From Jiella pacifica (GTDB lineage Bacteria; Pseudomonadota; Alphaproteobacteria; Rhizobiales; Rhizobiaceae), in the NCBI RefSeq assembly GCF_010500815.1, contig NZ_JAAAMG010000024.1, positions 1 through 64,000 of the forward strand: a stretch of DNA of 64,000 nucleotides, read 5' to 3'. Made by a program: the position numbers and the translations under genes. Position 1 is the first letter of the stretch. Every line of letters starts with the position of its first letter. Positions 1-64,000 of the stretch are shown one piece after another. Under the pieces are notes generated by a model, which did no database searches, was not told the origin of the DNA, and saw nothing but the letters and a program-made list of their open reading frames with translations.

Positions 1-113
1 GTGGTTACAGCGGGGCGGCCGCACCCGATCCCATTCCGAACTCGGCCGTGAAACGCCCCAGCGCCCATGATACTTCGTCTCAAGACGCGGGAAAGTCGGT
101 CGCTGCCAGGTCT
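1..113 (+). rRNA. rrf: 5S ribosomal RNA, 3' portion
   Basis: The sequence carries the conserved alphaproteobacterial 5S core: CCCGATCCCATTCCGAACTC followed by GGCCGTGAAACGCCCCAGCG, then the tacttcgtctcaagacgcg loop and a closing gctgccaggtct strand. The extreme 5' end (about 7-10 nt of the terminal helix) lies outside the window, so this is a partial gene and marks the end of an rRNA operon arriving from the left. The 3' boundary is estimated from the position of the terminal helix and may be off by a few bases. Confidence 0.93.
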
Positions 114-158
114 GCCAATCGCAAAAACCAACGGTCTTCTTCTTCTCAGTCATGCAAC

Positions 159-195
159 AAACGCCCCGCCCGGATACCCTCCGGCGGGGCGTTTT
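159..195 (+). terminator. rho-independent terminator of the rRNA operon
   Basis: A 10-bp perfect stem, ACGCCCCGCC (161-170) with GGCGGGGCGT (183-192), encloses a 12-nt loop. It is flanked by A residues on the left and followed by TTTT. It lies about 45 bp past the 5S gene and is the natural end of the rRNA transcript. Confidence 0.9.
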
Positions 196-740
196 GCGTT
201 GCAGAACCCCATCGCTCGGCATCGACCACAAGCGGCAGACGACGCTGGCTCGAACTGACGATCGACGGGGGAGGCGGGAGCCGGTCTGACGCGTTCGTCT
301 GACGTCCCGCCACATGGTGTTCGGCAGGTCGATCCGGCCCGGATCGCCGGCGCACCGTGCCCGTGATCGACGGCACGGAGCCGCGGGTGAAGGCAGCAAC
401 GAATGCCTGAGGGAGCGGGATCATCGGCTGTCTTGGATCTGGTTTGAACGGGGTGCGGCGGGCAGTGGTCGTCCCGCGCCCGCGCGCCTCGCCCAGCAAG
501 TGTCCCATGTCATTGTCTTTTTCGGCCCGGTCGGGCAAAAGGGACTGCAAGCTGGATTCGGCGGGTTCGGCATCGGGGGGTAGCCTTCCGGCGGTGATCG
601 TTCCCCCGCTGACAATAGCTGTAGGCGCCTCGATCTTGCGATTGGTGATCTGGCTACGCGGATGTCCCAGTTCAGCGAACCAATCTGGGCTCCGTCATGT
701 CGGCGGGTGCCCTGGACGCAAACAAACCCCCTAGGCGTTG
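196..740. other. intergenic region, no gene supported
   Basis: About 545 bp between the rRNA terminator and fixL. Several open frames cross it, but none shows a ribosome-binding site, a recognisable domain or consistent codon bias. No tRNA cloverleaf was seen, although tRNA-fMet often follows 5S in this group. The fixL promoter must lie here. I do not see a clear FixK box in it. Confidence 0.5.
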
Positions 741-2603
741 ATGACCCCAGACGTTTCCTCTTTCGCCGCGGTGGATGATGACGAGACGATTCGTCTCGCC
801 CTGGAAGCTGCGGCCGTCGGGACTTGGTACTGGAACCCTGTCTCCGGCCTCATGGTGCTGTCCCAAGTCGGTGCCGGCCATCTTGCGACAGCTGGTGCGA
901 TCGTCTCCCTTGCAGATTTCCTGACGCTGCTGCATCCCCACGATCGGTCGGCCATGGAGGGTGCCCTGCGCCGTGCCCTTGACGGCGATCGTCCGATCGA
1001 CCTGACAATTCGCGCGGCCGTGGACGAGCGTGGGGAGCGTCCGGTGCGATTCAGCGGGCGGTGTGTGTGTGACCGCGACGGCGCTCTGGCGGCGCGGGGG
1101 ATCGTCCTTGGGGCGGGGCATGTCGCGGTGCACGTCGCATCCGCCGACATCGCGATCGTCGGTTTGTCGCCGGAAGGTCTCGTCACCGACTGGAGCAGAG
1201 GAGCCGAGAAGATCTACGGCTACAGCGCAGACGAGGCGATCGGTCAGCCGCTTGCCATGCTGATGCCGGCGGAACGCCAGGAGAGCGTGGATTTCCTCAT
1301 GGAGTGCATCGAGAGGGGCGAGCGCGTCGAACATCATGAAACGCAGCGGCTCCGCCGGGACGGCACCCTCGTCGACGTCTCGCTGACGCTCGCCCCGATT
1401 CGTGACCAGTCAGGGCGTCTCCTCGGCGCTTCGAAGATCGTCCGCGACATTACCCCTGCCAAGCACACGCTTACCGAGCTTTCCGAGCGAGAGGCGCGAC
1501 TGCAGTCGGTCCTGGACACCGTGCCGGACGCGATGGTGGTGATCGACGTCGAGGGCGTCATGCAATCCTTCAGTGCGACCGCCGAGCGATTGTTCGGCTA
1601 CACCGCCGACGAGGTGATCGGCCAAAACGTCAGCCTGCTGATGCCCTCGCCATACCGTGAGCAGCACGACCATTATCTTTCCCGGTATCTGAAAACCGGC
1701 GAGCGCCGCATCATCGGCATCGGCCGGGTCGTCGTCGGGGCCCGCAAGGATGGCTCGACCTTTCCGATGGAGCTTTCGGTCGGCGAGATGCACTCGGCGC
1801 GGCATCGGTTCTTCACTGGCTTCATCCGCGATTTGACGGAGCGCCAGGAGACTCAGCGCCGCCTGCAGGAGCTGCAGGCCGAGCTCACCCACATGTCGCG
1901 CTTCACGGCGCTGGGGGAGATGGCCTCGACGCTGGCACACGAGTTGAACCAACCATTGACGGCGGCTGCCAGCTATCTCAACGGCGCCCGCCGTCTGATC
2001 GACGGCGGCAAGCCGGAGCAGCTCCCGATCGTCCGCGACGCGATCGACCGCGCAGCGGCGCAGGCGCTTCGGGCCGGAGAGATCATCCGCCGGCTGCGCG
2101 AGTTCGTCGCCCGCGGCGAGAGCGAGCGACAGGTCGAAAACCTGGCGCAGCTGATCGAGGAGGCGAATGCGCTGGCGCTGCTCGGCGCCAAGGAGACGGG
2201 GGTCCGGGTCCGGTTCGCGCTCGATCCGGCCGCCGACACCGTCATGGCCGACAAGGTCCAGGTGCAGCAGGTGCTTCTCAATCTCATGCGCAATGCGATC
2301 GAGGCTATGCAGGAGGGGGAGCGTCGTGATCTGACGGTGTCGAGCCGCCTTATGGACGGAGACATGGTCGAAATTGCCGTCGCCGATACGGGCCCGGGCA
2401 TAGCCCCGGAGATCGCCGCCCAACTCTTCCAGCCTTTCGTGACTTCCAAGGAGCGCGGCATGGGCGTGGGACTGTCGATCTCGCGGACCATCGTCGAGGC
2501 CCATGGCGGACGCCTCTGGACGGAGTCCAATCCCGGAGGTGGAACGGTCTTCCGCCTGACCTTGCCTCATTTTCGATCGGAGGACCTCGATGACGGCGAA
2601 TAA
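741..2603 (+). CDS. fixL: oxygen-sensing PAS-heme histidine kinase FixL
   Basis: Sensor kinase that autophosphorylates when O2 leaves its heme and passes phosphate to FixJ. The 620-residue protein has a first PAS-like region (about 20-130), PAS1 (about 140-250), the heme PAS (about 255-375), a HisKA dimerisation helix and an HATPase_c domain. In the heme PAS, H309 ([11 protein letters not shown]) and R329 (RIIGIGRVV) are 20 residues apart, the same spacing as the heme ligand His200 and O2-contacting Arg220 of Bradyrhizobium FixL, so it should bind heme. The phospho-acceptor is H400 in LAHELNQPL; the N, G1 and G2 boxes ([28 protein letters not shown]) are intact. ATG 741 is chosen; an in-frame TTG lies just upstream at 738, and neither has a strong ribosome-binding site. 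It overlaps fixJ by 14 bp. Confidence 0.93.
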
Positions 2604-3213
2604 TGCGGTTGTTCATCTGGTCGACGACGACGAGAGCGTCCGCCACTCGGTCGCCTTCCTCCTGGCTACGGCGGGCTTTGCCGTGCGGGTGCATGAATCC
2701 GGGTTGGCGCTTCTCGATGCGATCGATACGCTGCAGCCGGGTTGCGTGATCAGCGACGTCAGGATGCCGGGAATCGACGGGCTTGAACTGCAGCGGCGGT
2801 TGAAGGCTGCGGGCGTCCGTTTGCCCGTCGTGGTGATGACCGGTCACGCCGACGTCCAGCTCGCCGTTCAGGCCATGAAGGACGGCGCCATCGATTTCAT
2901 CGAAAAGCCCTTCGACGACGAAGCGATGCTCGCCGCCGTCCGCACTGCACTGAAGGAGGGCAAGGCGGGCGAGGGGCGGCAGGCGGAAATGGACGCCACC
3001 GCGGCGCGGCTCGCCTCCTTGTCCGGACGCGAGCGCCAGGTGCTCGACGGGCTGCTCGCCGGGCATCCGAACAAGACCATCGCCTACGACCTCGAGATCA
3101 GCGCCCGCACCGTCGAGGTCCACCGGGCAAATGTCATGAAGAAGATGAGCGCGTCGAGCCTTTCCGATCTCGTGCGGATGGTCCTGCGCGTCGATGGGGC
3201 GAGCGGCCGCTAG
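2590..3213 (+). CDS. fixJ: response regulator FixJ
   Basis: Transcription activator phosphorylated by FixL, normally switching on fixK under low oxygen. The 207-residue length matches the family (about 205). The N-terminal receiver has the acidic pocket DDDE (12-15), phospho-acceptor D56 in ISDVRMPG, the conserved T/S position in VVMTGHAD and lysine in FIEKPF. A LuxR-type helix-turn-helix follows (about 140-200), with [15 protein letters not shown] and [15 protein letters not shown]. The start is fixed by GGAGG 7 nt upstream, inside the end of fixL. A FixJ-type site lies upstream of fixK at 24.3 kb, so target and regulator are in the same window. Confidence 0.94.
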
Positions 3214-3262
3214 GCGGGACGTTATACCAGGAGGCATTGGACGTGACTCCTGGTTCCGAATC

Positions 3263-3276
3263 TTGATTTTCGTCAA
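3263..3276. promoter_or_regulatory. FixK/FNR-type box between convergent genes
   Basis: TTGATTTTCGTCAA fits the FixK consensus TTGM-N6-KCAA. It sits between the 3' ends of fixJ (plus) and the cox operon (minus), not upstream of any annotated start. At the usual -41.5 position it would start transcripts near 3311 (plus, antisense to the cox end) or near 3228 (minus, antisense to fixJ). Confidence 0.5.
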
Positions 3277-3346
3277 GCCCTTGGCTTGGCATCGAAAATC
3301 GGATGTGTGCAGCAGGCGGATCCGTCAGCATCCTCGCCCGCTGGTA

Positions 3347-3472
3347 CTAGCAGCAGGGAAACCTGATCTCGGCCAGGAGTTTGGCGAACTCGCTGTCGAC
3401 CTGCCTCTTTGGCGGGCTGCGGGCAGGCCGGCGGGCGAACCATCGTCGCAGGACGTGCCCGAGCGCGCTCAT
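3347..3472 (-). CDS. 41-residue hypothetical protein coupled to coxF
   Basis: A 41-codon frame whose ATG overlaps the stop of the XdhC-family gene as ATGA, the same junction used elsewhere in this operon (coxS/coxL, coxD/coxE). The product is basic (MSALGHVLRRWFARRPARSP at the start) and ends in two cysteines (EIRFPCC). I recognise no family. The coupling argues that it is translated, but chance is possible at this length. If real, the terminal Cys pair could bind metal or form a disulfide; that is inference only. Confidence 0.42.
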   Translation of the reverse strand: MSALGHVLRRWFARRPARSPPKRQVDSEFAKLLAEIRFPCC

Positions 3473-4302
3473 GGCGAAAGCCCCGCCGCCTGGTCGAGGC
3501 GCTGACGCCCGCGCCGCTGCGCGATGATCTCCGCGAGGATCGACAAAGCGATTTCGTCCGGGGTGATGGCGGAAATGTCGAGACCGGCGGGTGATTTCAC
3601 CCGGTCGATATCGGCTCTGGCGATCCCCTCGGCTAAAAGCCGCTCGCCGAGCGCGGCGAATTTGCGGCGGCTGCCGACGAAGGCGATGGTGGCGGCTCCC
3701 GCGGCGATCGCCGCGCGCAAGGCCGCCTCGTCGCCCTTGCCCTGCGTCGCGATGACGATGTGGCACTCAGTTCCGGCCTGCGTGTCGAAGGCGAAGTCGT
3801 CGAGGAGCCGGTCCACCGCCGGCGTCTTGCCCGCCGGGAGGCCGGGGGCGCAAAGGGTGCGGCGCATGCCGAGGCGGGAGGAGAGCGCGCACAAGGCCAG
3901 CGCCACCGGGCTTTCGCCGCAGACAACGAGATCGGGCGGCGGCGTGACGGGTTCGACGAAGACGTCCATCGAGCCCTTGGAGGGGCAGCGGCTGCGGGCA
4001 AAGCGGACGCCGTTGCGTTCCTCGCCATGGGTCCGGCCTTCGACGTCGAGAAGCTCTTCGGGTCTGAGGCTGACGAAGCGCGGTTGGCCGTCGCCAAGCG
4101 CCGCGATCGCCGCGCGGGTGATCGCACCGCGGGCACAGCCGCCGCCGACCCAGCCCTCGGCGATCGTGCCGTCCGGGAGGATCAGCGCCTTCGCCCCGGG
4201 CTTGGCGGAGGTGGCGTCGACGGTGCGCACGACGGTGGCGATGGCGAAGGGCTGGCCGTTCGTCCTCAGCGCCTGAACCTTGTCCTCGAAGGACGTCTGC
4301 AT
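3469..4302 (-). CDS. coxF: XdhC/CoxI-family maturation protein CoxF
   Basis: XdhC-family accessory protein that helps insert or sulfurate the molybdopterin cofactor of xanthine dehydrogenase-type enzymes, here the CO dehydrogenase. The 277-residue protein has the N-terminal XdhC_CoxI domain (TVVRTVDATSAKPGAKALI and GWVGGGCARGA, the Cys-bearing loop of the family) and a C-terminal Rossmann-like domain (VIATQGKGDEAAL, IAFVGSRRKFAALGERL). The start at 4302 is preceded by GAGGGAGG; a slightly longer start at 4317 overlaps the coxE stop as ATGA. Position after coxD-coxE matches coxF of the Oligotropha cox cluster. Confidence 0.85.
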   Translation of the reverse strand: MQTSFEDKVQALRTNGQPFAIATVVRTVDATSAKPGAKALILPDGTIAEGWVGGGCARGAITRAAIAALGDGQPRFVSLRPEELLDVEGRTHGEERNGVRFARSRCPSKGSMDVFVEPVTPPPDLVVCGESPVALALCALSSRLGMRRTLCAPGLPAGKTPAVDRLLDDFAFDTQAGTECHIVIATQGKGDEAALRAAIAAGAATIAFVGSRRKFAALGERLLAEGIARADIDRVKSPAGLDISAITPDEIALSILAEIIAQRRGRQRLDQAAGLSP

Positions 4303-4313
4303 GCCGGCCTCCC

Positions 4314-5501
4314 TCATATCCGCGCCAGTTCCGGTTCGAGTGCTGCCAGCGAGGCCAGCGTGTTCGCCGGAGCGAAGAGATCGAGATGCGGCCGCGCCGC
4401 CGCCATGCCGCGGGCGACGGGCTCGTAGCCCTTCCAGCCGGCGAGCGGATTGAGCCAGACGATCCGGCAGCCGCGCCGCTTCAGCCGCTGGAGCGCTTGC
4501 GCCATCAGTTCGGATGGATCGGTGTCGTAGCCGTCGGAGAGGATGACGACGACGCTGCGGCCGTTGACGAACTGGCGGGCATAGGTGCGGGCGAAGCGCT
4601 CGAGATTGGCGGCGATCTTCGAGCCGCCGCCGAAGCCTTCGGCCATGAGCGTCAGCCGGTTGAGCGCCCGGAGAGGATCGTCGTCGCGCAGCGCCTCGGT
4701 GATGCGCACCAGCTTCGTATGGAAGAGATAGGCGTCGGCCGTCCGCTCGCCGCGCATCAGCCCGGCGACGAAGGCGAGGAAGACCCGCGCATAGGCGGTC
4801 ATCGAGCCCGAGACGTCGCAGAGGACGGTGAGGCGAACCGCGCGGTCGAAACGCTGGCGGCGGGGCAGGGCGAGCGGCTCGCCGCCGGTGGCAAGGCTCA
4901 AGCGCACGGTGCGGCGGAAATCGATCGTCTCGCCCTTTCGTGCCGCGCGCCGGCGCCGCGAGCGGCGGTCGCGGATCGCCGCCGCCAGCCTGCGCGCGAT
5001 GATCTCGGCGGCGGCGATGTTGGCAGGATCGACGAACTCGCGCAGGTCCTTCGTCATCAGGTTGCGGGCCCGGCTGGCGATCAGTCGGCCCGTGCCGTCG
5101 GCCACCGCCTCGCCGCCGTCGCGCCCGTCCTCCGGGGTCTGCATCCTGCCGCGCCGTGCCGACGGCGGCCCTTCGGCGGCTTGGGAGGACCGGGTGTGCT
5201 GGCGCTCCTTCGCGGCCTCTTCGCGCACCACCTTCTGGCGCACGCGGCCGTCGTTGCGCCAATAGGCGTCGAAGAGGTCGTCGAACCGCGCGGCTTCGTC
5301 GGCAGAACCCGCGCAGACGGCCTTGAGGGCGAGGCGCGCCTCGGCGGGATCGGCAGCCTCGACCACGCAAAGTGCCCGCATCGCCGTCGCCGTCTCGTGG
5401 ACGCCGAGCTTTAGGCCGTTGTCGCGCAGATGCGCCATGAAGCCGGCGATGCGGGCGCCGGGCCCGGGATCGCGGGCGGCGAAGCGGGTGATCCGGCTCA
5501 T
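4314..5501 (-). CDS. coxE: VWA-domain CO dehydrogenase assembly protein CoxE
   Basis: Von Willebrand A protein that works with the MoxR-type ATPase CoxD to assemble the [CuSMoO2] site of CO dehydrogenase. The 395-residue protein has a basic, variable middle (about 110-210) and a C-terminal VWA domain with the MIDAS motif DVSGS (in LTVLCDVSGSMTAYARV) and the later metal-site segment VVVILSDGYDTDP. It starts by ATGA overlap with the coxD stop. Family length is about 390-400, so it is complete. Confidence 0.88.
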   Translation of the reverse strand: MSRITRFAARDPGPGARIAGFMAHLRDNGLKLGVHETATAMRALCVVEAADPAEARLALKAVCAGSADEAARFDDLFDAYWRNDGRVRQKVVREEAAKERQHTRSSQAAEGPPSARRGRMQTPEDGRDGGEAVADGTGRLIASRARNLMTKDLREFVDPANIAAAEIIARRLAAAIRDRRSRRRRAARKGETIDFRRTVRLSLATGGEPLALPRRQRFDRAVRLTVLCDVSGSMTAYARVFLAFVAGLMRGERTADAYLFHTKLVRITEALRDDDPLRALNRLTLMAEGFGGGSKIAANLERFARTYARQFVNGRSVVVILSDGYDTDPSELMAQALQRLKRRGCRIVWLNPLAGWKGYEPVARGMAAARPHLDLFAPANTLASLAALEPELARI

Positions 5502-6391
5502 GACGCCTTGCCCGCCAGACGCTGCGCCACCTCGGTCGGGACCGACGCCTGGTCGCCCTGCGTCTTCAACAGCGTGGCGAGCGTTGCCTGAAGAACCGCC
5601 GGATCGGCGGAAAGGTCGCTGACGCCGAGGCCGACGAGCGCCGCGGCAAAGTCGAGCATCTCGGCGACGCCGGGCGTTTTTTCCAGGTCTTCCTTTCGCA
5701 AGGATTGGACGAAGCCGACGATCTGGCGGGCGAGGGCCGGTTCGACTTCGGGGTGCCGTGCGGCGAGGATGCGCAGCTCGCTCTCGCGGCTCGGAAAGTC
5801 GACATGGGCATAGAGGCAGCGCCGGCGCAATGCGTCGGAGAGTTCGCGCGTACCGTTCGAGGTGAGGATGACGTGCGGGATCGAGCGGGCGGTAATCGTG
5901 CCGAGTTCCGGCACGGTGATCTGGAAGTCCGACAGCACCTCCAGGAGATAGGCCTCGAACTCCTCGTCGGCGCGGTCGATCTCGTCGATCAGGAGGACCG
6001 GCGGGGTCTCCTGGCGGATCGCCTCGAGCAAGGGGCGCTGCAGCAGGAACTCCTCCGAGAAGATCCGCTGCTCGACGCTGCGGCCGGTCTCGCCGCCCTC
6101 CGCCGCCGCGCGGATCGCCAGGAGCTGGCGCTGGTAGTTCCACTCGTAGATGGCGTGGGCGGCGTCGAGGCCTTCGTAGCACTGCAGCCGGATGAGGCGG
6201 GTGTCCTTCACCATGGCAAGAGTGCGCGCGACCTCGGTCTTTCCGACGCCGGCGGCGCCTTCTAGGAGCAGCGGACGGCCGAGCTTCAGGGCGATGAACA
6301 GCGCCATCGCGAGGTCCGGAGAGGCGATGTAGCCCTTGGCCGCAAAGCTCTCGCCGAGGGTACGCCAGTCGTTCGGGGTGGGATTGCTCAT
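5498..6391 (-). CDS. coxD: MoxR-type AAA+ ATPase CoxD
   Basis: AAA+ chaperone that uses ATP to introduce the sulfur and copper of the CODH active site (the established role of CoxD in Oligotropha). The 297-residue protein has Walker A LEGAAGVGKTE (about 40-50), Walker B VLLIDEIDRADEEFEAYLLE, a sensor-1 region VILTSNGTREL and an arginine-rich SDALRRRC. An in-frame ATG 33 nt upstream is possible, but the alignment-like start MSNPTPNDW was chosen. It lies 45 bp behind coxL and overlaps coxE. Confidence 0.9.
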   Translation of the reverse strand: MSNPTPNDWRTLGESFAAKGYIASPDLAMALFIALKLGRPLLLEGAAGVGKTEVARTLAMVKDTRLIRLQCYEGLDAAHAIYEWNYQRQLLAIRAAAEGGETGRSVEQRIFSEEFLLQRPLLEAIRQETPPVLLIDEIDRADEEFEAYLLEVLSDFQITVPELGTITARSIPHVILTSNGTRELSDALRRRCLYAHVDFPSRESELRILAARHPEVEPALARQIVGFVQSLRKEDLEKTPGVAEMLDFAAALVGLGVSDLSADPAVLQATLATLLKTQGDQASVPTEVAQRLAGKAS

Positions 6392-6436
6392 GGCTTTGCC
6401 CGGTGGGCGGCTCGTCGCCGCCACGCCTGTCCTCGC

Positions 6437-8856
<2,420 letters not shown>

Positions 8857-8860
<4 letters not shown>

Positions 8861-9348
8861 TCTGCGGCCTCCTTGACGGCGTTCATCTCGGCGGCTGCGG
8901 CGAGGATCGCCTTGACGATGTTCTGGTAGCCGGTGCAGCGGCAGAGATTGCCGGCCATGCCGAAACGGATGTCTTCCTCGCTCGGGTTCGGGTTTTCCTG
9001 CAAAAGCCGGTGGGCGCGGGTGATCATGCCCGGCGTGCAGAAGCCGCACTGCAGGCCGTGATGCTCGCGAAACGCCTCCTGCAGGGGATGCAGCGCGCCC
9101 GGCGATCCGAGGCCCTCGATCGTGGTGATGGCAGCGCCGTTCGCCTGCGCCGCGAAGACCGTGCAGGACTTCACCGAGCGGCCGTTCATGTCGACGGTGC
9201 AGGCGCCGCAATGGGAGGTCTCGCAGCCGATATGCGGGCCGGTCAGGTTCAGCTTTTCGCGCAGGACGTGGATCAGCAGTTCGCGCGGTTCGGCGAGGAG
9301 TTCGTGGGCCTCGCCGTTCACCGTCAGCGTCAGTTGCATCTTCTTCAT
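8857..9348 (-). CDS. coxS: CO dehydrogenase iron-sulfur subunit
   Basis: Carries two [2Fe-2S] clusters that take electrons from the Mo-Cu site to FAD. The 163-residue protein has the plant-type ferredoxin cluster ([12 protein letters not shown] and later C of [10 protein letters not shown]) and the four-helix cluster domain ([10 protein letters not shown] and [12 protein letters not shown]), so all eight ligands are visible. It lies between coxM and coxL, sharing ATGA with coxL. The start MKKMQ at 9348 follows a GGAGATC ribosome-binding sequence. Confidence 0.96.
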
Positions 9349-9408
9349 GGGGCAGATCTCCTCGGCAACGCGACGAGGCGCGCTGGCGTTTCTCGGGCGG
9401 CGATCCGT

Positions 9409-10263
9409 TCAGGCGCGCGACCAGGCGCGCTCGATGGCGCGGCGGATGATGACGCCCGCGACGTGGCGCTTGAACTCGACGGGGCCGCGATTGTCGGCGG
9501 TCGGTGAGATGTCGGCGAGGGCGGCCGCGACGGCGCTGCCGATGTCAGCGGGGTTGCAGGCGGTGCCGACGAGCGCATCGGCGGCGGCCTTCGACCAGAC
9601 CGGGACGTCGGACAGATTGGTCATGGCGATCGAGGCGGCGCTGCAGGCGGTGCCGTCCTTCTGCAGCATCACCGCTGCTGCCGCCGTCGCATAGTCGCCG
9701 ATCTTGCGCTTCTGTTTTTCGTAGGCATGACCACCGCCGCTGACCGTGAAACTGACGGCGGTGAGGATCTCCTCGTCGGCCCGGGCAGTGACATAGGCCG
9801 CTTCGTAGAAGTCGCGCGCCTTGACATCGCGGGTCCCACTTGGGCCGGTGAGGGTGAAGGTGGCGTCGAGACATTGCATGACGGCCGGCATGTCGTTGCC
9901 GGGATCGCCATTGGCGACGTTGCCGCCGATCGTACCGACGGCGCGCACCTGCGGGTCGGCGATCTGCAATGCCGTCTCGCGCAGGAGCGGTGCGGCGCGG
10001 GTGAGCGCCGCGTCGTCGATCAGTTCCTGCTGGGTGACCATGGCGCCGATTCTGACGGTATTTCCGTCGATGCGGATGCCCTTGAGGTCGGCAATGTCCT
10101 GGAGGTCGATCAGATGGCCGATCGACGCCATCCTCAGCTTCATCATCGGGATCAGGCTGTGGCCGCCGGCAACCACCCGGGCCTCGTCGCCGAATTCGCG
10201 AAGCGTGGCGAGCGCCGACGCGATGTCAGACGGTCGATGATATTCGAAAGCAGCTGGGATCAT
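9409..10263 (-). CDS. coxM: CO dehydrogenase FAD subunit
   Basis: Flavoprotein subunit passing electrons from the FeS clusters to the quinone pool. The 284-residue protein shows both FAD motifs: AGGHSLIPMMKLRM (about 32-45) and TIGGNVANGDPGNDMPA (about 110-126). The start MIPAAFEYHRP is preceded by GAGGGAGG at good spacing; longer frames upstream lack coding character. It is first of the structural genes coxMSL, 335 bp behind coxC. Confidence 0.95.
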   Translation of the reverse strand: MIPAAFEYHRPSDIASALATLREFGDEARVVAGGHSLIPMMKLRMASIGHLIDLQDIADLKGIRIDGNTVRIGAMVTQQELIDDAALTRAAPLLRETALQIADPQVRAVGTIGGNVANGDPGNDMPAVMQCLDATFTLTGPSGTRDVKARDFYEAAYVTARADEEILTAVSFTVSGGGHAYEKQKRKIGDYATAAAAVMLQKDGTACSAASIAMTNLSDVPVWSKAAADALVGTACNPADIGSAVAAALADISPTADNRGPVEFKRHVAGVIIRRAIERAWSRA

Positions 10264-10598
10264 CGTGGTTTCCTCCCTCGATGCCGGACGTCTCCCGATC
10301 CGTTCGAGCCAGTATGGGCCGGCGATTTTCAGCCGCCGCTTCCGGCTAACCAGCGGCGAAAGCCATTTCACGAAATGCGAACTGGCTGCACGGAATGCGA
10401 AGCGCGGGAAAGGCGTGTTTTTGCCGCGGCTGCGAGGAGAGTCCACGCGTGGTGCTTGACCATGGCCGCCGCGAATTGCGGAAATCCGGTGCCGGAGCGG
10501 GCAACCGCCGACAAGCTCTATCACCCCGCCTGGAGCCTTCAGACAGGATACGAACGGAAGGGCGGTGTGTGCTTGGCTCCGATGAAGTCAGGCTCAGG
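10264..10598. other. coxC-coxM intergenic region
   Basis: About 335 bp between coxC and coxM with no supported gene. In Oligotropha the main CO-inducible promoter lies near coxB/coxC/coxM, so a coxM promoter may be here. I see no FixK box, no sigma-54 element and no long palindrome. Confidence 0.4.
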
Positions 10599-11924
<1,326 letters not shown>

Positions 11925-12006
11925 GTCCTCCCAAGCATGCCCGGCCGGCTCTCGTACCCAGTCGAGAACCATTCTAGCAGAAAGCCTGTGCGCTGAGCTA
12001 CTCCCG

Positions 12007-12043
12007 GCTGTCGGCCAACGAAAGGACACGACCGGCCGACAGC
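12007..12043. terminator. inverted repeat after arcC, possible terminator
   Basis: GCTGTCGGCC (12007-12016) and GGCCGACAGC (12034-12043) form a perfect 10-bp stem with a 17-nt loop just past the arcC stop (minus strand). No T-run follows in the minus direction, so it may be a rho-assisted terminator or an RNA-stabilising hairpin, or an operator upstream of coxC. Confidence 0.5.
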
Positions 12044-12047
12044 AGCA

Positions 12048-12953
12048 CTATCCGGTGATGCGGGTGCCCTTGTCGCCGGCAACGATCGCGACGGCATCCT
12101 CCAGTCTTCCGATCGCCGCGTCGCCGCCGGTCGTCTTGGCGAAGGAAGCTGCGGCGGCGATCTTCGGGCGCATCGATCCAGCCGGAAAGCTCTCCGGCGA
12201 CAGTTCGCCGCCCGAGATCCGGTCGATTCGTCGCGCCCTGTCCGTGCCGAAACCCGCATAGACGCCGTCGACGTCGGTCAGGAGCAGGAGCATGTCCGCC
12301 CCGAGTTGGCGCGCCAGCAATTCGCTGGCGAAATCCTTGTCGATCACCGCCTCCACGCCGATGAGGCCGCCGTGCGCCCTGGCGATGACCGGAATGCCCC
12401 CGCCGCCACCGCAGATAACGATCACGTCGTGATCGACCAGCATTGACACCACGCGCGACTCTAGGATCTCCAGCGGCTTCGGCGAGGCGACGACCCGTCG
12501 CCAGCCGTCGCCGTCCGGAGCGACGCGCCAGCCGCGCTCGGCGGCAAGGCGGTCGGCGGTCGCCTCGTCATAGACCGGGCCGATCGGCTTGGTGGGTGCG
12601 GCGAAGGCAGGATCGTCGCGGGCGACCTTCACCTGTGTCAGGAGCGTCGCGATGTCCCGGCCCGGCAGGAGCGCCGCGAGCTCCTGCTCGATCAGGTAGC
12701 CGATCATCCCCTCGCTCTCGGCGCCGAGGATGTCCAGGGGATAGGCGCCGTCGGCTGGGCCGGCCGCCGCCTGGAGCGCCAGCAATCCGACCTGCGGGCC
12801 GTTGCCATGGGTGACGACGATCTGGTGCCCGGCCCGGACGAGCCCTGCCAGCGCGTCGGCAGCGCGGCGGACGTTCGTCCGCTGGTTCTCGGCCGTCAGC
12901 GCCTCGTGCCGGCGCAGAAGGGCATTGCCACCAAGGGCGACGACGATCCGCAT
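12048..12953 (-). CDS. arcC: carbamate kinase
   Basis: Last step of the arginine deiminase pathway: carbamoyl phosphate + ADP gives ATP, CO2 and NH3. The 301-residue protein fits the family (about 300-310), with N-terminal VVALGGNALL, VTHGNGPQVGLL, VICGGGGGIPV, and the nucleotide-site segments DKDFASELLA and LLLTDVDGVY. The ribosome-binding site GGAGG lies in the end of arcB, and only 2 nt separate the genes. Confidence 0.95.
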   Translation of the reverse strand: MRIVVALGGNALLRRHEALTAENQRTNVRRAADALAGLVRAGHQIVVTHGNGPQVGLLALQAAAGPADGAYPLDILGAESEGMIGYLIEQELAALLPGRDIATLLTQVKVARDDPAFAAPTKPIGPVYDEATADRLAAERGWRVAPDGDGWRRVVASPKPLEILESRVVSMLVDHDVIVICGGGGGIPVIARAHGGLIGVEAVIDKDFASELLARQLGADMLLLLTDVDGVYAGFGTDRARRIDRISGGELSPESFPAGSMRPKIAAAASFAKTTGGDAAIGRLEDAVAIVAGDKGTRITG

Positions 12954-12955
12954 CG

Positions 12956-13957
12956 TCAGCCTCCGATCGTCGCGACGAGCACGGCCTTGATGGTGTGCAT
13001 GCGGTTCTCGGCCTGTTCGAAGACGATCGAGGCCTCGGATTCGAACACCTCCTCGGAAACCTCCATGCAGTCGATGCCGTAGCGCTCGGCGATGCTCTTG
13101 CCGACTTCGGTTTCCGTGTTGTGGAAGGCCGGCAGGCAATGCATGAACTTGGCGTAGGGATTGCCGGTCGCCTGCATCGCCGCTTTGGTCACGCGGTAGG
13201 GCGTCAAAAGGGCGATGCGCTCGTCCCAGACGGCGTCCGGCTCGCCCATCGACACCCAGACGTCGGTGTAGAGGAAATCGGCACCCTTCACCCCTTCATC
13301 GACGTCGTCGGTGAGGAGCAGGCTGCCTCCAGTCTTGGCGCCAAGCGTCCGCAGATGCTCGACGAAGGCCTCGTCCGGCCACAGCGCTTTCGGCGCCGCG
13401 ATGCGCATGTCCATGCCGACCTTGGCGGCCCCGAGGGCGAGTGAGCGCGCAACGTTGTTGTGGCCGTCGCCGAGGAAGGTCACCGTAATGTCCGAGAGAT
13501 GCTTGTGCGTGAACTCGCGCATGGTCATGAAGTCGGCAAGCGTCTGGGTCGGATGCGACTCGTCCGTCAGTCCATTATAGACCGGGACCCCCGCATTTTG
13601 AGCGAGTTCCACCACCATCGCATGGCCGGCGCCGCGAAACTCGATCGCATCGTAGACGCGGCCGAGCACACGGGCGGTGTCCTTCACCGACTCCTTGTGG
13701 CCGATATGGCTGCCGGATGGCCCGAGATAGGTCACATGCGCGCCCTGGTCGTAGGCTGCGACCTCAAATCCGGTGCGAGTGCGGGTGGAATCCTTCTCGA
13801 AGATCAAGGCGATGTTCTTGCGGTAAAGCCGCAGCTGCTCGGTGCCGCTGGTCTTCGCCGCCTTCAACTCCGCCGCGAGGCGCAGAAGGTGGCGGATCTC
13901 GGCGGGCGAGAGGTCGTCGAGCGTCAGCAGGCTGCGCCCATGCAGATTGGTCGACAT
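12956..13957 (-). CDS. arcB: ornithine carbamoyltransferase, catabolic
   Basis: Converts citrulline and phosphate to ornithine and carbamoyl phosphate when used catabolically. The 333-residue protein is the size of catabolic enzymes. It has the carbamoyl-phosphate site [11 protein letters not shown] (about 57-67), [11 protein letters not shown], the ornithine-binding stretch and the catalytic [15 protein letters not shown] near residue 275. Assignment as arcB rather than biosynthetic argF rests on its place between arcA and arcC. Confidence 0.93.
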
Positions 13958-13975
13958 CTTTTGAACTCCGGATGG

Positions 13976-15187
13976 TCAGACGGGATCGCGGACGAGCGGA
14001 CAAGTCATGCAGTGGCCGCCGCCGCGTCCGCGGCTGAGCTCTGCCCCCTCGACGGTGATGACCTCGACGCCGGCGTGGCGCAGAAGCGTATTGGTGTAGA
14101 CGTTGCGGTCGTAGGCGACGACGACGCCGGGCTCGACGGCGATGACGTTGTTGCCGTCATCCCACTGCTCGCGCTCGGCCTCGTAAGAGTCGCCGCCCGT
14201 CGCAACGATCCGCAGGCTGGACAAACCCATCGCCTCGGCGACGACATCGACGAAGGGCGCAGTCTCCTCGACGACGTCGACGCTGCCCTCGGCGTCGCCG
14301 GGCCGCAGCGAGAAGCTGCGCAGGCGGTCGACGATTGGCGGGAACAGGGTGACGAGGTCGCGGTCGCAGAAGGTAAAGACCGTGTCGAGATGCATGAAGC
14401 TGCGGTCGCGGGGCATCAGGGCGGCGATGACACGGTTCGCAGTGCCGGTCGCAAAGAGGCGCTTGGCCAGCGCGCTGACCGCCTGGGGCGTCGTGCGCTC
14501 GCCCATGCCGATCAACACGACCCCGGCTCCAACCGGCATCACGTCGCCTCCCTCCAGCGTCGCGTGGCCGGGTTCGGACAGCAACGTGAAGTCCGCCTCG
14601 CGGAATCGCGGGTGGAAACGGTAGATCGCCTCGACGTTCAGAGCTTCCGGGCGGCGTGCGGGCCAATACATCGAGTTGACGGTGACCCCGCCATAGATCC
14701 AGCACGAACTGTCGCGGGTGAAGAGCTGGTTCGGCAGCGGCGGCAGGACGAAGTCCTGCGTCGCCAATGCCAAGCCGCTGAGGCCGGCTGGCGCAAAGGG
14801 CAGCTCGGCTCTCGCGATGCCGCCAATGAGTGCGGTGGCGAGGCTGCCTGCCTCCATACCGTCCAACCAAGAGCGCAACTCGTCGAGAAGATCCCAGCCG
14901 ACGATGTCCGGATCAAGCCGCCGGTCCAGGAGCCAGGCCCGCCCTTCGGGAACAGCCATGGTCTCGGCGAGGAGCTTGCCGAGATCGCGGACCACCACGC
15001 CGCGCTCATTGAGCGTGTCGGCGAGGATGTCGTGCTCCTGCCGAGCCTTCCTCACCCACAGCACGTCGTCGAACAGCAGGGAGTGACAGTTGGCCGGGGT
15101 CAGCCGGCGCAGGCTGAGATCTGGGCGGTGGATCAGCACCTCGCGGAGCCGACCAACTTCGGAATGAACGCCGAGCGTCATCATCAT
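13976..15187 (-). CDS. arcA: arginine deiminase
   Basis: Hydrolyses arginine to citrulline and ammonia. The 403-residue protein has the full catalytic set: [22 protein letters not shown] and the nucleophile cysteine in GGGHCMTCP near the C-terminus. It opens with three consecutive ATG codons (15187 used; the third is equally possible). It is followed after 18 bp by arcB, and arcD is 21 bp upstream. Confidence 0.95.
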
Positions 15188-15208
15188 CGGGTTTCCTGAT
15201 TTTCGATG

Positions 15209-16675
15209 TCAAAAGGGGCTGACGGCGCCCGTCCACATTTCGTAGGCGGCGAAAAGGCCAACCGCGACCAGAGCGAGCGCGAGCACCGCTTCGACGGCGG
15301 TGAAGGCGCGTTCCTTGCGTTGGCGACGGGCATAAACGTAGAGGGGGACGCCGACGGCATAGAGCAGCGCGCACATGAAGAGGTAGGCAGGTCCCGCGGC
15401 GTAAACGAGCCACAGGCCGTAGAGCGTCGCGATCAACCCGATCAGCATCGGGCCGGTGCGCGATTGGCCGGCCTCGTAACTTTCGCCGGTGATCGCGAGT
15501 TTGGCCGCGTAGGCGCCGGAGAAGATGTAGGGCACCAGGATCGCCGTCGACGCGATCGAGAACAGCGCCTGATAGGTGCTCTCTGCGAACAGGGTGATGA
15601 TCAGAAAGAGCTGGACCAGCGCGTTCGTTATAAAGAGCGCGGTCGAGGGAACGCCGCGCCCGCTCTCGCGGGCGAAGAACTCCGGCATCGTGCCGTCGCG
15701 GCCGGCCACATGCGGGATCTCCGCGGCGAGCAGCGTCCAGCTCAGGAAGGCGCCGAGCACCGAGACGACCAGCGCGACGTTGATGAGGATGGCGCCCCAC
15801 GGCCCGACGACATGCTCCAGAACTCCCGCCATCGACGGATTTTTCAGCCCGGCGAGTTCGGGCTGCGTCATGATCCCCAGCGAGAGCAGCGAGACCAGGG
15901 CGTAGAGCGCAAGGCAGGTGAAGAAGCCGATGCCGGTCGCCAGTGCGATCTCGCTCCGCCGATCGGCGCGGGCTGAAAACACGCTCGCACCTTCGATGCC
16001 TATGAACACCCACAAAGTGACCAGCATCGTGCTCTTGACCTGAGCGGTGATCGAGCCGAGGCCGGCGTTTCCGAGGCCGGAGAAGTCGAGGGAGAAGACG
16101 TCGAGCTTGAAGGCGACGACGGCGATGCCGATGAACAGGACGATCGGCGCGATCTTGGCGATGGTGACGATCGTATTCACACCGGCCGCCTCGCGGAGCC
16201 CGCCAAGGATCAGGCCGTGAACGAGCCAGAGCAAGACCGAGGCGCCGAGCACCGCTTGCCAGGTGTTGCCCTCACCGAACGCCGGAAAGAAATAGGAAAG
16301 TGCGCTGAACACGATGACGGCGTAGGAGACGTTGCCGAGCCAGGCGCTGATCCAGTAGCCCCAGGCGCTGTTGAAGCCGATGAAGGATCCGAAGCCGGCC
16401 TTTGCATAGGCATAAGGTCCGGCGTCGAGGTCGGGTTTGCGGGTGGCCAGCGACTGGTAGACGAAGACCAGCGCGAGCATGCCGATCGCGGTGATGCCCC
16501 AGCCGATCATGATGGCGAGCGGCCCGGCGCCCGCGGCCATGTTCTGCGGCAGACTGAACACGCCCGAGCCGACCATCGAGCCGATGACGAGGGCGGTCAG
16601 CGCCCCGAGGCGCAACTTGCCGGTCTTGTCTGCCGATGCGGGCGGCGCCGTTACACCTATTTCCGTCGTCACCAT
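15209..16675 (-). CDS. arcD: arginine/ornithine antiporter
   Basis: Basic amino acid antiporter of the APC family that exchanges external arginine for ornithine, so the pathway runs without energy cost for uptake. The 488-residue protein has about 12 membrane spans, with the family start LGALTALVIGSMVGSGVFSL and, near residues 230-250, FIGIEGASVFSARA. The start follows GGGAGATTACC. As first gene of the arc operon it carries the promoter; a perfect FNR/FixK box lies 64 bp upstream of the ATG. Confidence 0.94.
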   Translation of the reverse strand: MVTTEIGVTAPPASADKTGKLRLGALTALVIGSMVGSGVFSLPQNMAAGAGPLAIMIGWGITAIGMLALVFVYQSLATRKPDLDAGPYAYAKAGFGSFIGFNSAWGYWISAWLGNVSYAVIVFSALSYFFPAFGEGNTWQAVLGASVLLWLVHGLILGGLREAAGVNTIVTIAKIAPIVLFIGIAVVAFKLDVFSLDFSGLGNAGLGSITAQVKSTMLVTLWVFIGIEGASVFSARADRRSEIALATGIGFFTCLALYALVSLLSLGIMTQPELAGLKNPSMAGVLEHVVGPWGAILINVALVVSVLGAFLSWTLLAAEIPHVAGRDGTMPEFFARESGRGVPSTALFITNALVQLFLIITLFAESTYQALFSIASTAILVPYIFSGAYAAKLAITGESYEAGQSRTGPMLIGLIATLYGLWLVYAAGPAYLFMCALLYAVGVPLYVYARRQRKERAFTAVEAVLALALVAVGLFAAYEMWTGAVSPF

Positions 16676-16738
16676 GGTAATCTCCCGATCCCTGTGAATT
16701 AGCCGAGCACAGGGAAGGCCGGGATCGGGTCGATCGCT

Positions 16739-16752
16739 TTGATCCGCATCAA
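16739..16752 (-). promoter_or_regulatory. perfect FNR/FixK box upstream of arcD
   Basis: TTGATCCGCATCAA is a perfect TTGAT-N4-ATCAA dyad. Its centre is about 70 bp before the arcD ATG. A class II promoter with the box at -41.5 would start near 16704 and leave a leader of about 29 nt, which is geometrically ideal. Anr/FNR control of arcDABC is established in Pseudomonas. Confidence 0.85.
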
Positions 16753-17129
16753 ATCGGTGCCGAATGCGTCGACACCCTTACAAATCTTGCGCCGGCCTGA
16801 AGGGAGAAACTCCAATTCTTCCCGACGCATGGCCCGTGCGGTTAGGTTGATCATCCGCAGGCAATTTTATCTGGAATTGGCTTCTCAGAGGCGCCGGCAG
16901 CGCAGGTAGACACAGAAAGAGTGCCGTCTGCATGCCTTTTTCCGTCCGAGGCCGAGGTGGCGAGACGCTCTCCAAGCTTTGCCTTGGGTTGAAGAATCGC
17001 AGCGTTGATAGGGACGTGTTCAATTCCGCGTTCCGATTTGCGCCAAGTCAAAGCTGCCGCGTTACGCTCCGACCATAGTCCCCTAAGTTTGGCATCATGC
17101 CGCTTCCGCGGCCGTCGGAGCGCGCCGGA
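16753..17129. other. arcD / receiver-gene divergent intergenic region
   Basis: About 375 bp without a supported gene beyond the FNR box. Its base composition is somewhat more AT-rich than the flanking genes. It must hold the promoter of the downstream receiver gene. No second perfect FNR box was seen. Confidence 0.4.
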
Positions 17130-17504
17130 ATGACCGCAGAGAAGACCCTGGTACTCGTGGTGGACGACGACGAGGCGGTTCGGGAGTCGCTCAAGTTTTC
17201 TCTCGAACTCGACGGGCTTTGGGTCGGCGTCTGTAAGGCCGGCGAGGAGCTGTTCGTTCATCCGCACCTATCGGCCGCCAAATGTGTCGTCATCGATATC
17301 AAGATGCCGGACATGGATGGCATTTCCGTTCTCAAAGCCTTGCGTTTGCTCGGCCTCAAGCTCCCTGCGATCCTGATCACCGGCCACGCTACCGCTGCTT
17401 TGCGGCGGCGCGCAATCGAGGCCGGAGCCTGCGCGGTGCTCCAGAAGCCGCTCCTGGGGACCGTCCTTCCCGACTGCATCAGGGAGGCGATTCAGCTCGA
17501 TTGA
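17130..17504 (+). CDS. stand-alone FixJ-type receiver protein
   Basis: A 124-residue receiver domain with no output domain. It has the acidic pocket DDDE (12-15), phospho-acceptor D56 in VVIDIKMPDMDG, LITGHA with the switch residue and LQKPL with the conserved lysine, so it should be phosphorylatable. The sequence resembles the FixJ/NodW receiver class. A longer start at 17097 exists; 17130 has GGAG upstream. With FixL the only FixJ-type kinase in view, it could be an alternative FixL partner or phosphate sink, but that is inference. Confidence 0.85.
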   Translation: MTAEKTLVLVVDDDEAVRESLKFSLELDGLWVGVCKAGEELFVHPHLSAAKCVVIDIKMPDMDGISVLKALRLLGLKLPAILITGHATAALRRRAIEAGACAVLQKPLLGTVLPDCIREAIQLD

Positions 17505-19500
<1,996 letters not shown>

Positions 19501-19501
<1 letters not shown>

Positions 19502-19809
19502 TGCTGCCGGAAGCCAGCCCGGAGGAGCCGCCCCGCGACACGGAGCGGGACCGCCTCGCGGACGAAGTCCGGCTGCGCGGCGAGCGGCATCGGCGCTTCA
19601 CCAAGGAAGGCGAACCCGCGGTCGCGCGCCGGCTCGCCCAAATCGGCATCCTCGGTTGGATCATCGTGGTACCGGCGCTGCTCGGCCTGTTCGGCGGGCG
19701 TTGGCTGGATCGGCTGTTCGGCACCGGCCTGACCATCACCGGCGCGCTTTTGATGATCGGTCTTTGCATGGGCTGCTGGTCGGCCTGGAAGTGGATGAAT
19801 CAGCCATGA
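19501..19809 (+). CDS. atpQ: N-type ATPase AtpQ
   Basis: Small membrane protein of the AtpI/Atp1-like type found only in N-ATPase operons. The 102-residue protein has a charged N-terminal 45 residues followed by two hydrophobic spans (GILGWIIVVPALLGLFGGRW and LTITGALLMIGLCMGCWSAW). It is preceded by GAGGAGG and overlaps atpR by 4 nt. Its likely role is assembly of, or Mg2+/cation supply to, the Fo sector, by analogy with AtpI. Confidence 0.88.
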
Positions 19810-20117
19810 CGTATCTTCATTTCGATCTCGCCGAGACGCTCGGCCAGTGGGCGCTGATCGAGGTCGCCGGGTTTTTCGTCGCGGGCTTCGCACTCGGCTT
19901 CGCGCATTTTGGCGCGCTGTGGCATCACACATGCCAACTTGTGGAGGGAAGGCGCTGGGGGCTGACCGCCGCGATCGCGCTCGCACGATTCGCGCTGCTG
20001 ATCGGCGCACTGACATTTGCCAGCCTTCAGGGCGCGGCTCCGCTGCTCGCCATGACGCTGGGGCTCCTCGCTGGCCGCGCGGTCGTGATGCGCCGCTTCG
20101 GGAGGATCGCCGAGTGA
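19806..20117 (+). CDS. atpR: N-type ATPase AtpR
   Basis: 103 residues with three hydrophobic spans (about 15-33, 50-72, 74-92). AtpR is a second accessory membrane protein specific to N-ATPase operons. Dibrova and colleagues proposed that paired charged residues in its helices interact with the c-ring; here R60 in [10 protein letters not shown] and R91 sit in or next to spans. Junctions are ATGA with atpQ and GTGA with atpB. Confidence 0.87.
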
Positions 20118-20830
20118 ACTCGCCGCTCGCAACGCAAACGCTGTTTCATATCGGGCCCGTGCCGATCACGGAGCAGGTCGCCCTGACCTGGGTGCTGATG
20201 GTGGTTCTGTCTGCCTGTTGTTGGGCCGTGACCCGCCGCATGAGCCTGACGCCGTCCAGGCTGCAAGCCTTCCTCGAACTCGTCGTCGAGACCGTCGACG
20301 GCCAGATCCGCGAAACGATGCAGGCAGAACCGGCGCCCTATCGCGCCTTCATCGGCACGCTCTTCGTCTTCATCCTCTTCGCCAACTGGACGTCGTTGGT
20401 GCCGGGCGCCGAGCCGCCGACGGCGCATGTCGAGACCGATGCCGCGCTGGCGCTGCTGGTCTTTCTCGCCGTCATCCATTTCAGCGTCCGAGCGAACGGC
20501 GTCTCGGGTTATCTCAGGAGCTTCGCGTCGCCGAGCTTGTTGATGGTCCCGCTCAACTTCGTCGAGAGCATCACCCGGATCTTCTCGCTGCTCGTCCGAC
20601 TGTTCGGCAATGTCATGAGCGGCGTCTTCGTCGTCGGCATCGTGCTGTCGCTCGCCGGATTTCTCGTGCCGATCCCGCTGATGGCACTCGATCTCCTGAC
20701 CGGCGGCGTCCAGGCCTACATCTTCGCCGTCCTCGCGACGGTCTTCATCGCCGGCACCGTCAGCGAAGGGCGGCCGGCCGCTTCCGACAATGCAGCTTCA
20801 TCGAACGAAACGGAAAGGGGCCCGCAATGA
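20114..20830 (+). CDS. atpB: N-type ATPase subunit a
   Basis: Fo stator subunit forming the ion half-channels. The 238-residue protein has about five to six spans. The essential arginine is visible in [13 protein letters not shown]. It begins with GTG at 20114, overlapping the atpR stop; no ATG gives the conserved N-terminal part in frame. The C-terminus is a short acidic tail, and its stop shares ATGA with atpE. Confidence 0.92.
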
Positions 20831-21069
20831 ACTGGCTCGCCTTCATCAGCATTCTCGGCGCCGTGATCGCCGTCTCCTTCGGCGCGATCGGGCCGGCGCT
20901 CGGCGAGGGGCGCGCGGTCGCTGCCGCCATGGACGCCATAGCCCGCCAGCCGGAAGCTTCCGGCACGATCTCGCGCACACTCTTCGTCGGCCTCGCGATG
21001 ATCGAGACCATGGCGATCTATTGTCTCGTGGTGGCACTGCTGCTGCTCTTCGCCAACCCTTTCGTCTGA
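20827..21069 (+). CDS. atpE: N-type ATPase subunit c
   Basis: 80-residue hairpin forming the rotor ring. Helix 1 contains GPALGEGRA, helix 2 contains [11 protein letters not shown]60 is the canonical ion-binding carboxylate. E27 stands where sodium-binding c subunits such as Ilyobacter have Gln32, so each site has two carboxylates; T61 and Y65 match the Ser66 and Tyr70 positions. As I recall, the Burkholderia pseudomallei N-ATPase ring has the same two-carboxylate arrangement and was judged proton-selective. Selectivity here is inferred. Confidence 0.93.
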
Positions 21070-21076
21070 TCTTCTC

Positions 21077-21820
21077 ATGACCATCGACTGGTGGACGCTC
21101 GCCATCCAGGCCATCAACGTCCTGATCCTTATCTGGCTGCTCGCCCGCTTTTTGTGGCGGCCGCTGGAGGCGAGCATCGAGGCGAGGCGCAAGGCCGCCG
21201 AGGCGACGCTGAAGGAGGCGGAGGCAATGCGCGCGGAGGCGGCCGCAGGCCTCGCGGAGATCGACGCGACGCGGGCCCGCTTCGCCGAGGAGCGCGCGGC
21301 CGGCCTTGCCGAGGCGAAGATGGCGGCCGAGGCGCTTCGAACGGATATTCTTTCCAAGGCCGCCGAAGAGGCCGAGGCGCAGAAGGCGCTAGCGCGGACT
21401 GCTCTCGCCCGGGAGGCGGAGGAAACCCGCGCCGCGTGGGCCAAGGCGGCGGCGCAGCTCGCCGTCGACATCGCCCGCAAGCTGCTCGCGCATCTCGACG
21501 AACGAGCGCTGCGCGAGGCCTTTCTCGGATCGCTCACCCGCGAGTTGGCGCAACTGCCGGAAGCCGCGCGCCGGAGCCTCGGCGCCAATGGCGCCGCGCT
21601 CACCGCCGTCAGCGCCACCCCGCTCGACAGCACCGAAAAGGAGCGCTGCCGGGCGCTGCTCGGAGAGGCGATCGGCCATCCACCACATCTCGCCTTCGCG
21701 ACCGATCCCGGCCTCATCGCCGGTCTGGAACTGAAGGGACCGCATGTGATCGTCGCGAACAGCTGGCGAGCGGACCTCGAGACAATTCGCGCGGAGATCG
21801 GTCATGACCGAAGCCGTTGA
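21077..21820 (+). CDS. atpF: N-type ATPase subunit b with delta-like C-terminus
   Basis: 247 residues, much longer than ordinary b (about 160). It has one N-terminal span ([19 protein letters not shown]), then a long Ala/Glu-rich coiled coil (about 30-150) and a globular tail. The tail (about 185-240) contains [20 protein letters not shown], which resembles the end of subunit delta (DPSLIGG... pattern of E. coli delta). N-ATPase operons have no separate delta gene, so b probably does both jobs. It overlaps atpA by 17 bp. Confidence 0.9.
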
Positions 21821-23354
21821 CGCTACAAGCCCGGATCGCTGGGCCGACGGCGCGCGGCGCCGCATCGACACCGCCATGGTCGGGCCGCGAACTCGTCAGA
21901 TCGGCCGGGTCGAGGAGATCGCCGACGGGATCGCCATGATCTCCGGGCTGCCGGACGTGCGGCTCGACGAACTCCTCAGCTTCGAGGATGGCCGCTACGG
22001 TTTCGCCCAGGTGCTGGAGGAGGAGCGGATCGGCTGCGTCCTCCTCGACGACCACTCCGGTGTCCAGGCCGGCGACACCGTCTCGGGCACGGGCGACGTG
22101 CTGCGCGTACCGGTCGGCGAGGGGCTGCTCGGCCGCATCGTCGATCCGCTCGGCCGACCGCTGGACGGGAAGGGGCCGATTGCGGCGGCAGAGCTCATGC
22201 CGATCGAGCGGCCCGCTCCGGCGATCGTCGAACGCGACGCCGTCACCCGGCCGGTCCAGACCGGTATCCTCGTCCTCGATACGCTGTTCGCCCTCGGTCG
22301 TGGCCAGCGCGAGCTGATCATCGGCGACCGCGCCACCGGCAAGACGACCATCGCCATCGACGCAATCATCAACCAGAAGACGAGCGACATGATCTCGGTC
22401 TATGTCGCGGTCGGCCAGAAGAGCGCCAGCACCCGCCGCGCGATCGATGCGATCCGGGCGCGCGGCGTACCCGAACGCACCATCGTCGTCGTCGCCAGCC
22501 CATCGGCTGCACCCGGCCTGCAATGGATCGCGCCTTTTGCGGGAATGACGATGGCCGAATACTTCCGCGACCGCGGCCGGCACGCCCTGGTGGTCTTCGA
22601 CGACCTTTCCAAGCACGCCGCGACCCATCGCGAGATCGCTCTCCTGACTCGCCAGTCGCCCGGCCGCGAGGCCTATCCCGGCGACGTGTTCTACCTCCAT
22701 GCCCGGCTTCTGGAGCGGGCCGCGATGCTGTCTTCCGAAATGGGGGGTGGCTCGCTCACGGCGTTGCCCATCGCCGAGACCGATGCCGGCAACCTCAGCG
22801 CCTATATTCCCACCAACCTGATCTCGATCACCGACGGCCAGATCGTCCTCGATACGAGGTTGTTCAACGAGGGGCAGAAGCCGGCGGTCGACGTCGGCAC
22901 CTCCGTCTCCCGCGTCGGCGGCAAGACCCAGGCGCATGCCTTGCGGGAAGCGGCCGAGACGATACGGCTCGATTATGCGCAGTTCCTCGAACTGGAAATG
23001 TTCACCCGCTTCGGCGGTCTCGCCGACGCCCGGGTGAAAGCGCGATTGGCGCGGGGCGCGCGGATCCGCGCGATCCTCGGCCAGCGGCCCCATCGCCCGT
23101 TCAAGCTCTCCGAAGAGGTTGCGCTGGTGGTGGCCGTGCAAAGCGGACTCGCCGACGCCCTGCCGGTGGAACGGCTCGTCGATCTGGTCCAGGAGATCAC
23201 GACCGGCTTGGAGCGGGCAGCGCCGGAGGCGGTGCGGCAGATCGAGGCGAATGGCGCACTGGATGGGCCAGGGCGCAAGGTGCTGCAGGATGCCCTGGCT
23301 GCGATGATCGCCCGGCTCAGGCCGCCCGCGGGAGAGGCCCGGGCGAATGAGTGA
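21804..23354 (+). CDS. atpA: N-type ATPase subunit alpha
   Basis: Non-catalytic nucleotide-binding subunit of F1, 516 residues. It shows the beta-barrel N-domain, Walker [16 protein letters not shown] (about 172-186), [12 protein letters not shown], and the conserved [16 protein letters not shown] and [16 protein letters not shown] stretches, with the arginine finger in SVSRVGG. The N-terminus is not extended for a separate delta subunit. It overlaps atpF and atpG. Confidence 0.94.
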
Positions 23355-24201
23355 CCGGCTTGCCGACGTCGCGGCCCGGATCGCGGGCATCGAGCAGCTC
23401 GGCAGCGTCGTCAACGCCATGCGCGGCATCGCCGGCGCGCGCATCCAGAAGGCGCATCAGGAACTGCAAGCCGTCGACGCCTATGCCGGAACGATCGCGG
23501 CGAGCCTGGGCCGTATCCTCGCGGTGGCGCCGCCGAGCGATCCGCAGCAGGCCCGTCAGGGGCGGGATGCATCGATCGTCTTTTGCGCCGAGCAGGGCTT
23601 TGCCGGGGCCTTCTCCCAGCGCGTGCTCGAGGCGATCGAGGGTGATTCCCGGCCACGAACGCTACTGCTCGTCGGCACGCGCGGGGCCGCGCTCGCCACC
23701 GAGCGGGGTCTTACGTTGGAGTTTGCGGCAGCGATGCCGTCGCATTCGGCGGGCGTGCCGAAGCTTGCGAGCGACATCGTCGACGCGCTCGCGGCACGGA
23801 TCGCGAATGCTCAGATCGAGCGGGTCGAGGCGATCTATGCCGAGGCGACGGGGGGCGCCGGGCTGAAGGTCGTGCGTCGACCGCTGCTGCCACTTGATCC
23901 GGCGACCTTTTCCCGCGTCGCACGGGCCGAGTCGCCAATCCTCAACCTGCCGGTGGCTCGGCTCCTCGCAGATCTGACCATGGAATATCTGCATGCGCTG
24001 CTCTGCGAGGCGGCGCTGCACGCCTTTGCGGCCGAGAATCAGGCGCGGGTGGCCGCCATGGCGGCGGCGCACCGCGAGATCGAACGGCAGCTCGGCTTGC
24101 TCCAGGCGAACTATCGCCAGGTTCGCCAGGAAGAGATCACGGCCGAGATCATCGAGCTCGCCGGTGGTGCGGCGGCGGCTCGTGCGGCATCACCGCGTTG
24201 A
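23347..24201 (+). CDS. atpG: N-type ATPase subunit gamma
   Basis: Central rotor shaft, 284 residues. The N-terminal helix ([20 protein letters not shown]) and C-terminal helix (near 215-275, [12 protein letters not shown] end) form the coiled coil, with the Rossmann-like middle in between ([18 protein letters not shown]). Sequence divergence from standard gamma is high, as usual in the N class. It is the last gene of the operon. Confidence 0.9.
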
Positions 24202-24316
24202 AGGACGGGGGCTCGTGCGGCGGGCAACCCGTCTCGCGCGCGGTCTAAGAACCGCCGGGCTTTGGCCGCGGCTCGATCGCCCGGCGCTCGGCGGCTGCCT
24301 GGAAAAGTCTCGAACC

Positions 24317-24334
24317 CTACGTAGTATCCCTTAG
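24317..24334 (+). promoter_or_regulatory. FixJ-type binding site upstream of fixK
   Basis: CTACGTAGTATCCCTTAG matches the pattern of FixJ targets at rhizobial fixK promoters (TAMGTAG...CCCTTA). It ends 78 bp before the fixK ATG. FixJ sites typically lie about 69 to 44 bp before the start point, which would put the transcript start near 24378 and leave a leader of about 34 nt. Confidence 0.75.
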
Positions 24335-24411
24335 GAGCAAACCGAATTTCGCCGCCCGTCCCATTGGCTAGGCTGCCCTCGACCGATCGCGGAGAAACGA
24401 GGGAAGTTCTC

Positions 24412-25155
24412 ATGCACAGCGTTGCCATCGCCCAAGTCTTCGACACGGACCTGATTGCGACTTCGCCGGGTGTCGAGCCGCGAGCAAGACGGGCCCCTGC
24501 CGACAGACAGGCACCGGCCGAGACCGGCGCCGGCAACAAGGGGCGCGCTGCTTCAGCTACGGGCATGCCGCTCGCCGGCCAGGTGCTCAACTTCGGCGAA
24601 GGCCGGCAGATCTATGCCGAGGGCGACACCGTCCATTCCTTCTACAAGGTGATGAGTGGGGTCGTGCGGACCTGCCGGTTTACCAGCGACGGGCGCCGGC
24701 AGATCGACGGCTTCCATGGCGAGGGCGAGATTTTCGGCCTTGAGACGGGCGGCGAACATCGCTTGTCGGCCGAGGCCGTGACCGATTGCTGCGTCGTCGC
24801 CTATCGCTGGTCGGGGCTCTCCGCACTCGCCGGCAGCGAAGCCGACATGGCGCGCACTGTCTTTCATCTTGCCATGAGCTGCTTCGAACGGGCTCAGGAA
24901 CATGCGCTCCTGCTCGGCCGGCGCAGCGCCGCGCAGAAGCTCGCAGCCTTCCTGCTCGACCTCGGCGGCCGAGGCAGCGACAACGCCGTGGACCTCGCCA
25001 TGACCCGCCAGGACATCGCCGACTATCTGAACCTCACCATCGAGACGGTGTCGCGAACGCTGTCACAGTTCGAGCGCGACCATCTGATCGCGCTGCCTTC
25101 GAGCCGCCACGTCGTCTTGCGGAATCCGGTGGCGTTGCGGGGTCTCGTCGACTGA
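24412..25155 (+). CDS. fixK: Crp/Fnr-family regulator FixK
   Basis: 247-residue regulator with a cyclic-nucleotide-binding fold (about 50-165) and an HTH_Crp domain. The recognition helix is LNLTIETVSRTLSQFE, with the E-x-x-S-R set that reads TTGAT half-sites. There is no N-terminal four-cysteine cluster, so it is FixK-like rather than an O2-sensing FnrN; its oxygen response would come through FixLJ. The start is preceded by GAGGGAAG. An N-terminal extension of about 45 residues is poorly conserved. Six matching boxes lie in this window. Confidence 0.88.
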   Translation: MHSVAIAQVFDTDLIATSPGVEPRARRAPADRQAPAETGAGNKGRAASATGMPLAGQVLNFGEGRQIYAEGDTVHSFYKVMSGVVRTCRFTSDGRRQIDGFHGEGEIFGLETGGEHRLSAEAVTDCCVVAYRWSGLSALAGSEADMARTVFHLAMSCFERAQEHALLLGRRSAAQKLAAFLLDLGGRGSDNAVDLAMTRQDIADYLNLTIETVSRTLSQFERDHLIALPSSRHVVLRNPVALRGLVD

Positions 25156-25263
25156 GACCCCGGCCGTCCTTGCCGCGGCCGCCCTTGTCCTGGGTTTTGG
25201 CAGAGACGGAGCGCTGCGGCCGGTTCGCTGGACCCACTCCATTCGGGGAAAGGTGGAACTCCT

Positions 25264-26973
25264 GTGTATTTCCTCGCGCTCGCCACGGACTTCGACGGCA
25301 CGATCGCCCATGACGGTGTCGTCGCGGCCGAAACCTGCGAGGCGCTGGAGCGGCTGAAGGCGAGCGGACGCCGGCTGATCCTCGTCACCGGTCGCGAACT
25401 TCCCGATCTCCTGCGCATCTTTCCCCAGACCGCGATGTTCGACCGGGTCGTCGCCGAGAACGGCGCGCTTCTCTTTGATCCGCAAACCGGCAGCGAGACG
25501 CTGCTGTCGCCGCCACCGCCCGAAAGCTTCGTTGAGCGACTGCGGGAAAAGGGCGTGGGGCCGATCTCCGTCGGTCGCGGCATCGTCGCCACCTGGGAGC
25601 CGCACCAGACAGCCATTCTCGAAGCGATCCGCGAGGCGGGTCTGGAACTCCAGATCGTTTTCAACAAGGGCGCCATCATGATCCTGCCGCCCGGCGTGAA
25701 CAAGGCATCCGGCCTCGAGGCGGCGCTGCGCGATCTGGAACTTTCGCCGCACAACGTCGTGGCTGTGGGCGACGCGGAGAACGACCATGCGCTCCTGGCA
25801 GCCAGCGGCTGCGGGGCTGCCGTCGCCAATGCGGTTCCCGCCGTGAAGGCATCGGCCGATCTTCGCCTCACCGGCGATCATGGTGCCGGCGTCGCCGAAC
25901 TCGCCGACCGGATGATCCGCGAGGACGCCGGGCTGGCGCCGTTGCCGCGCCACGGCATTCGCCTCGGCATCGACCGGCAGGGAAGGGAGGTTCTGCTGAC
26001 TCCCTTCGGCGGCAACGTCCTGATCGCCGGCGGTTCGGGCAGCGGCAAGTCGACCCTCGCCATTGCCTTGACCGAACGCATTGCCGAACGGGGATTCGAG
26101 TTTTGCGTGATCGATCCGGAGGGTGACTACATCGACCTCGATCACGCCGTCTTCATCGGGACGCTGCGCGCCCCGCCTCCGGCGGCCGAAGCTCTGAAGC
26201 TGTTGCGTGACGACAGGGTGAACCTCGTGGTCAACACCCAGGCTCTTCATCGTCCGGAACGACGCCTGCTGGGCGAGGCGATGCTGAACCAGGTCGGAAG
26301 ACTCAGACGGCGGACCGGACGGCCGCACTGGCTTCTGATCGACGAGGCGCACGAGGTCCTGCCCGCGAGCGCCAGGGACGACGTTCCCGCCGGCCTCGCC
26401 GACGAGGGCGGGACGATTCTCGTCACCGCCTATCCGCAATCGGTGGCGCCGGATGCCCTGCGCGGCGTCGCCATCGTCGTCGCGGCAGGCGGTGATGCGC
26501 AGGAAACGTTCACCTGTCTCGCCAGCACGATCGGGACACGGATGCCGGCGCAGCTTCCCGTGGCGGGGCCGGACGAAGTCGTTCTCTGGCGGCCCGGATC
26601 GGGCGATCCACCGTGCTGCGTCAAGGTGGCTCGGCCGATTCAGGTCCACCGCCGCCATCGGGGCAAATATGCCGCGGGCGACGTCGGGGCGGCACGAAGC
26701 TTCTATTTCCGCGGGCCTTCCAAGGCGATGAACCGGCCCGCCCACAATCTCTACCATTTCCTCGATATCGTCGAGGACGTCGACGACCCGACGTTCGAGC
26801 ATCACCTGCGGGCGGGCGATTATTCGGCTTGGTTTCGGCATGTGATTAGGGACGATGATCTCGCCGTCGAGGTCGCCCGGATCGAGAGCGACGCGGCGCT
26901 TCCGCCCCAGGAGAGCCGCCGGCGGATCCGCAAGGCGATCTGGCGGCGCTACGCAGCACCGGCAGAAGGATGA
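25264..26973 (+). CDS. HAD hydrolase fused to HerA-like P-loop ATPase
   Basis: 569-residue two-domain protein of unknown role. Residues 1-215 are a Cof-type HAD phosphatase: DFDGT (D9, D11), VTGRE, and GDAENDHALL. Residues about 220-430 are a DUF87/HerA-like ATPase with Walker A AGGSGSGKST (K262) and Walker B WLLIDEAHEVL. The C-terminal 130 residues (FYFRGPSKAMNRPAHNLYHF and on) are unassigned. GTG start at 25264 puts the HAD motif at the usual N-terminal spacing. It lies 108 bp after fixK and overlaps the next gene by 4 nt, so the two are probably co-expressed. Confidence 0.85.
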   Translation: MYFLALATDFDGTIAHDGVVAAETCEALERLKASGRRLILVTGRELPDLLRIFPQTAMFDRVVAENGALLFDPQTGSETLLSPPPPESFVERLREKGVGPISVGRGIVATWEPHQTAILEAIREAGLELQIVFNKGAIMILPPGVNKASGLEAALRDLELSPHNVVAVGDAENDHALLAASGCGAAVANAVPAVKASADLRLTGDHGAGVAELADRMIREDAGLAPLPRHGIRLGIDRQGREVLLTPFGGNVLIAGGSGSGKSTLAIALTERIAERGFEFCVIDPEGDYIDLDHAVFIGTLRAPPPAAEALKLLRDDRVNLVVNTQALHRPERRLLGEAMLNQVGRLRRRTGRPHWLLIDEAHEVLPASARDDVPAGLADEGGTILVTAYPQSVAPDALRGVAIVVAAGGDAQETFTCLASTIGTRMPAQLPVAGPDEVVLWRPGSGDPPCCVKVARPIQVHRRHRGKYAAGDVGAARSFYFRGPSKAMNRPAHNLYHFLDIVEDVDDPTFEHHLRAGDYSAWFRHVIRDDDLAVEVARIESDAALPPQESRRRIRKAIWRRYAAPAEG

Positions 26974-29711
26974 GCGGCTTGCAGCGTCAGCTGAAGATCC
27001 CGCGGACCGAACGTGTGCGCGAGGATGAGGAGCTTTCCGGCGGCGATGCCGCCGACGACCCGGCCTTGCGCGGTCGCTGGCACGAGCTCACCCGCGATGG
27101 CGTCGTCTCGGCGCTCGGCAGCTCGCCGGAAGGTCTCTCCACCACGGAGGCCGAACGACGCCTCGCCGTCTATGGCGCCAACGCGCTGCCGCAACCGCCG
27201 GGTCGCTCGCTCGCCGCGATCGTGCTCGGCCAGTTGAAGAGCCCATTGATCTACCTGCTTCTGGCCGCTGCGGCGGTCTCGCTCGTCCTGGCCGAGTATG
27301 ACGATGCGGGCTTCATCTTTCTCGTCTTGACCATCAACACCGCTGTCGGGGCGGCGCAGGAGTGGCGCGCCGAGGCCAACACGGTAGCGCTGCGCTCGGC
27401 AATCGCGACGCTCGCCCGCGTGCTGCGGGGCGGCGTGGTTCGACGGGTGGATTCCAAACTCCTGGTTCCCGGCGACGTCGTGCTCCTCGAAAGCGGCGAC
27501 CGGGTTCCGGCCGATCTGCGCCTCCTCGACGCCGCCGAGGCCCAAGCAGACGAATCCTCGCTGACGGGTGAGTCGCTTCCGGTCGATAAGGCGGCAGGAG
27601 ACGCGCTTGCACCGGAGACGCAGCTTGCCGACCGGCTGACCATGCTGTTCGCCGGCTCGACCCTGCAGCGCGGACGGGTACGGGCGCTGGTGGTGGCCAC
27701 CGGCAGCTACACGGAATTGGGCGCGATCGCAGGCGCCCTGCAGACGCCGTCCGCACCGCCGCCGCTGACCCAGCGCCTGGACCGGTTCACGCGCCTGCTC
27801 GGGCTCGTCTCGCTGGGCCTCGTCGCAGCGGTCATCGCGCTCCAGCTCGGCATCGGGGCGTCGCTGCGGGACACCTTCTTCGTCGCGATTGCCCTTGCCG
27901 TATCCGTCATTCCCGAGGGGCTGCCGGTCGCGGTAACCGTCGCACTGTCGATCGCCACCCGGCGCATGGCGCGGCGGAACGTCATCGTCCGGCACCTGCC
28001 GGCCGTCGAGGGTCTGGGTGCCTGCACGGTCGTCGCCACCGACAAGACCGGGACGCTGACGATGAACCAGCTGACCGCAACGCGCCTGTGGCTGCCGGGG
28101 CACGGCTTCGTCGAGGTCGATGGCGTCGGCTTCGACCTCGAAGGAGGGCTGCATCAGGAAGGCGAGAGGCTGAGCGAGGGCGCCGATGCGGCGGTGCGGG
28201 CGCTGGCGCGCTCCGCAGCCTTGTGCAACGCGGCCGACCTCGATCCGGCCGGCGGCGCGGAGGGGCAGAGCGGCGACACGGTCGATCTCGCCTTCCTGGT
28301 TCTGGCGATCAAGGCCGGGCTCGACACCGGCACTCTGCGCAAGACGGCCCGGCGGATTGCCGACCTGCCGTTTTCCGCCGAGCGGAAATACGCCGCGAGC
28401 CTGCACGATCACGGCGACGGGCAGATGATCCATGTGAAAGGCGCCTCGGAAGTCATCCTGCCGCTCTGCCGGGACACCGACGAGGGCGCGGTGCTTGCGG
28501 TCGGCGAGGCGATGGCGAGCCGCGGCTATCGCGTGCTGGCAGTCGCGGCGCAGCAGGTCGACACCAAGACCCGACCGGCGGCGGATCGCATCCTCGGTGA
28601 CGGACTCGGCGGCCTGACGCTGCTCGGCCTCGTCGGCTTCATCGATCCCTTGCGACCGGAGGCGAAGCAAGCCGTCGCCGACTGCCACCGCGCCGGCGTC
28701 GCGGTCAAGATGATCACCGGCGACCACGCGGCGACGGCTCTTGCCATTGCCCGCGAGCTCGGCATCGCCGAGCGGCCGGAAGAGGTCGTGACGGGCCGGG
28801 AGATCGCCGCGGCCGACGCTGGTCTCGACGCGCGGATCGCAGAGGCGCAGGTCTTCGCCCGCGTCGAGCCGGCCCACAAGGTCACGATCGTCGAAGCTCT
28901 GCAGCGCGCCGGGCATCTCGTCGCCATGACCGGCGACGGCGTGAACGATGCGCCGGCCCTGCATCGCGCCGATCTCGGCGTCGCCATGGGACGCGACGGT
29001 ACGGATGCGGCGCGCGACGCCGCCGATCTGGTCCTGACCGACGATAATTTCGCTTCGGTCGTCGCCGGTATCGACGAGGGCCGCGCCGCCTATGCCAACA
29101 TCCGCAAGGTCATCTACCTGACGATCTCGACCGGTGCCGCGGAGGCCGTGATGTTCCTCCTTGCGCTGGCCGTCGGCCTGCCGCTCCCGCTGACGGCGAT
29201 CCAGCTCCTGTGGCTCAATCTGGTGACGAATGGCGGGCAGGACGTGGCGCTGGCCGCGGAAGGATCGGAGCCGGGCCTCCTCGATCTGCCGCCGCGTTCT
29301 CCGAGGGAGCCGCTGTTCGACGCGCTGATGCTTCGCCAGACGCTTCTTTCCGGCGGCGTCATCGGCCTCGTCTCCACCGCCGCTTTCGCCTGGATGATCG
29401 CCGCGGGATGGAGCGAGTTCGACGCCCGCAACACGCTGCTCTTCCTGATGGTGGCCTTCGAGAACGTCCATGTCTTCAATTGCCGGTCTGAGACGCGTTC
29501 GGTCTTCCGTATCGCGCTCGCCGCAAACTGGCCGCTGATCGGAGCGGTCGTCGGGGCACAGGCGGTCCATATCGGCGCGGCCTTCACGCCGGGGCTGAAC
29601 GACCTCCTCGGCTTGGCACCGCTGCCGCTGTCGGAATGGCTGCTGCTGATCCCGATCGCGATGTCCGTTCTCGTCGTGATGGAATTCGAAAAGCTGACGC
29701 GACGCCGGTAA
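26970..29711 (+). CDS. P2-type cation-transporting ATPase
   Basis: 913-residue P-type ATPase. It has an N-terminal cation-ATPase domain, the actuator motif TGES (in DESSLTGESLPVDK), the phosphorylated D358 in ATDKTGTLTMNQ, the nucleotide-binding domain, GDGVNDAPAL (about 655), and about ten spans. The membrane motif PEGLP before DKTGTLT marks class P2 (Ca2+, Na+ or related). The later membrane segment NLVTNGGQDVAL differs from the NLVTDGLPA of calcium pumps, so the ion is uncertain. It overlaps the HAD-ATPase gene by ATGA. Confidence 0.88.
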   Translation: MSGLQRQLKIPRTERVREDEELSGGDAADDPALRGRWHELTRDGVVSALGSSPEGLSTTEAERRLAVYGANALPQPPGRSLAAIVLGQLKSPLIYLLLAAAAVSLVLAEYDDAGFIFLVLTINTAVGAAQEWRAEANTVALRSAIATLARVLRGGVVRRVDSKLLVPGDVVLLESGDRVPADLRLLDAAEAQADESSLTGESLPVDKAAGDALAPETQLADRLTMLFAGSTLQRGRVRALVVATGSYTELGAIAGALQTPSAPPPLTQRLDRFTRLLGLVSLGLVAAVIALQLGIGASLRDTFFVAIALAVSVIPEGLPVAVTVALSIATRRMARRNVIVRHLPAVEGLGACTVVATDKTGTLTMNQLTATRLWLPGHGFVEVDGVGFDLEGGLHQEGERLSEGADAAVRALARSAALCNAADLDPAGGAEGQSGDTVDLAFLVLAIKAGLDTGTLRKTARRIADLPFSAERKYAASLHDHGDGQMIHVKGASEVILPLCRDTDEGAVLAVGEAMASRGYRVLAVAAQQVDTKTRPAADRILGDGLGGLTLLGLVGFIDPLRPEAKQAVADCHRAGVAVKMITGDHAATALAIARELGIAERPEEVVTGREIAAADAGLDARIAEAQVFARVEPAHKVTIVEALQRAGHLVAMTGDGVNDAPALHRADLGVAMGRDGTDAARDAADLVLTDDNFASVVAGIDEGRAAYANIRKVIYLTISTGAAEAVMFLLALAVGLPLPLTAIQLLWLNLVTNGGQDVALAAEGSEPGLLDLPPRSPREPLFDALMLRQTLLSGGVIGLVSTAAFAWMIAAGWSEFDARNTLLFLMVAFENVHVFNCRSETRSVFRIALAANWPLIGAVVGAQAVHIGAAFTPGLNDLLGLAPLPLSEWLLLIPIAMSVLVVMEFEKLTRRR

Positions 29712-30058
29712 CTATTCAGAGGATCGATCCGGAATTCGCGCAGCGTCCGGGCGCGAGTTGAGGGACCGGCAAGGGCGTTCTGGCTCGAAGCGCCCAACGT
29801 CCTTTCCCGCCGTGACATGGCGGCGCGCATCCTCGAGGAATATCTCCAGCGGCTGCCCGATCAGATGGGCGATGTCTGCAAAGGTCTGTGCAACCACGAT
29901 CGGTTGTCACAGCCCGTCTTCTGCCGATCTGTCGATCTCGGCCTGGCGGGCGTCAACCTTTCGGGGGAGGGCCCTGCGAGGCTTGAACAGGAAGGCTTTC
30001 GCTGACGACGGGGACGACCCTTTCGAGCCGCTCCCGTCGCCGGTGTGTTTCGTCTATG
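29712..30058. other. intergenic region between convergent genes
   Basis: About 345 bp separating the P-type ATPase and the minus-strand stress protein. A GTG-started frame of 61 codons on the minus strand (29712-29897) reads plausibly at first (QTFADIAHLIGQPLEIFLED) but has no clear ribosome-binding site or family. No terminator with a T-run was found. Confidence 0.35.
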
Positions 30059-30892
30059 TCAACGGCCGAGGAACAGAGGCATCGGAGGCTTTTCGGTCAT
30101 TGCCTGGGTCACCCCGCCGAACAGCCATTCCCGCAGGCGCGAATGGCCGTAGGCGCCCATCACGATCATCTCCGCAGACATGTCCATCGCATGCCGGCGC
30201 AGAGCCTCCTCCACGTCCCTGCCTTCGCTGGAGAGCCTTTCGACGGTGACGTTTGCGCCATGCCGCGCAAGATAGGCAGCGATGTCGGCGCCGGGTTCTG
30301 GTCCGTCGCCCCAGGACGTCGCTTGGGGATCGACCAGGACGACATGGACCGCATCCGCACCGGAGAGAATGTCCGCTGCCTGGCGGACGGCCCGGGCGGC
30401 TTCGATCGTCGATGACCAGGCAACCATCACCTTGCGGGGCTTGAGCGTCGGAGCCGCGTCTTTGGGCAACATCAGAACCGGGCTCTCCGCCTCGAACAGA
30501 GCGCCCTCGAGAACGGCATCCCACAGATCGCGCTCGGCGATCATTTGCGGACCGAGGACCACGAGATCCGCATAGCGGCCGCGACGGCCGACGATGCCGG
30601 CCATCATTGCGCGCTCTACATGGACTGAATCCACATCCGCCGACAGCCCGTCCGCCGCAAGTGAGGCGTTGATGGCGTCGATCTGCTCGCGAAGCGCGCG
30701 TATCCTGGCGTCCTGCTCCCTTAGCCAAAGGTCGGCGATCGCAGCGTGTTCGGCGAGCGGCGGCGGCTGAGAGACCGATGTGACGAGCAGCGAAAGATGA
30801 GAGCCGTTCTCGTCGCAGAGGCGCTGCAACATTTCGAGATCGCTCTTCCAGAGTTCGACGTTGACAACGCCGAGGATCGTCTTGAATCGCAT
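30059..30892 (-). CDS. tandem universal stress protein (UspA family)
   Basis: 277 residues made of two UspA folds (about 1-140 and 145-277). The second copy has a complete ATP-binding loop, GAYGHSRLREWLFGGVTQAM; the first has a degenerate one (VLGPQMIAERDLWDAVLEGA). Tandem Usps next to FixK boxes are common members of low-oxygen regulons. A FixK-type half-matching box lies 77 bp upstream of the ATG. Function is likely stress survival; the ligand is unknown. Confidence 0.87.
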   Translation of the reverse strand: MRFKTILGVVNVELWKSDLEMLQRLCDENGSHLSLLVTSVSQPPPLAEHAAIADLWLREQDARIRALREQIDAINASLAADGLSADVDSVHVERAMMAGIVGRRGRYADLVVLGPQMIAERDLWDAVLEGALFEAESPVLMLPKDAAPTLKPRKVMVAWSSTIEAARAVRQAADILSGADAVHVVLVDPQATSWGDGPEPGADIAAYLARHGANVTVERLSSEGRDVEEALRRHAMDMSAEMIVMGAYGHSRLREWLFGGVTQAMTEKPPMPLFLGR

Positions 30893-31297
30893 GGTCTTTT
30901 CGCTTGTTGGGCGGCCGATCGTTTCGGCGGCCTTGGGTGGAATCTAGCGAAATGTCCGATACCGGCATTTGCGGTGGATCAATTCGCACGACGAAAGATC
31001 TCGGCGCGTCGGCGATAGGACACGCCGTGCTCGCGCCGTCTCCAGGACCTTGATCCACGCTGGCCGATCCGCCACGCGGGCGCCGCCGCGGCAAAAAATC
31101 CGTCGAGCATCGTCAATCGATCTTGAGATCAAAGATGGTGACGGGCTTTGACGCGACGCTGGATCAGGGCGGCATCGCGAGACGAGCAGCTGGCAGGCTC
31201 GAAACCGTCGCCGACCTACGGACCGGGCGGAAAGCTCGATTGTCCCTTTCTTGTCGCTGGTCCGCGGACGCTCGCTGGATGTGTGAACAAAAGCCCG
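30893..31297. other. usp upstream region, no other gene supported
   Basis: About 405 bp holding the usp promoter and the end of the small gene's transcript. Overlapping frames here lack domains and ribosome-binding sites. Apart from the FixK-type box at 30969-30982 nothing stands out. Confidence 0.4.
30969..30982 (-). promoter_or_regulatory. weaker FixK-type box upstream of usp
   Basis: TTGCGGTGGATCAA fits the FixK2 consensus TTGM-N6-KCAA but not the stricter FNR dyad. Placed at -41.5 it gives a start near 30934 and a leader of about 42 nt. Confidence 0.5.
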
Positions 31298-31504
31298 TCA
31301 GCCGGTCTGGAGCCGCGCGATCGCCTCGATATCCTCGTGCAGAACCTGGTCGCGGCTCATCAGAACCTGGACGACTGGATCGCCGAGAACGTCGGAGAGT
31401 TGCGGTTCGTTTTCGGGGCCACGGCTCCAGCGATCGGGTGTCGAGCTGGCTCGGGGCCCTGCAACGCGGCGCATCAAGATGCGCGGCCGCTTGAATCTCA
31501 GCAT
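31298..31504 (-). CDS. 68-residue protein under a FixK-type promoter
   Basis: Small frame with GGGAG 8 nt before its ATG and a perfect FNR/FixK box 62-75 bp upstream. The N-terminal half is basic (MLRFKRPRILMRRVAG), the C-terminal half is an acidic helix-like segment (QLSDVLGDPVVQVLMSRDQV and then LHEDIEAIARLQ). That second part resembles short tails in many small rhizobial proteins of unknown function (D-P-h-h-x-x-h-M-x-x-D). The role is unknown. The promoter geometry, with a leader of about 27 nt, is almost identical to that of arcD and is the main reason to call it real. Confidence 0.65.
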   Translation of the reverse strand: MLRFKRPRILMRRVAGPRASSTPDRWSRGPENEPQLSDVLGDPVVQVLMSRDQVLHEDIEAIARLQTG

Positions 31505-31565
31505 GGCTGTGCTCCCGTTCGATAGCCGGATGACGCCAGAATGTCGGATCCAATCCGCGGCGTCC

Positions 31566-31579
31566 TTGATCCTGATCAA
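31566..31579 (-). promoter_or_regulatory. perfect FNR/FixK box
   Basis: TTGATCCTGATCAA is a perfect dyad. On the minus strand it is ideally placed for the 68-residue gene, with a predicted start near 31531. The ABC operon ends at 31706 on the same strand, so no other gene is a natural target. Confidence 0.85.
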
Positions 31580-31657
31580 GGCTCTTGAAATCCTTGCGCC
31601 ATCGGAAAGCGAATTGGCGCTTCAAGGCTGAAGGTCAGCACAGGCTTTGCCCGTGGA

Positions 31658-31674
31658 AACGTCGCAGCGACGTT
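31658..31674. repeat. 17-bp palindrome after the export operon
   Basis: AACGTCGC and GCGACGTT flank a single central A. It lies 32 bp past the stop of the last export gene. It could fold as a 6-bp hairpin with a five-base loop (weak terminator, followed by TTTCC on the minus strand) or act as an operator. Confidence 0.5.
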
Positions 31675-31705
31675 GGAAGGACCGCTTTCGGCGTCCTCAA
31701 GTCTC

Positions 31706-32833
31706 TCAGATCCGCGCCAGGACGCCCCGGAAGCGCAGCAGCGACAGGGCGAAGTAAACTCCTCCCTGTGCCGTGAAGGTGAGAAGGTCCGGCCAGACCG
31801 TGCCGAGGCCGGCGCCGCGATACAGTACGCCTTGCGCGAAGGCGACGAAGGAGGGCGAAGGGGCGACCACCTGCATCGTCAGGCGCAGCCAGTGCGGCAT
31901 GCTTTCCAGCGGCGTCATGCCGCCTGACAGGAGGTTCAGTACCACCATGATCGGAATCACAAGAAGGCCGAACTGGCCCATCGAGGTGGAGAAGGTGGCG
32001 AGGAGGATGCCGAGCGAGGCGATCGTCACGGTGTAGAGGGCGGTTCCAGCGAGAAACAGCGGCATCGACCCGGCGATCGGCACGGCGAGCGCCCATTGCA
32101 CGACGACGATGAGGCACAGCGCCGCCGCGACGACGATCACCAGCCCGTTGGCGAAGATCTTCGACAGGACGATCTCGGCCGGGGTCACCGGCATGACGAG
32201 GAGATGCTCGATCGTGCCATGCTCGCGCTCGCGGATCAGCGCGGCGCCGGCGAGGATGAGGGTCAGCATGGTGATGCTGTTCATCACCTGCATCACCGAC
32301 CCGAACCAGACCGTTTCGAGATTCGGATTGAACCAGGCGCGGACAACGAGATCCACCGGCTCGCGCGCGCTGCCGGGCCCACCCCCGAGAAAGCCGGCGA
32401 TTTCGCCCGAAACGATGCTCGCGAGGTCGGTGGCGCCGTTGCCGGCCTGGGCCATGGCCGTCGCGTCGATTTCGAGCAGGAGTTCCGGACGGCGGCCCGA
32501 CACGAGATCGGCCTCGAAACGTGGCGGAACGTGTAGGACGAAGACGAACCGGCCGGCATCCAGCGCCGCATCGACGGCGTCAGCCGCGATCTCCTCCGGC
32601 GCCTGGAACTCCGGCGGGCGGATGGCGTCCGCGAGCCGGCGCGAGAGCTGGGAGTGGTCTTCGTCGACGATGGCCACGGCGACGTGCCGCACCTCCGTCG
32701 AGGCGTCGTTCGAGACCATGTAGATCGCCACGGTGAAGGAATAGACGACGAGGATCAGCATGACCGGATCGGCCCAGATGCTGTGCAGCTCCTTGCCGAT
32801 CAGCCTCAAGACGTTGGAGATCGTGCGCCGCAT
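31706..32833 (-). CDS. ABC-2 type permease (YhhJ-like)
   Basis: 375-residue membrane subunit: one N-terminal span (about 22-42), a large extracytoplasmic domain (about 45-170) and five C-terminal spans, the DrrB/YhhJ fold. FREQUENT family markers REREHGTIEHLLVMPVTPAEI (after span 2) are present in part as EHGTIEHLLVMPVTP. It starts 2 nt after the RbbA-like gene and completes an operon with the same order as E. coli yhiI-rbbA-yhhJ. The substrate is unknown. Confidence 0.88.
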   Translation of the reverse strand: MRRTISNVLRLIGKELHSIWADPVMLILVVYSFTVAIYMVSNDASTEVRHVAVAIVDEDHSQLSRRLADAIRPPEFQAPEEIAADAVDAALDAGRFVFVLHVPPRFEADLVSGRRPELLLEIDATAMAQAGNGATDLASIVSGEIAGFLGGGPGSAREPVDLVVRAWFNPNLETVWFGSVMQVMNSITMLTLILAGAALIREREHGTIEHLLVMPVTPAEIVLSKIFANGLVIVVAAALCLIVVVQWALAVPIAGSMPLFLAGTALYTVTIASLGILLATFSTSMGQFGLLVIPIMVVLNLLSGGMTPLESMPHWLRLTMQVVAPSPSFVAFAQGVLYRGAGLGTVWPDLLTFTAQGGVYFALSLLRFRGVLARI

Positions 32834-32835
32834 CG

Positions 32836-35568
32836 TCAGCGCTCCTGCTTCTTCAGCGCCAGTTGCGACAGAAGGAGAAACACCAGCGCAAAGCCGGCGA
32901 GCGCCAGGACATTCGGCCACAGGTCGAGCCAGCCGAGGCCCTTGGTGAAGCAGCCGGTGGTGATCGGCTGATACCAGGCGGAGGGGAAGGCGAGGCCGAC
33001 ATATCGCCCGCCCCCCTCCAGCGAGGAGACCGGGACGATCAGGCCGGAAAAGTTCACCGCCGGGATGATCGAGAGGATCGCCGTGGCGAAGATCGCCGCG
33101 ACCTGGGTGCGGGTGAAGCATGAGAGCAACTGGCCGAAGCCGGTCGTCCCGGCGATGTAGAGGACCGTGGCAACGGCCAGCAGCGACAGCGAACCTCGAA
33201 AGGGTACCTGGAAGAGGAACAGCGCGATCAGCACCAGCGTCGCGGCGCTGACGAGGCCGATCGCGACATAGGGAAGCTGCTTGCCGAGGAGAAACTCGAC
33301 CTTGGAGATCGGCGTCGCATGAAGATTGGCGATCGATCCGGTCTCTTTCTCACGCACGACGCCGACCGCCGCCATGATCGCCGGGATCAGCACCAGCATC
33401 AGCATGATGACGTTGGGCACCGTGGCATTGACGCTGCGAAAGGCCTGGTTGAAGCGCAGCCGCGGCAGCAGCGTATAGGCCGCCGTCGCTTCCGTGCCGC
33501 TTTGCGCCGCAAGCGTCGCGGAATAGGCGTTGGCGACGCCGAGGACGTAACCCCGTGCGGTCTCGGCGCGAAACGGCATCGCCCCGTCGAGCGTCACAGA
33601 TATCTGCGGCCGGCGCCCGGAGACGAGATCGCGGCCGTAGCCGTCGGGGACTTCGACGACGAAGCCGAGTTCGCCCGATTGCAGCCGCTCCGTCATCTCC
33701 GTCGCTGAATCGATCGCCGGCTGCTCGGCGAAATAGCGCGAGCTCGAAAACTGCTCGACGAGCTCGCGGCTTTCCGGTGTCCTATCCTGGTCGAAGGCGG
33801 CGAAGCTCAGATTCTCGACATTGAAGGAGATGCCGTATCCGAAGGTGACCATCAGGATGATCGGCCCGGCGAGGGCGAAGAACAGCCGGATGCGATCGCG
33901 CGTCAGCTCCATCGTCTCGCGCAGTGTATAGGCCCACAGCCGCTTGGTGGAAAAGCGCCGCGGCGCCGTCGCCCGCCGCGGTGGTTCGGCGATCACGGGC
34001 ACAGTTTCGATCGCGGAGGCAGGCGGAACCTCGGCGCCGGTGGCTGCTTCGAGGTGGTCGATGAAGGCGTCTTCGAGCGAGGCTGCTCCGCGCTCGGCGA
34101 CGAGATCGCCCGGCGCGCCCACCGCCAGCACACGGCCGGCATGCATCAGCGAAATGCGGTCGCAGCGCTCGGCCTCGTTCATGAAGTGGGTCGAGATGAA
34201 GATCGTCACCCCGTCCTCGCGCGACAGCTGGACGAGGCTGCGCCAGAAGCCGTCGCGGGCGATCGGATCGACGCCGGAGGTGGGCTCGTCGAGGATCAGA
34301 ACCGCCGGGCGGTGGATGACGGCCACGGCGAGCTGCAGCCGCTGGCGGATGCCGAGCGGCAGGACGCCGGGCTTGCGGTCGGCGTGGTCGGCAAGGCCGT
34401 AGCGCTCCAGCATTGCCTCGATGCGGGCCGCCACCTCCGAGGCCGGAACGTGGAACAGCCGCGCATGCAGGTCGAGATTCTGCCGGACGGTCAGTTCCTC
34501 GTAGAGCGAGAAGCTCTGGGACATGTACCCGACATTGCCCCGGGTCTTCATGTCGCGGGCGTCCATCGGCTGGCCGAACAGCCGGGACGAGCCTTCGGTC
34601 GGCTGCAACAGGCCGGTCAGCATCTTCATCGTCGTCGTCTTGCCGCAGCCATTCGAGCCGAGAAAGCCGAAGATCTCGCCGCGCTCGATGCGAAAGCTGA
34701 CATGGTCCACGGCGGTGAAGTCGCCGAACCTGCAGGTCAGGCCGTCAGCTTCGATCGCCGGCACGCCATCGGCAGCAGCCGGGCGGGGCGGCACGAGGAC
34801 CGGTACGTGGCCGGCGCGCACGGCTTCCGGCAGCAGCGAGATGAAGGCGGCTTCGAGAGTGTCTTTGCCGGCGTTGGAGCGGATTTCGGCCGGCGTTCCG
34901 GTGGCGATCACCCAGCCCGCATGCATCGCCGCCAGCCAGTCGAAGCGCTCGGCCTCTTCCATATACGCAGTGGCGACGACGACGCTCATGCCGGGGCGGC
35001 GGGTGCGAATGGTGTCGACGAGGTTCCAGAACTGTCGCCGCGACAACGGGTCGACGCCGGTGGTCGGCTCGTCGAGGATGAGAAGGTCGGGATCGTGGAT
35101 CAGCGCGCAGCAGAGCGCCAGCTTCTGCTTCATGCCGCCAGACAGCTTGCCGGCCGGGCGGTCGACGAAGGGCGACAAGCCGGTGGCGGCGAGCAGCTCG
35201 ACGATCCGCCGCTGCCGCTCTGCGGCGGAATGGCCGAACAGCCGGCCGAAGAAGTCGAGATTCTCTCTCACGCTGAGCGTCGGGTAGAGATTGCGGCCGA
35301 GCCCTTGCGGCATGTAGGCGACGCGCGGCGACGACTGTCGGCGCTGGCCGGCATCGGCCATGTCGCCGCCGAGCGCCATAACTCGGCCGGTCTGGATTTT
35401 TCGCACACCCGCCGCCAGCGCCAGCACGGTCGATTTGCCGACGCCGTCCGGCCCGATCAGCCCGGCCATGCAGCCGGACGGGATGGTGAGATCGAGATGG
35501 TCGAGCGCAAGGCTCGCACCGTAGCGATGCGTCACGCCGGCGAGTTCGACGACCGGACCGACGGTCAT
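32836..35568 (-). CDS. rbbA: RbbA-like fused double ABC ATPase and permease
   Basis: 910-residue fusion of two ABC ATPase domains and an ABC-2 permease. Domain 1 (about 5-235): Walker A GPDGVGKST, signature LSGGMKQKL, Walker B LLILDEPTTG. Domain 2 (about 270-500): Walker A GSNGCGKTT, signature region PLGIRQRLQL (degenerate) and Walker B VLILDEPTSG. The rest (about 545-910) is a one-plus-five-span permease. This is the layout of E. coli RbbA (YhiH), which has been linked to ribosomes, though export is the more likely job in this operon. It overlaps the HlyD gene by ATGA. Confidence 0.9.
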   Translation of the reverse strand: MTVGPVVELAGVTHRYGASLALDHLDLTIPSGCMAGLIGPDGVGKSTVLALAAGVRKIQTGRVMALGGDMADAGQRRQSSPRVAYMPQGLGRNLYPTLSVRENLDFFGRLFGHSAAERQRRIVELLAATGLSPFVDRPAGKLSGGMKQKLALCCALIHDPDLLILDEPTTGVDPLSRRQFWNLVDTIRTRRPGMSVVVATAYMEEAERFDWLAAMHAGWVIATGTPAEIRSNAGKDTLEAAFISLLPEAVRAGHVPVLVPPRPAAADGVPAIEADGLTCRFGDFTAVDHVSFRIERGEIFGFLGSNGCGKTTTMKMLTGLLQPTEGSSRLFGQPMDARDMKTRGNVGYMSQSFSLYEELTVRQNLDLHARLFHVPASEVAARIEAMLERYGLADHADRKPGVLPLGIRQRLQLAVAVIHRPAVLILDEPTSGVDPIARDGFWRSLVQLSREDGVTIFISTHFMNEAERCDRISLMHAGRVLAVGAPGDLVAERGAASLEDAFIDHLEAATGAEVPPASAIETVPVIAEPPRRATAPRRFSTKRLWAYTLRETMELTRDRIRLFFALAGPIILMVTFGYGISFNVENLSFAAFDQDRTPESRELVEQFSSSRYFAEQPAIDSATEMTERLQSGELGFVVEVPDGYGRDLVSGRRPQISVTLDGAMPFRAETARGYVLGVANAYSATLAAQSGTEATAAYTLLPRLRFNQAFRSVNATVPNVIMLMLVLIPAIMAAVGVVREKETGSIANLHATPISKVEFLLGKQLPYVAIGLVSAATLVLIALFLFQVPFRGSLSLLAVATVLYIAGTTGFGQLLSCFTRTQVAAIFATAILSIIPAVNFSGLIVPVSSLEGGGRYVGLAFPSAWYQPITTGCFTKGLGWLDLWPNVLALAGFALVFLLLSQLALKKQER

Positions 35569-36626
35569 TGCGGCAACTTCACCTGGAGCTGCTCCGGCCA
35601 GGAGGCGGAGGGGTCGGTGCGAACGTAGCCGACGCCGCGCACCCCGCCCTTCACCTGTCTTTCGAAGCGCGCGAGCAATTCCCGCGGGATCCGGATCTTC
35701 ACCCGGAAGACCAGCTTCTCGCGTTCCTCCATGGTCTCGACGCTCTTCGGCGTGAACTGCGCATCCGCCGAAACGAAGGTGACGCTGGCGGGAATGACGT
35801 AGTCGGGCGCGGGATCGAGGATGATCCGTGCCTCGTCCCCGACCGCAACCTGGCCGGCCGCGGCGGCGGGCAGATACAGCGACATCGAGACATCGGTGAG
35901 GTCGAGCAGCGTCGCGATGCGGGCGCCGGCCGCCACGACCTCGCCGGTACGGGCGAGCTTGTACTGCACTCGGCCGCGGCGAGGCGCGGTGATCACCATG
36001 TCACCGACGACGGCGTTCAATCGTGAGACCTCGGCCTCGGCGGCGGCGATGCTCGACTGTGCCTGCGCCTTTTCGGCGATCGCCGCCCGCTGGGCGGCCT
36101 CCGCCGTCCGCAGGGCGCCGCGCCGCTCGTCGAGGGATTGGGCGCTGGTATGGCCGGAATGAAAGAGCTCGGCGATGCGGTTGTAGCTCGCCTCTGCAAG
36201 CGCCTTCTCGCTGTCGCGCTGGGCGATCAAGGCCTCGGCCTGGGCGAGCGCGCTCTCCGCCCGCAACACGTCGGCCTGCGCTCCGAGAAGCTGCGCCCGG
36301 TATTCCCGGTCGTCGAGCCGGGCGATCACCTGTCCCGCCTCGACCGTGTCGCCTTCCTCCACCGGCATCTCGGCAAGCCGCCCGGAATACTTGGCGGCGA
36401 CATCGATCTCCTGCGCCTCGATGCGGCCGTTGGAACTGGCAATCGTCTCGGGCAGCTTCTTGCCGCGCAGTCGGTCGAGCAGGGTTTCCAGCCTGGATTC
36501 GGCGGCCGCCGCGGGCATGAAGCGCGGGAAGGGCCAGGCTGAAGAGGGAATCGCCGCAGGCCCCAGAACATCGGGAGCCACGAGAGCGGACAGCACGCAC
36601 AGTATCGTTGGAAAACGGTTGTTCAT
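35565..36626 (-). CDS. HlyD-family periplasmic adaptor (YhiI-like)
   Basis: 353-residue membrane-fusion protein: signal/anchor (TILCVLSALVAPDVLGPAA), biotinyl-lipoyl halves (GRIEAQEIDVAAKYSGRL and APRRGRVQYKLARTGEVV), a long coiled-coil hairpin (about 110-200) and a beta-barrel. It should connect the two ABC-2 permeases to an outer-membrane channel not encoded here. It is the first gene of the export operon; a FixK-type box lies about 120 bp upstream. Confidence 0.9.
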   Translation of the reverse strand: MNNRFPTILCVLSALVAPDVLGPAAIPSSAWPFPRFMPAAAAESRLETLLDRLRGKKLPETIASSNGRIEAQEIDVAAKYSGRLAEMPVEEGDTVEAGQVIARLDDREYRAQLLGAQADVLRAESALAQAEALIAQRDSEKALAEASYNRIAELFHSGHTSAQSLDERRGALRTAEAAQRAAIAEKAQAQSSIAAAEAEVSRLNAVVGDMVITAPRRGRVQYKLARTGEVVAAGARIATLLDLTDVSMSLYLPAAAAGQVAVGDEARIILDPAPDYVIPASVTFVSADAQFTPKSVETMEEREKLVFRVKIRIPRELLARFERQVKGGVRGVGYVRTDPSASWPEQLQVKLPQ

Positions 36627-37000
36627 GGGTGTCGATCGCTCGAGTTCGTCTCGGGAAGGTCGCGGCGGGCCGGCTCCGCCGCGATCGCGTTGAAACCGAC
36701 CGCGACTGCGGTCTGCCCGAGCATGGCGAGAACCAGCAACGCTCGCCTTGATGCGGGTCAAAGCGGCGTCGCAAAGATGTAAGTTCGTCTGACGTTCCTT
36801 CCCGAAAGCCCCGCCGGTTTCGATGAAGTTGCTCCGGGAAGTTGCTTCGGCTTGCCCCCCGGGGACCGGGAGTGGGCGCACTCAGCCCGCGGCGAAGTGG
36901 ACTGGTCGATCGATGGTGCCCGATGCCTCGGGGGTGACACGGGACATTGAAACTCCAGACGCTTCGGGATGCGGCGGATGGTTCGGTGTTTTTCACCGCG
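36627..37000. other. export-operon promoter region
   Basis: About 375 bp between the HlyD start and the end of soxT. It contains the FixK-type box at 36748-36761. A reading frame runs through from HlyD but has no ribosome-binding site or homology, so it is treated as non-coding. Confidence 0.45.
36748..36761 (-). promoter_or_regulatory. FixK/FNR-type box upstream of the export operon
   Basis: TTGATGCGGGTCAA, one mismatch from a perfect dyad. At -41.5 it predicts a start near 36713 and a leader of about 87 nt before the HlyD ATG. Confidence 0.65.
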
Positions 37001-38098
37001 TCATTCCGCGGGTGACCGCTCCGGCTTGGTGAAAGCGTGGCGTATCGAGCCTTCGAAAAGATAGGCGAGGCCCAGCCTTGCCCCGATGGCGATCGAGACG
37101 AGCACGAGCGGGGCGGAAATCGTCAGCAGCGAGGCGGCGGAGATTCCCTGGCCGATGGTGCAGCCGAGGGAAAAGACCCCACCGACGCCCATCAGCACGG
37201 CGCCGAGGAGATGGCGCGACAATTCGCGGGCGTCGTCGCAGGCCTCCCAGCGCACCTCGTGGCGCAGCATGGCGGCCATTGCCGCCCCGAGGACGACGCC
37301 GAGCGTCACGCCGACACCGTAGGAGGGCAGGGCACCGGTATAGGTGATGGCATGGAGGATGAGTTCGCCGGGCGGAACGACGAAGGAGGCGCTCTCGATC
37401 CGCACGGGCTGGAAGGATGCTTCGGCGATCGCCGAGGTCGCCGCCCAGCCGAAGGCGATCACCGTGCCGATGAGGACGCCCGTCGCGATGCGACCGACAT
37501 CGCGGCGGAAGACTGCGTCGCGGCCGATCCACAGCGCGAGGGCGAGGCAAACGGCAATGACGATCGGCAGTCTCAGGTCGAGCCCGGTCACGCCCTGAAC
37601 GAGGCTCGGCAGCGTCTGATCCGGCGCGCCGAGACGGCCGAGATCGAAAGCGGCGTCGTCGACGATCGCGATCCGGCCGAGGCCGACGACGCCGCGCTGC
37701 GCCGCAAGGGCCGACAGGCCGAGGACGAGTACCACGATCAGGCCGCGCAGCGAGCCGCCGCCGAGCCGGACCAGCGCGCCGAAGCCGCAGGTGCCGACGA
37801 GCGCCATGCCGAAGCCGAAGGCAAGGCCGCCGAGGATGGCACCCGTCCAGCCGAAGGAAACGGTGGTGTAGAAGCTGTCGGCGGGGTTGAACAGTGCGAG
37901 GCGGACGAGGATCTCGGTGAAGACGATCGCCGACAAGATCGCCACCGCCCAGGTCCGGAGCCCGGAACTGTCGCCGGCATACCAGTGCCGCTCGAACGAG
38001 CCCATGGTGCAGAAATGCCGGCGGCGGGCGACGAAACCGAGGACGGCTCCGGCGAAAACGCCCGCGACCAGCGGCGCGAAACCGCTGTCGACGATCAT
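37001..38098 (-). CDS. soxT: SoxT, YeeE/YedE-family sulfur transporter
   Basis: 365-residue polytopic protein (about nine to ten spans) of the YeeE/YedE (TsuA) family that imports thiosulfate or other sulfur species. Family cysteine motifs are visible: RHFCTMGS (about 28-35), LVGTCGFGALVRLG and FSLGCTIGQGIS. It is the last gene of a minus-strand soxS-soxR-soxT unit, as in Pseudaminobacter. The ATG at 38098 has GGGAGG about 11 nt upstream. Confidence 0.88.
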   Translation of the reverse strand: MIVDSGFAPLVAGVFAGAVLGFVARRRHFCTMGSFERHWYAGDSSGLRTWAVAILSAIVFTEILVRLALFNPADSFYTTVSFGWTGAILGGLAFGFGMALVGTCGFGALVRLGGGSLRGLIVVLVLGLSALAAQRGVVGLGRIAIVDDAAFDLGRLGAPDQTLPSLVQGVTGLDLRLPIVIAVCLALALWIGRDAVFRRDVGRIATGVLIGTVIAFGWAATSAIAEASFQPVRIESASFVVPPGELILHAITYTGALPSYGVGVTLGVVLGAAMAAMLRHEVRWEACDDARELSRHLLGAVLMGVGGVFSLGCTIGQGISAASLLTISAPLVLVSIAIGARLGLAYLFEGSIRHAFTKPERSPAE

Positions 38099-38206
38099 GA
38101 CATGGTGCCTCCCGGCGCCTTCTTGGGCGAGGCGCTCCGAGGTCGAGGCTATGCCTGCGTCAGCGAGCCTGCAAGCGCGACTTGCGCACGAAGCCAGGCA
38201 ATGACT

Positions 38207-38584
38207 TCATTCGGATCTGCCGCTCCCGCGAACCGGGGCGCAAAATAGGTCGTAGAGCGTGCCGATCAGCCCCGTCACCTCTTCGCTGGTCAGGCTGTAA
38301 TAGATCGTCCGGCCTTCACGGCGGGTCGTCACCAGCCGGTCGAAGCGCAGCCGCGCCAGCTGTTGCGATACCGCCGCCTGGGGCATGTCGAGGATCGTCT
38401 CGATCTCGCCGACCGAGCGCTCGCCCTCCGACAACAGGCAGAGGATGACGAGGCGCGTCTCGTGCGACATCGCCTTCAACAGATCGCTCGCCTTCTTCGC
38501 CTGCTCGAAGAAGGCCGCGCGCTCTTCCGGCGAGGTCGTCGGGTCGAATTTCGGCAGCGCGAGGGGGGCGGGTTGCGACGTCAA
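38207..38584 (-). CDS. soxR: SoxR, dithiol ArsR-family repressor of sox
   Basis: 125-residue ArsR/SmtB regulator with winged helix PQAAVSQQLARLRFDRLVTT. C49 (LVILCLLSEG) and C115 (LYDLFCAPV) are 66 residues apart, exactly as Cys41 and Cys107 of Rhodobacter SqrR, which form a polysulfide bridge when sulfane sulfur is present. It should therefore sense reactive sulfur and release the sox promoters. No ATG fits; TTG at 38584 overlaps the soxS stop (TTGA) and is used. Candidate operators lie at 39019-39041 and 40576-40599. Confidence 0.87.
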   Translation of the reverse strand: MTSQPAPLALPKFDPTTSPEERAAFFEQAKKASDLLKAMSHETRLVILCLLSEGERSVGEIETILDMPQAAVSQQLARLRFDRLVTTRREGRTIYYSLTSEEVTGLIGTLYDLFCAPVRGSGRSE

Positions 38585-39021
38585 CGTGGCTGGCCTTGTG
38601 TTTCCGACACCCCGGATGTGGTGGTCTGCGGGAGTTTCGCCAGCATGTCGGCGAGGAGCACCCAGAAGAATTCGTCTCCCGGATAGCCGCGCAGGCGGCC
38701 GACTTCCACCCCCTTCTCGACGAGAACGAAGGTCGGTGTCAGCCGCTCCCTGGCGATCGCCGCAAGGTCCGCCGGCCATGGCCGCGTGACGTCGACGCGC
38801 CTCAGCGGCGCACGTCGGCCTTCGTCCGTCTTCGCATAGGCTGGGCCAATCTCTTCGTTGAAGCGCTTGCACCACGGACATCCGGGCCGCTCCAGCATCA
38901 ACAGTTCGGCGGCCGTCGCCGACCGCGCCGTCGCGACGCCTGCCAGGATGGCAAGGAAGACGACCAGCAGGGGCATTTGCCGAGTCGGCCGGGTCGGCAG
39001 CTTGCCAATAGATGAAAACAT
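38581..39021 (-). CDS. soxS: SoxS, periplasmic thioredoxin
   Basis: 146-residue thioredoxin-fold protein with a signal sequence (MPLLVVFLAILAGVATARSA) and the active site CPWC (C48, C51). SoxS keeps SoxY reducible and active in Paracoccus. Possible starts are 39027, 39021 and 38976. The first two place a weak AGAAG upstream; the last starts right at the hydrophobic core. The gene diverges from soxV across a putative SoxR operator. Confidence 0.85.
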   Translation of the reverse strand: MFSSIGKLPTRPTRQMPLLVVFLAILAGVATARSATAAELLMLERPGCPWCKRFNEEIGPAYAKTDEGRRAPLRRVDVTRPWPADLAAIARERLTPTFVLVEKGVEVGRLRGYPGDEFFWVLLADMLAKLPQTTTSGVSETQGQPR

Positions 39022-39041
39022 ATGCATTCTTCTATCTATAT
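39019..39041. promoter_or_regulatory. putative SoxR operator, soxS-soxV region
   Basis: AT-rich dyad: ATATGCAT (39020-39027) and CTATATGA (39035-39042), roughly symmetric, in a GC-rich background. In Pseudaminobacter SoxR binds one site between soxS and soxV. The sequence overlaps the candidate soxS start codons, which suits a repressor site. Confidence 0.55.
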
Positions 39042-39107
39042 GATCCGCGATGCCGTTGGCGAGATGCATGCGGGCCAAATTCATGCTCGCCGTGGGAAAC
39101 GTCCGAA

Positions 39108-39842
39108 ATGCTCGATGTCGGCTTCGGCGCGGCGTTGCTTGCCGGCGTCCTGTCCTTCGTCTCGCCCTGCGTCCTGCCGATCGTCCCGCCCTATCTCGCC
39201 TTTCTGGCGGGATTGAGCTTCGACCAGATCAGGACGGAGGGGCAAGATCCGGCTCTGGCGCGGCGCATCCTGATCGCCTCGATCGCCTTCGTGCTGGGTT
39301 TTACGACCGTCTTCGTCGCCCTCGGTGCGACGGCAAGCGTCGTCGGTCGGGCGATCGCCCAGTGGTTCGACGTGCTGTCGGTGATCGCGGGTGTGCTCAT
39401 CATCGTCATGGGTCTGCATTTCCTCGGCGTCTTCAGGCTGGCCATGCTCTATCGCGAGGCCCGGGTAAGCGTCGCGAAGAAACCGGCGGGGCCGCTCGGC
39501 GCCTATCTCATGGGGCTCGCCTTCGCCTTCGGCTGGACGCCCTGCGTCGGCCCGGTTCTGGCGGCGATCCTCTTCGTGGCGGCTTCCCAGGATACCGCGC
39601 TCAGGGGCGGCGGGCTGCTTGCCACCTACTCCCTCGGCATGGGCGTGCCCTTCGTCCTCGCCGCGCTGTTTGCAACCCGGTTCCTCGACTTCGCCGCGAA
39701 ATTCCGCCGGCACATGGCGCTGGTGGAGAAGATCATGGGCGGGGCGCTGGTGGTCACGGGCCTGCTCTTCGTCACCGGCCAGATGGCGACGATCTCCTAC
39801 TGGCTGCTCGAAACCTTTCCGGTCTTTGCGACGATCGGCTGA
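39108..39842 (+). CDS. soxV: SoxV, CcdA-type thiol transporter
   Basis: 244-residue membrane protein with about six spans that carries reducing equivalents from cytoplasmic thioredoxin to SoxW/SoxS in the periplasm. The two redox cysteines are in SFVSPCVLPIVPP and FGWTPCVGPVLA, each in a span as in CcdA/DsbD. The start at 39108 fits the short N-terminus of the family. It is first gene of the large sox operon. Confidence 0.93.
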   Translation: MLDVGFGAALLAGVLSFVSPCVLPIVPPYLAFLAGLSFDQIRTEGQDPALARRILIASIAFVLGFTTVFVALGATASVVGRAIAQWFDVLSVIAGVLIIVMGLHFLGVFRLAMLYREARVSVAKKPAGPLGAYLMGLAFAFGWTPCVGPVLAAILFVAASQDTALRGGGLLATYSLGMGVPFVLAALFATRFLDFAAKFRRHMALVEKIMGGALVVTGLLFVTGQMATISYWLLETFPVFATIG

Positions 39843-39868
39843 ACCCCGACGAACGGAGGAATGGGACG

Positions 39869-40447
39869 ATGTTCAAACGGTTGGCATTTCTCGCAGGCCT
39901 GGCGCTTCTGGCGGCGCCTGGCGCGATCGCGGCCGAAATCGGCGACGACGGACTGCACAAGGAGGACTGGTTCGCCGTCACCTTCAAGGATGTCGGCGAT
40001 GACATCCAAGCCGCCAGTGACGAGGGCAAGCGGCTCGCCATCGTCTTCGAGCAGCGTGGCTGCATCTACTGCAAGAAGATGCACGAGGAGCTCCTCGCCG
40101 ACCCGGCGATCCGCGCCTATGTCCGCAACCACTTCAAGGTCGTCCAGTACAATCTCTTCGGCGACGAGGAGGTGGTCGATCTCGACGGTGAAACGCTGAC
40201 GGAAAAGACCGCCGCGCGGCGTTGGGGCGTCGTCTTCACGCCGACGATCCTGTTCATGCCGGACGCAGCGCCCACGGCGGCAACGGCGTCGCAGGCCGCC
40301 GTCGCCACCATGCCCGGCGCCTTCGGCAAGAAGACCTTCCTTCACATGTTCGAGTGGGTGTTCGAGAAGGGCTACGACACCGACGAACACTTCCAGAAAT
40401 ATCACGCCCGCAAGCTCGCCGAGGCGGGCGATACGGGCGTCGAATGA
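39869..40447 (+). CDS. soxW: SoxW, periplasmic thioredoxin
   Basis: 192-residue protein with signal peptide (FLAGLALLAAPGAIAAE), thioredoxin fold and active site CIYC (C65, C68), cis-proline segment VVFTPTILF. It is reduced by SoxV. It follows soxV after 26 bp and is separated from soxX by 229 bp holding the second operator. ACGGAGGA upstream sets the start. Confidence 0.92.
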   Translation: MFKRLAFLAGLALLAAPGAIAAEIGDDGLHKEDWFAVTFKDVGDDIQAASDEGKRLAIVFEQRGCIYCKKMHEELLADPAIRAYVRNHFKVVQYNLFGDEEVVDLDGETLTEKTAARRWGVVFTPTILFMPDAAPTAATASQAAVATMPGAFGKKTFLHMFEWVFEKGYDTDEHFQKYHARKLAEAGDTGVE

Positions 40448-40575
40448 GGCGGGCCGACGTCATGCCTTCCAACAGGCGGCGCCTCTTCCCGTCGTGCGGT
40501 GTCGCGGAAACGACGCTCCGCGGCTTCCCGACCTCGGCGCGGATCAGGTCTGCGATCACTGTTGCACCGCAATAC

Positions 40576-40599
40576 ATGCAAGAAATTATATCCTTGCAT
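40576..40599. promoter_or_regulatory. putative SoxR operator, soxW-soxX region
   Basis: Perfect inverted repeat ATGCAAG (40576-40582) and CTTGCAT (40593-40599) with a 10-nt AT-only-like spacer, in an otherwise GC-rich tract. Its place between soxW and soxX is where Pseudaminobacter SoxR binds its second operator. It lies about 78 bp before soxX. Confidence 0.65.
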
Positions 40600-40676
40600 T
40601 TATTTGGAACTCGTCTAGGCTGATCTTCGTCGGCAACGTCCGATGAGCCGGAGACGGCAGGGAGGAAAATCTGGTC

Positions 40677-41138
40677 ATGAACCGCGCTTTCAAGCGAAGC
40701 CTTGTCTTGATCGCCGTGTTCGCCGGGGCTCCGGCGACGGCGGAAACCGCTCCGGGCGAGGTGACGATCGACGACATGGCGGTGGCGCAGCCGGTCACCG
40801 CGGCGGCCGGAGATGCGATCAACGGCCGTAAGGTCTTTGCCGATCGCGGGCTCGGCAATTGCCTCGCCTGCCACGTCAATTCCGACCTGAAGAACGAGCA
40901 ATTCCAGGGCACCGTCGGGCCGGCGCTCGACGGCGTCGCAGACCGTTGGGAGGCGGCGCAGCTTCGCGCCATCGTCGTCGACGCCAAGAAGGTGTTCGGG
41001 CCCGAAACGATGATGCCGGGATTTTACTCGCTCGATGTCGGCGTCGACGTCGCCGAGGAGTTCAAGGACAAGACGATCCTGAGCGCCGGGGATGTCGAGG
41101 ATGTCGTCGCTTATCTGACCACGCTGAAGGGCGAATGA
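40677..41138 (+). CDS. soxX: SoxX, monoheme cytochrome c
   Basis: 153-residue periplasmic cytochrome, partner of SoxA in oxidative coupling of thiosulfate to SoxYZ. It has a signal peptide (residues 1-22), one heme site CLACH (C62, C65, H66) in GNCLACHVNSDL, and a distal Met ligand candidate in ETMMPGFYSL. Length is as usual. Confidence 0.94.
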   Translation: MNRAFKRSLVLIAVFAGAPATAETAPGEVTIDDMAVAQPVTAAAGDAINGRKVFADRGLGNCLACHVNSDLKNEQFQGTVGPALDGVADRWEAAQLRAIVVDAKKVFGPETMMPGFYSLDVGVDVAEEFKDKTILSAGDVEDVVAYLTTLKGE

Positions 41139-41151
41139 GGAGAAGACCCAG

Positions 41152-41604
41152 ATGATGACGCGGCGTAGACTTCTTGCCGGGACGGCCACTCTGACGGCGA
41201 TGGCCGGCGTTGCGATCCTGGCGCGCCCGGCATGGGCGACTGTGGAGGCGACCGACGCGGCGATCGGTGCCTTCACCGGCGGCAAGACGCCCGAGCCGGG
41301 CAAGATCACCCTGACCGCGCCGGAGATCGCCGAAAACGGCAATTCGGTTCCGGTGACGGTCGAGGTCGACAGCCCGATGACCGACGGGGACTACGTCGCT
41401 TCGGTGACGATTCTGGCCGACGGCAACCCCAACCCGGAGGTCGCGACCTTCCATTTCACGCCGCTGAGCGGAACCGCCGCCGCGACGACGCGGATCCGCC
41501 TCGCCAAGACCCAGAACGTCGTCGCCATCGCCAAGATGAGCGACGGCTCCACCTTTTCGGACCGCAAGGAAGTGAAGGTGACGATCGGTGGCTGCGGCGG
41601 CTGA
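41152..41604 (+). CDS. soxY: SoxY, sulfur-carrier protein
   Basis: 150 residues. The C-terminal GGCGG arm (C148) is the swinging attachment site for sulfur intermediates. A Tat signal (MTRRRLLAGTATLTA) exports the folded SoxYZ complex. The immunoglobulin-like body includes VPVTVEVDSPMT. Starts two codons in a row are ATG; AGGAG upstream serves both. Confidence 0.95.
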   Translation: MMTRRRLLAGTATLTAMAGVAILARPAWATVEATDAAIGAFTGGKTPEPGKITLTAPEIAENGNSVPVTVEVDSPMTDGDYVASVTILADGNPNPEVATFHFTPLSGTAAATTRIRLAKTQNVVAIAKMSDGSTFSDRKEVKVTIGGCGG

Positions 41605-41683
41605 GGCCTGGCCTCGAAACGCTTGACGATCCAGCGGCCCGCCCGATGCGGAGTTGGCCGCGAAACGGGAGGAAACCTCGACA

Positions 41684-42010
41684 ATGGCAACGCCCAAGCC
41701 TCGCGTGAAGGTGCCGAAAAAAGCTTCGGCCGGCGAGATCATCACCATCAAGACGCTGATCAGTCACGACATGGAATCCGGCCAGCGCAAGGGCAAGGAC
41801 GGCAACGTCATTCCGCGGCAGATCATCAATAAGTTCACCTGCGAATTCAACGGGATGAAGGTCTTCGAGTGCGAACTCGACCCGGCGGTGGCGGCCAATC
41901 CCTATTTCGAATTCAACGCCAAGGTGCCGGAAAGCGGAACCTTCAAGTTCACCTGGGTGGACGATGACGGCTCGATCTACACCGACGAGCAGAAGATTGC
42001 CGTGAACTGA
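41684..42010 (+). CDS. soxZ: SoxZ, partner of SoxY
   Basis: 108 residues, no signal peptide, as expected because SoxZ rides out with SoxY. Contains IITIKTLISHDMESGQR and the typical end FKFTWVDDDGSIYTDEQKI. GGGAGG upstream supports the start at 41684. Confidence 0.95.
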   Translation: MATPKPRVKVPKKASAGEIITIKTLISHDMESGQRKGKDGNVIPRQIINKFTCEFNGMKVFECELDPAVAANPYFEFNAKVPESGTFKFTWVDDDGSIYTDEQKIAVN

Positions 42011-42114
42011 CCGGCCGCCCCGCCGAAACGGTCGGCGCCGCCCGGAAGGCTTCGGGCGTGACGGACGCGGCATTCGTGGCGGAGACGCCGTCGTCATTCT
42101 TGGGAGGGAAAGGC

Positions 42115-42975
42115 GTGAACAAAAGAACACTCGCAGCGCTGGTTTTGCTCGGCGCCAGTCCGCTCTTCACGGCGGCGCGGGCCGAACCGGTCACTGAGAC
42201 GCTCGAGATCGACGGGGAGGCGATGATCACCGAGGCGCCGGCGCCGAAGGATCCGCCGGGCCACCCGTTCGACGTCGTCAAGTCCGGCTGGCTTTACCGC
42301 GAGCCCGATACGAGGGCGATGGAGGCCGACAGTTTCGAGAACCCCGGCATGCTGAATGTCGAGCACGGCGAGGAAGTCTGGAACACCGTCGAGGGGGAAG
42401 CCGGCAAGTCCTGCGCCTCCTGCCACGGCGATGCGGCGGAAACCATGAAGGGCGTCGGCGCCAGCTATCCGAAATGGAATGCGAAAGCCGGCAAGCCCTT
42501 CGACATCGAGCTCCAGATCAATGCCTGCCGCACGGCGCAGATGAAGGCCGAGCCATACAAGTTCGACGCCCGCGATCAGGTCGATCTAACCGCCTATATC
42601 AAGCACCAGTCGCTGGGAATTCCGGTGAAGATCGACCTTTCGGCCGGCGACATGATGAGCTGGTGGCAGACGGGCAAGGACCGCTACTACCTGCGCACGG
42701 GGCAGCTGAATTTCGCCTGCGCGTCGTGCCATGAGAAAAACAGCGGCAACTATCTGCGGGCCGATCACCTCAGTCAGGGCAACTCCAACGGTTTTCCGAC
42801 CTACCGCTTGAAGCAGAGCAACCTGGTCTCGCTGCACAACCGTTTTCGCGGCTGCGTGCGCGACACCCGCGCCGAACCGCCAAAGGCTTTTTCGGACGAA
42901 TTGATGGCGCTGGAAGTCTATGTCGCCTGGCGCGGCGAGGGGCTCTCGATCGAAACGCCGGCGGTGCGCCAGTAG
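42115..42975 (+). CDS. soxA: SoxA, diheme cytochrome c
   Basis: 286-residue L-cysteine S-thiosulfotransferase subunit. It has two heme sites CASCH (C100/C103/H104 and C202/C205/H206) and the catalytic cysteine C247 in FRGCVRDTR, whose persulfide ligates the active heme. A GTG start at 42115 after TGGGAGGGAAA gives a proper signal peptide (KRTLAALVLLGASPLFTAAR). Two-heme type, as in Paracoccus. Confidence 0.94.
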   Translation: MNKRTLAALVLLGASPLFTAARAEPVTETLEIDGEAMITEAPAPKDPPGHPFDVVKSGWLYREPDTRAMEADSFENPGMLNVEHGEEVWNTVEGEAGKSCASCHGDAAETMKGVGASYPKWNAKAGKPFDIELQINACRTAQMKAEPYKFDARDQVDLTAYIKHQSLGIPVKIDLSAGDMMSWWQTGKDRYYLRTGQLNFACASCHEKNSGNYLRADHLSQGNSNGFPTYRLKQSNLVSLHNRFRGCVRDTRAEPPKAFSDELMALEVYVAWRGEGLSIETPAVRQ

Positions 42976-43112
42976 GGCGGTCCTTGCCGGTCGCCTGGAG
43001 CTTTCCAGTCGCGGCCGGTCATCGCGAAGACCTCGCAGCCGGCGGCTCGCTGGCCGGGCGTTGCGCTCGGCGCCGGCTCGCCCTCGGCGCGCTCTCAGCA
43101 CGGAAGTCGAAC

Positions 43113-44807
43113 ATGTTTTCGAGACGGGAATTCCTCGCGGCGAGCGTCGCCCTCGCATCGATCACTAGTTCCGGTCTCGCTGGCCGCTGGTCGCGGGCCG
43201 CTGCCCAGCAGCGATTGAGCGAGGACGACCTCATCGGCGCGCCGGCCTTCGGCAATCTGACGCTGCTCCACGTCACCGATATCCATGCCCAGCTGAAGCC
43301 GGTCTATTTCCGCGAACCGGCGGTCAATATCGGCGTCGGCCAAGCGGCCGGCCTGCCGCCTCACGTCACCGGCGCCGACTTCCTGAAGCTCTACCGGATC
43401 GAGCCCGGCTCGCCCGAAGCCTATGCGCTCACCGCCGAGGACTTCGCCGCGCTCGCCGAGCGCTATGGAAAAATGGGCGGGCTCGACCGTGTCGCCACCA
43501 TCGTCAGGCGAACCCGGGCTGAGCGCGGCGACGACAACGTCCTCCTTCTCGACGGCGGCGACACCTGGCAGGGCAGCTTCACGGCGAATGCGACGAAGGG
43601 CGCCGACATGATCGCCTGCATGAACCTCTTGAAGCCGGACGCCATGACCGGCCATTGGGAGTTCACCTACGGCGCCGACCGGGTGAACGAAGCCAAGGAT
43701 GCGCTGGCGTTTCCCTTCCTCGGCTCCAACGTCTTCGACGCCGAGTGGAACGAGCCGGCCTTCGAGGCCTGGAAGATGTTCGAGCGCGGCGGCTCCAAGG
43801 TCGCGGTGATCGGCCAGGCCTTCCCCTATACACCCATCGCCAATCCGCGCTGGCTGATCCCCGGCTGGTCCTTCGGCATCCGTGAGGAGGAAGTGGCCAA
43901 GCATGTCGAGGAGGCGAAGGCGGAGGGCGCCGACGTCGTCATCCTCCTTTCCCACAACGGCTTCGACGTCGACCGGGCGATGGCCTCGCGGGTGCCCGGC
44001 ATCGACGTGATCCTGACCGGCCACACCCACGACGCGCTTCCCGAGCCGGTGAAGGTCGGCAAGACGGTGCTGATCGCCTCGGGTTCGAACGGCAAGTTCG
44101 TCAGCCGGCTCGATCTCGACATCGGCAAGGGCGAGTTGAAGGATCTGCGCTACCGGCTGATTCCGGTGTTTTCGGACGTGATCACGCCCGACGGCGAGAT
44201 GGCCGCCAAGATCGACGAGGTCCGTGCACCATACGCCGAGCAACTCGGGACGGTGCTCGGAAGGACCGAGGGGCTGCTCTACAGGCGCGGCAATTTCAAC
44301 GGCACCTGGGACGATCTGATCTGCGATGCGCTTCTTTCCGAGCGCGACGCCGAGATTGCCCTCTCGCCGGGTTTTCGGTGGGGCACCTCTCTGCCGGCCG
44401 GAAACGACATAACGGTGGAGGATCTCCACAATGCCTGCGCCATGACCTATCCGGCCGCCTATCGCACCAAAATGTCCGGCGACATGCTGAAGACGATCCT
44501 GGAAGACGTCGCGGACAATCTCTTCAACGCCGATCCCTACTACCAACAAGGCGGCGACATGGTGCGCGTCGGCGGCATGGGCTTTGCCATCGACCCGACC
44601 AGGGCGATCGGCTCGCGCATTTCCGACATGGTCGTCCTGAAGACCGAGACCCCCATCGAGGCGGCGCGCGACTACGTCGTCGCCGGCTGGGCCTCGGTGA
44701 ACGAGGGCACCGAGGGCCCGCCGATCTGGGACGTGGTGAGCGACCATCTGAAAGCGAACCCAGTCTACACGCCAACTGAGAACCGCAGCGTCAAGCTGAA
44801 GCCGTGA
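43113..44807 (+). CDS. soxB: SoxB, dimanganese sulfate thiol hydrolase
   Basis: 564-residue enzyme that hydrolyses sulfate off SoxY. It has a Tat signal (SRREFLAASVALA), the metallophosphoesterase motifs VTDIHAQL, LLLDGGDTWQGS, TGHWEFTYG, LLSHNGFD and LTGHTHDALP, and the 5'-nucleotidase C-terminal domain. Length and motifs are normal. Confidence 0.96.
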   Translation: MFSRREFLAASVALASITSSGLAGRWSRAAAQQRLSEDDLIGAPAFGNLTLLHVTDIHAQLKPVYFREPAVNIGVGQAAGLPPHVTGADFLKLYRIEPGSPEAYALTAEDFAALAERYGKMGGLDRVATIVRRTRAERGDDNVLLLDGGDTWQGSFTANATKGADMIACMNLLKPDAMTGHWEFTYGADRVNEAKDALAFPFLGSNVFDAEWNEPAFEAWKMFERGGSKVAVIGQAFPYTPIANPRWLIPGWSFGIREEEVAKHVEEAKAEGADVVILLSHNGFDVDRAMASRVPGIDVILTGHTHDALPEPVKVGKTVLIASGSNGKFVSRLDLDIGKGELKDLRYRLIPVFSDVITPDGEMAAKIDEVRAPYAEQLGTVLGRTEGLLYRRGNFNGTWDDLICDALLSERDAEIALSPGFRWGTSLPAGNDITVEDLHNACAMTYPAAYRTKMSGDMLKTILEDVADNLFNADPYYQQGGDMVRVGGMGFAIDPTRAIGSRISDMVVLKTETPIEAARDYVVAGWASVNEGTEGPPIWDVVSDHLKANPVYTPTENRSVKLKP

Positions 44808-44864
44808 AGGCACGGGGCGGTCGGCGGCAGGAGCGTAGCATCGTATCGAAGAGGGTGATGATCC

Positions 44865-46151
44865 ATGGACAGCAGATCGACGCCGGACCAAGCTGACGCC
44901 TCGCGCCGGGCCTTCCTGAAATCGACGCTGGCGCTCGGCGGCGCGGGGCTTGCGGTAGCCGCCGGAACGAGAACCGCGGCGGCCGAAGGTGATCCCAAGA
45001 TCACCGAGCTTCAGGACTGGAACCGCTATCTCGGTCCCGGCGTCGATGCGGCGCCTTACGGTTTGCCCTCCGAGTTCGAGAAGGACGTCGTGCGCCGCGA
45101 CGTTCCCTGGCTGACGGCGGATGCGACGAGCTCGGTCAATTTCACGCCGCTCCACGCCCTCGACGGCATCATCACCCCGAACGGCCTGTGTTTCGAGCGC
45201 CATCACGGCGGCGTTGCGGAGATCCCGCCGCAGGACCACCGGCTGATGATCAACGGCCTCGTCGACAGGCCGATGGTCTTCACCATGGAGGACCTTTACC
45301 GCTTTCCGCGGGAAAACCGCGTCTACTTTCTCGAATGCGCCGCCAACACCGGCATGGAGTGGCGCGGGGCGCAGCTCAATGGCTGCCAGTATACCCACGG
45401 CATGGTCCACTGCGTGATGTATACCGGGACGCCGCTGAGAAACCTCCTGAACGAGGCGGGGCTGAAATCCTCCGGCAAATGGCTGTTGGCTGAGGGGGCG
45501 GACGCTTCCGCCATGACCCGCTCGATCCCGATGGAAAAGGCCCTCGACGACTGCCTCGTCGCCTGGAAGATGAACGGCGAGGCGCTGCGGTCTGAGCAGG
45601 GCTATCCGGTCCGCCTCGTCGTCCCCGGCTGGGAAGGCAACATGTGGGTGAAATGGCTGCGCCGGCTGGAAGTCGGCGACCAGCCGTGGGAGCAGCGCGA
45701 GGAGACGTCGAAATACACCGACCTCCTCGCCGACGGGAAGGCGCGCAAGTTCACCTTCCAGATGGAGGTCAAATCCGTCATCACTGCGCCGAGTCCGCAG
45801 GCGCCGGTCACTCACGGCAAGGGCCGCACGGTGATCACCGGCCTCGCCTGGTCCGGCAACGGCACGATCCGCCGCGTCGACGTCTCGCTCGACGGCGGCC
45901 GCAACTGGCACGCGGCGCGGATCGACCCGCAATCCTTCCCGAAGGCGGTGCACCGCTTCTACTATGATTTCGACTGGGACGGCTCGGAGCTTCTGCTGCA
46001 GTCGCGGGCAATGGACGAGAAGGGCTTCGTCCAGCCGACGAAGGAGGCCCTGCGGAAGGTGCGCGGCGCCAATTCGATCTACCACAACAACGGCATCCAG
46101 ACCTGGCATCTCAAGACGGACGGAGCGCTCGAAAATGTCGAAGTTTCGTAA
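44865..46151 (+). CDS. soxC: SoxC, molybdenum sulfane dehydrogenase subunit
   Basis: 428-residue sulfite-oxidase-family protein. It has a Tat signal (ASRRAFLKSTLALGG), the Mo-binding cysteine in FLECAANTGMEW, a molybdopterin domain and a C-terminal dimer domain (VSLDGGRNWHAARID). With SoxD it oxidises the sulfane sulfur on SoxY, so this organism should oxidise thiosulfate fully without storing sulfur. It overlaps soxD by 17 bp. Confidence 0.95.
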   Translation: MDSRSTPDQADASRRAFLKSTLALGGAGLAVAAGTRTAAAEGDPKITELQDWNRYLGPGVDAAPYGLPSEFEKDVVRRDVPWLTADATSSVNFTPLHALDGIITPNGLCFERHHGGVAEIPPQDHRLMINGLVDRPMVFTMEDLYRFPRENRVYFLECAANTGMEWRGAQLNGCQYTHGMVHCVMYTGTPLRNLLNEAGLKSSGKWLLAEGADASAMTRSIPMEKALDDCLVAWKMNGEALRSEQGYPVRLVVPGWEGNMWVKWLRRLEVGDQPWEQREETSKYTDLLADGKARKFTFQMEVKSVITAPSPQAPVTHGKGRTVITGLAWSGNGTIRRVDVSLDGGRNWHAARIDPQSFPKAVHRFYYDFDWDGSELLLQSRAMDEKGFVQPTKEALRKVRGANSIYHNNGIQTWHLKTDGALENVEVS

Positions 46152-46887
46152 GCTCGCCTTCCTGGCCGGCCTCTTCGGGGCGACGCTGGCCGCCCATGCG
46201 CAAGATACGGCGAAGAAAGCCGAGGCAGCCGAAGGCCCCGTGACCGACGCGGCCCTGTCCACCGATGCGCGCGCCGGCAGCCGTCTCGGCCTCGGCCGAG
46301 TGGCGACGCCGGACGAGGTCGCCGCCTGGGACATCGACGTTCGGCCCGACGGCAAGGGCCTGCCCGTCGGCAAGGGCACCGTGTCGGACGGCGAGACCAT
46401 CTTCGCCGAACAGTGCGCCTCCTGCCACGGCGACTTCGGCGAGGGCCGCGACCGCTGGCCGCAACTCGCCGGCGGTTTCGACACCTTGACCCGCGACCGC
46501 CCGGTGAAGACCGTCGGCTCCTATTGGCCGTATCTCTCGACGGTGTACGACTACGTCCATCGGGCGATGCCCTTTGGCAATGCCCGCTCGCTGTCGAACG
46601 ACGACGTCTACGCGCTGACGGCCTACGTGCTTTATCTCAACGACATCGAGACCGACGAGGACTTCGAGCTTTCCAATGAGAACTTTACTGCGGTGACCAT
46701 GCCGAATGCCGGCACGTTCGTCCCCGACGACCGGGCGGAGGAACAGCACTACAAGGACGACGCGGATCCCTGCATGACCGACTGCAAGCCGGGGCCGGTC
46801 AAGATCACCATGCATGCGCAGGTGCTGGACGTGACGCCGGAAGGCGGTGGCGACGAGAGCGGCCCGGCCGGCGGCAGCGTCGACTGA
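46135..46887 (+). CDS. soxD: SoxD, cytochrome c subunit of sulfane dehydrogenase
   Basis: 250 residues with signal peptide (FRKLAFLAGLFGATLAAHAQ) and one heme site CASCH (C94, C97, H98). The second half is acidic, carries CMTDC and shows no second heme, unlike the two-heme SoxD of Paracoccus, matching the shorter one-heme type. It starts inside soxC. Confidence 0.92.
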   Translation: MSKFRKLAFLAGLFGATLAAHAQDTAKKAEAAEGPVTDAALSTDARAGSRLGLGRVATPDEVAAWDIDVRPDGKGLPVGKGTVSDGETIFAEQCASCHGDFGEGRDRWPQLAGGFDTLTRDRPVKTVGSYWPYLSTVYDYVHRAMPFGNARSLSNDDVYALTAYVLYLNDIETDEDFELSNENFTAVTMPNAGTFVPDDRAEEQHYKDDADPCMTDCKPGPVKITMHAQVLDVTPEGGGDESGPAGGSVD

Positions 46888-47053
46888 GCCTTCGGCCGGC
46901 GGAGGCGGCAGGTTTGCCGGGCGCGGGTTGGGGCTGCCCGAGACTCGGGAGGATGAAATGGGCATGAACATTGGAGCGGTTGCAGGCTTTGCTTGTCGAC
47001 GCGCGCCGCCGCCGCCGAGGCTTGTTCCGAACCGGGCGGGGAATCTTCAGGCG

Positions 47054-47560
47054 ATGACCACCCGTGCTTCGCGTTGGCGTGTTTTCCGCGTCCTTCTGGT
47101 CGGCGCGGCGATGGCCGTTGTCGCCGGGTTTGCCGGCCCCGCCCATGCGCAGGCGAGCGGCGGGTCAAGCGGCGAGGAGGATCTCAGCTTCGTCGACCAC
47201 AAGCTCGCCCTGCAGGTTTCTGACCGCGACGAGACGGCGATGCGCTCAGCGCTCGACATCGCCGCCAACGTCTCCCGCGACTATTCGGAGAAGGCCGAGG
47301 GCGTCGCCATCGAGATCGTCGTTTACGGGCCCGCCATGGACATGCTGCGGCCCGACCGGTCGCCGGTGCTGGAGCGTCTCGAAGCCTTCAGCCAGAGCAT
47401 GCCCAACGTGCGCTTTGCCGCATGCGGCAATACCCTCGACACGCTGGAGAAAAATGAGGGCAAACGCCCCGACATCGTTCCCTATGCGCGCGTGGTTCAG
47501 GCCGGGGTCTCGGAGCTCATTCGGCTGCACGAGGCCGGCTATGCCATCGTAAAACCTTGA
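47054..47560 (+). CDS. periplasmic DsrE-family protein
   Basis: 168 residues: signal peptide (FRVLLVGAAMAVVAGFAGPA) and a DsrE/F-like fold (KAEGVAIEIVVYGPAMDMLR, NVRFAACGNTLDTLEKN) with the conserved cysteine in AACGNTL. Such proteins carry sulfur and often sit beside sox genes. An upstream ATG at 46958 has a better ribosome-binding site (GGGAGG) but would put 32 residues before the signal peptide, so 47054 is preferred. Confidence 0.8.
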   Translation: MTTRASRWRVFRVLLVGAAMAVVAGFAGPAHAQASGGSSGEEDLSFVDHKLALQVSDRDETAMRSALDIAANVSRDYSEKAEGVAIEIVVYGPAMDMLRPDRSPVLERLEAFSQSMPNVRFAACGNTLDTLEKNEGKRPDIVPYARVVQAGVSELIRLHEAGYAIVKP

Positions 47561-47602
47561 GGCGGGCCGGAGGATCGCGGCCCTTGGATCCGGCGGATGA
47601 GA

Positions 47603-48050
47603 TCAGCCGTTCTTCGCTAGCGCGTCCCTGATCGCCTGCTGGAAGTCCTGCACCGTCAGGACGCCCGGGAAGGCGACGGTCCCCACGAGATAGGCCGGCG
47701 TTCCGGGAAAGCCGAAAGCCTCGGCCTGGGCCGAATTCCGCGCGACGAGCGCGTCGATGGGTTTCCTGTCGCGCCGATAGGCCCGCTGCAGCGCCTCGAC
47801 GTCGAAGCGGGAGGCCTTCAGATGGGGCTCGATCATCGGGTCAGTCAGCCGGCCGTCGGCGCGCATCAGCGCGTCGAGCGCCTGTGGACGAAATTTGCCG
47901 GCGGCGAGCGTCAGCCGGGTGGCCCTTTCGGACGGCGGGCCCCTCCTTCGACATCGGATCGGTCACGGCAAGAGCGGGGCCGGCGACCAGCGCCGCGCCG
48001 CTGGCGAGCATCGTTGCGAGAATGGTCCGGCGATCGAGTTTCGACGTCAT
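47603..48050 (-). pseudogene. decayed DsbA-family thiol oxidoreductase
   Basis: The 5' part encodes a normal export signal (MTSKLDRRTILATMLASGAA, then LVAGPALA). The 3' part, in another frame, encodes the C-terminal third of a DsbA-like protein: LAAGKFRPQALDALMRADGR, DVEALQRAYRRD and the cis-Pro strand FGFPGTPAYLVG. Between them are only about 60-80 bp, so the N-terminal thioredoxin half with the CxxC active site is missing and the frame shifts near 47905-47920. The remnant cannot be a working oxidoreductase. Confidence 0.78.
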
Positions 48051-48209
48051 GACGTCCGGCCCCCGTGGCTGGTTCTTGCTGAGAACTCGTCCATGCCGGC
48101 CGGGACATCGGTGCCGGCGAGGAGTTGGTGGTCGCGAGTGCCGATCGGCCCCTTCGCTTCGGCTCCTGACGCATCGCGGCGGGACGCTCCGGTCGAGGGC
48201 AGCGCCGCT

Positions 48210-48635
48210 TCAGGCGACGGCGGTCCTGCGCTCCTTCAGGATGGTGGCGAGTGCCATGCCGATCAGCATCGCCGGCAGGAAGACCAGGGTGCCTGGGGCA
48301 GCGAGCGGCAGGGCCGTCCAGGCCGGCCCGGGGCAGAACCCGCCGATGCCCCAGCCGATGCCGAAGGTCGCCGCGCCGAGGACGAGGTCGCCGTCGATGT
48401 CGCGCCGGCCCGGGATCTGGAAGTCGGCCAGAAGCAGCGGGCGCTCGCGCCGCCAGACCAAGCGGTAGCCGAGGAAGGTGGTGATCGCCGCACCGCCCAT
48501 GACGAAGGCGAGGCTGGGGTCGAAGGTGCCGAAGACGTCGAGGAAGTTCAGCACCTTGGCGGGGTCTGACATGCCGGCGAGGATGAGCCCGACGCCGAAG
48601 AGGAGGCCGGAAAGGAAGCCGAGAACGATGCGCAT
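48210..48635 (-). CDS. YeeE/YedE half-transporter, part 2
   Basis: 141 residues, four spans, of the split YedE (PmpB-like) type that pairs with the gene just upstream. The family motif GWGIGGFCPGPAW is present with its cysteine. It is the last gene of the bigR/sqr operon; in Xylella and Agrobacterium the BigR operon also carries a membrane transporter proposed to export sulfite or move sulfur. Confidence 0.85.
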   Translation of the reverse strand: MRIVLGFLSGLLFGVGLILAGMSDPAKVLNFLDVFGTFDPSLAFVMGGAAITTFLGYRLVWRRERPLLLADFQIPGRRDIDGDLVLGAATFGIGWGIGGFCPGPAWTALPLAAPGTLVFLPAMLIGMALATILKERRTAVA

Positions 48636-48640
48636 GGGTC

Positions 48641-49075
48641 TCACACGATGTGACGCAGGACGAGGACGGTGACGAAGGCGGTCGCCATGAAGGTGAGGAC
48701 GGCGACGAGCGAGCGCGGCGACAGCCGGGCGAGACCACAGACGCCGTGACCCGACGTGCAGCCTGAGCCCATGACGGTGCCGAAGCCGACGAGGAGGCCG
48801 GCAATGGCCATGGCGAGGAGATCGGTCGGAACCGTCTGCCGGACCGGCGTTCCGGTGGCCGCCAGGACGAGGAGCGGCGCGGCGATCAGCCCGGCGACGA
48901 AGGCGAGGCGCCAGTCCCAGTCGTCTCGCCGCAACGGCAGCGCCCCGGTGGTGATGCCGGAAATCCCGGCGATGCGGCCGAAGACGGCCATGACGAGGAC
49001 CGCGGAAAGCCCGATGAGAAAGCCGCCAAGGGTGGAGGCGAGGGGCGTGAAGGGGGTGACGGTATCGAGGGGCAT
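48641..49075 (-). CDS. YeeE/YedE half-transporter, part 1
   Basis: 144 residues, four spans, PmpA-like. The motif GSGCTSGHGVCGLARLSPRS carries the two conserved cysteines of the YeeE fold. Five nucleotides separate it from part 2, and together they equal one full-length YeeE such as SoxT in this window. Confidence 0.86.
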   Translation of the reverse strand: MPLDTVTPFTPLASTLGGFLIGLSAVLVMAVFGRIAGISGITTGALPLRRDDWDWRLAFVAGLIAAPLLVLAATGTPVRQTVPTDLLAMAIAGLLVGFGTVMGSGCTSGHGVCGLARLSPRSLVAVLTFMATAFVTVLVLRHIV

Positions 49076-49108
49076 GTCGGACTTCCCGGTGGTGATGCGG
49101 AGCGCCTG

Positions 49109-49894
49109 TCAGACGAAGGCTGCGGCACTCTTGTAGAGCATATAGACGGCGACGGCGAAGATCAGGCCGGCGAAGGCGACGTTGAGCGCGCCCCTCTTGG
49201 CCGAGAGCCAGCGGGCGACGAGCGTGCCGAAGAGCCCGCCAACGATGCCGCCGGCGACGAAGACGAGAGCCAGCGGCCAGTCGACGAGGCCGGAAAAGGC
49301 GTAGTTCAGCGCCGTCGTCAGGCCGAAGGCGGCGACGGCGACCAGCGACGAGCCAATGGCGTTGATCATCGGCATGCCCGTCGAGGCGACGAGGCCGGGC
49401 ACGATGAGGAAGCCGCCGCCGATGCCGAAGAAGCCGGAGAAGATGCCCGTCAGGCCGCCGAAGCCGACCACCTTCGGGGCGTTCTCGCGGTTGCATTCTG
49501 CTCCGGCGTTGCCGCTCTGCCCGCGATTGCGGAACATCAGGATGCCGACGACGATCATCAGAAGCGCGAAGAGGAACAGGAGCTTCTGCCCGTCGATCGC
49601 CTTGCCGAGGGTCGAGCCGAGAAGCGCGCCGAGAATTCCCGCGACGCTGTAGACCGCCGCGCAGCGCCATTTGACGTTGCCAAGCTTGGCGTGGCTGACG
49701 AGATTCGTACCGGCATTGGCTGCCACCGCGAAGGCGCTGGTGCCGATCGCCATGTGGGCGTTCGGCACACCGACGAGATAGACCATCAGCGGCACGGCGA
49801 GGATCGAGCCGCCGCCGCCGAACAGGCCGAGCGTCAGCCCGACCAGCGAGCCGGAAAAGGCGCCGAGAAGATATTGCAGCGGCTCGAGGGTCAT
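49109..49894 (-). CDS. TauE/SafE-family sulfite or sulfonate permease
   Basis: 261-residue membrane protein with about eight spans and duplicated glycine motifs (LGLFGGGGSILAVPLMVYLV and GIFSGFFGIGGGFLIVPGLV) typical of TauE/SafE. In this sulfide-oxidation operon it most likely exports sulfite formed by the persulfide dioxygenase. Start MTLEPLQYLLG; an in-frame GTG lies 12 nt upstream. Confidence 0.88.
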   Translation of the reverse strand: MTLEPLQYLLGAFSGSLVGLTLGLFGGGGSILAVPLMVYLVGVPNAHMAIGTSAFAVAANAGTNLVSHAKLGNVKWRCAAVYSVAGILGALLGSTLGKAIDGQKLLFLFALLMIVVGILMFRNRGQSGNAGAECNRENAPKVVGFGGLTGIFSGFFGIGGGFLIVPGLVASTGMPMINAIGSSLVAVAAFGLTTALNYAFSGLVDWPLALVFVAGGIVGGLFGTLVARWLSAKRGALNVAFAGLIFAVAVYMLYKSAAAFV

Positions 49895-49996
49895 CGTCGG
49901 GTCCACTCGAGGCGAGCCTCGAGGCGTTGAGGTTGAAGTTCGAGGGACGGGCGTACGACGCCGCCCGCCAGCCGGCCGATCCGGCTGACCGCCTGA

Positions 49997-51682
49997 TCAA
50001 GCGGCCGGCGACGTTTCGTGTTCGGGTTTCGCCATCGGCTCGCGGCCCTTCAGCATTGCCTGCCAGTAGACCGGCGGCAGGATCTTCTCCTTGAGCAGCC
50101 AGGCCGTCCGCGACGGCTTCAGATCGTCGATGAACCATTTCGGAAAGCTCGGCACGCGCCTGCCGCCATAGGCGAACTCCGCCAGCACCACCTTGCCGCG
50201 TTCCACGGTGAGCGGGCAGGAGCCGTAGCCGTCATAGATCGCCGGGCGCGGCTCATCGATCAGGCCGAGATCGCGCAGGACGTTCTCGGCGACGACCGGT
50301 GCCTGCTTGCGGGCGGCGGCCGCCGTCTTGGCATTGGGCGCACCGATGACGTCGCCGAGGCCGTAGACGTCGTGGTGGCGCACATGCCGGAGCGTCCACT
50401 GGTCGACCTCGAGCCAGCCGGCCTCGTTGGCCAGCGGCGAGACGCGCACGAAGTCGGGGGCGGTCTGCGGCGGCACGACATGGATCATGTCGAAGCGGCG
50501 CTCGACGATCTCCTTGTTGCCCTCGGCGTCGGTGGTCTCGAACCAGGCGGTCTTCGCCGACCCGTCGATCTTCTTGAGGTCGTGGCCGAAGGAGAGATCG
50601 ATGCCGTAGCGTTTCACATAGTCCATCAGCGCCGGGACGTAGTCCTTGACGCCGAACAGCACGCCGCCGGCATTCAGGAACTCGACCTTGGTATTCTTGA
50701 GCGTGCCGCGGCGCTCCCACTCGAAACAGGAGAGATACATCGCCTTTTGCGGTGCGCCGGCGCATTTGATCGGCATCGGCGGCTGGGTGAACAGCGCCGT
50801 GCCGCCGGACAGCGACTTCACCAGTTCCCAGGTGTAGGGCGCCAGATCGTAGCGGTAGTTCGAGGTGACGCCGTTGCGCCCGAGCGTCTGTTCCAGGCCT
50901 TCGACGCCGTGCCAGTTCAGCTTCAGTCCCGGGGCGACGATCAGCTTCTTGTACTTCACCACCCGGCAGCCTTCGAGGATCACCGCATGGGCGTCGGGCT
51001 CGAAGGCGGCGACGGCGGCGCGGATCCACTTGACGCCCTCGGGGATCAGCGAGGCCATGTCCCTGCGCGTCTCCTGCGGCCTGAAGACGCCGCCGCCGAC
51101 CAGCGTCCAGCCGGGCTGGTAGTAGTGGATGTCGGCCGGGTCGATGATGGCGATGTCGAGGTTGCGGTAACGGGCGAGCAGGCTCGCGGCGGCCGCGATG
51201 CCGCCGGCGCCGGCCCCGACGATGACGATGTCGTGGCTGATCTCGGCCGGATCGGTTGGCACGTTGCCGCCGTTTGCGATGCGCCGGGTGACGCCGGACA
51301 TGTCGTAGCCGGCGGCCTTGGCCCGAGCTAGGATGTCGGGGAGGGGGCGCTGCCCGGCTTGGCTCAAGGCCCAAAGCGTCGTCGAGCGCGTGCCCGAGCG
51401 GCAGAAGGCGACAACCGGCTTCGGCAGTTCCTCCATGGCGGCGGCGAACTTCGCAGCGTCGGCGTCCGACACCTTGCCGGTCTCGACGGGCAGGTAGCGG
51501 GCCTCGATGCCGGCATCCCGGGCCGCCCGCTCGATCTCCGCGAAGGTCGGTTGGTCGGCGCCCTCGCCATCCGGCCGATTGACGATGATCGATCGGAAGC
51601 CGGCAGCCTTGAGGGCCGCGATTTCCTCGGGTCTCACCTGGTCGCGGACGGCGAGCTGGTCGGTGAGTCTTTTCGGATCCAT
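49997..51682 (-). CDS. sqr: DUF442 phosphatase-like domain fused to sulfide:quinone oxidoreductase
   Basis: 561 residues. N-terminal domain (1-125) is a DUF442/Blh-type fold with CRSGTRS (a C-x5-R loop). Residues 145-561 form a type II, human-like SQR: FAD site DIVIVGAGAGGIAAA, the redox cysteine in PIKCAGAPQKAMYL and the second in YGSCPLTVERGKVVL. It oxidises sulfide to persulfide and reduces quinone. GGGAGG sets the start. It lies 175 bp downstream of bigR and is likely co-regulated. Confidence 0.9.
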   Translation of the reverse strand: MDPKRLTDQLAVRDQVRPEEIAALKAAGFRSIIVNRPDGEGADQPTFAEIERAARDAGIEARYLPVETGKVSDADAAKFAAAMEELPKPVVAFCRSGTRSTTLWALSQAGQRPLPDILARAKAAGYDMSGVTRRIANGGNVPTDPAEISHDIVIVGAGAGGIAAAASLLARYRNLDIAIIDPADIHYYQPGWTLVGGGVFRPQETRRDMASLIPEGVKWIRAAVAAFEPDAHAVILEGCRVVKYKKLIVAPGLKLNWHGVEGLEQTLGRNGVTSNYRYDLAPYTWELVKSLSGGTALFTQPPMPIKCAGAPQKAMYLSCFEWERRGTLKNTKVEFLNAGGVLFGVKDYVPALMDYVKRYGIDLSFGHDLKKIDGSAKTAWFETTDAEGNKEIVERRFDMIHVVPPQTAPDFVRVSPLANEAGWLEVDQWTLRHVRHHDVYGLGDVIGAPNAKTAAAARKQAPVVAENVLRDLGLIDEPRPAIYDGYGSCPLTVERGKVVLAEFAYGGRRVPSFPKWFIDDLKPSRTAWLLKEKILPPVYWQAMLKGREPMAKPEHETSPAA

Positions 51683-51857
51683 GTCGATATCCTCCCTGTT
51701 CTGGAAATGCTGCCCGGTCGTTCCGGGAGATTGCCGCTCCGCATCGCGCGCCGGATCGGTCGCCCGCGCAGAGCCGCTGTCGCGCCGGACGATCGAGGCG
51801 CCATGTCACCATGGGGCCGGGCGAGGGACCGCGCCGTGACGGGCCGGGCGGCGGACG

Positions 51858-52349
51858 TCAGCGAGAGTCGCGGTCGGCCGCCGGGCTTCCGTTCGGTGCG
51901 GTCGGGGGTGTTCGAGAGGCGTCGTTGTCGGCAGCCAGGAGGCCGACCCTGGCGAAGACGGCGGCGCCGAGAAACGGGCCGAGGGCGACGGGCCGCGGCG
52001 GTGCCGCGGTCTTGGCCTGCGGAGCCCGATCGGGGCAGAACAGCGCGTGCAGCGTCGCGACCAGCCGTTCGGCCTTCGTGTCGGCAAGGCGGTAGACGAC
52101 GTTCTTCGCCTTGCGCCGCGCCTCGATGATGCCGGCATTGCGCAGTTCTCCGAGCTGCTGGGACAGCGAAGGCTGGCGCAGGCCGAGTTCCTCTTCCATC
52201 TCGGCCACCGACATCTCGCCTTCGACGAGCCGGCAGACGATCTGCAGCCGCATCGGATGGCCGAGCCGCTTCAGGAGCGCGACCGCTTCGTCGATCATCT
52301 CCGGCCGGACGAGCGCCGCAGCGCCGGGACGTTCGGGAGAGCCGCTCAT
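51858..52349 (-). CDS. bigR: BigR/SqrR-type dithiol ArsR repressor
   Basis: 163 residues: winged helix QPSLSQQLGELRNAGIIEAR, C39 (LQIVCRLVEG) and C105 (LHALFCPDR), again 66 apart as in SqrR, plus a 50-residue tail after the DNA-binding core that is Ala/Pro rich and not found in most BigR proteins. It overlaps the dioxygenase gene by ATGA. It should repress the divergent promoters at 53.9-54.0 kb until sulfide or persulfide appears. Confidence 0.9.
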   Translation of the reverse strand: MSGSPERPGAAALVRPEMIDEAVALLKRLGHPMRLQIVCRLVEGEMSVAEMEEELGLRQPSLSQQLGELRNAGIIEARRKAKNVVYRLADTKAERLVATLHALFCPDRAPQAKTAAPPRPVALGPFLGAAVFARVGLLAADNDASRTPPTAPNGSPAADRDSR

Positions 52350-53236
52350 CGGGCGTCCTCCCAAGGTGCGCCGGCAAGCCGGTCGAGCGGGATCTTCAGA
52401 TAGCGCGTGCCGTTGTCCTCGGGCTCCGGCAGCCGCCCGCCGCGGGTGTTCACCTGCAGCGCCGCGAGGATCAGGTTGGGCATCGACAGCGTCTTGTCCC
52501 GGCCCTCGCGCAGTTCGACGAACTCCGCCTCGGTCCTGGCCCGGGTCAGATGGATGTTCGCCCGCTTCTGTTCGCCGATGGTGGATTCCCATGCGGGCTC
52601 CCGGCCCCCCGGCTGGTAGTCGTGGCCGGTGAAGACGCGGGTCGCATCGGGCAGGGCGAGGATCTCCTGGATCGAATGCCACAGCACCCTGGCGCTGCCG
52701 CCGGGAAAGTCGGCGCGGGCCGTACCCCCGTCCGGCTGGAACAGCGTGTCGTGGACGAAGGCCGCGTCGCCAATGACATAGGTGATCGAGGCGAGCGTAT
52801 GGCCCGGCGAGAACAGGACCTTCGCGTCGATCTCGCCGACCTTGAAGGTCTCGCCGTCGGCGAACAGCTTGTCCCATTGCGAGCCGTCGGCCGGAAAGTC
52901 CGGCCAGTTGTAGATGTCCTTCCAGAGCGCCTGGACCTTCGTCACCTTGTCGCCGATCGCCGTCGGCGCGCCGGTCTTTGCCTTGAGGTATTGGGCGGCC
53001 GAGAAGTGGTCGGCATGGGGATGGGTGTCGAGGATCCACTCGACGGTCAGGCCCTGCGTCGCGACATAGGACAGGATCTCGTCGGCCGACAGCGTCGCCG
53101 TCGCGCCGGACTTCGGGTCGAAGTCGAGAACCGGGTCGATGATCGCGCAGCGCTTCGTCGCCGGACAGGCGGCGACATATTGGACGGAGAAGGTGCGCGG
53201 GTCGTAGAAGCCCTTCACGATGGGAGAAGCGGTCAT
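52346..53236 (-). CDS. persulfide dioxygenase-like metallo-beta-lactamase protein
   Basis: 296-residue MBL-fold enzyme of the ETHE1/Blh family that oxidises glutathione persulfide to sulfite. The iron ligands are in DTHPHADHFSA, with later SPGHTLAS and FTGHDYQPGG. It lacks a DUF442 domain of its own; that domain is on the SQR. It shares ATGA with prx upstream and with bigR downstream. Confidence 0.9.
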   Translation of the reverse strand: MTASPIVKGFYDPRTFSVQYVAACPATKRCAIIDPVLDFDPKSGATATLSADEILSYVATQGLTVEWILDTHPHADHFSAAQYLKAKTGAPTAIGDKVTKVQALWKDIYNWPDFPADGSQWDKLFADGETFKVGEIDAKVLFSPGHTLASITYVIGDAAFVHDTLFQPDGGTARADFPGGSARVLWHSIQEILALPDATRVFTGHDYQPGGREPAWESTIGEQKRANIHLTRARTEAEFVELREGRDKTLSMPNLILAALQVNTRGGRLPEPEDNGTRYLKIPLDRLAGAPWEDAR

Positions 53237-53874
53237 TTCGTGACCTCCAGTGTCCGGGTTCGGTAGAGCCATTCGGATATGCCGAGGCCGTCCTCGCGCA
53301 CCATGTCGGCGAAATCGATGATTTCGTCGCCGGGCTGCCAGCCCTCCGGCGTCGCGACGTCGTGGCCGTCGGACAGCTGCAGGGCCCTGACGGTTCGCAG
53401 GACCTCGGCGACCGAGCGCCCCGTCGACATCGGGTAGAACGAGGACATCCGGACGATGCCCTGCGGATCGATGACGAAGAGGCCTCGGACCGTGGCGCTC
53501 GTGCCGGCCGCTGCGTCCAGCATGCCGTACGCTCTGGCGATGGCCATCGACGGATCCTCGCAGACCGGGAAGGGGATCTTCAGCGAGAACCGTTCCTCGA
53601 TCGCCCGCACCCAGGCGAGATGGGAGAACAGGCTGTCGACCGACAGCCCCAGCAGGTCACAGCCGATCGCATCGAATTCGTTTGCGGCTCTTGCGAAGGC
53701 GACGAATTCCGAGGTGCAGACCGGAGTGAAGTCCGCCGGATGCGAAAAGAACACCAGCCAGCGGCCGCGATAGTCCGACAGCGCCAGCTCGCCGCGCGTC
53801 GTGCGGCAGGAAAAGTCCGGCGCTGCGTCGCCGATCCGAGGCTGGAACGGCGCAAGGGGGGTGGGATGGCTCAT
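53233..53874 (-). CDS. 1-Cys peroxiredoxin (Prx6 type)
   Basis: 213 residues with the peroxidatic C53 in PADFTPVCTSEF and the long Prx6 C-terminal domain. First gene of the minus-strand persulfide operon. A second peroxiredoxin of the same class begins the divergent operon, so the pair arose by duplication or parallel recruitment. Confidence 0.92.
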   Translation of the reverse strand: MSHPTPLAPFQPRIGDAAPDFSCRTTRGELALSDYRGRWLVFFSHPADFTPVCTSEFVAFARAANEFDAIGCDLLGLSVDSLFSHLAWVRAIEERFSLKIPFPVCEDPSMAIARAYGMLDAAAGTSATVRGLFVIDPQGIVRMSSFYPMSTGRSVAEVLRTVRALQLSDGHDVATPEGWQPGDEIIDFADMVREDGLGISEWLYRTRTLEVTK

Positions 53875-54187
53875 AGGGTCTCCGTCTGCTTGAATTTCGA
53901 AATATGCATATTGTTGTCTCTTGTCAATATATGAAATTACCTATTATATGATCTGGAGCTGATATCACCGCGGAGGGTGGCAGAGGTTTCGAGGAGCCTC
54001 AGCAGGTATGATATACGTTTATATATAATCAATGATCTGAACCGCCCAGATCGGCGGTGGCGGCGCGTGGGTCCTGTCCCGGACGCAGCCATCCTGCCGC
54101 ATCGCCGCTCGCCCGTGCAGCCAACCCTATCGCCAAAGCGGCATGCCGCTCAGGCGGAGCCATCGAGACCAATGCAAGGAAACCGAA
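53875..54187. promoter_or_regulatory. AT-rich divergent control region, putative BigR operators
   Basis: 313 bp between two divergent prx genes. Two strongly AT-rich patches stand out: 53895-53952, with ATATGCATAT (53902-53911) and TCAATATATGA plus TATTATATGA; and 54008-54035, an imperfect dyad TGATATACG / TATATATAATCA (54009-54031). ATAT-rich palindromes of this kind are the known targets of BigR. One patch lies before each gene. Confidence 0.65.
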
Positions 54188-54826
54188 ATGTCCCTCAGGA
54201 TCGGCGACACCGCCCCCGACTTCGAGATCGACACGACCCAGGGCCCCATCCGCTTCCATGACTGGGCGGGGGGCGCCTGGGTGTTCTTCTTCTCGCATCC
54301 GGCGGACTTCACCCCGGTCTGCACCACCGAGATGGGCCGCACGGCGCAACTCGCGCCGGAGTTCGAAAAGCGCAACGTCAAGCCGCTCGGGCTCTCCACC
54401 GACAGCGTCGAGGAGCACCGTGCCTGGATCTCCGACGTCGAGGCCACCCAGCACACGACGCTCAAATTTCCGATCGTCGCCGACAAGGACAAAGCCGTCG
54501 CCGCCTTCTACGGCATGATCCACCCAGGAGAAGACGACACGGCCGCCGTGCGCAGCGTCTTCCTCATCGATCCCGCCATGAAGATCCGCCTGACCATGGC
54601 CTATCCGATGACCATCGGCCGGAACTTCTCCGAGATCCTGCGCGCCATCGACGCGCTGCAGCTGACGGATCGCATGACCGTCGCCTGCCCGGCGGACTGG
54701 CAGCCCGGCGACCGCGTGATCATCCGCAACTCGCTGTCCGACGAAAAGGCCAAGGAACAGTTCCCTCAGGGCTTCGAGACGCTGCGGCCGTATCTCAGGC
54801 TGACCGACATCGGATCCGGCGCCTGA
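54188..54826 (+). CDS. 1-Cys peroxiredoxin (Prx6 type)
   Basis: 212 residues, peroxidatic C45 in PADFTPVCTTEM, with NLPA-like long C-terminal region and a second cysteine in VACPADWQPGD. It reduces peroxides and possibly persulfides. The start MSLRIGD follows AAACCGAA, not a strong ribosome-binding site, but the next gene upstream is divergent and no other ATG fits. Confidence 0.92.
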   Translation: MSLRIGDTAPDFEIDTTQGPIRFHDWAGGAWVFFFSHPADFTPVCTTEMGRTAQLAPEFEKRNVKPLGLSTDSVEEHRAWISDVEATQHTTLKFPIVADKDKAVAAFYGMIHPGEDDTAAVRSVFLIDPAMKIRLTMAYPMTIGRNFSEILRAIDALQLTDRMTVACPADWQPGDRVIIRNSLSDEKAKEQFPQGFETLRPYLRLTDIGSGA

Positions 54827-54903
54827 TCGGCTGCCGGCGGGATGCTCGTCCTGCCGGCCGTCGTCACCGGCGGGCAAGCCGCCACCAACCAAGGAGACGA
54901 ACG

Positions 54904-55113
54904 ATGACCGTAAACATGGGCAAGCTCGACCGCGGCTTTCGGCTGGTGGTCGCCGCCGCACTCTTCTTCCTCGCCGCCGGCACGACCGTCGGCGACGGAA
55001 CCTGGCTCGAATGGGCCTTCTACGGCTTCGGCGCCGTCGCGCTTCTGACCGCCCTCGTCGGCAACTGCCCGCTCTACTCGCTGCTCGGCATCAAGACCTG
55101 CCGTGTGAGTTGA
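54904..55113 (+). CDS. DUF2892 (YgaP-type) small membrane protein
   Basis: 69 residues with two spans (RLVVAAALFFLAAGTTVGDG and LEWAFYGFGAVALLTALVG) and a cysteine pair in GNCPLYSLLGIKTC. This domain is the membrane half of rhodanese YgaP and is often next to persulfide genes. AAGGAGACGA upstream supports the start. It lies between prx and the second dioxygenase gene. Confidence 0.88.
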   Translation: MTVNMGKLDRGFRLVVAAALFFLAAGTTVGDGTWLEWAFYGFGAVALLTALVGNCPLYSLLGIKTCRVS

Positions 55114-55146
55114 CAGCGACTTCACCCACAATGAGGAGGAACTGCC

Positions 55147-56031
55147 ATGACCTATCCTGTCCATCTCGACGTGAAGCCCAAGGTGAAGGGCTTCTTCGAT
55201 CCGGCGACGAACACGATCAGCTATGTCGTCAAGGATCCGGCATCGAGCGCCTGCGCCATCGTCGACAGCGTCATGGACATCGACTATGCCGCCGGCCGTA
55301 TCAGCTACGCCCATGCCGACGAGATCGTCGCCTATGTGAAGGCGCATGATCTGAAGGTCGAGTGGCTGATCGAGACCCATGTCCATGCCGACCACCTGTC
55401 GGCGGCGCCATACATCCAGGGCAAGCTCGGCGGCAAGCTCGGCATCGGCAGGAACATCACCGTCGTGCAGGAAACCTTCGGCAAGATCTTCAACGAGGGG
55501 ACCGAGTTCCAGCGCGACGGGTCGCAGTTCGATCGGCTGTTCGACGACGGCGACACCTATAGCGTCGGCGGGATGGAGTGCGTCGCGATCCACACGCCCG
55601 GCCACACACCGGCCTGCATGACCCATGTGATGGGCGACGCCGCCTTCGTCGGCGACACGCTGTTCATGCCGGACGGCGGCTCGGCCCGCGCCGACTTTCC
55701 CGGCGGCGATGCCGCCACGCTCTACGATTCGATCCAGAAGGTGCTGGCGCTGCCCGAGGAGACCCGTCTCTTCATGTGCCACGATTACGGCCCCAACGGC
55801 CGCGACATCCGCTGGGAGACCACCGTCGGCGAGGAGAAGGCCCACAACATCCATGTCGGCGGCGGCAAAACGAAGGAGGAGTTCGTCAAATATCGCACCG
55901 AGCGGGACGCGACCCTCGACATGCCGAAGCTGATCATCCCGTCGTTGCAGGTGAACATGAAGGCCGGCGCGCTGCCCGAGCCGCAGGTCAACGGCAAGCG
56001 CTACCTGAAGGTGCCCATCGACGCGCTATGA
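55147..56031 (+). CDS. second persulfide dioxygenase-like MBL protein
   Basis: 294 residues, paralogue of the minus-strand dioxygenase (same HVHADH / HTPGHT / CHDYGPNGRD frame). Metal ligands are in ETHVHADHLSA. TGAGGAGGAA upstream sets the start. It ends the plus-strand prx-DUF2892-pdo unit. It ends 59 bp before the convergent DUF6522-like gene. Confidence 0.9.
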   Translation: MTYPVHLDVKPKVKGFFDPATNTISYVVKDPASSACAIVDSVMDIDYAAGRISYAHADEIVAYVKAHDLKVEWLIETHVHADHLSAAPYIQGKLGGKLGIGRNITVVQETFGKIFNEGTEFQRDGSQFDRLFDDGDTYSVGGMECVAIHTPGHTPACMTHVMGDAAFVGDTLFMPDGGSARADFPGGDAATLYDSIQKVLALPEETRLFMCHDYGPNGRDIRWETTVGEEKAHNIHVGGGKTKEEFVKYRTERDATLDMPKLIIPSLQVNMKAGALPEPQVNGKRYLKVPIDAL

Positions 56032-56089
56032 ATTCGATCGGTGCGCCACGGCGAGAGGACCGCACCGTGTGAGGCAATCCAAGCGGACC

Positions 56090-56389
56090 TCATTCGGGTG
56101 CGCAGAAATCGTTCGGGCTCGCCAAAGACAGCGCCCCATCGGGAGGCAAGTGAAACCGCAGGCTGCGGCCGCGATAGCGGAACGTGAGGCGGTAGTGCCC
56201 GATATCGGCATCGATGCCGCGCTCGACCGTCGCGTGCACATTGCCTCGCCGCATCTCGGCGATGAAGAACGCGGCCGGAATGCCGAATGCCTGAGCAATC
56301 TGCGCGCCGTCGACCTCCAGGTCGTCGTCGCCAGCCGGCCGGGCGTCATCCATTACCGCGCCCGGCACCAGGTCAGCGGTCGGCTTCAT
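56090..56389 (-). CDS. DUF6522-like small protein, nsrR operon
   Basis: 99 residues. I recognise it only as a conserved protein of the kind named DUF6522 in NO- and denitrification-linked loci of Paracoccus and relatives (DDLEVDGAQIAQAFGIPAAF, TVERGIDADIGHYRLTF). Soluble, no cofactor motif. It is translationally coupled to nsrR by ATGA, so it is probably part of the NO response. Confidence 0.7.
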   Translation of the reverse strand: MKPTADLVPGAVMDDARPAGDDDLEVDGAQIAQAFGIPAAFFIAEMRRGNVHATVERGIDADIGHYRLTFRYRGRSLRFHLPPDGALSLASPNDFCAPE

Positions 56390-56859
56390 CGCGATGCCTC
56401 GATTTTCCCCGCCGCGATCCGCCCGGCCGTCGCGGGAGCTTCGGCCAATGGGAACAGGGAGAGGATATCGATTTCCCGTTTCGGCAGATCCGCAAAAGTA
56501 TAGCGGTCGAGCACCGACAGGAACGCCCCGACCGCTTCGCCGAGCACGCCGGTCATCCCGCAGGCCGGGGCGATCACGCAGTTCCGGCAGTCGGCAAGAT
56601 CGAACCCGTCCTCCGTCGCCCGGACGATCTCGCCGATCCGGATCGAGGAGGCGGGCTTGGCGAGCCTGATGCCGCCGGCGCGGCCGCGCAGGGTCGTGAC
56701 GTAGCCGGCCTTGCCGAGTTCGTGCACCACCTTGGTCAGGTGGTTATGCGAGATGCCGTAAGCCTCGGCGATTTCTGCGATCGAACACAGCCGGTCGGGT
56801 CGGGCCGAGAGGTAGATCAGCACACGCAGGGAATAGTCGGTGTAGCGGGTCAGTCGCAT
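56386..56859 (-). CDS. nsrR: NsrR, Rrf2-family nitric oxide sensor
   Basis: 157 residues. Rrf2 winged helix (TRYTDYSLRVLIYLSARP, YGISHNHLTKVVHELGKAGY) and three cluster cysteines C91, C94 and C100 (DCRNCVIAPAC), which hold a [4Fe-4S] cluster destroyed by NO. Start MRLTRYTDYSL is the family N-terminus; an in-frame ATG 15 nt upstream is not needed. It diverges from a truncated hemoglobin over two matching operators. Confidence 0.93.
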   Translation of the reverse strand: MRLTRYTDYSLRVLIYLSARPDRLCSIAEIAEAYGISHNHLTKVVHELGKAGYVTTLRGRAGGIRLAKPASSIRIGEIVRATEDGFDLADCRNCVIAPACGMTGVLGEAVGAFLSVLDRYTFADLPKREIDILSLFPLAEAPATAGRIAAGKIEASR

Positions 56860-56885
56860 CGGGTCGGTTCGCACGTTCCGTTGTA

Positions 56886-56908
56886 AACATGTATTTTTCG
56901 TGCATCTT
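56886..56908. promoter_or_regulatory. NsrR operator A
   Basis: 23-bp imperfect dyad with half-sites AACATGTATTT and GTGCATCTT, matching the NsrR consensus form AAnATGyATTT-N-AAATrCATnTT. It lies 27 bp upstream of the nsrR ATG, positioned for autorepression. Confidence 0.75.
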
Positions 56909-56934
56909 TTGTCCAGGGGCGATAAGGCCGTTTT

Positions 56935-56957
56935 AACATGTATTTAGTATGCATGTT
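56935..56957. promoter_or_regulatory. NsrR operator B
   Basis: 23-bp dyad with half-sites AACATGTATTT and TATGCATGTT, the better of the two sites. It overlaps two possible upstream ATGs of the hemoglobin gene and ends 13 bp before the ATG at 56971, so it would block that transcript. Centre-to-centre distance from operator A is 49 bp. Confidence 0.85.
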
Positions 56958-56970
56958 TGGAGAGGCCCCA

Positions 56971-57393
56971 ATGCAGACACCGTCGGAGCAACTGGCAACA
57001 CTGAATGAGGAGGCGCTACGCGGCCTCGTTCGGGCATTCTACGCCAAAGTGCGCGAGGACGAGGTTCTCGGTCCCATCTTCGAAGGCGCAATCGGTGACT
57101 GGCCGGCGCATCTGGAGCGGCTGACGGCATTCTGGTCGTCGGTGATCTTGGGGACCGGCCGCTACAAGGGCAACCCGTTCGCGGCCCACCTGCGCCACGC
57201 CGAGACGATCGATCCTTCGATGTTCGACCGCTGGCTGGCGATCTGGCACGAGACGACCGCCAGCCGCTTTCCGACGGAGGCCGCCGCTCTCCTTCAGCTC
57301 AAGGCCGACCGGATCGCCGAGAGCATCAAGGCGGGGCTGTTCTTCCGGCCGGACCTCGCGGTTGTGGAGCGGCAGGCCGCGCGATCGGCCTGA
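56971..57393 (+). CDS. group III truncated hemoglobin
   Basis: 140 residues of the group III (Campylobacter Ctb-like) class: VRAFYAKVREDEVLGPIF, FWSSVILGTGRYKGNP and proximal H73 in FAAHLRHAE. Such globins bind NO or O2 tightly. The start at 56971 follows GGAGAGG; upstream ATGs at 56938 and 56953 fall inside operator B. Control by NsrR makes NO detoxification the likely role. Confidence 0.9.
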   Translation: MQTPSEQLATLNEEALRGLVRAFYAKVREDEVLGPIFEGAIGDWPAHLERLTAFWSSVILGTGRYKGNPFAAHLRHAETIDPSMFDRWLAIWHETTASRFPTEAAALLQLKADRIAESIKAGLFFRPDLAVVERQAARSA

Positions 57394-57430
57394 GCCGATT
57401 GCAGCAAATTGAAATCGACCGTTCAAGCCA

Positions 57431-57464
57431 GCCTTCTTGCAAAATTGAAGACTTGCAAGAAGCC
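57431..57464. terminator. inverted repeat between convergent genes
   Basis: CTTCTTGCAA (57433-57442) and TTGCAAGAAG (57453-57462) form a 10-bp perfect stem with a 10-nt loop, followed by GCCGAAAG rather than T. It lies 40 bp after the hemoglobin gene. It may be a bidirectional rho-assisted terminator. Confidence 0.5.
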
Positions 57465-57590
57465 GAAAGACCAGGCCGGATCAAGCCGTCATGGATGCTT
57501 CATGGACGACCCTCGTCACCGGGCTTGGGACGGGAAGCGCCGCCGGCGGAGCAGCCTCGGCAACCGGCATGCCGCGGCCTCGGCCGCCAC

Positions 57591-60500
57591 CTATTCCGCC
57601 GCCTCCCGGCGCTGCAGGACGCTGGCCATCGCCGCTCTCAGCGAGGCTGGTTTCAACGGCTTCGTCAGCACCTGGACGCCGAGCGCCAGCGCCTGATCGC
57701 GGACCGTAGCGGACCGATCGGCGGTGATCAGGATGGCGACGAGCCCCGGGTCGAGCCGGCGCCTGATCTCGGCGATCGCCTTGAGCCCGTCGCTGCCTTC
57801 GTCGAGATGGTAGTCGACGAGCGCCAGTTCGGGCTTGAACTCGGAGGACGAAAGCGCTGCAATCGCTTCCCCCGCGGAGACAAAGGCCTCGACCCTGCAT
57901 CCCCAGCCGGACAAAAGCGCCTTCATGCCGTCGCGGATGGCGCCGTCGTTGTCGATGCAAAGCACCCGCGTCCCGTCGACGGTGAGGCCCATCGGCGTCC
58001 GCAGCGAGGCCGACGACGCCAAGGCCTCGAATTTCGGTTCGGCGAGCGGCAGGCCGACGCGGAACGAGGTGCCGCGGCCGTGGCGCGAATGCGCCGAGAG
58101 CTGGTGGTCGAGGACGCGGGCGATCCGATCGACGATCGACAGGCCGAGGCCGAGGCCGCTGGCGGTCCGGGTTCCCTCGTCGAGCCGAACGAACTCACCG
58201 TAGATCGTCTGGAGCTTGTCGTCGGGAATGCCGATGCCGCTGTCGGCGATCTCGAGGTCGACCCGGTCCGGGCCGCGTCGGCGCACACCGACGACGATCT
58301 TGCCCTGCCGCGTATATTTCACGGCGTTGGAGACGAGGTTCTGCACCAACCGGCGCAACAGGTGGCGGTCCGATCGCACCGCGACGCTGGTCTCGATGAA
58401 CCGCAGCGACAGGCCCTTTTCCTCGGCGAGGGGCCTGAGATCGGTCTCGATCTGCTTGAGCAGCGGCTGCAGCTGGAACTCGCTCGGCTTGGCTTCCATG
58501 CCGCCCGCGTCGAGGCGGGAGATGTCGAGCACGGCTCCGATGATCGCCTCGACGGCTTCCAGCGAGGAGCCGATGTTGCCGGCGAGCTCGGCGCCGGGCG
58601 AGCGTCCGTGCCGTTGTTCCAGCGCCGAGGCGTAAAGACGCGCGGCGTTGAGTGGCTGCAGGATGTCGTGACCGGCGGCGGCGAGGAAGCGCGTCTTCGA
58701 CAGGTTGGCGGCCTCGGCAGCGCGGCGCGCCTCGGCCAGGTCGCGATTGGCCGCCGTCAATTCGGCGGTACGGCGGCGGACCCGCTCCTCCAGCGTCTCG
58801 TTGATCTCTCTGAGAGCGGCGGCGCGGCGGACCCGTTCGGTCATGTCCGAGATCGTCGCGACGAGGCCGCCGTCCGGCATCGTGTTGACGCGCATCTCGA
58901 TGGTCCGGCCGGACTGGCGCAAGGCGATCTGCCGCTGGGCGGGCGGAAGCGTCAGCTGGTCGAAGCTCGCGGCGTATTCGCCGGCGTCGATCTCGCCGTC
59001 GCGCAACAACTGGTCGAAGACGGCAGTCAGCGGTGTTCCAACCTGGCCGAATTCGGGCGGAAGACCGATCAGGTCTCGGAACTGGCGATTCCAGAAGGTC
59101 AGGCAGAAGTCGCCGTCGAAGACGGCGAGGCCCTGATCGACCTGGTCGAGCGCGATACGCAGGAGATCACGGTTGTATTGGAGCGCCTCGGAGGCGTCGT
59201 CGAGAAGCTGCAGGGCCGTGCGACTGGAATCGGCATGGCGCTCGAACAACAGCGACAGGACGAGCCGGGACGATGCCGAGCCGATCGCCGAGGCGAGCAG
59301 TTGCTCGGAAAAGTTGATCGTCCTGCCGTCAGCCGTCTCTCGATCGTCGAGGCTGCCGTCGTGGCTGCTCGCAAAGGCCGAAAAGGCGCGTTCCATGCGC
59401 TGCGCGCCGAGATAGCGGGCGATGGTCGCCTTGAGGTCGGCGACGCGCACGTCGGCGCGCGTGCGCCGGCCGGGCATCGCCGTAAAACCGTCGCGATCGG
59501 CGAAGACGGCCGCCTGTATCCGCTCGAGCGGCTTGGGCGGACGGCTGAGCGAGCCAAGCACGAGCCCGCCCATATTGGCCGACAGCGACAGGACGACGCC
59601 GAAGAGCAGCGGGTCGATCCACGGGCCGGCACCACTTTGCGGTGGAGACGCCAGGGGCAGTACGTCGATGCCGAGTGTCGGCAGGAGCAGCGTCAGCGCC
59701 CAGATCGCGATGCCGGCCGAAAGCCCCGCGAGAGCGCCGCGGGCGTTGGCTCGCTTCCAGTAGAGGCCGGCGATGAGCGCCGGGGCAAGCTGGGCGATGG
59801 CGGCGAAGGAGAGCAGCCCGATCGAGGCGAGGCCGGCGCCGTCGCCGGCAGAGCGGTAGTAGACGTAGCCGAAGAAGACGATGACGAGGATCGCCGAGCG
59901 GCGAACCCGGAGAATGATCCTGGTCTCGTCGCCCGTGCTGGCGTCGCTTCGGTCCCGGCGCTTCAGCAGCCAGGGCAGCACGAGGTCGTTGGAGATCATG
60001 ATGGAGAGGGCGACGCTGGCGACGATGACCATGGCGGTCGCCGCCGACAAGGCGCCGATGAATGCGACCAATCCCAAAAGGTCCGAGCCTGCCGACAGCG
60101 GCAAGGCGAGGACGTAGAGGTCGGCGTCGAACTGCGGGCCGAGCCGGATGAGACCGGCGGCGGCGATCGGCACGACGAAGACGTTGATCGCGACGAGATA
60201 GATCGGAAACAGCCAGCGCGCCCGCCGGATTTCGCTGCGGGTGCGGTTTTCCACGACGGTCATGTGGAACTGTCGCGGCAGCAGCAGAATGGCGAGCGCC
60301 GACAGCCCGAAGCTGGCGAAGAAGGATCCGCCGAAGGGGGTGGCGAAGGCGGTCTCGACGGCGAGGCTCGCCGTGGCGGCGTGCCAGAGGTCGGCGGGAT
60401 CGAACAGGATGAAGGTCGCCCAGATGCCGACGGCGAGGAAGGCGCCGAGCTTGATCAGCGACTCCATGGCGACGGCGAGGACCAGCCCGTCCTGATGCTC

Positions 60501-61112
60501 GGTCGCGTCGGCATGGCGCGTGCCGAAAAGGATGGCGAACAGCCCGAGGACGGTGGCGATCAGGAGCGCGAGGTCGCCGAACAGCGGCGGGACGTCGAGA
60601 TTGGGCCGGTAATGGAAGACGAGGGTGGCGACGCTGGTGGAAATCGCTTTCAGCTGCAGGGAAATGTAGGGCACCGTGCCGACCAGCGCGATGACGGTGG
60701 CGAGCGCCGCGACGGCCGGGCTCTTGCCGTAGCGCGAGCCGATGAAATCGGCGACGGTGGTGATCTTCTCGGCTTTCGCGTGCCGGACGATCCGCTCGAT
60801 GAAGCCGGGGGCCAGCAGGAAGACCAGGATCGGGCCGAGATAGATCGCCAGGAACGCGAAACCCTCGCGGGCGGCGACGCCGACGGAGCCGAGAAACGTC
60901 CATGACGTGCAGTAGACCGCGAGCGAAAGTGCGTAAACGGCCGGGCGGCTCGCCTCGGCCGGACGGGCCGCGGCGCGCCGGTCGCCCCACCAGGCGACAG
61001 CGAAGAGCAGGAGCAGATAGGCGATCGCCACGAGGGCGACGAGACCACTGTGCAAACGCGACCCTTCCGGCAAGCCGCCGCAGAGGCGGCGGCATCGGCC
61101 TTTCCTCGACAT
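57591..61112 (-). CDS. SLC5-coupled hybrid histidine kinase (NahK/CbrA-like)
   Basis: About 1173 residues: N-terminal sodium:solute symporter-like region (about 25-570, 12-13 spans), a PAS domain (about 690-790), a coiled coil, HisKA with H in AAAGHDILQPLN, HATPase_c (NLVSNAVKYT, DSGIGIPDDK, GLGLGLSIVD) and a C-terminal receiver with D in LALVDYHLDEGSDG. It should sense a transported solute and hold or relay phosphate; no partner regulator is encoded in this window. The exact start is uncertain (61112 chosen; a TTG at LHSGLVALV is also possible). Divergent from glcB. Confidence 0.88.
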   Translation of the reverse strand: MSRKGRCRRLCGGLPEGSRLHSGLVALVAIAYLLLLFAVAWWGDRRAAARPAEASRPAVYALSLAVYCTSWTFLGSVGVAAREGFAFLAIYLGPILVFLLAPGFIERIVRHAKAEKITTVADFIGSRYGKSPAVAALATVIALVGTVPYISLQLKAISTSVATLVFHYRPNLDVPPLFGDLALLIATVLGLFAILFGTRHADATEHQDGLVLAVAMESLIKLGAFLAVGIWATFILFDPADLWHAATASLAVETAFATPFGGSFFASFGLSALAILLLPRQFHMTVVENRTRSEIRRARWLFPIYLVAINVFVVPIAAAGLIRLGPQFDADLYVLALPLSAGSDLLGLVAFIGALSAATAMVIVASVALSIMISNDLVLPWLLKRRDRSDASTGDETRIILRVRRSAILVIVFFGYVYYRSAGDGAGLASIGLLSFAAIAQLAPALIAGLYWKRANARGALAGLSAGIAIWALTLLLPTLGIDVLPLASPPQSGAGPWIDPLLFGVVLSLSANMGGLVLGSLSRPPKPLERIQAAVFADRDGFTAMPGRRTRADVRVADLKATIARYLGAQRMERAFSAFASSHDGSLDDRETADGRTINFSEQLLASAIGSASSRLVLSLLFERHADSSRTALQLLDDASEALQYNRDLLRIALDQVDQGLAVFDGDFCLTFWNRQFRDLIGLPPEFGQVGTPLTAVFDQLLRDGEIDAGEYAASFDQLTLPPAQRQIALRQSGRTIEMRVNTMPDGGLVATISDMTERVRRAAALREINETLEERVRRRTAELTAANRDLAEARRAAEAANLSKTRFLAAAGHDILQPLNAARLYASALEQRHGRSPGAELAGNIGSSLEAVEAIIGAVLDISRLDAGGMEAKPSEFQLQPLLKQIETDLRPLAEEKGLSLRFIETSVAVRSDRHLLRRLVQNLVSNAVKYTRQGKIVVGVRRRGPDRVDLEIADSGIGIPDDKLQTIYGEFVRLDEGTRTASGLGLGLSIVDRIARVLDHQLSAHSRHGRGTSFRVGLPLAEPKFEALASSASLRTPMGLTVDGTRVLCIDNDGAIRDGMKALLSGWGCRVEAFVSAGEAIAALSSSEFKPELALVDYHLDEGSDGLKAIAEIRRRLDPGLVAILITADRSATVRDQALALGVQVLTKPLKPASLRAAMASVLQRREAAE

Positions 61113-61233
61113 CGCCACAGCCTGGAGGCGAGCGCAAGGCCGGGGCTGTGGGCGGATGTGGTGCCGGCGATTTGATTGACTTCGAGCCTGCCATGGCCGA
61201 TCTGCGGAAAAGACGCACCGTTGGAGGACATGA

Positions 61234-63396
61234 ATGCCTGAAATGATCGAAGTTCACGGCCTGAAGGTCGCAGACGTTCTGAAGCGTTTCGTGGATGAGG
61301 AGGCTCTGCCCGGCACCGGAATCGAGGCGGAAGCCTTCTGGTCGTCCTTTTCCGAGATCCTGAATTCGCTTGCGCCGCAGAACCGTTCACTTTTGGCCGA
61401 GCGCGAAAAGCTGCAGAGCGCCATCGACGAATGGCATCGCGAGCGCCGCGGCAAGTCGATCGACATGAAGGAATACCAGGCCTTCCTTCGCGAGATCGGC
61501 TATCTCGTGCCCGAAGGGCCGGAGTTCCGGATCGAAACCGCCAATGTCGATCCGGAGATCGCCTTGATCCCGGGCCCGCAGCTCGTCGTCCCGCTGATGA
61601 ACGCCCGCTACACGCTGAACGCGGCGAACGCGCGCTGGGGCTCGCTCTACGATGCGCTCTACGGCACCGACGCCATGGGCGACGCGCCGGAGGGCAAGGG
61701 CTACGACCGGGCCCGCGGGGCCCGCGTCGTCTCCTGGGCGAAGAGTTTCCTCGACGGCGTCGCGCCGCTCGACCGGATCTCCCACATCGACGTCGAGGCC
61801 TACTCCGTCGACGGCGAGACGCTGCTTGCGACCTATGCCGGGGATAAGAAGGCGCGGCTGAAGAATCCGCTGGCCTTCGCCGGCTATCGCGGCGACCCGG
61901 CCTCGCCCTCGGCCGTCCTGTTCAAGCACAACGGCCTGCACGCCGAAGTCTCGATCGATCCCGAGCACCGGATCGGCAAGAACGACCGATCGAAGGTCGC
62001 CGACGTCCTGATGGAATCGGCGGTCACGGCGATCTGCGATTGCGAGGATTCGATCGCCGCGGTCGATGCCGAGGACAAGACGGCGGTCTACCGGAACTGG
62101 CTCGGTCTGATGAAGGGCGACCTCTCGGAAGAATTTCAGAAGGGCGGCCAGACTGTCACCCGCCGTCTCAATCCCGACCGCGACTATCTCGGCGCGAATG
62201 CGACGCCCTTCACGCTGCCGGGCCGGTCGCTGCTTTTGATCCGCAACGTCGGTCACCTGATGACCAATCCGGCGATCCGGCTTCAAGACGGGTCCGACGT
62301 GCCGGAAGGCATCATGGACGCGATGATCACGTCGATGATCGCCATTCATGATCTCAAGAAGACCGGCGGCATTCGCAATTCCCGCGCCCGCTCCGTCTAC
62401 ATCGTCAAGCCGAAGATGCATGGGCCGGACGAGGTCGCATTTGCGTCGGAGATCTTCACCAGGGTCGAGGACGCGCTCGGGCTCGACCGCTACACGCTGA
62501 AGATGGGCATCATGGACGAGGAGCGCCGCACGACGGTCAACCTCAAGGAGTGCATCCGTGCGGCGAAGCACCGGGTGTTCTTCATCAACACCGGCTTCCT
62601 CGACCGCACCGGCGACGAGATCCACACCTCGATGGAAGCCGGGCCGATGGTCCGCAAGACCGTGATGAAGGACCGTACCTGGATCGGCGCCTACGAGGAC
62701 TGGAACGTCGACGTCGGGCTGGCCTGCGGCTTCCGCGGCAAGGCGCAGATCGGCAAGGGCATGTGGGCGGCGCCGGCCAAGATGCACGACATGCTCGCCC
62801 AGAAGGTCGGCCATCCGCAGGCCGGCGCCAACTGCGCCTGGGTGCCGAGCCCGACGGCGGCGACGCTGCACGCGACCCACTATCACCGCGTCGACGTCCT
62901 GGCATGGCAGGAGGCGATCGCCGCCAAGGGGCGGCGGGCGCTCCTCGCCGACATTCTCACCATTCCGCTCGCCAATCGCGCGAACTGGCCGGAGGAGCAG
63001 ATCAAGGCCGAGATCCGCAACAACGCGCAAGGGATCCTCGGCTACGTCGTGCGCTGGATCGACCAGGGCATCGGCTGCTCGACGGTCCCCGACATCAACG
63101 ACGTCGGGTTGATGGAGGACCGCGCCACCTGCCGCATTTCCTCCCAACATCTCGCCAACTGGCTTCACCACGGCGTTGTCTCCAAGGCCGAGGTGATGGA
63201 GGCGATGAAGGAGATGGCGGCGAAGGTCGACGCACAGAACGCCGCCGATCCGAGTTACGAGAAGATGGCGGGCCGTTTCGACGAGTCCATCGCCTTCCAG
63301 GCGGTCTGCGACCTCGTCTTCGAGGGACGGGTGCAACCCTCGGGGTACACGGAGCCCATTCTCCATCGCCGCCGGCTCGAGAAGAAGGCGCGCTGA
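61234..63396 (+). CDS. glcB: malate synthase G
   Basis: Condenses glyoxylate and acetyl-CoA to malate. 720 residues, the normal length of the G isoform, with [42 protein letters not shown] and [21 protein letters not shown] 6 nt upstream sets the ATG. No isocitrate lyase gene is in the window, so it may serve glyoxylate from glycolate or C2 use. It is transcribed away from the SLC5 kinase across 121 bp. Confidence 0.95.
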
Positions 63397-63440
63397 GGGG
63401 CCACCCGCTTCCGGTGGGATCTTCGAACAAGTGATGATCA

Positions 63441-63488
63441 CGAGCAGCCAGTACCGGCCGACCGGTATGGCTGCTCGTTTCGTTTCCC
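63441..63488 (+). terminator. rho-independent terminator of glcB
   Basis: Long stem, CGAGCAGCC (63441-63449) with GGCTGCTCG (63469-63477), extended inward by GTACCGG/CCGGTAT with one bulge, closes a 4-nt loop and is followed by TTTCGTTTC. It lies 45 bp past the glcB stop. Confidence 0.88.
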
Positions 63489-63724
63489 GCGAAATCCCAT
63501 TTCAGTACAGTTATATGCTTAAATGGTTGCATTAATATTCGACCGGTTTTGTCATGTTTTGAATCGGAAAATCGTGTGTCATTTCGACGCATTGCGACGC
63601 AGTGCTGATTGAAAAATTATGCATACCACATGAATCGGGTGTATGCTTTTCATAGTACTCCTGATTTGGAACACAGTTCCTCGTGACGTCGCGTCGCTTA
63701 CGGAAAATGACTGAAAGTTGGTAG
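63489..63724. other. AT-rich upstream region of the MarR gene
   Basis: About 235 bp of visibly lower GC than the rest of the window, containing runs such as TTAATATT and GAAAAATTATGCAT. It holds the promoter of the MarR gene; no gene is supported. GAAAGTTGGTAG just before the ATG is a poor ribosome-binding site. Confidence 0.5.
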
Positions 63725-64000
63725 ATGCCAAAACTCACCTCAAGCAATCCGCTCGGTTTCCTTCTTGTCGACGTGGCGCGTCTGTTTCGTCAGGATTTCG
63801 AACGTGCGGTGGTCGAAGCGGGGCTCTCGCTCACACCGGGTGAGATCCGCGCGCTCATCTACGTGTGGCGGTTCGAGGGGTCGCGGCAGGCCGTCTTGGC
63901 CGAACGCATGGGCGTCGAGCCGATGACCATGTCGGCCTATCTCGATAGGCTCGAAAATCGCAGCCTGATCGTCCGCACCGTGGACAAGAACGATCGTCGG
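63725..64000 (+). CDS. MarR-family regulator, 5' part
   Basis: The first 92 codons, cut by the window edge. It reads MPKLTSSNPLGFLLVDVARL at the start, then a helix and the winged-helix DNA-binding segment (RQAVLAERMGVEPMTMSAYL, DRLENRSLIVRTVDKNDRR), the usual MarR D-R-R wing with DKNDRR. It is separated from glcB by a strong terminator, so it is an independent gene; target and ligand are unknown. Confidence 0.88.
   Translation, partial: MPKLTSSNPLGFLLVDVARLFRQDFERAVVEAGLSLTPGEIRALIYVWRFEGSRQAVLAERMGVEPMTMSAYLDRLENRSLIVRTVDKNDRR

Follow-up and report, generated by a model that had tools for sequence, protein, structure and literature searches.

Predicted FixK/FNR-type control of an N-type ATPase and its recurrence beside arginine deiminase genes, seen from a putative low-oxygen regulatory locus of Jiella pacifica

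Background

N-type ATPases (N-ATPases) are patchily spread enzymes, present in addition to the ordinary ATP synthase; a study by Dibrova (2010) is reportedly devoted to them. Their gene order, with AtpQ and AtpR, and their place as a second enzyme beside the canonical one are set out in the available parts of the literature (Schulz 2017, PMC5376962), and both recur at the locus described here. The accessible text of Schulz 2017 proposes a function in acid homeostasis, does not contain the words 'anaerob' or 'oxygen', and reports for the sole measured N-type c-ring 17 subunits and 5.7 ions per ATP. The second ATP synthase of Gluconobacter oxydans is of the N type and is 2- to 3-fold higher under oxygen limitation, with neither a regulator nor a link to arginine mentioned in the sections at hand (PMC6191907). 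In Burkholderia thailandensis it was the ATP synthase of chromosome 1 that rose under oxygen limitation; the second ATP synthase is not reported as raised in the excerpts available and fell at 37 C along with genes for nitrate reductase and Usp (PMC3966863).

The Anr-controlled arcDABC operon of Pseudomonas aeruginosa is a known case of arginine fermentation governed by an FNR-type protein, as predicted here, and the lxa locus of Burkholderia cenocepacia is likewise a low-oxygen cluster with Usp genes although, unlike the window, B. cenocepacia is described in the accessible part of that source as lacking a full arc operon (PMC3759415). In rhizobia, FixK and FnrN share one binding box (PMC7888657, in part). 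The core regulons described for alphaproteobacterial FixK/FNR proteins by Dufour et al. 2010 use the box found in the window; in the accessible portion of their Table 1, FixL, FixJ, HlyD with ABC exporter parts, phosphoketolase, a kinase and a zinc alcohol dehydrogenase are listed under FixK, and Usp, the cbb3 oxidase, a FixG-type protein and OmpW under FNR, whereas an ATP synthase and the arginine deiminase pathway, both present in the window, are not (PMC2908626). Measured against the library searched, in which no literature linking 'N-ATPase' with 'FixK' or with 'arginine deiminase' was found, the regulon and the enzyme are each known and the link between them is new. To our knowledge, no N-ATPase is joined to the P. 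aeruginosa arc operon. Here we describe a stretch of 64,000 nucleotides (the window) from contig C17 of the J. pacifica genome (G000; 5.77 Mb in 74 contigs).

FixK/FNR-type boxes in the window

A sequence-only reading of the window had listed six TTGM-N6-TCAA boxes, at 3263, 16739, 17586, 30969, 31566 and 36748, all in non-coding gaps, and had taken them to mark one low-oxygen island. All six coordinates are correct, and the gene content assigned around them is borne out by Pfam and NCBIfam. The list is nevertheless a selection, as the window contains 10 matching places (15 hits over both strands; shuffles gave a mean of 1.40 and at most 7), the additional places being 17038, in the gap 5′ of a receiver-domain gene, 17346, within that gene, 42808 and 57445. 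Five of the six (3263, 16739, 17586, 31566 and 36748) are exact TTGA-N6-TCAA palindromes and lie within 33.5 kb; the box at 30969 is imperfect (TTGC..TCAA). Exact palindromes number 48 in the 5.77 Mb genome versus 13 for the reversed control word, and, were the 48 scattered at random, five would fall together in some 33.5-kb stretch with a probability of 0.0076, falling to 0.0004 for five of the 29 intergenic sites. The location in non-coding gaps also holds: by the ORF rule, 5/5 exact sites in the window are intergenic versus 24/43 elsewhere in the genome, and at 17586, 31566 and 36748 any overlap with an ORF is restricted to over-long 5′ ends. The boxes in the window are real and clustered.

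The box at 3263..3276 (TTGATTTTCGTCAA; no strand assigned) has no recognisable target, as it lies 3′ of the end of fixJ with xdhC oriented towards it, and possibly marks a gene since lost or a small RNA. In the region 3214-3470 it stands behind an inverted repeat that follows fixJ, and no gene reads away from it; an identical copy of TTGATTTTCGTCAA is found twice near the N-ATPase of the relative G390, where start codons follow. The box at 31566..31579 (minus strand) is 5′ of an unproven ORF of 68 aa (31298-31504), for which no match was found among 253 loci, and the region around this box had no match in relatives.

The N-ATPase and its promoter region

All nine genes of the N-ATPase order atpDCQRBEFAG are present on the plus strand: atpD (N-type beta, 17634..19082), atpC (19079..19501; TIGR03166 above cut-off), atpQ (19501..19809; PF09527), atpR (19806..20117; PF12966), atpB (20114..20830), atpE (subunit c, 20827..21069), atpF (21077..21820), atpA (21804..23354) and atpG (23347..24201), with AtpQ and AtpR above their Pfam cut-offs. 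A canonical beta subunit is encoded elsewhere in the genome (C1:34684-36090, 831.6 bits), so that the N-ATPase is a second enzyme. Only one of seven subunits (epsilon) passes the NCBIfam cut-offs for the alternate F1F0 enzyme, with beta, alpha, gamma, A, B and C below, and the enzyme belongs to a divergent subclade; N-type is therefore used here in the sense of gene order plus AtpR. In a tree of 92 loci the window falls in a half of 51, separate from the other 41. In subunit c, inspected for a Na+ ligand set, the residues are E27, M58, E60, T61, M62 and Y65, and the ion may be either H+ or Na+; the c-ring of B. pseudomallei was, contrary to prediction, H+ selective (PMC5376962, text available in part). 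The inner glutamate is present at 100/105 N-type loci, the two glutamates, E27 and E60 in the window, being 33 residues apart. At boxed loci the outer site of subunit c reads E-T-M..Y in 14/22 and E-S-T..Y in 2/22.

The exact box 5′ of atpD (TTGATCAGCGTCAA, 17586..17599, plus strand) is followed by a -10-like TAGGAT (17621..17626) at the distance typical of a class II FNR promoter. As an ATG at 17625 overlaps this element, translation of atpD probably starts at 17634. The -10 element predicted from class II spacing is clear for the atpD and Usp boxes and is not clear behind those at arcD, hlyD, 31566 and 3263. Four close relatives (G419, G390, G387 and G389; AtpD 80-86% identical) also have the box 5′ of atpD, with two copies in G419 and G390. 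The sequence 20 nt past the box is TTAGGATG for the window as well as G387, TTAGAATG for G390 as well as G389, and CTACGACT for G419, and TTAGRATG is present there in four of these five loci of the clade. The intervening sequence differs, and the 20-nt spacing matches that expected of a class II FNR promoter. The sequence-only reading had held that boxes not conserved in close relatives would refute it; the N-ATPase box is kept at 5/5 loci of the clade defined by the window's AtpD. In G387, contigs C45 and C49 both have an N-ATPase, with identical box and alignment figures, as might result from a recent duplication or from an assembly artefact.

A survey of N-type loci

TIGR03305 was rejected as a means of recognising N-type beta subunits, as it matched 384/385 genomes with one over the cut-off, and this lack of discrimination led to the choice of AtpR (PF12966). 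AtpR matches were obtained in 30/385 genomes of the class, 20/398 of the phylum, 26/347 of the order and 21/327 of the family, the sets overlapping, and AtpD was also sought in genome contigs, the best 80 matches being kept. After removals, 105 loci of N-type order were counted. Loci were dropped where there was no atpD match (G649, G549, G1301, G1358 and G1279), where atpD was cut by a contig end (G282), where they duplicated others (L050, the same as G389, and the second copy of G387), and where gene order was canonical (24) or unclassified (32). At least eight of the 32 unclassified loci, cut by contig ends, look N-like by AtpD identity (64-79%; G343, G856, G1046, G826, L049, L051, L056 and L060); one of them, L051, is boxed and uncounted. 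Weak AtpR hits in G321, G701 and, as a second hit, G301 were left out.

Among 4352 dyads (256 words by 17 spacers) sought in the 300 bp before atpD at the 105 loci, TTGA-N6-TCAA is the commonest. It is present at 22 loci, compared with a mean of 0.25 and a maximum of 2 in 100 shuffles, and TTGA dyads at spacers other than 6 occur at 0 to 2 loci. The sites are also position-specific: 24 fall in the bin from -250 to 0 relative to atpD, the 23 upstream bins hold 33 in total, the 22 bins from 0 to 5500 past the atpD start hold one, and the reversed word occurs twice over the entire span. TA begins 21 or 22 nt past the box at 11/22 loci, with every other offset at 3 or fewer. In the tree of 92 loci, made by a quick method, the 18 boxed loci then known occupy about eight places. 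The 22 are not independent, as five make up the window's clade, G033, G260 and G162 are almost identical and L083 may be a chance site. An exact box within 300 bp of atpD is absent from 83/105 N-type loci, in four of which (G823, G154, G342 and G1097) a box heads a longer gene run; scanning 74 of the unboxed loci with a matrix yielded few more (6 versus 2 for the control at 10 bits). Control of the N-ATPase by a FixK/FNR-type protein, which the sequence-only reading had rated its least standard proposal, is thus a prediction backed by the 5/5 clade loci and by recurrence at 22/105 and, as judged from these sequences, appears to be the best upheld of its claims.

Arginine deiminase genes beside N-ATPases

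In the window, an arcDABC operon with its own box is divergent from the ATPase. On the minus strand, the exact box at 16739..16752 is 64 bp 5′ of the arcD ORF (arginine-ornithine antiporter, 15209..16675; TIGR03810 above cut-off), which is followed by arcA (arginine deiminase, 13976..15187; NF002381 above and TIGR01078 just below cut-off), arcB (ornithine carbamoyltransferase, 12956..13957) and arcC (carbamate kinase, 12048..13139; TIGR00746 above cut-off). Antiporter, deiminase, transcarbamylase and carbamate kinase are therefore found together. The arcC model match begins at residue 63, consistent with a later true start, and arcA encodes the sole arginine deiminase found in the genome.

The proposed link between arginine fermentation and the N-ATPase drew support from other genomes. 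An arcA, arcB or arcC gene is beside the N-ATPase at 8/105 N-type loci (the window, G823, G1097, G154, G675, G583, G1011 and, in Marinomonas profundimaris, L064) versus 0/56 comparison loci, although the latter (24 canonical plus 32 unclassified) are a weak control, as their stretches are shorter (median 16.1 versus 20.0 kb). In G823 and G1097 a box, arcD, arcA, arcB, arcC and atpD follow one another on a single strand, with the arcC stop codon 2 nt ahead of the atpD start or overlapping it, an arrangement that reads as one operon, and in G154 the box is followed by only arcC and atpD. The arcABC genes are divergent in G675 and are 3′ of the ATPase in G1011, L064 and G583; at these four loci there is no exact box at arc or atpD. 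The further claim, that the island forms one oxygen-controlled module, did not hold as a statement about a conserved unit: a search for arcA in ten relatives, run at E 1e-80 without a positive control, gave 0/10 matches, and gene order differs. An ancestral island is rejected on these grounds, and the pairing in the window was probably acquired late.

Low-oxygen regulators

The window encodes fixL (PAS sensor kinase, 738..2603), whose best NCBIfam hit is sens_FixL_Rhizob at 635.9 bits (cut-off 850 not reached), and fixJ (2590..3213; NF006900 above cut-off), both on the plus strand. A single receiver-domain protein is encoded at 17097..17504 (plus strand), a relative of which is located between fixJ and fixK in G277. 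Further downstream, fixK (24412..25155, plus strand; best NCBIfam hit FixK, 228.5 bits, cut-off 300 not reached) is preceded by CTACGTAG (24317..24324, plus strand), which we take to be a FixJ-like site. The same sequence precedes fixK in G419 and G277 and is absent before fixK in L054. The encoded FixK has the recognition helix LTIETVSR and lacks an N-terminal Cys cluster. As the E-TVSR helix is shared by a FixK paralogue and an FnrN-like protein (three of eight loci examined), the genome has three candidate regulators for the boxes. The FnrN-like protein has a Cys cluster and is encoded near cytochrome oxidase genes.

In G277, fixL, fixJ, the receiver protein and fixK are in a row adjoining a boxed N-ATPase and in G419 fixK is near one. 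A CRP/FNR gene is found close to the ATPase at several loci, among them the window, G419, G277, G823 and G1097; in the last two, the ATPase is followed by a distant relative of FixK/FNR (29% identical) and by another box. The genes that follow fixK, encoding a HAD/ATPase-domain protein (25264-26973) and a P-type cation ATPase (26970-29711), both on the plus strand, form a pair that adjoins fixK in G419 too.

A proposed low-oxygen role for the N-ATPase

In the reading that we favour, with a probability of roughly 0.7, arginine fermentation and a second rotary ATPase are switched on together by FixK or FnrN, so that ATP from ArcC could be spent on an ion gradient. The window would then hold a low-oxygen regulatory locus, with fixLJ, the receiver protein and fixK. 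When oxygen falls, FixL-FixJ (and FnrN) would signal, and FixK, or another FixK/FNR protein, would bind TTGAT-N4-ATCAA-type boxes at class II promoters, from -41.5, activating arcDABC, the N-ATPase, the RbbA-type exporter and the universal stress protein. Arginine fermentation and the N-ATPase would be made together and, as respiration fails, ArcD would exchange incoming arginine for ornithine, ArcA, ArcB and ArcC would yield ATP by substrate-level phosphorylation, and the N-ATPase would hydrolyse part of this ATP to sustain the gradient. We infer the binding, the oxygen response, the direction of the enzyme and the flow of ATP from the boxes, their promoter spacing and conservation, the gene content and the recurrence of arc genes beside N-ATPases. 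ATP-driven pumping is favoured on two grounds: three genomes have carbamate kinase and atpD in a single putative operon, and the measured N-type ring moves 17 ions per turn (PMC5376962, partial text). The rise of the G. oxydans N-type ATPase under oxygen limitation counts for the favoured reading; the 83 loci without an exact box, the 0/10 arcA matches in relatives, the four arc-bearing loci without a box, the arcD box without a clear -10 and the B. thailandensis observations count against it. The sequence-only reading thus keeps its proposals of N-ATPase control and of the arc link and loses the island as a conserved unit and a target for box 3263, and its suggestion of ATP-driven pumping stays a hypothesis.

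Some doubt attaches to the identity of the regulator. It is quite possible, if on balance not expected, that the boxes are functional but answer to the FnrN-like protein or to the second FixK, in which case the proximity of fixLJ and fixK to the N-ATPase would not denote a circuit of its own. The three E-TVSR-helix proteins, one with a Cys cluster and encoded near cytochrome oxidase genes, are consistent with this, as is the box shared by rhizobial FixK and FnrN (PMC7888657, partial text), whereas the fixL-fixJ-receiver-fixK row that adjoins a boxed N-ATPase in G277, and the fixK near one in G419, argue for a local circuit. That the boxes are chance palindromes in an AT-poor genome is highly improbable: about 13 sites genome-wide are expected from the reversed word and box 3263 is without a target, but the enrichment over 105 loci is specific for spacer and position and the spacing to the -10 element is fixed, and on these spacer and position controls chance is rejected.

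The direction of the enzyme allows another interpretation, that the N-ATPase is a low-gradient ATP synthase whose large c-ring lets it make ATP when the gradient no longer suffices for the canonical enzyme. The same regulation would fit, and the ring of 17 subunits agrees with it (PMC5376962, in part), but the operons with carbamate kinase in G823, G1097 and G154 point to a supply of ATP, and we regard this interpretation as unlikely. More doubtful still is a defence against acid, in which arginine deiminase yields ammonia, the N-ATPase expels protons and low oxygen is a cue that accompanies acid. Arginine deiminase is a known acid defence, which counts for this proposal. A role of this type has been put forward for the B. 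pseudomallei N-ATPase (PMC5376962, available in part); against it, the box belongs to oxygen regulators and the other boxed genes encode oxidases and fermentation enzymes.

Beyond the window, co-activation of arginine fermentation and the N-ATPase suggests, tentatively and with a chance somewhat short of even, that such N-ATPases are fermentation-powered membrane energisers at low oxygen, and that in several lineages one FixK/FNR-controlled unit turns arginine into an ion gradient. If so, the simplest form of the unit would be the single operon [box]-arcDABC-atpD, giving a gradient without respiration, and a widespread second ATPase would have a physiological role. The recurrent box and the arc operons make the low-oxygen role and the feeding by arginine experimentally tractable. 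GoxR, the FNR protein of G. oxydans, has reportedly been studied. The link proposed here would supply a regulator for the rise of the second ATPase of that species under oxygen limitation (PMC6191907, accessible sections).

Other boxed genes and neighbouring functions

The remaining two of the six boxes precede a universal stress protein gene (30059..30892, minus strand; one Pfam Usp match, residues 153-273), with the imperfect box at 30969..30982 (minus strand) 5′ of it and TAGATT downstream of the box, and an hlyD-rbbA-ABC2 permease exporter (31706..36626, minus strand; RbbA model NF033858, 1441.9 bits, cut-off 1050), with the exact box at 36748..36761 (minus strand) 5′ of hlyD. The relative G390 is also boxed at its RbbA exporter and at Usp, the latter with a similarly imperfect box, TTGCGCTAGATCAA, likewise 77 bp from the Usp match. 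Both are predicted FixK/FNR targets, as the sequence-only reading had proposed, and are expected rather than new ones, since HlyD with ABC exporter parts and Usp are in the lists already published (PMC2908626, accessible portion). RbbA-type exporter genes adjoin the N-ATPase at locus L186 of G823 and locus L155 of G342, and are near it at 5/92 loci (the window, G390, G976, G823 and G342).

A scan of 20 proteins that adjoin boxes elsewhere in the genome gave cytochrome oxidase subunit I, FixG, OmpW, Usp, a P-type cation ATPase, phosphoketolase, an APH/AAA kinase-like protein, a BON protein and three zinc alcohol dehydrogenases, together with a solute-binding protein and ParA and T2SSE proteins that are seemingly unrelated. 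Strays apart, most of these are on the core regulon list (PMC2908626, accessible portion). Two further groups of genes flank the boxed operons. The region 3469-12029 encodes, on the minus strand, CO dehydrogenase-like CoxM-, CoxS- (8857-9348) and CoxL-like subunits, a MoxR AAA protein, XdhC and an MHYT-LytTR protein. The region 37001-46887 is given to sulfur oxidation, with genes for a sulfur transporter, ArsR, a DsbD-like protein, SoxY, SoxZ, a SoxA-like protein, a 5′-nucleotidase-like protein (a SoxB candidate) and a molybdopterin oxidoreductase with a cytochrome c.
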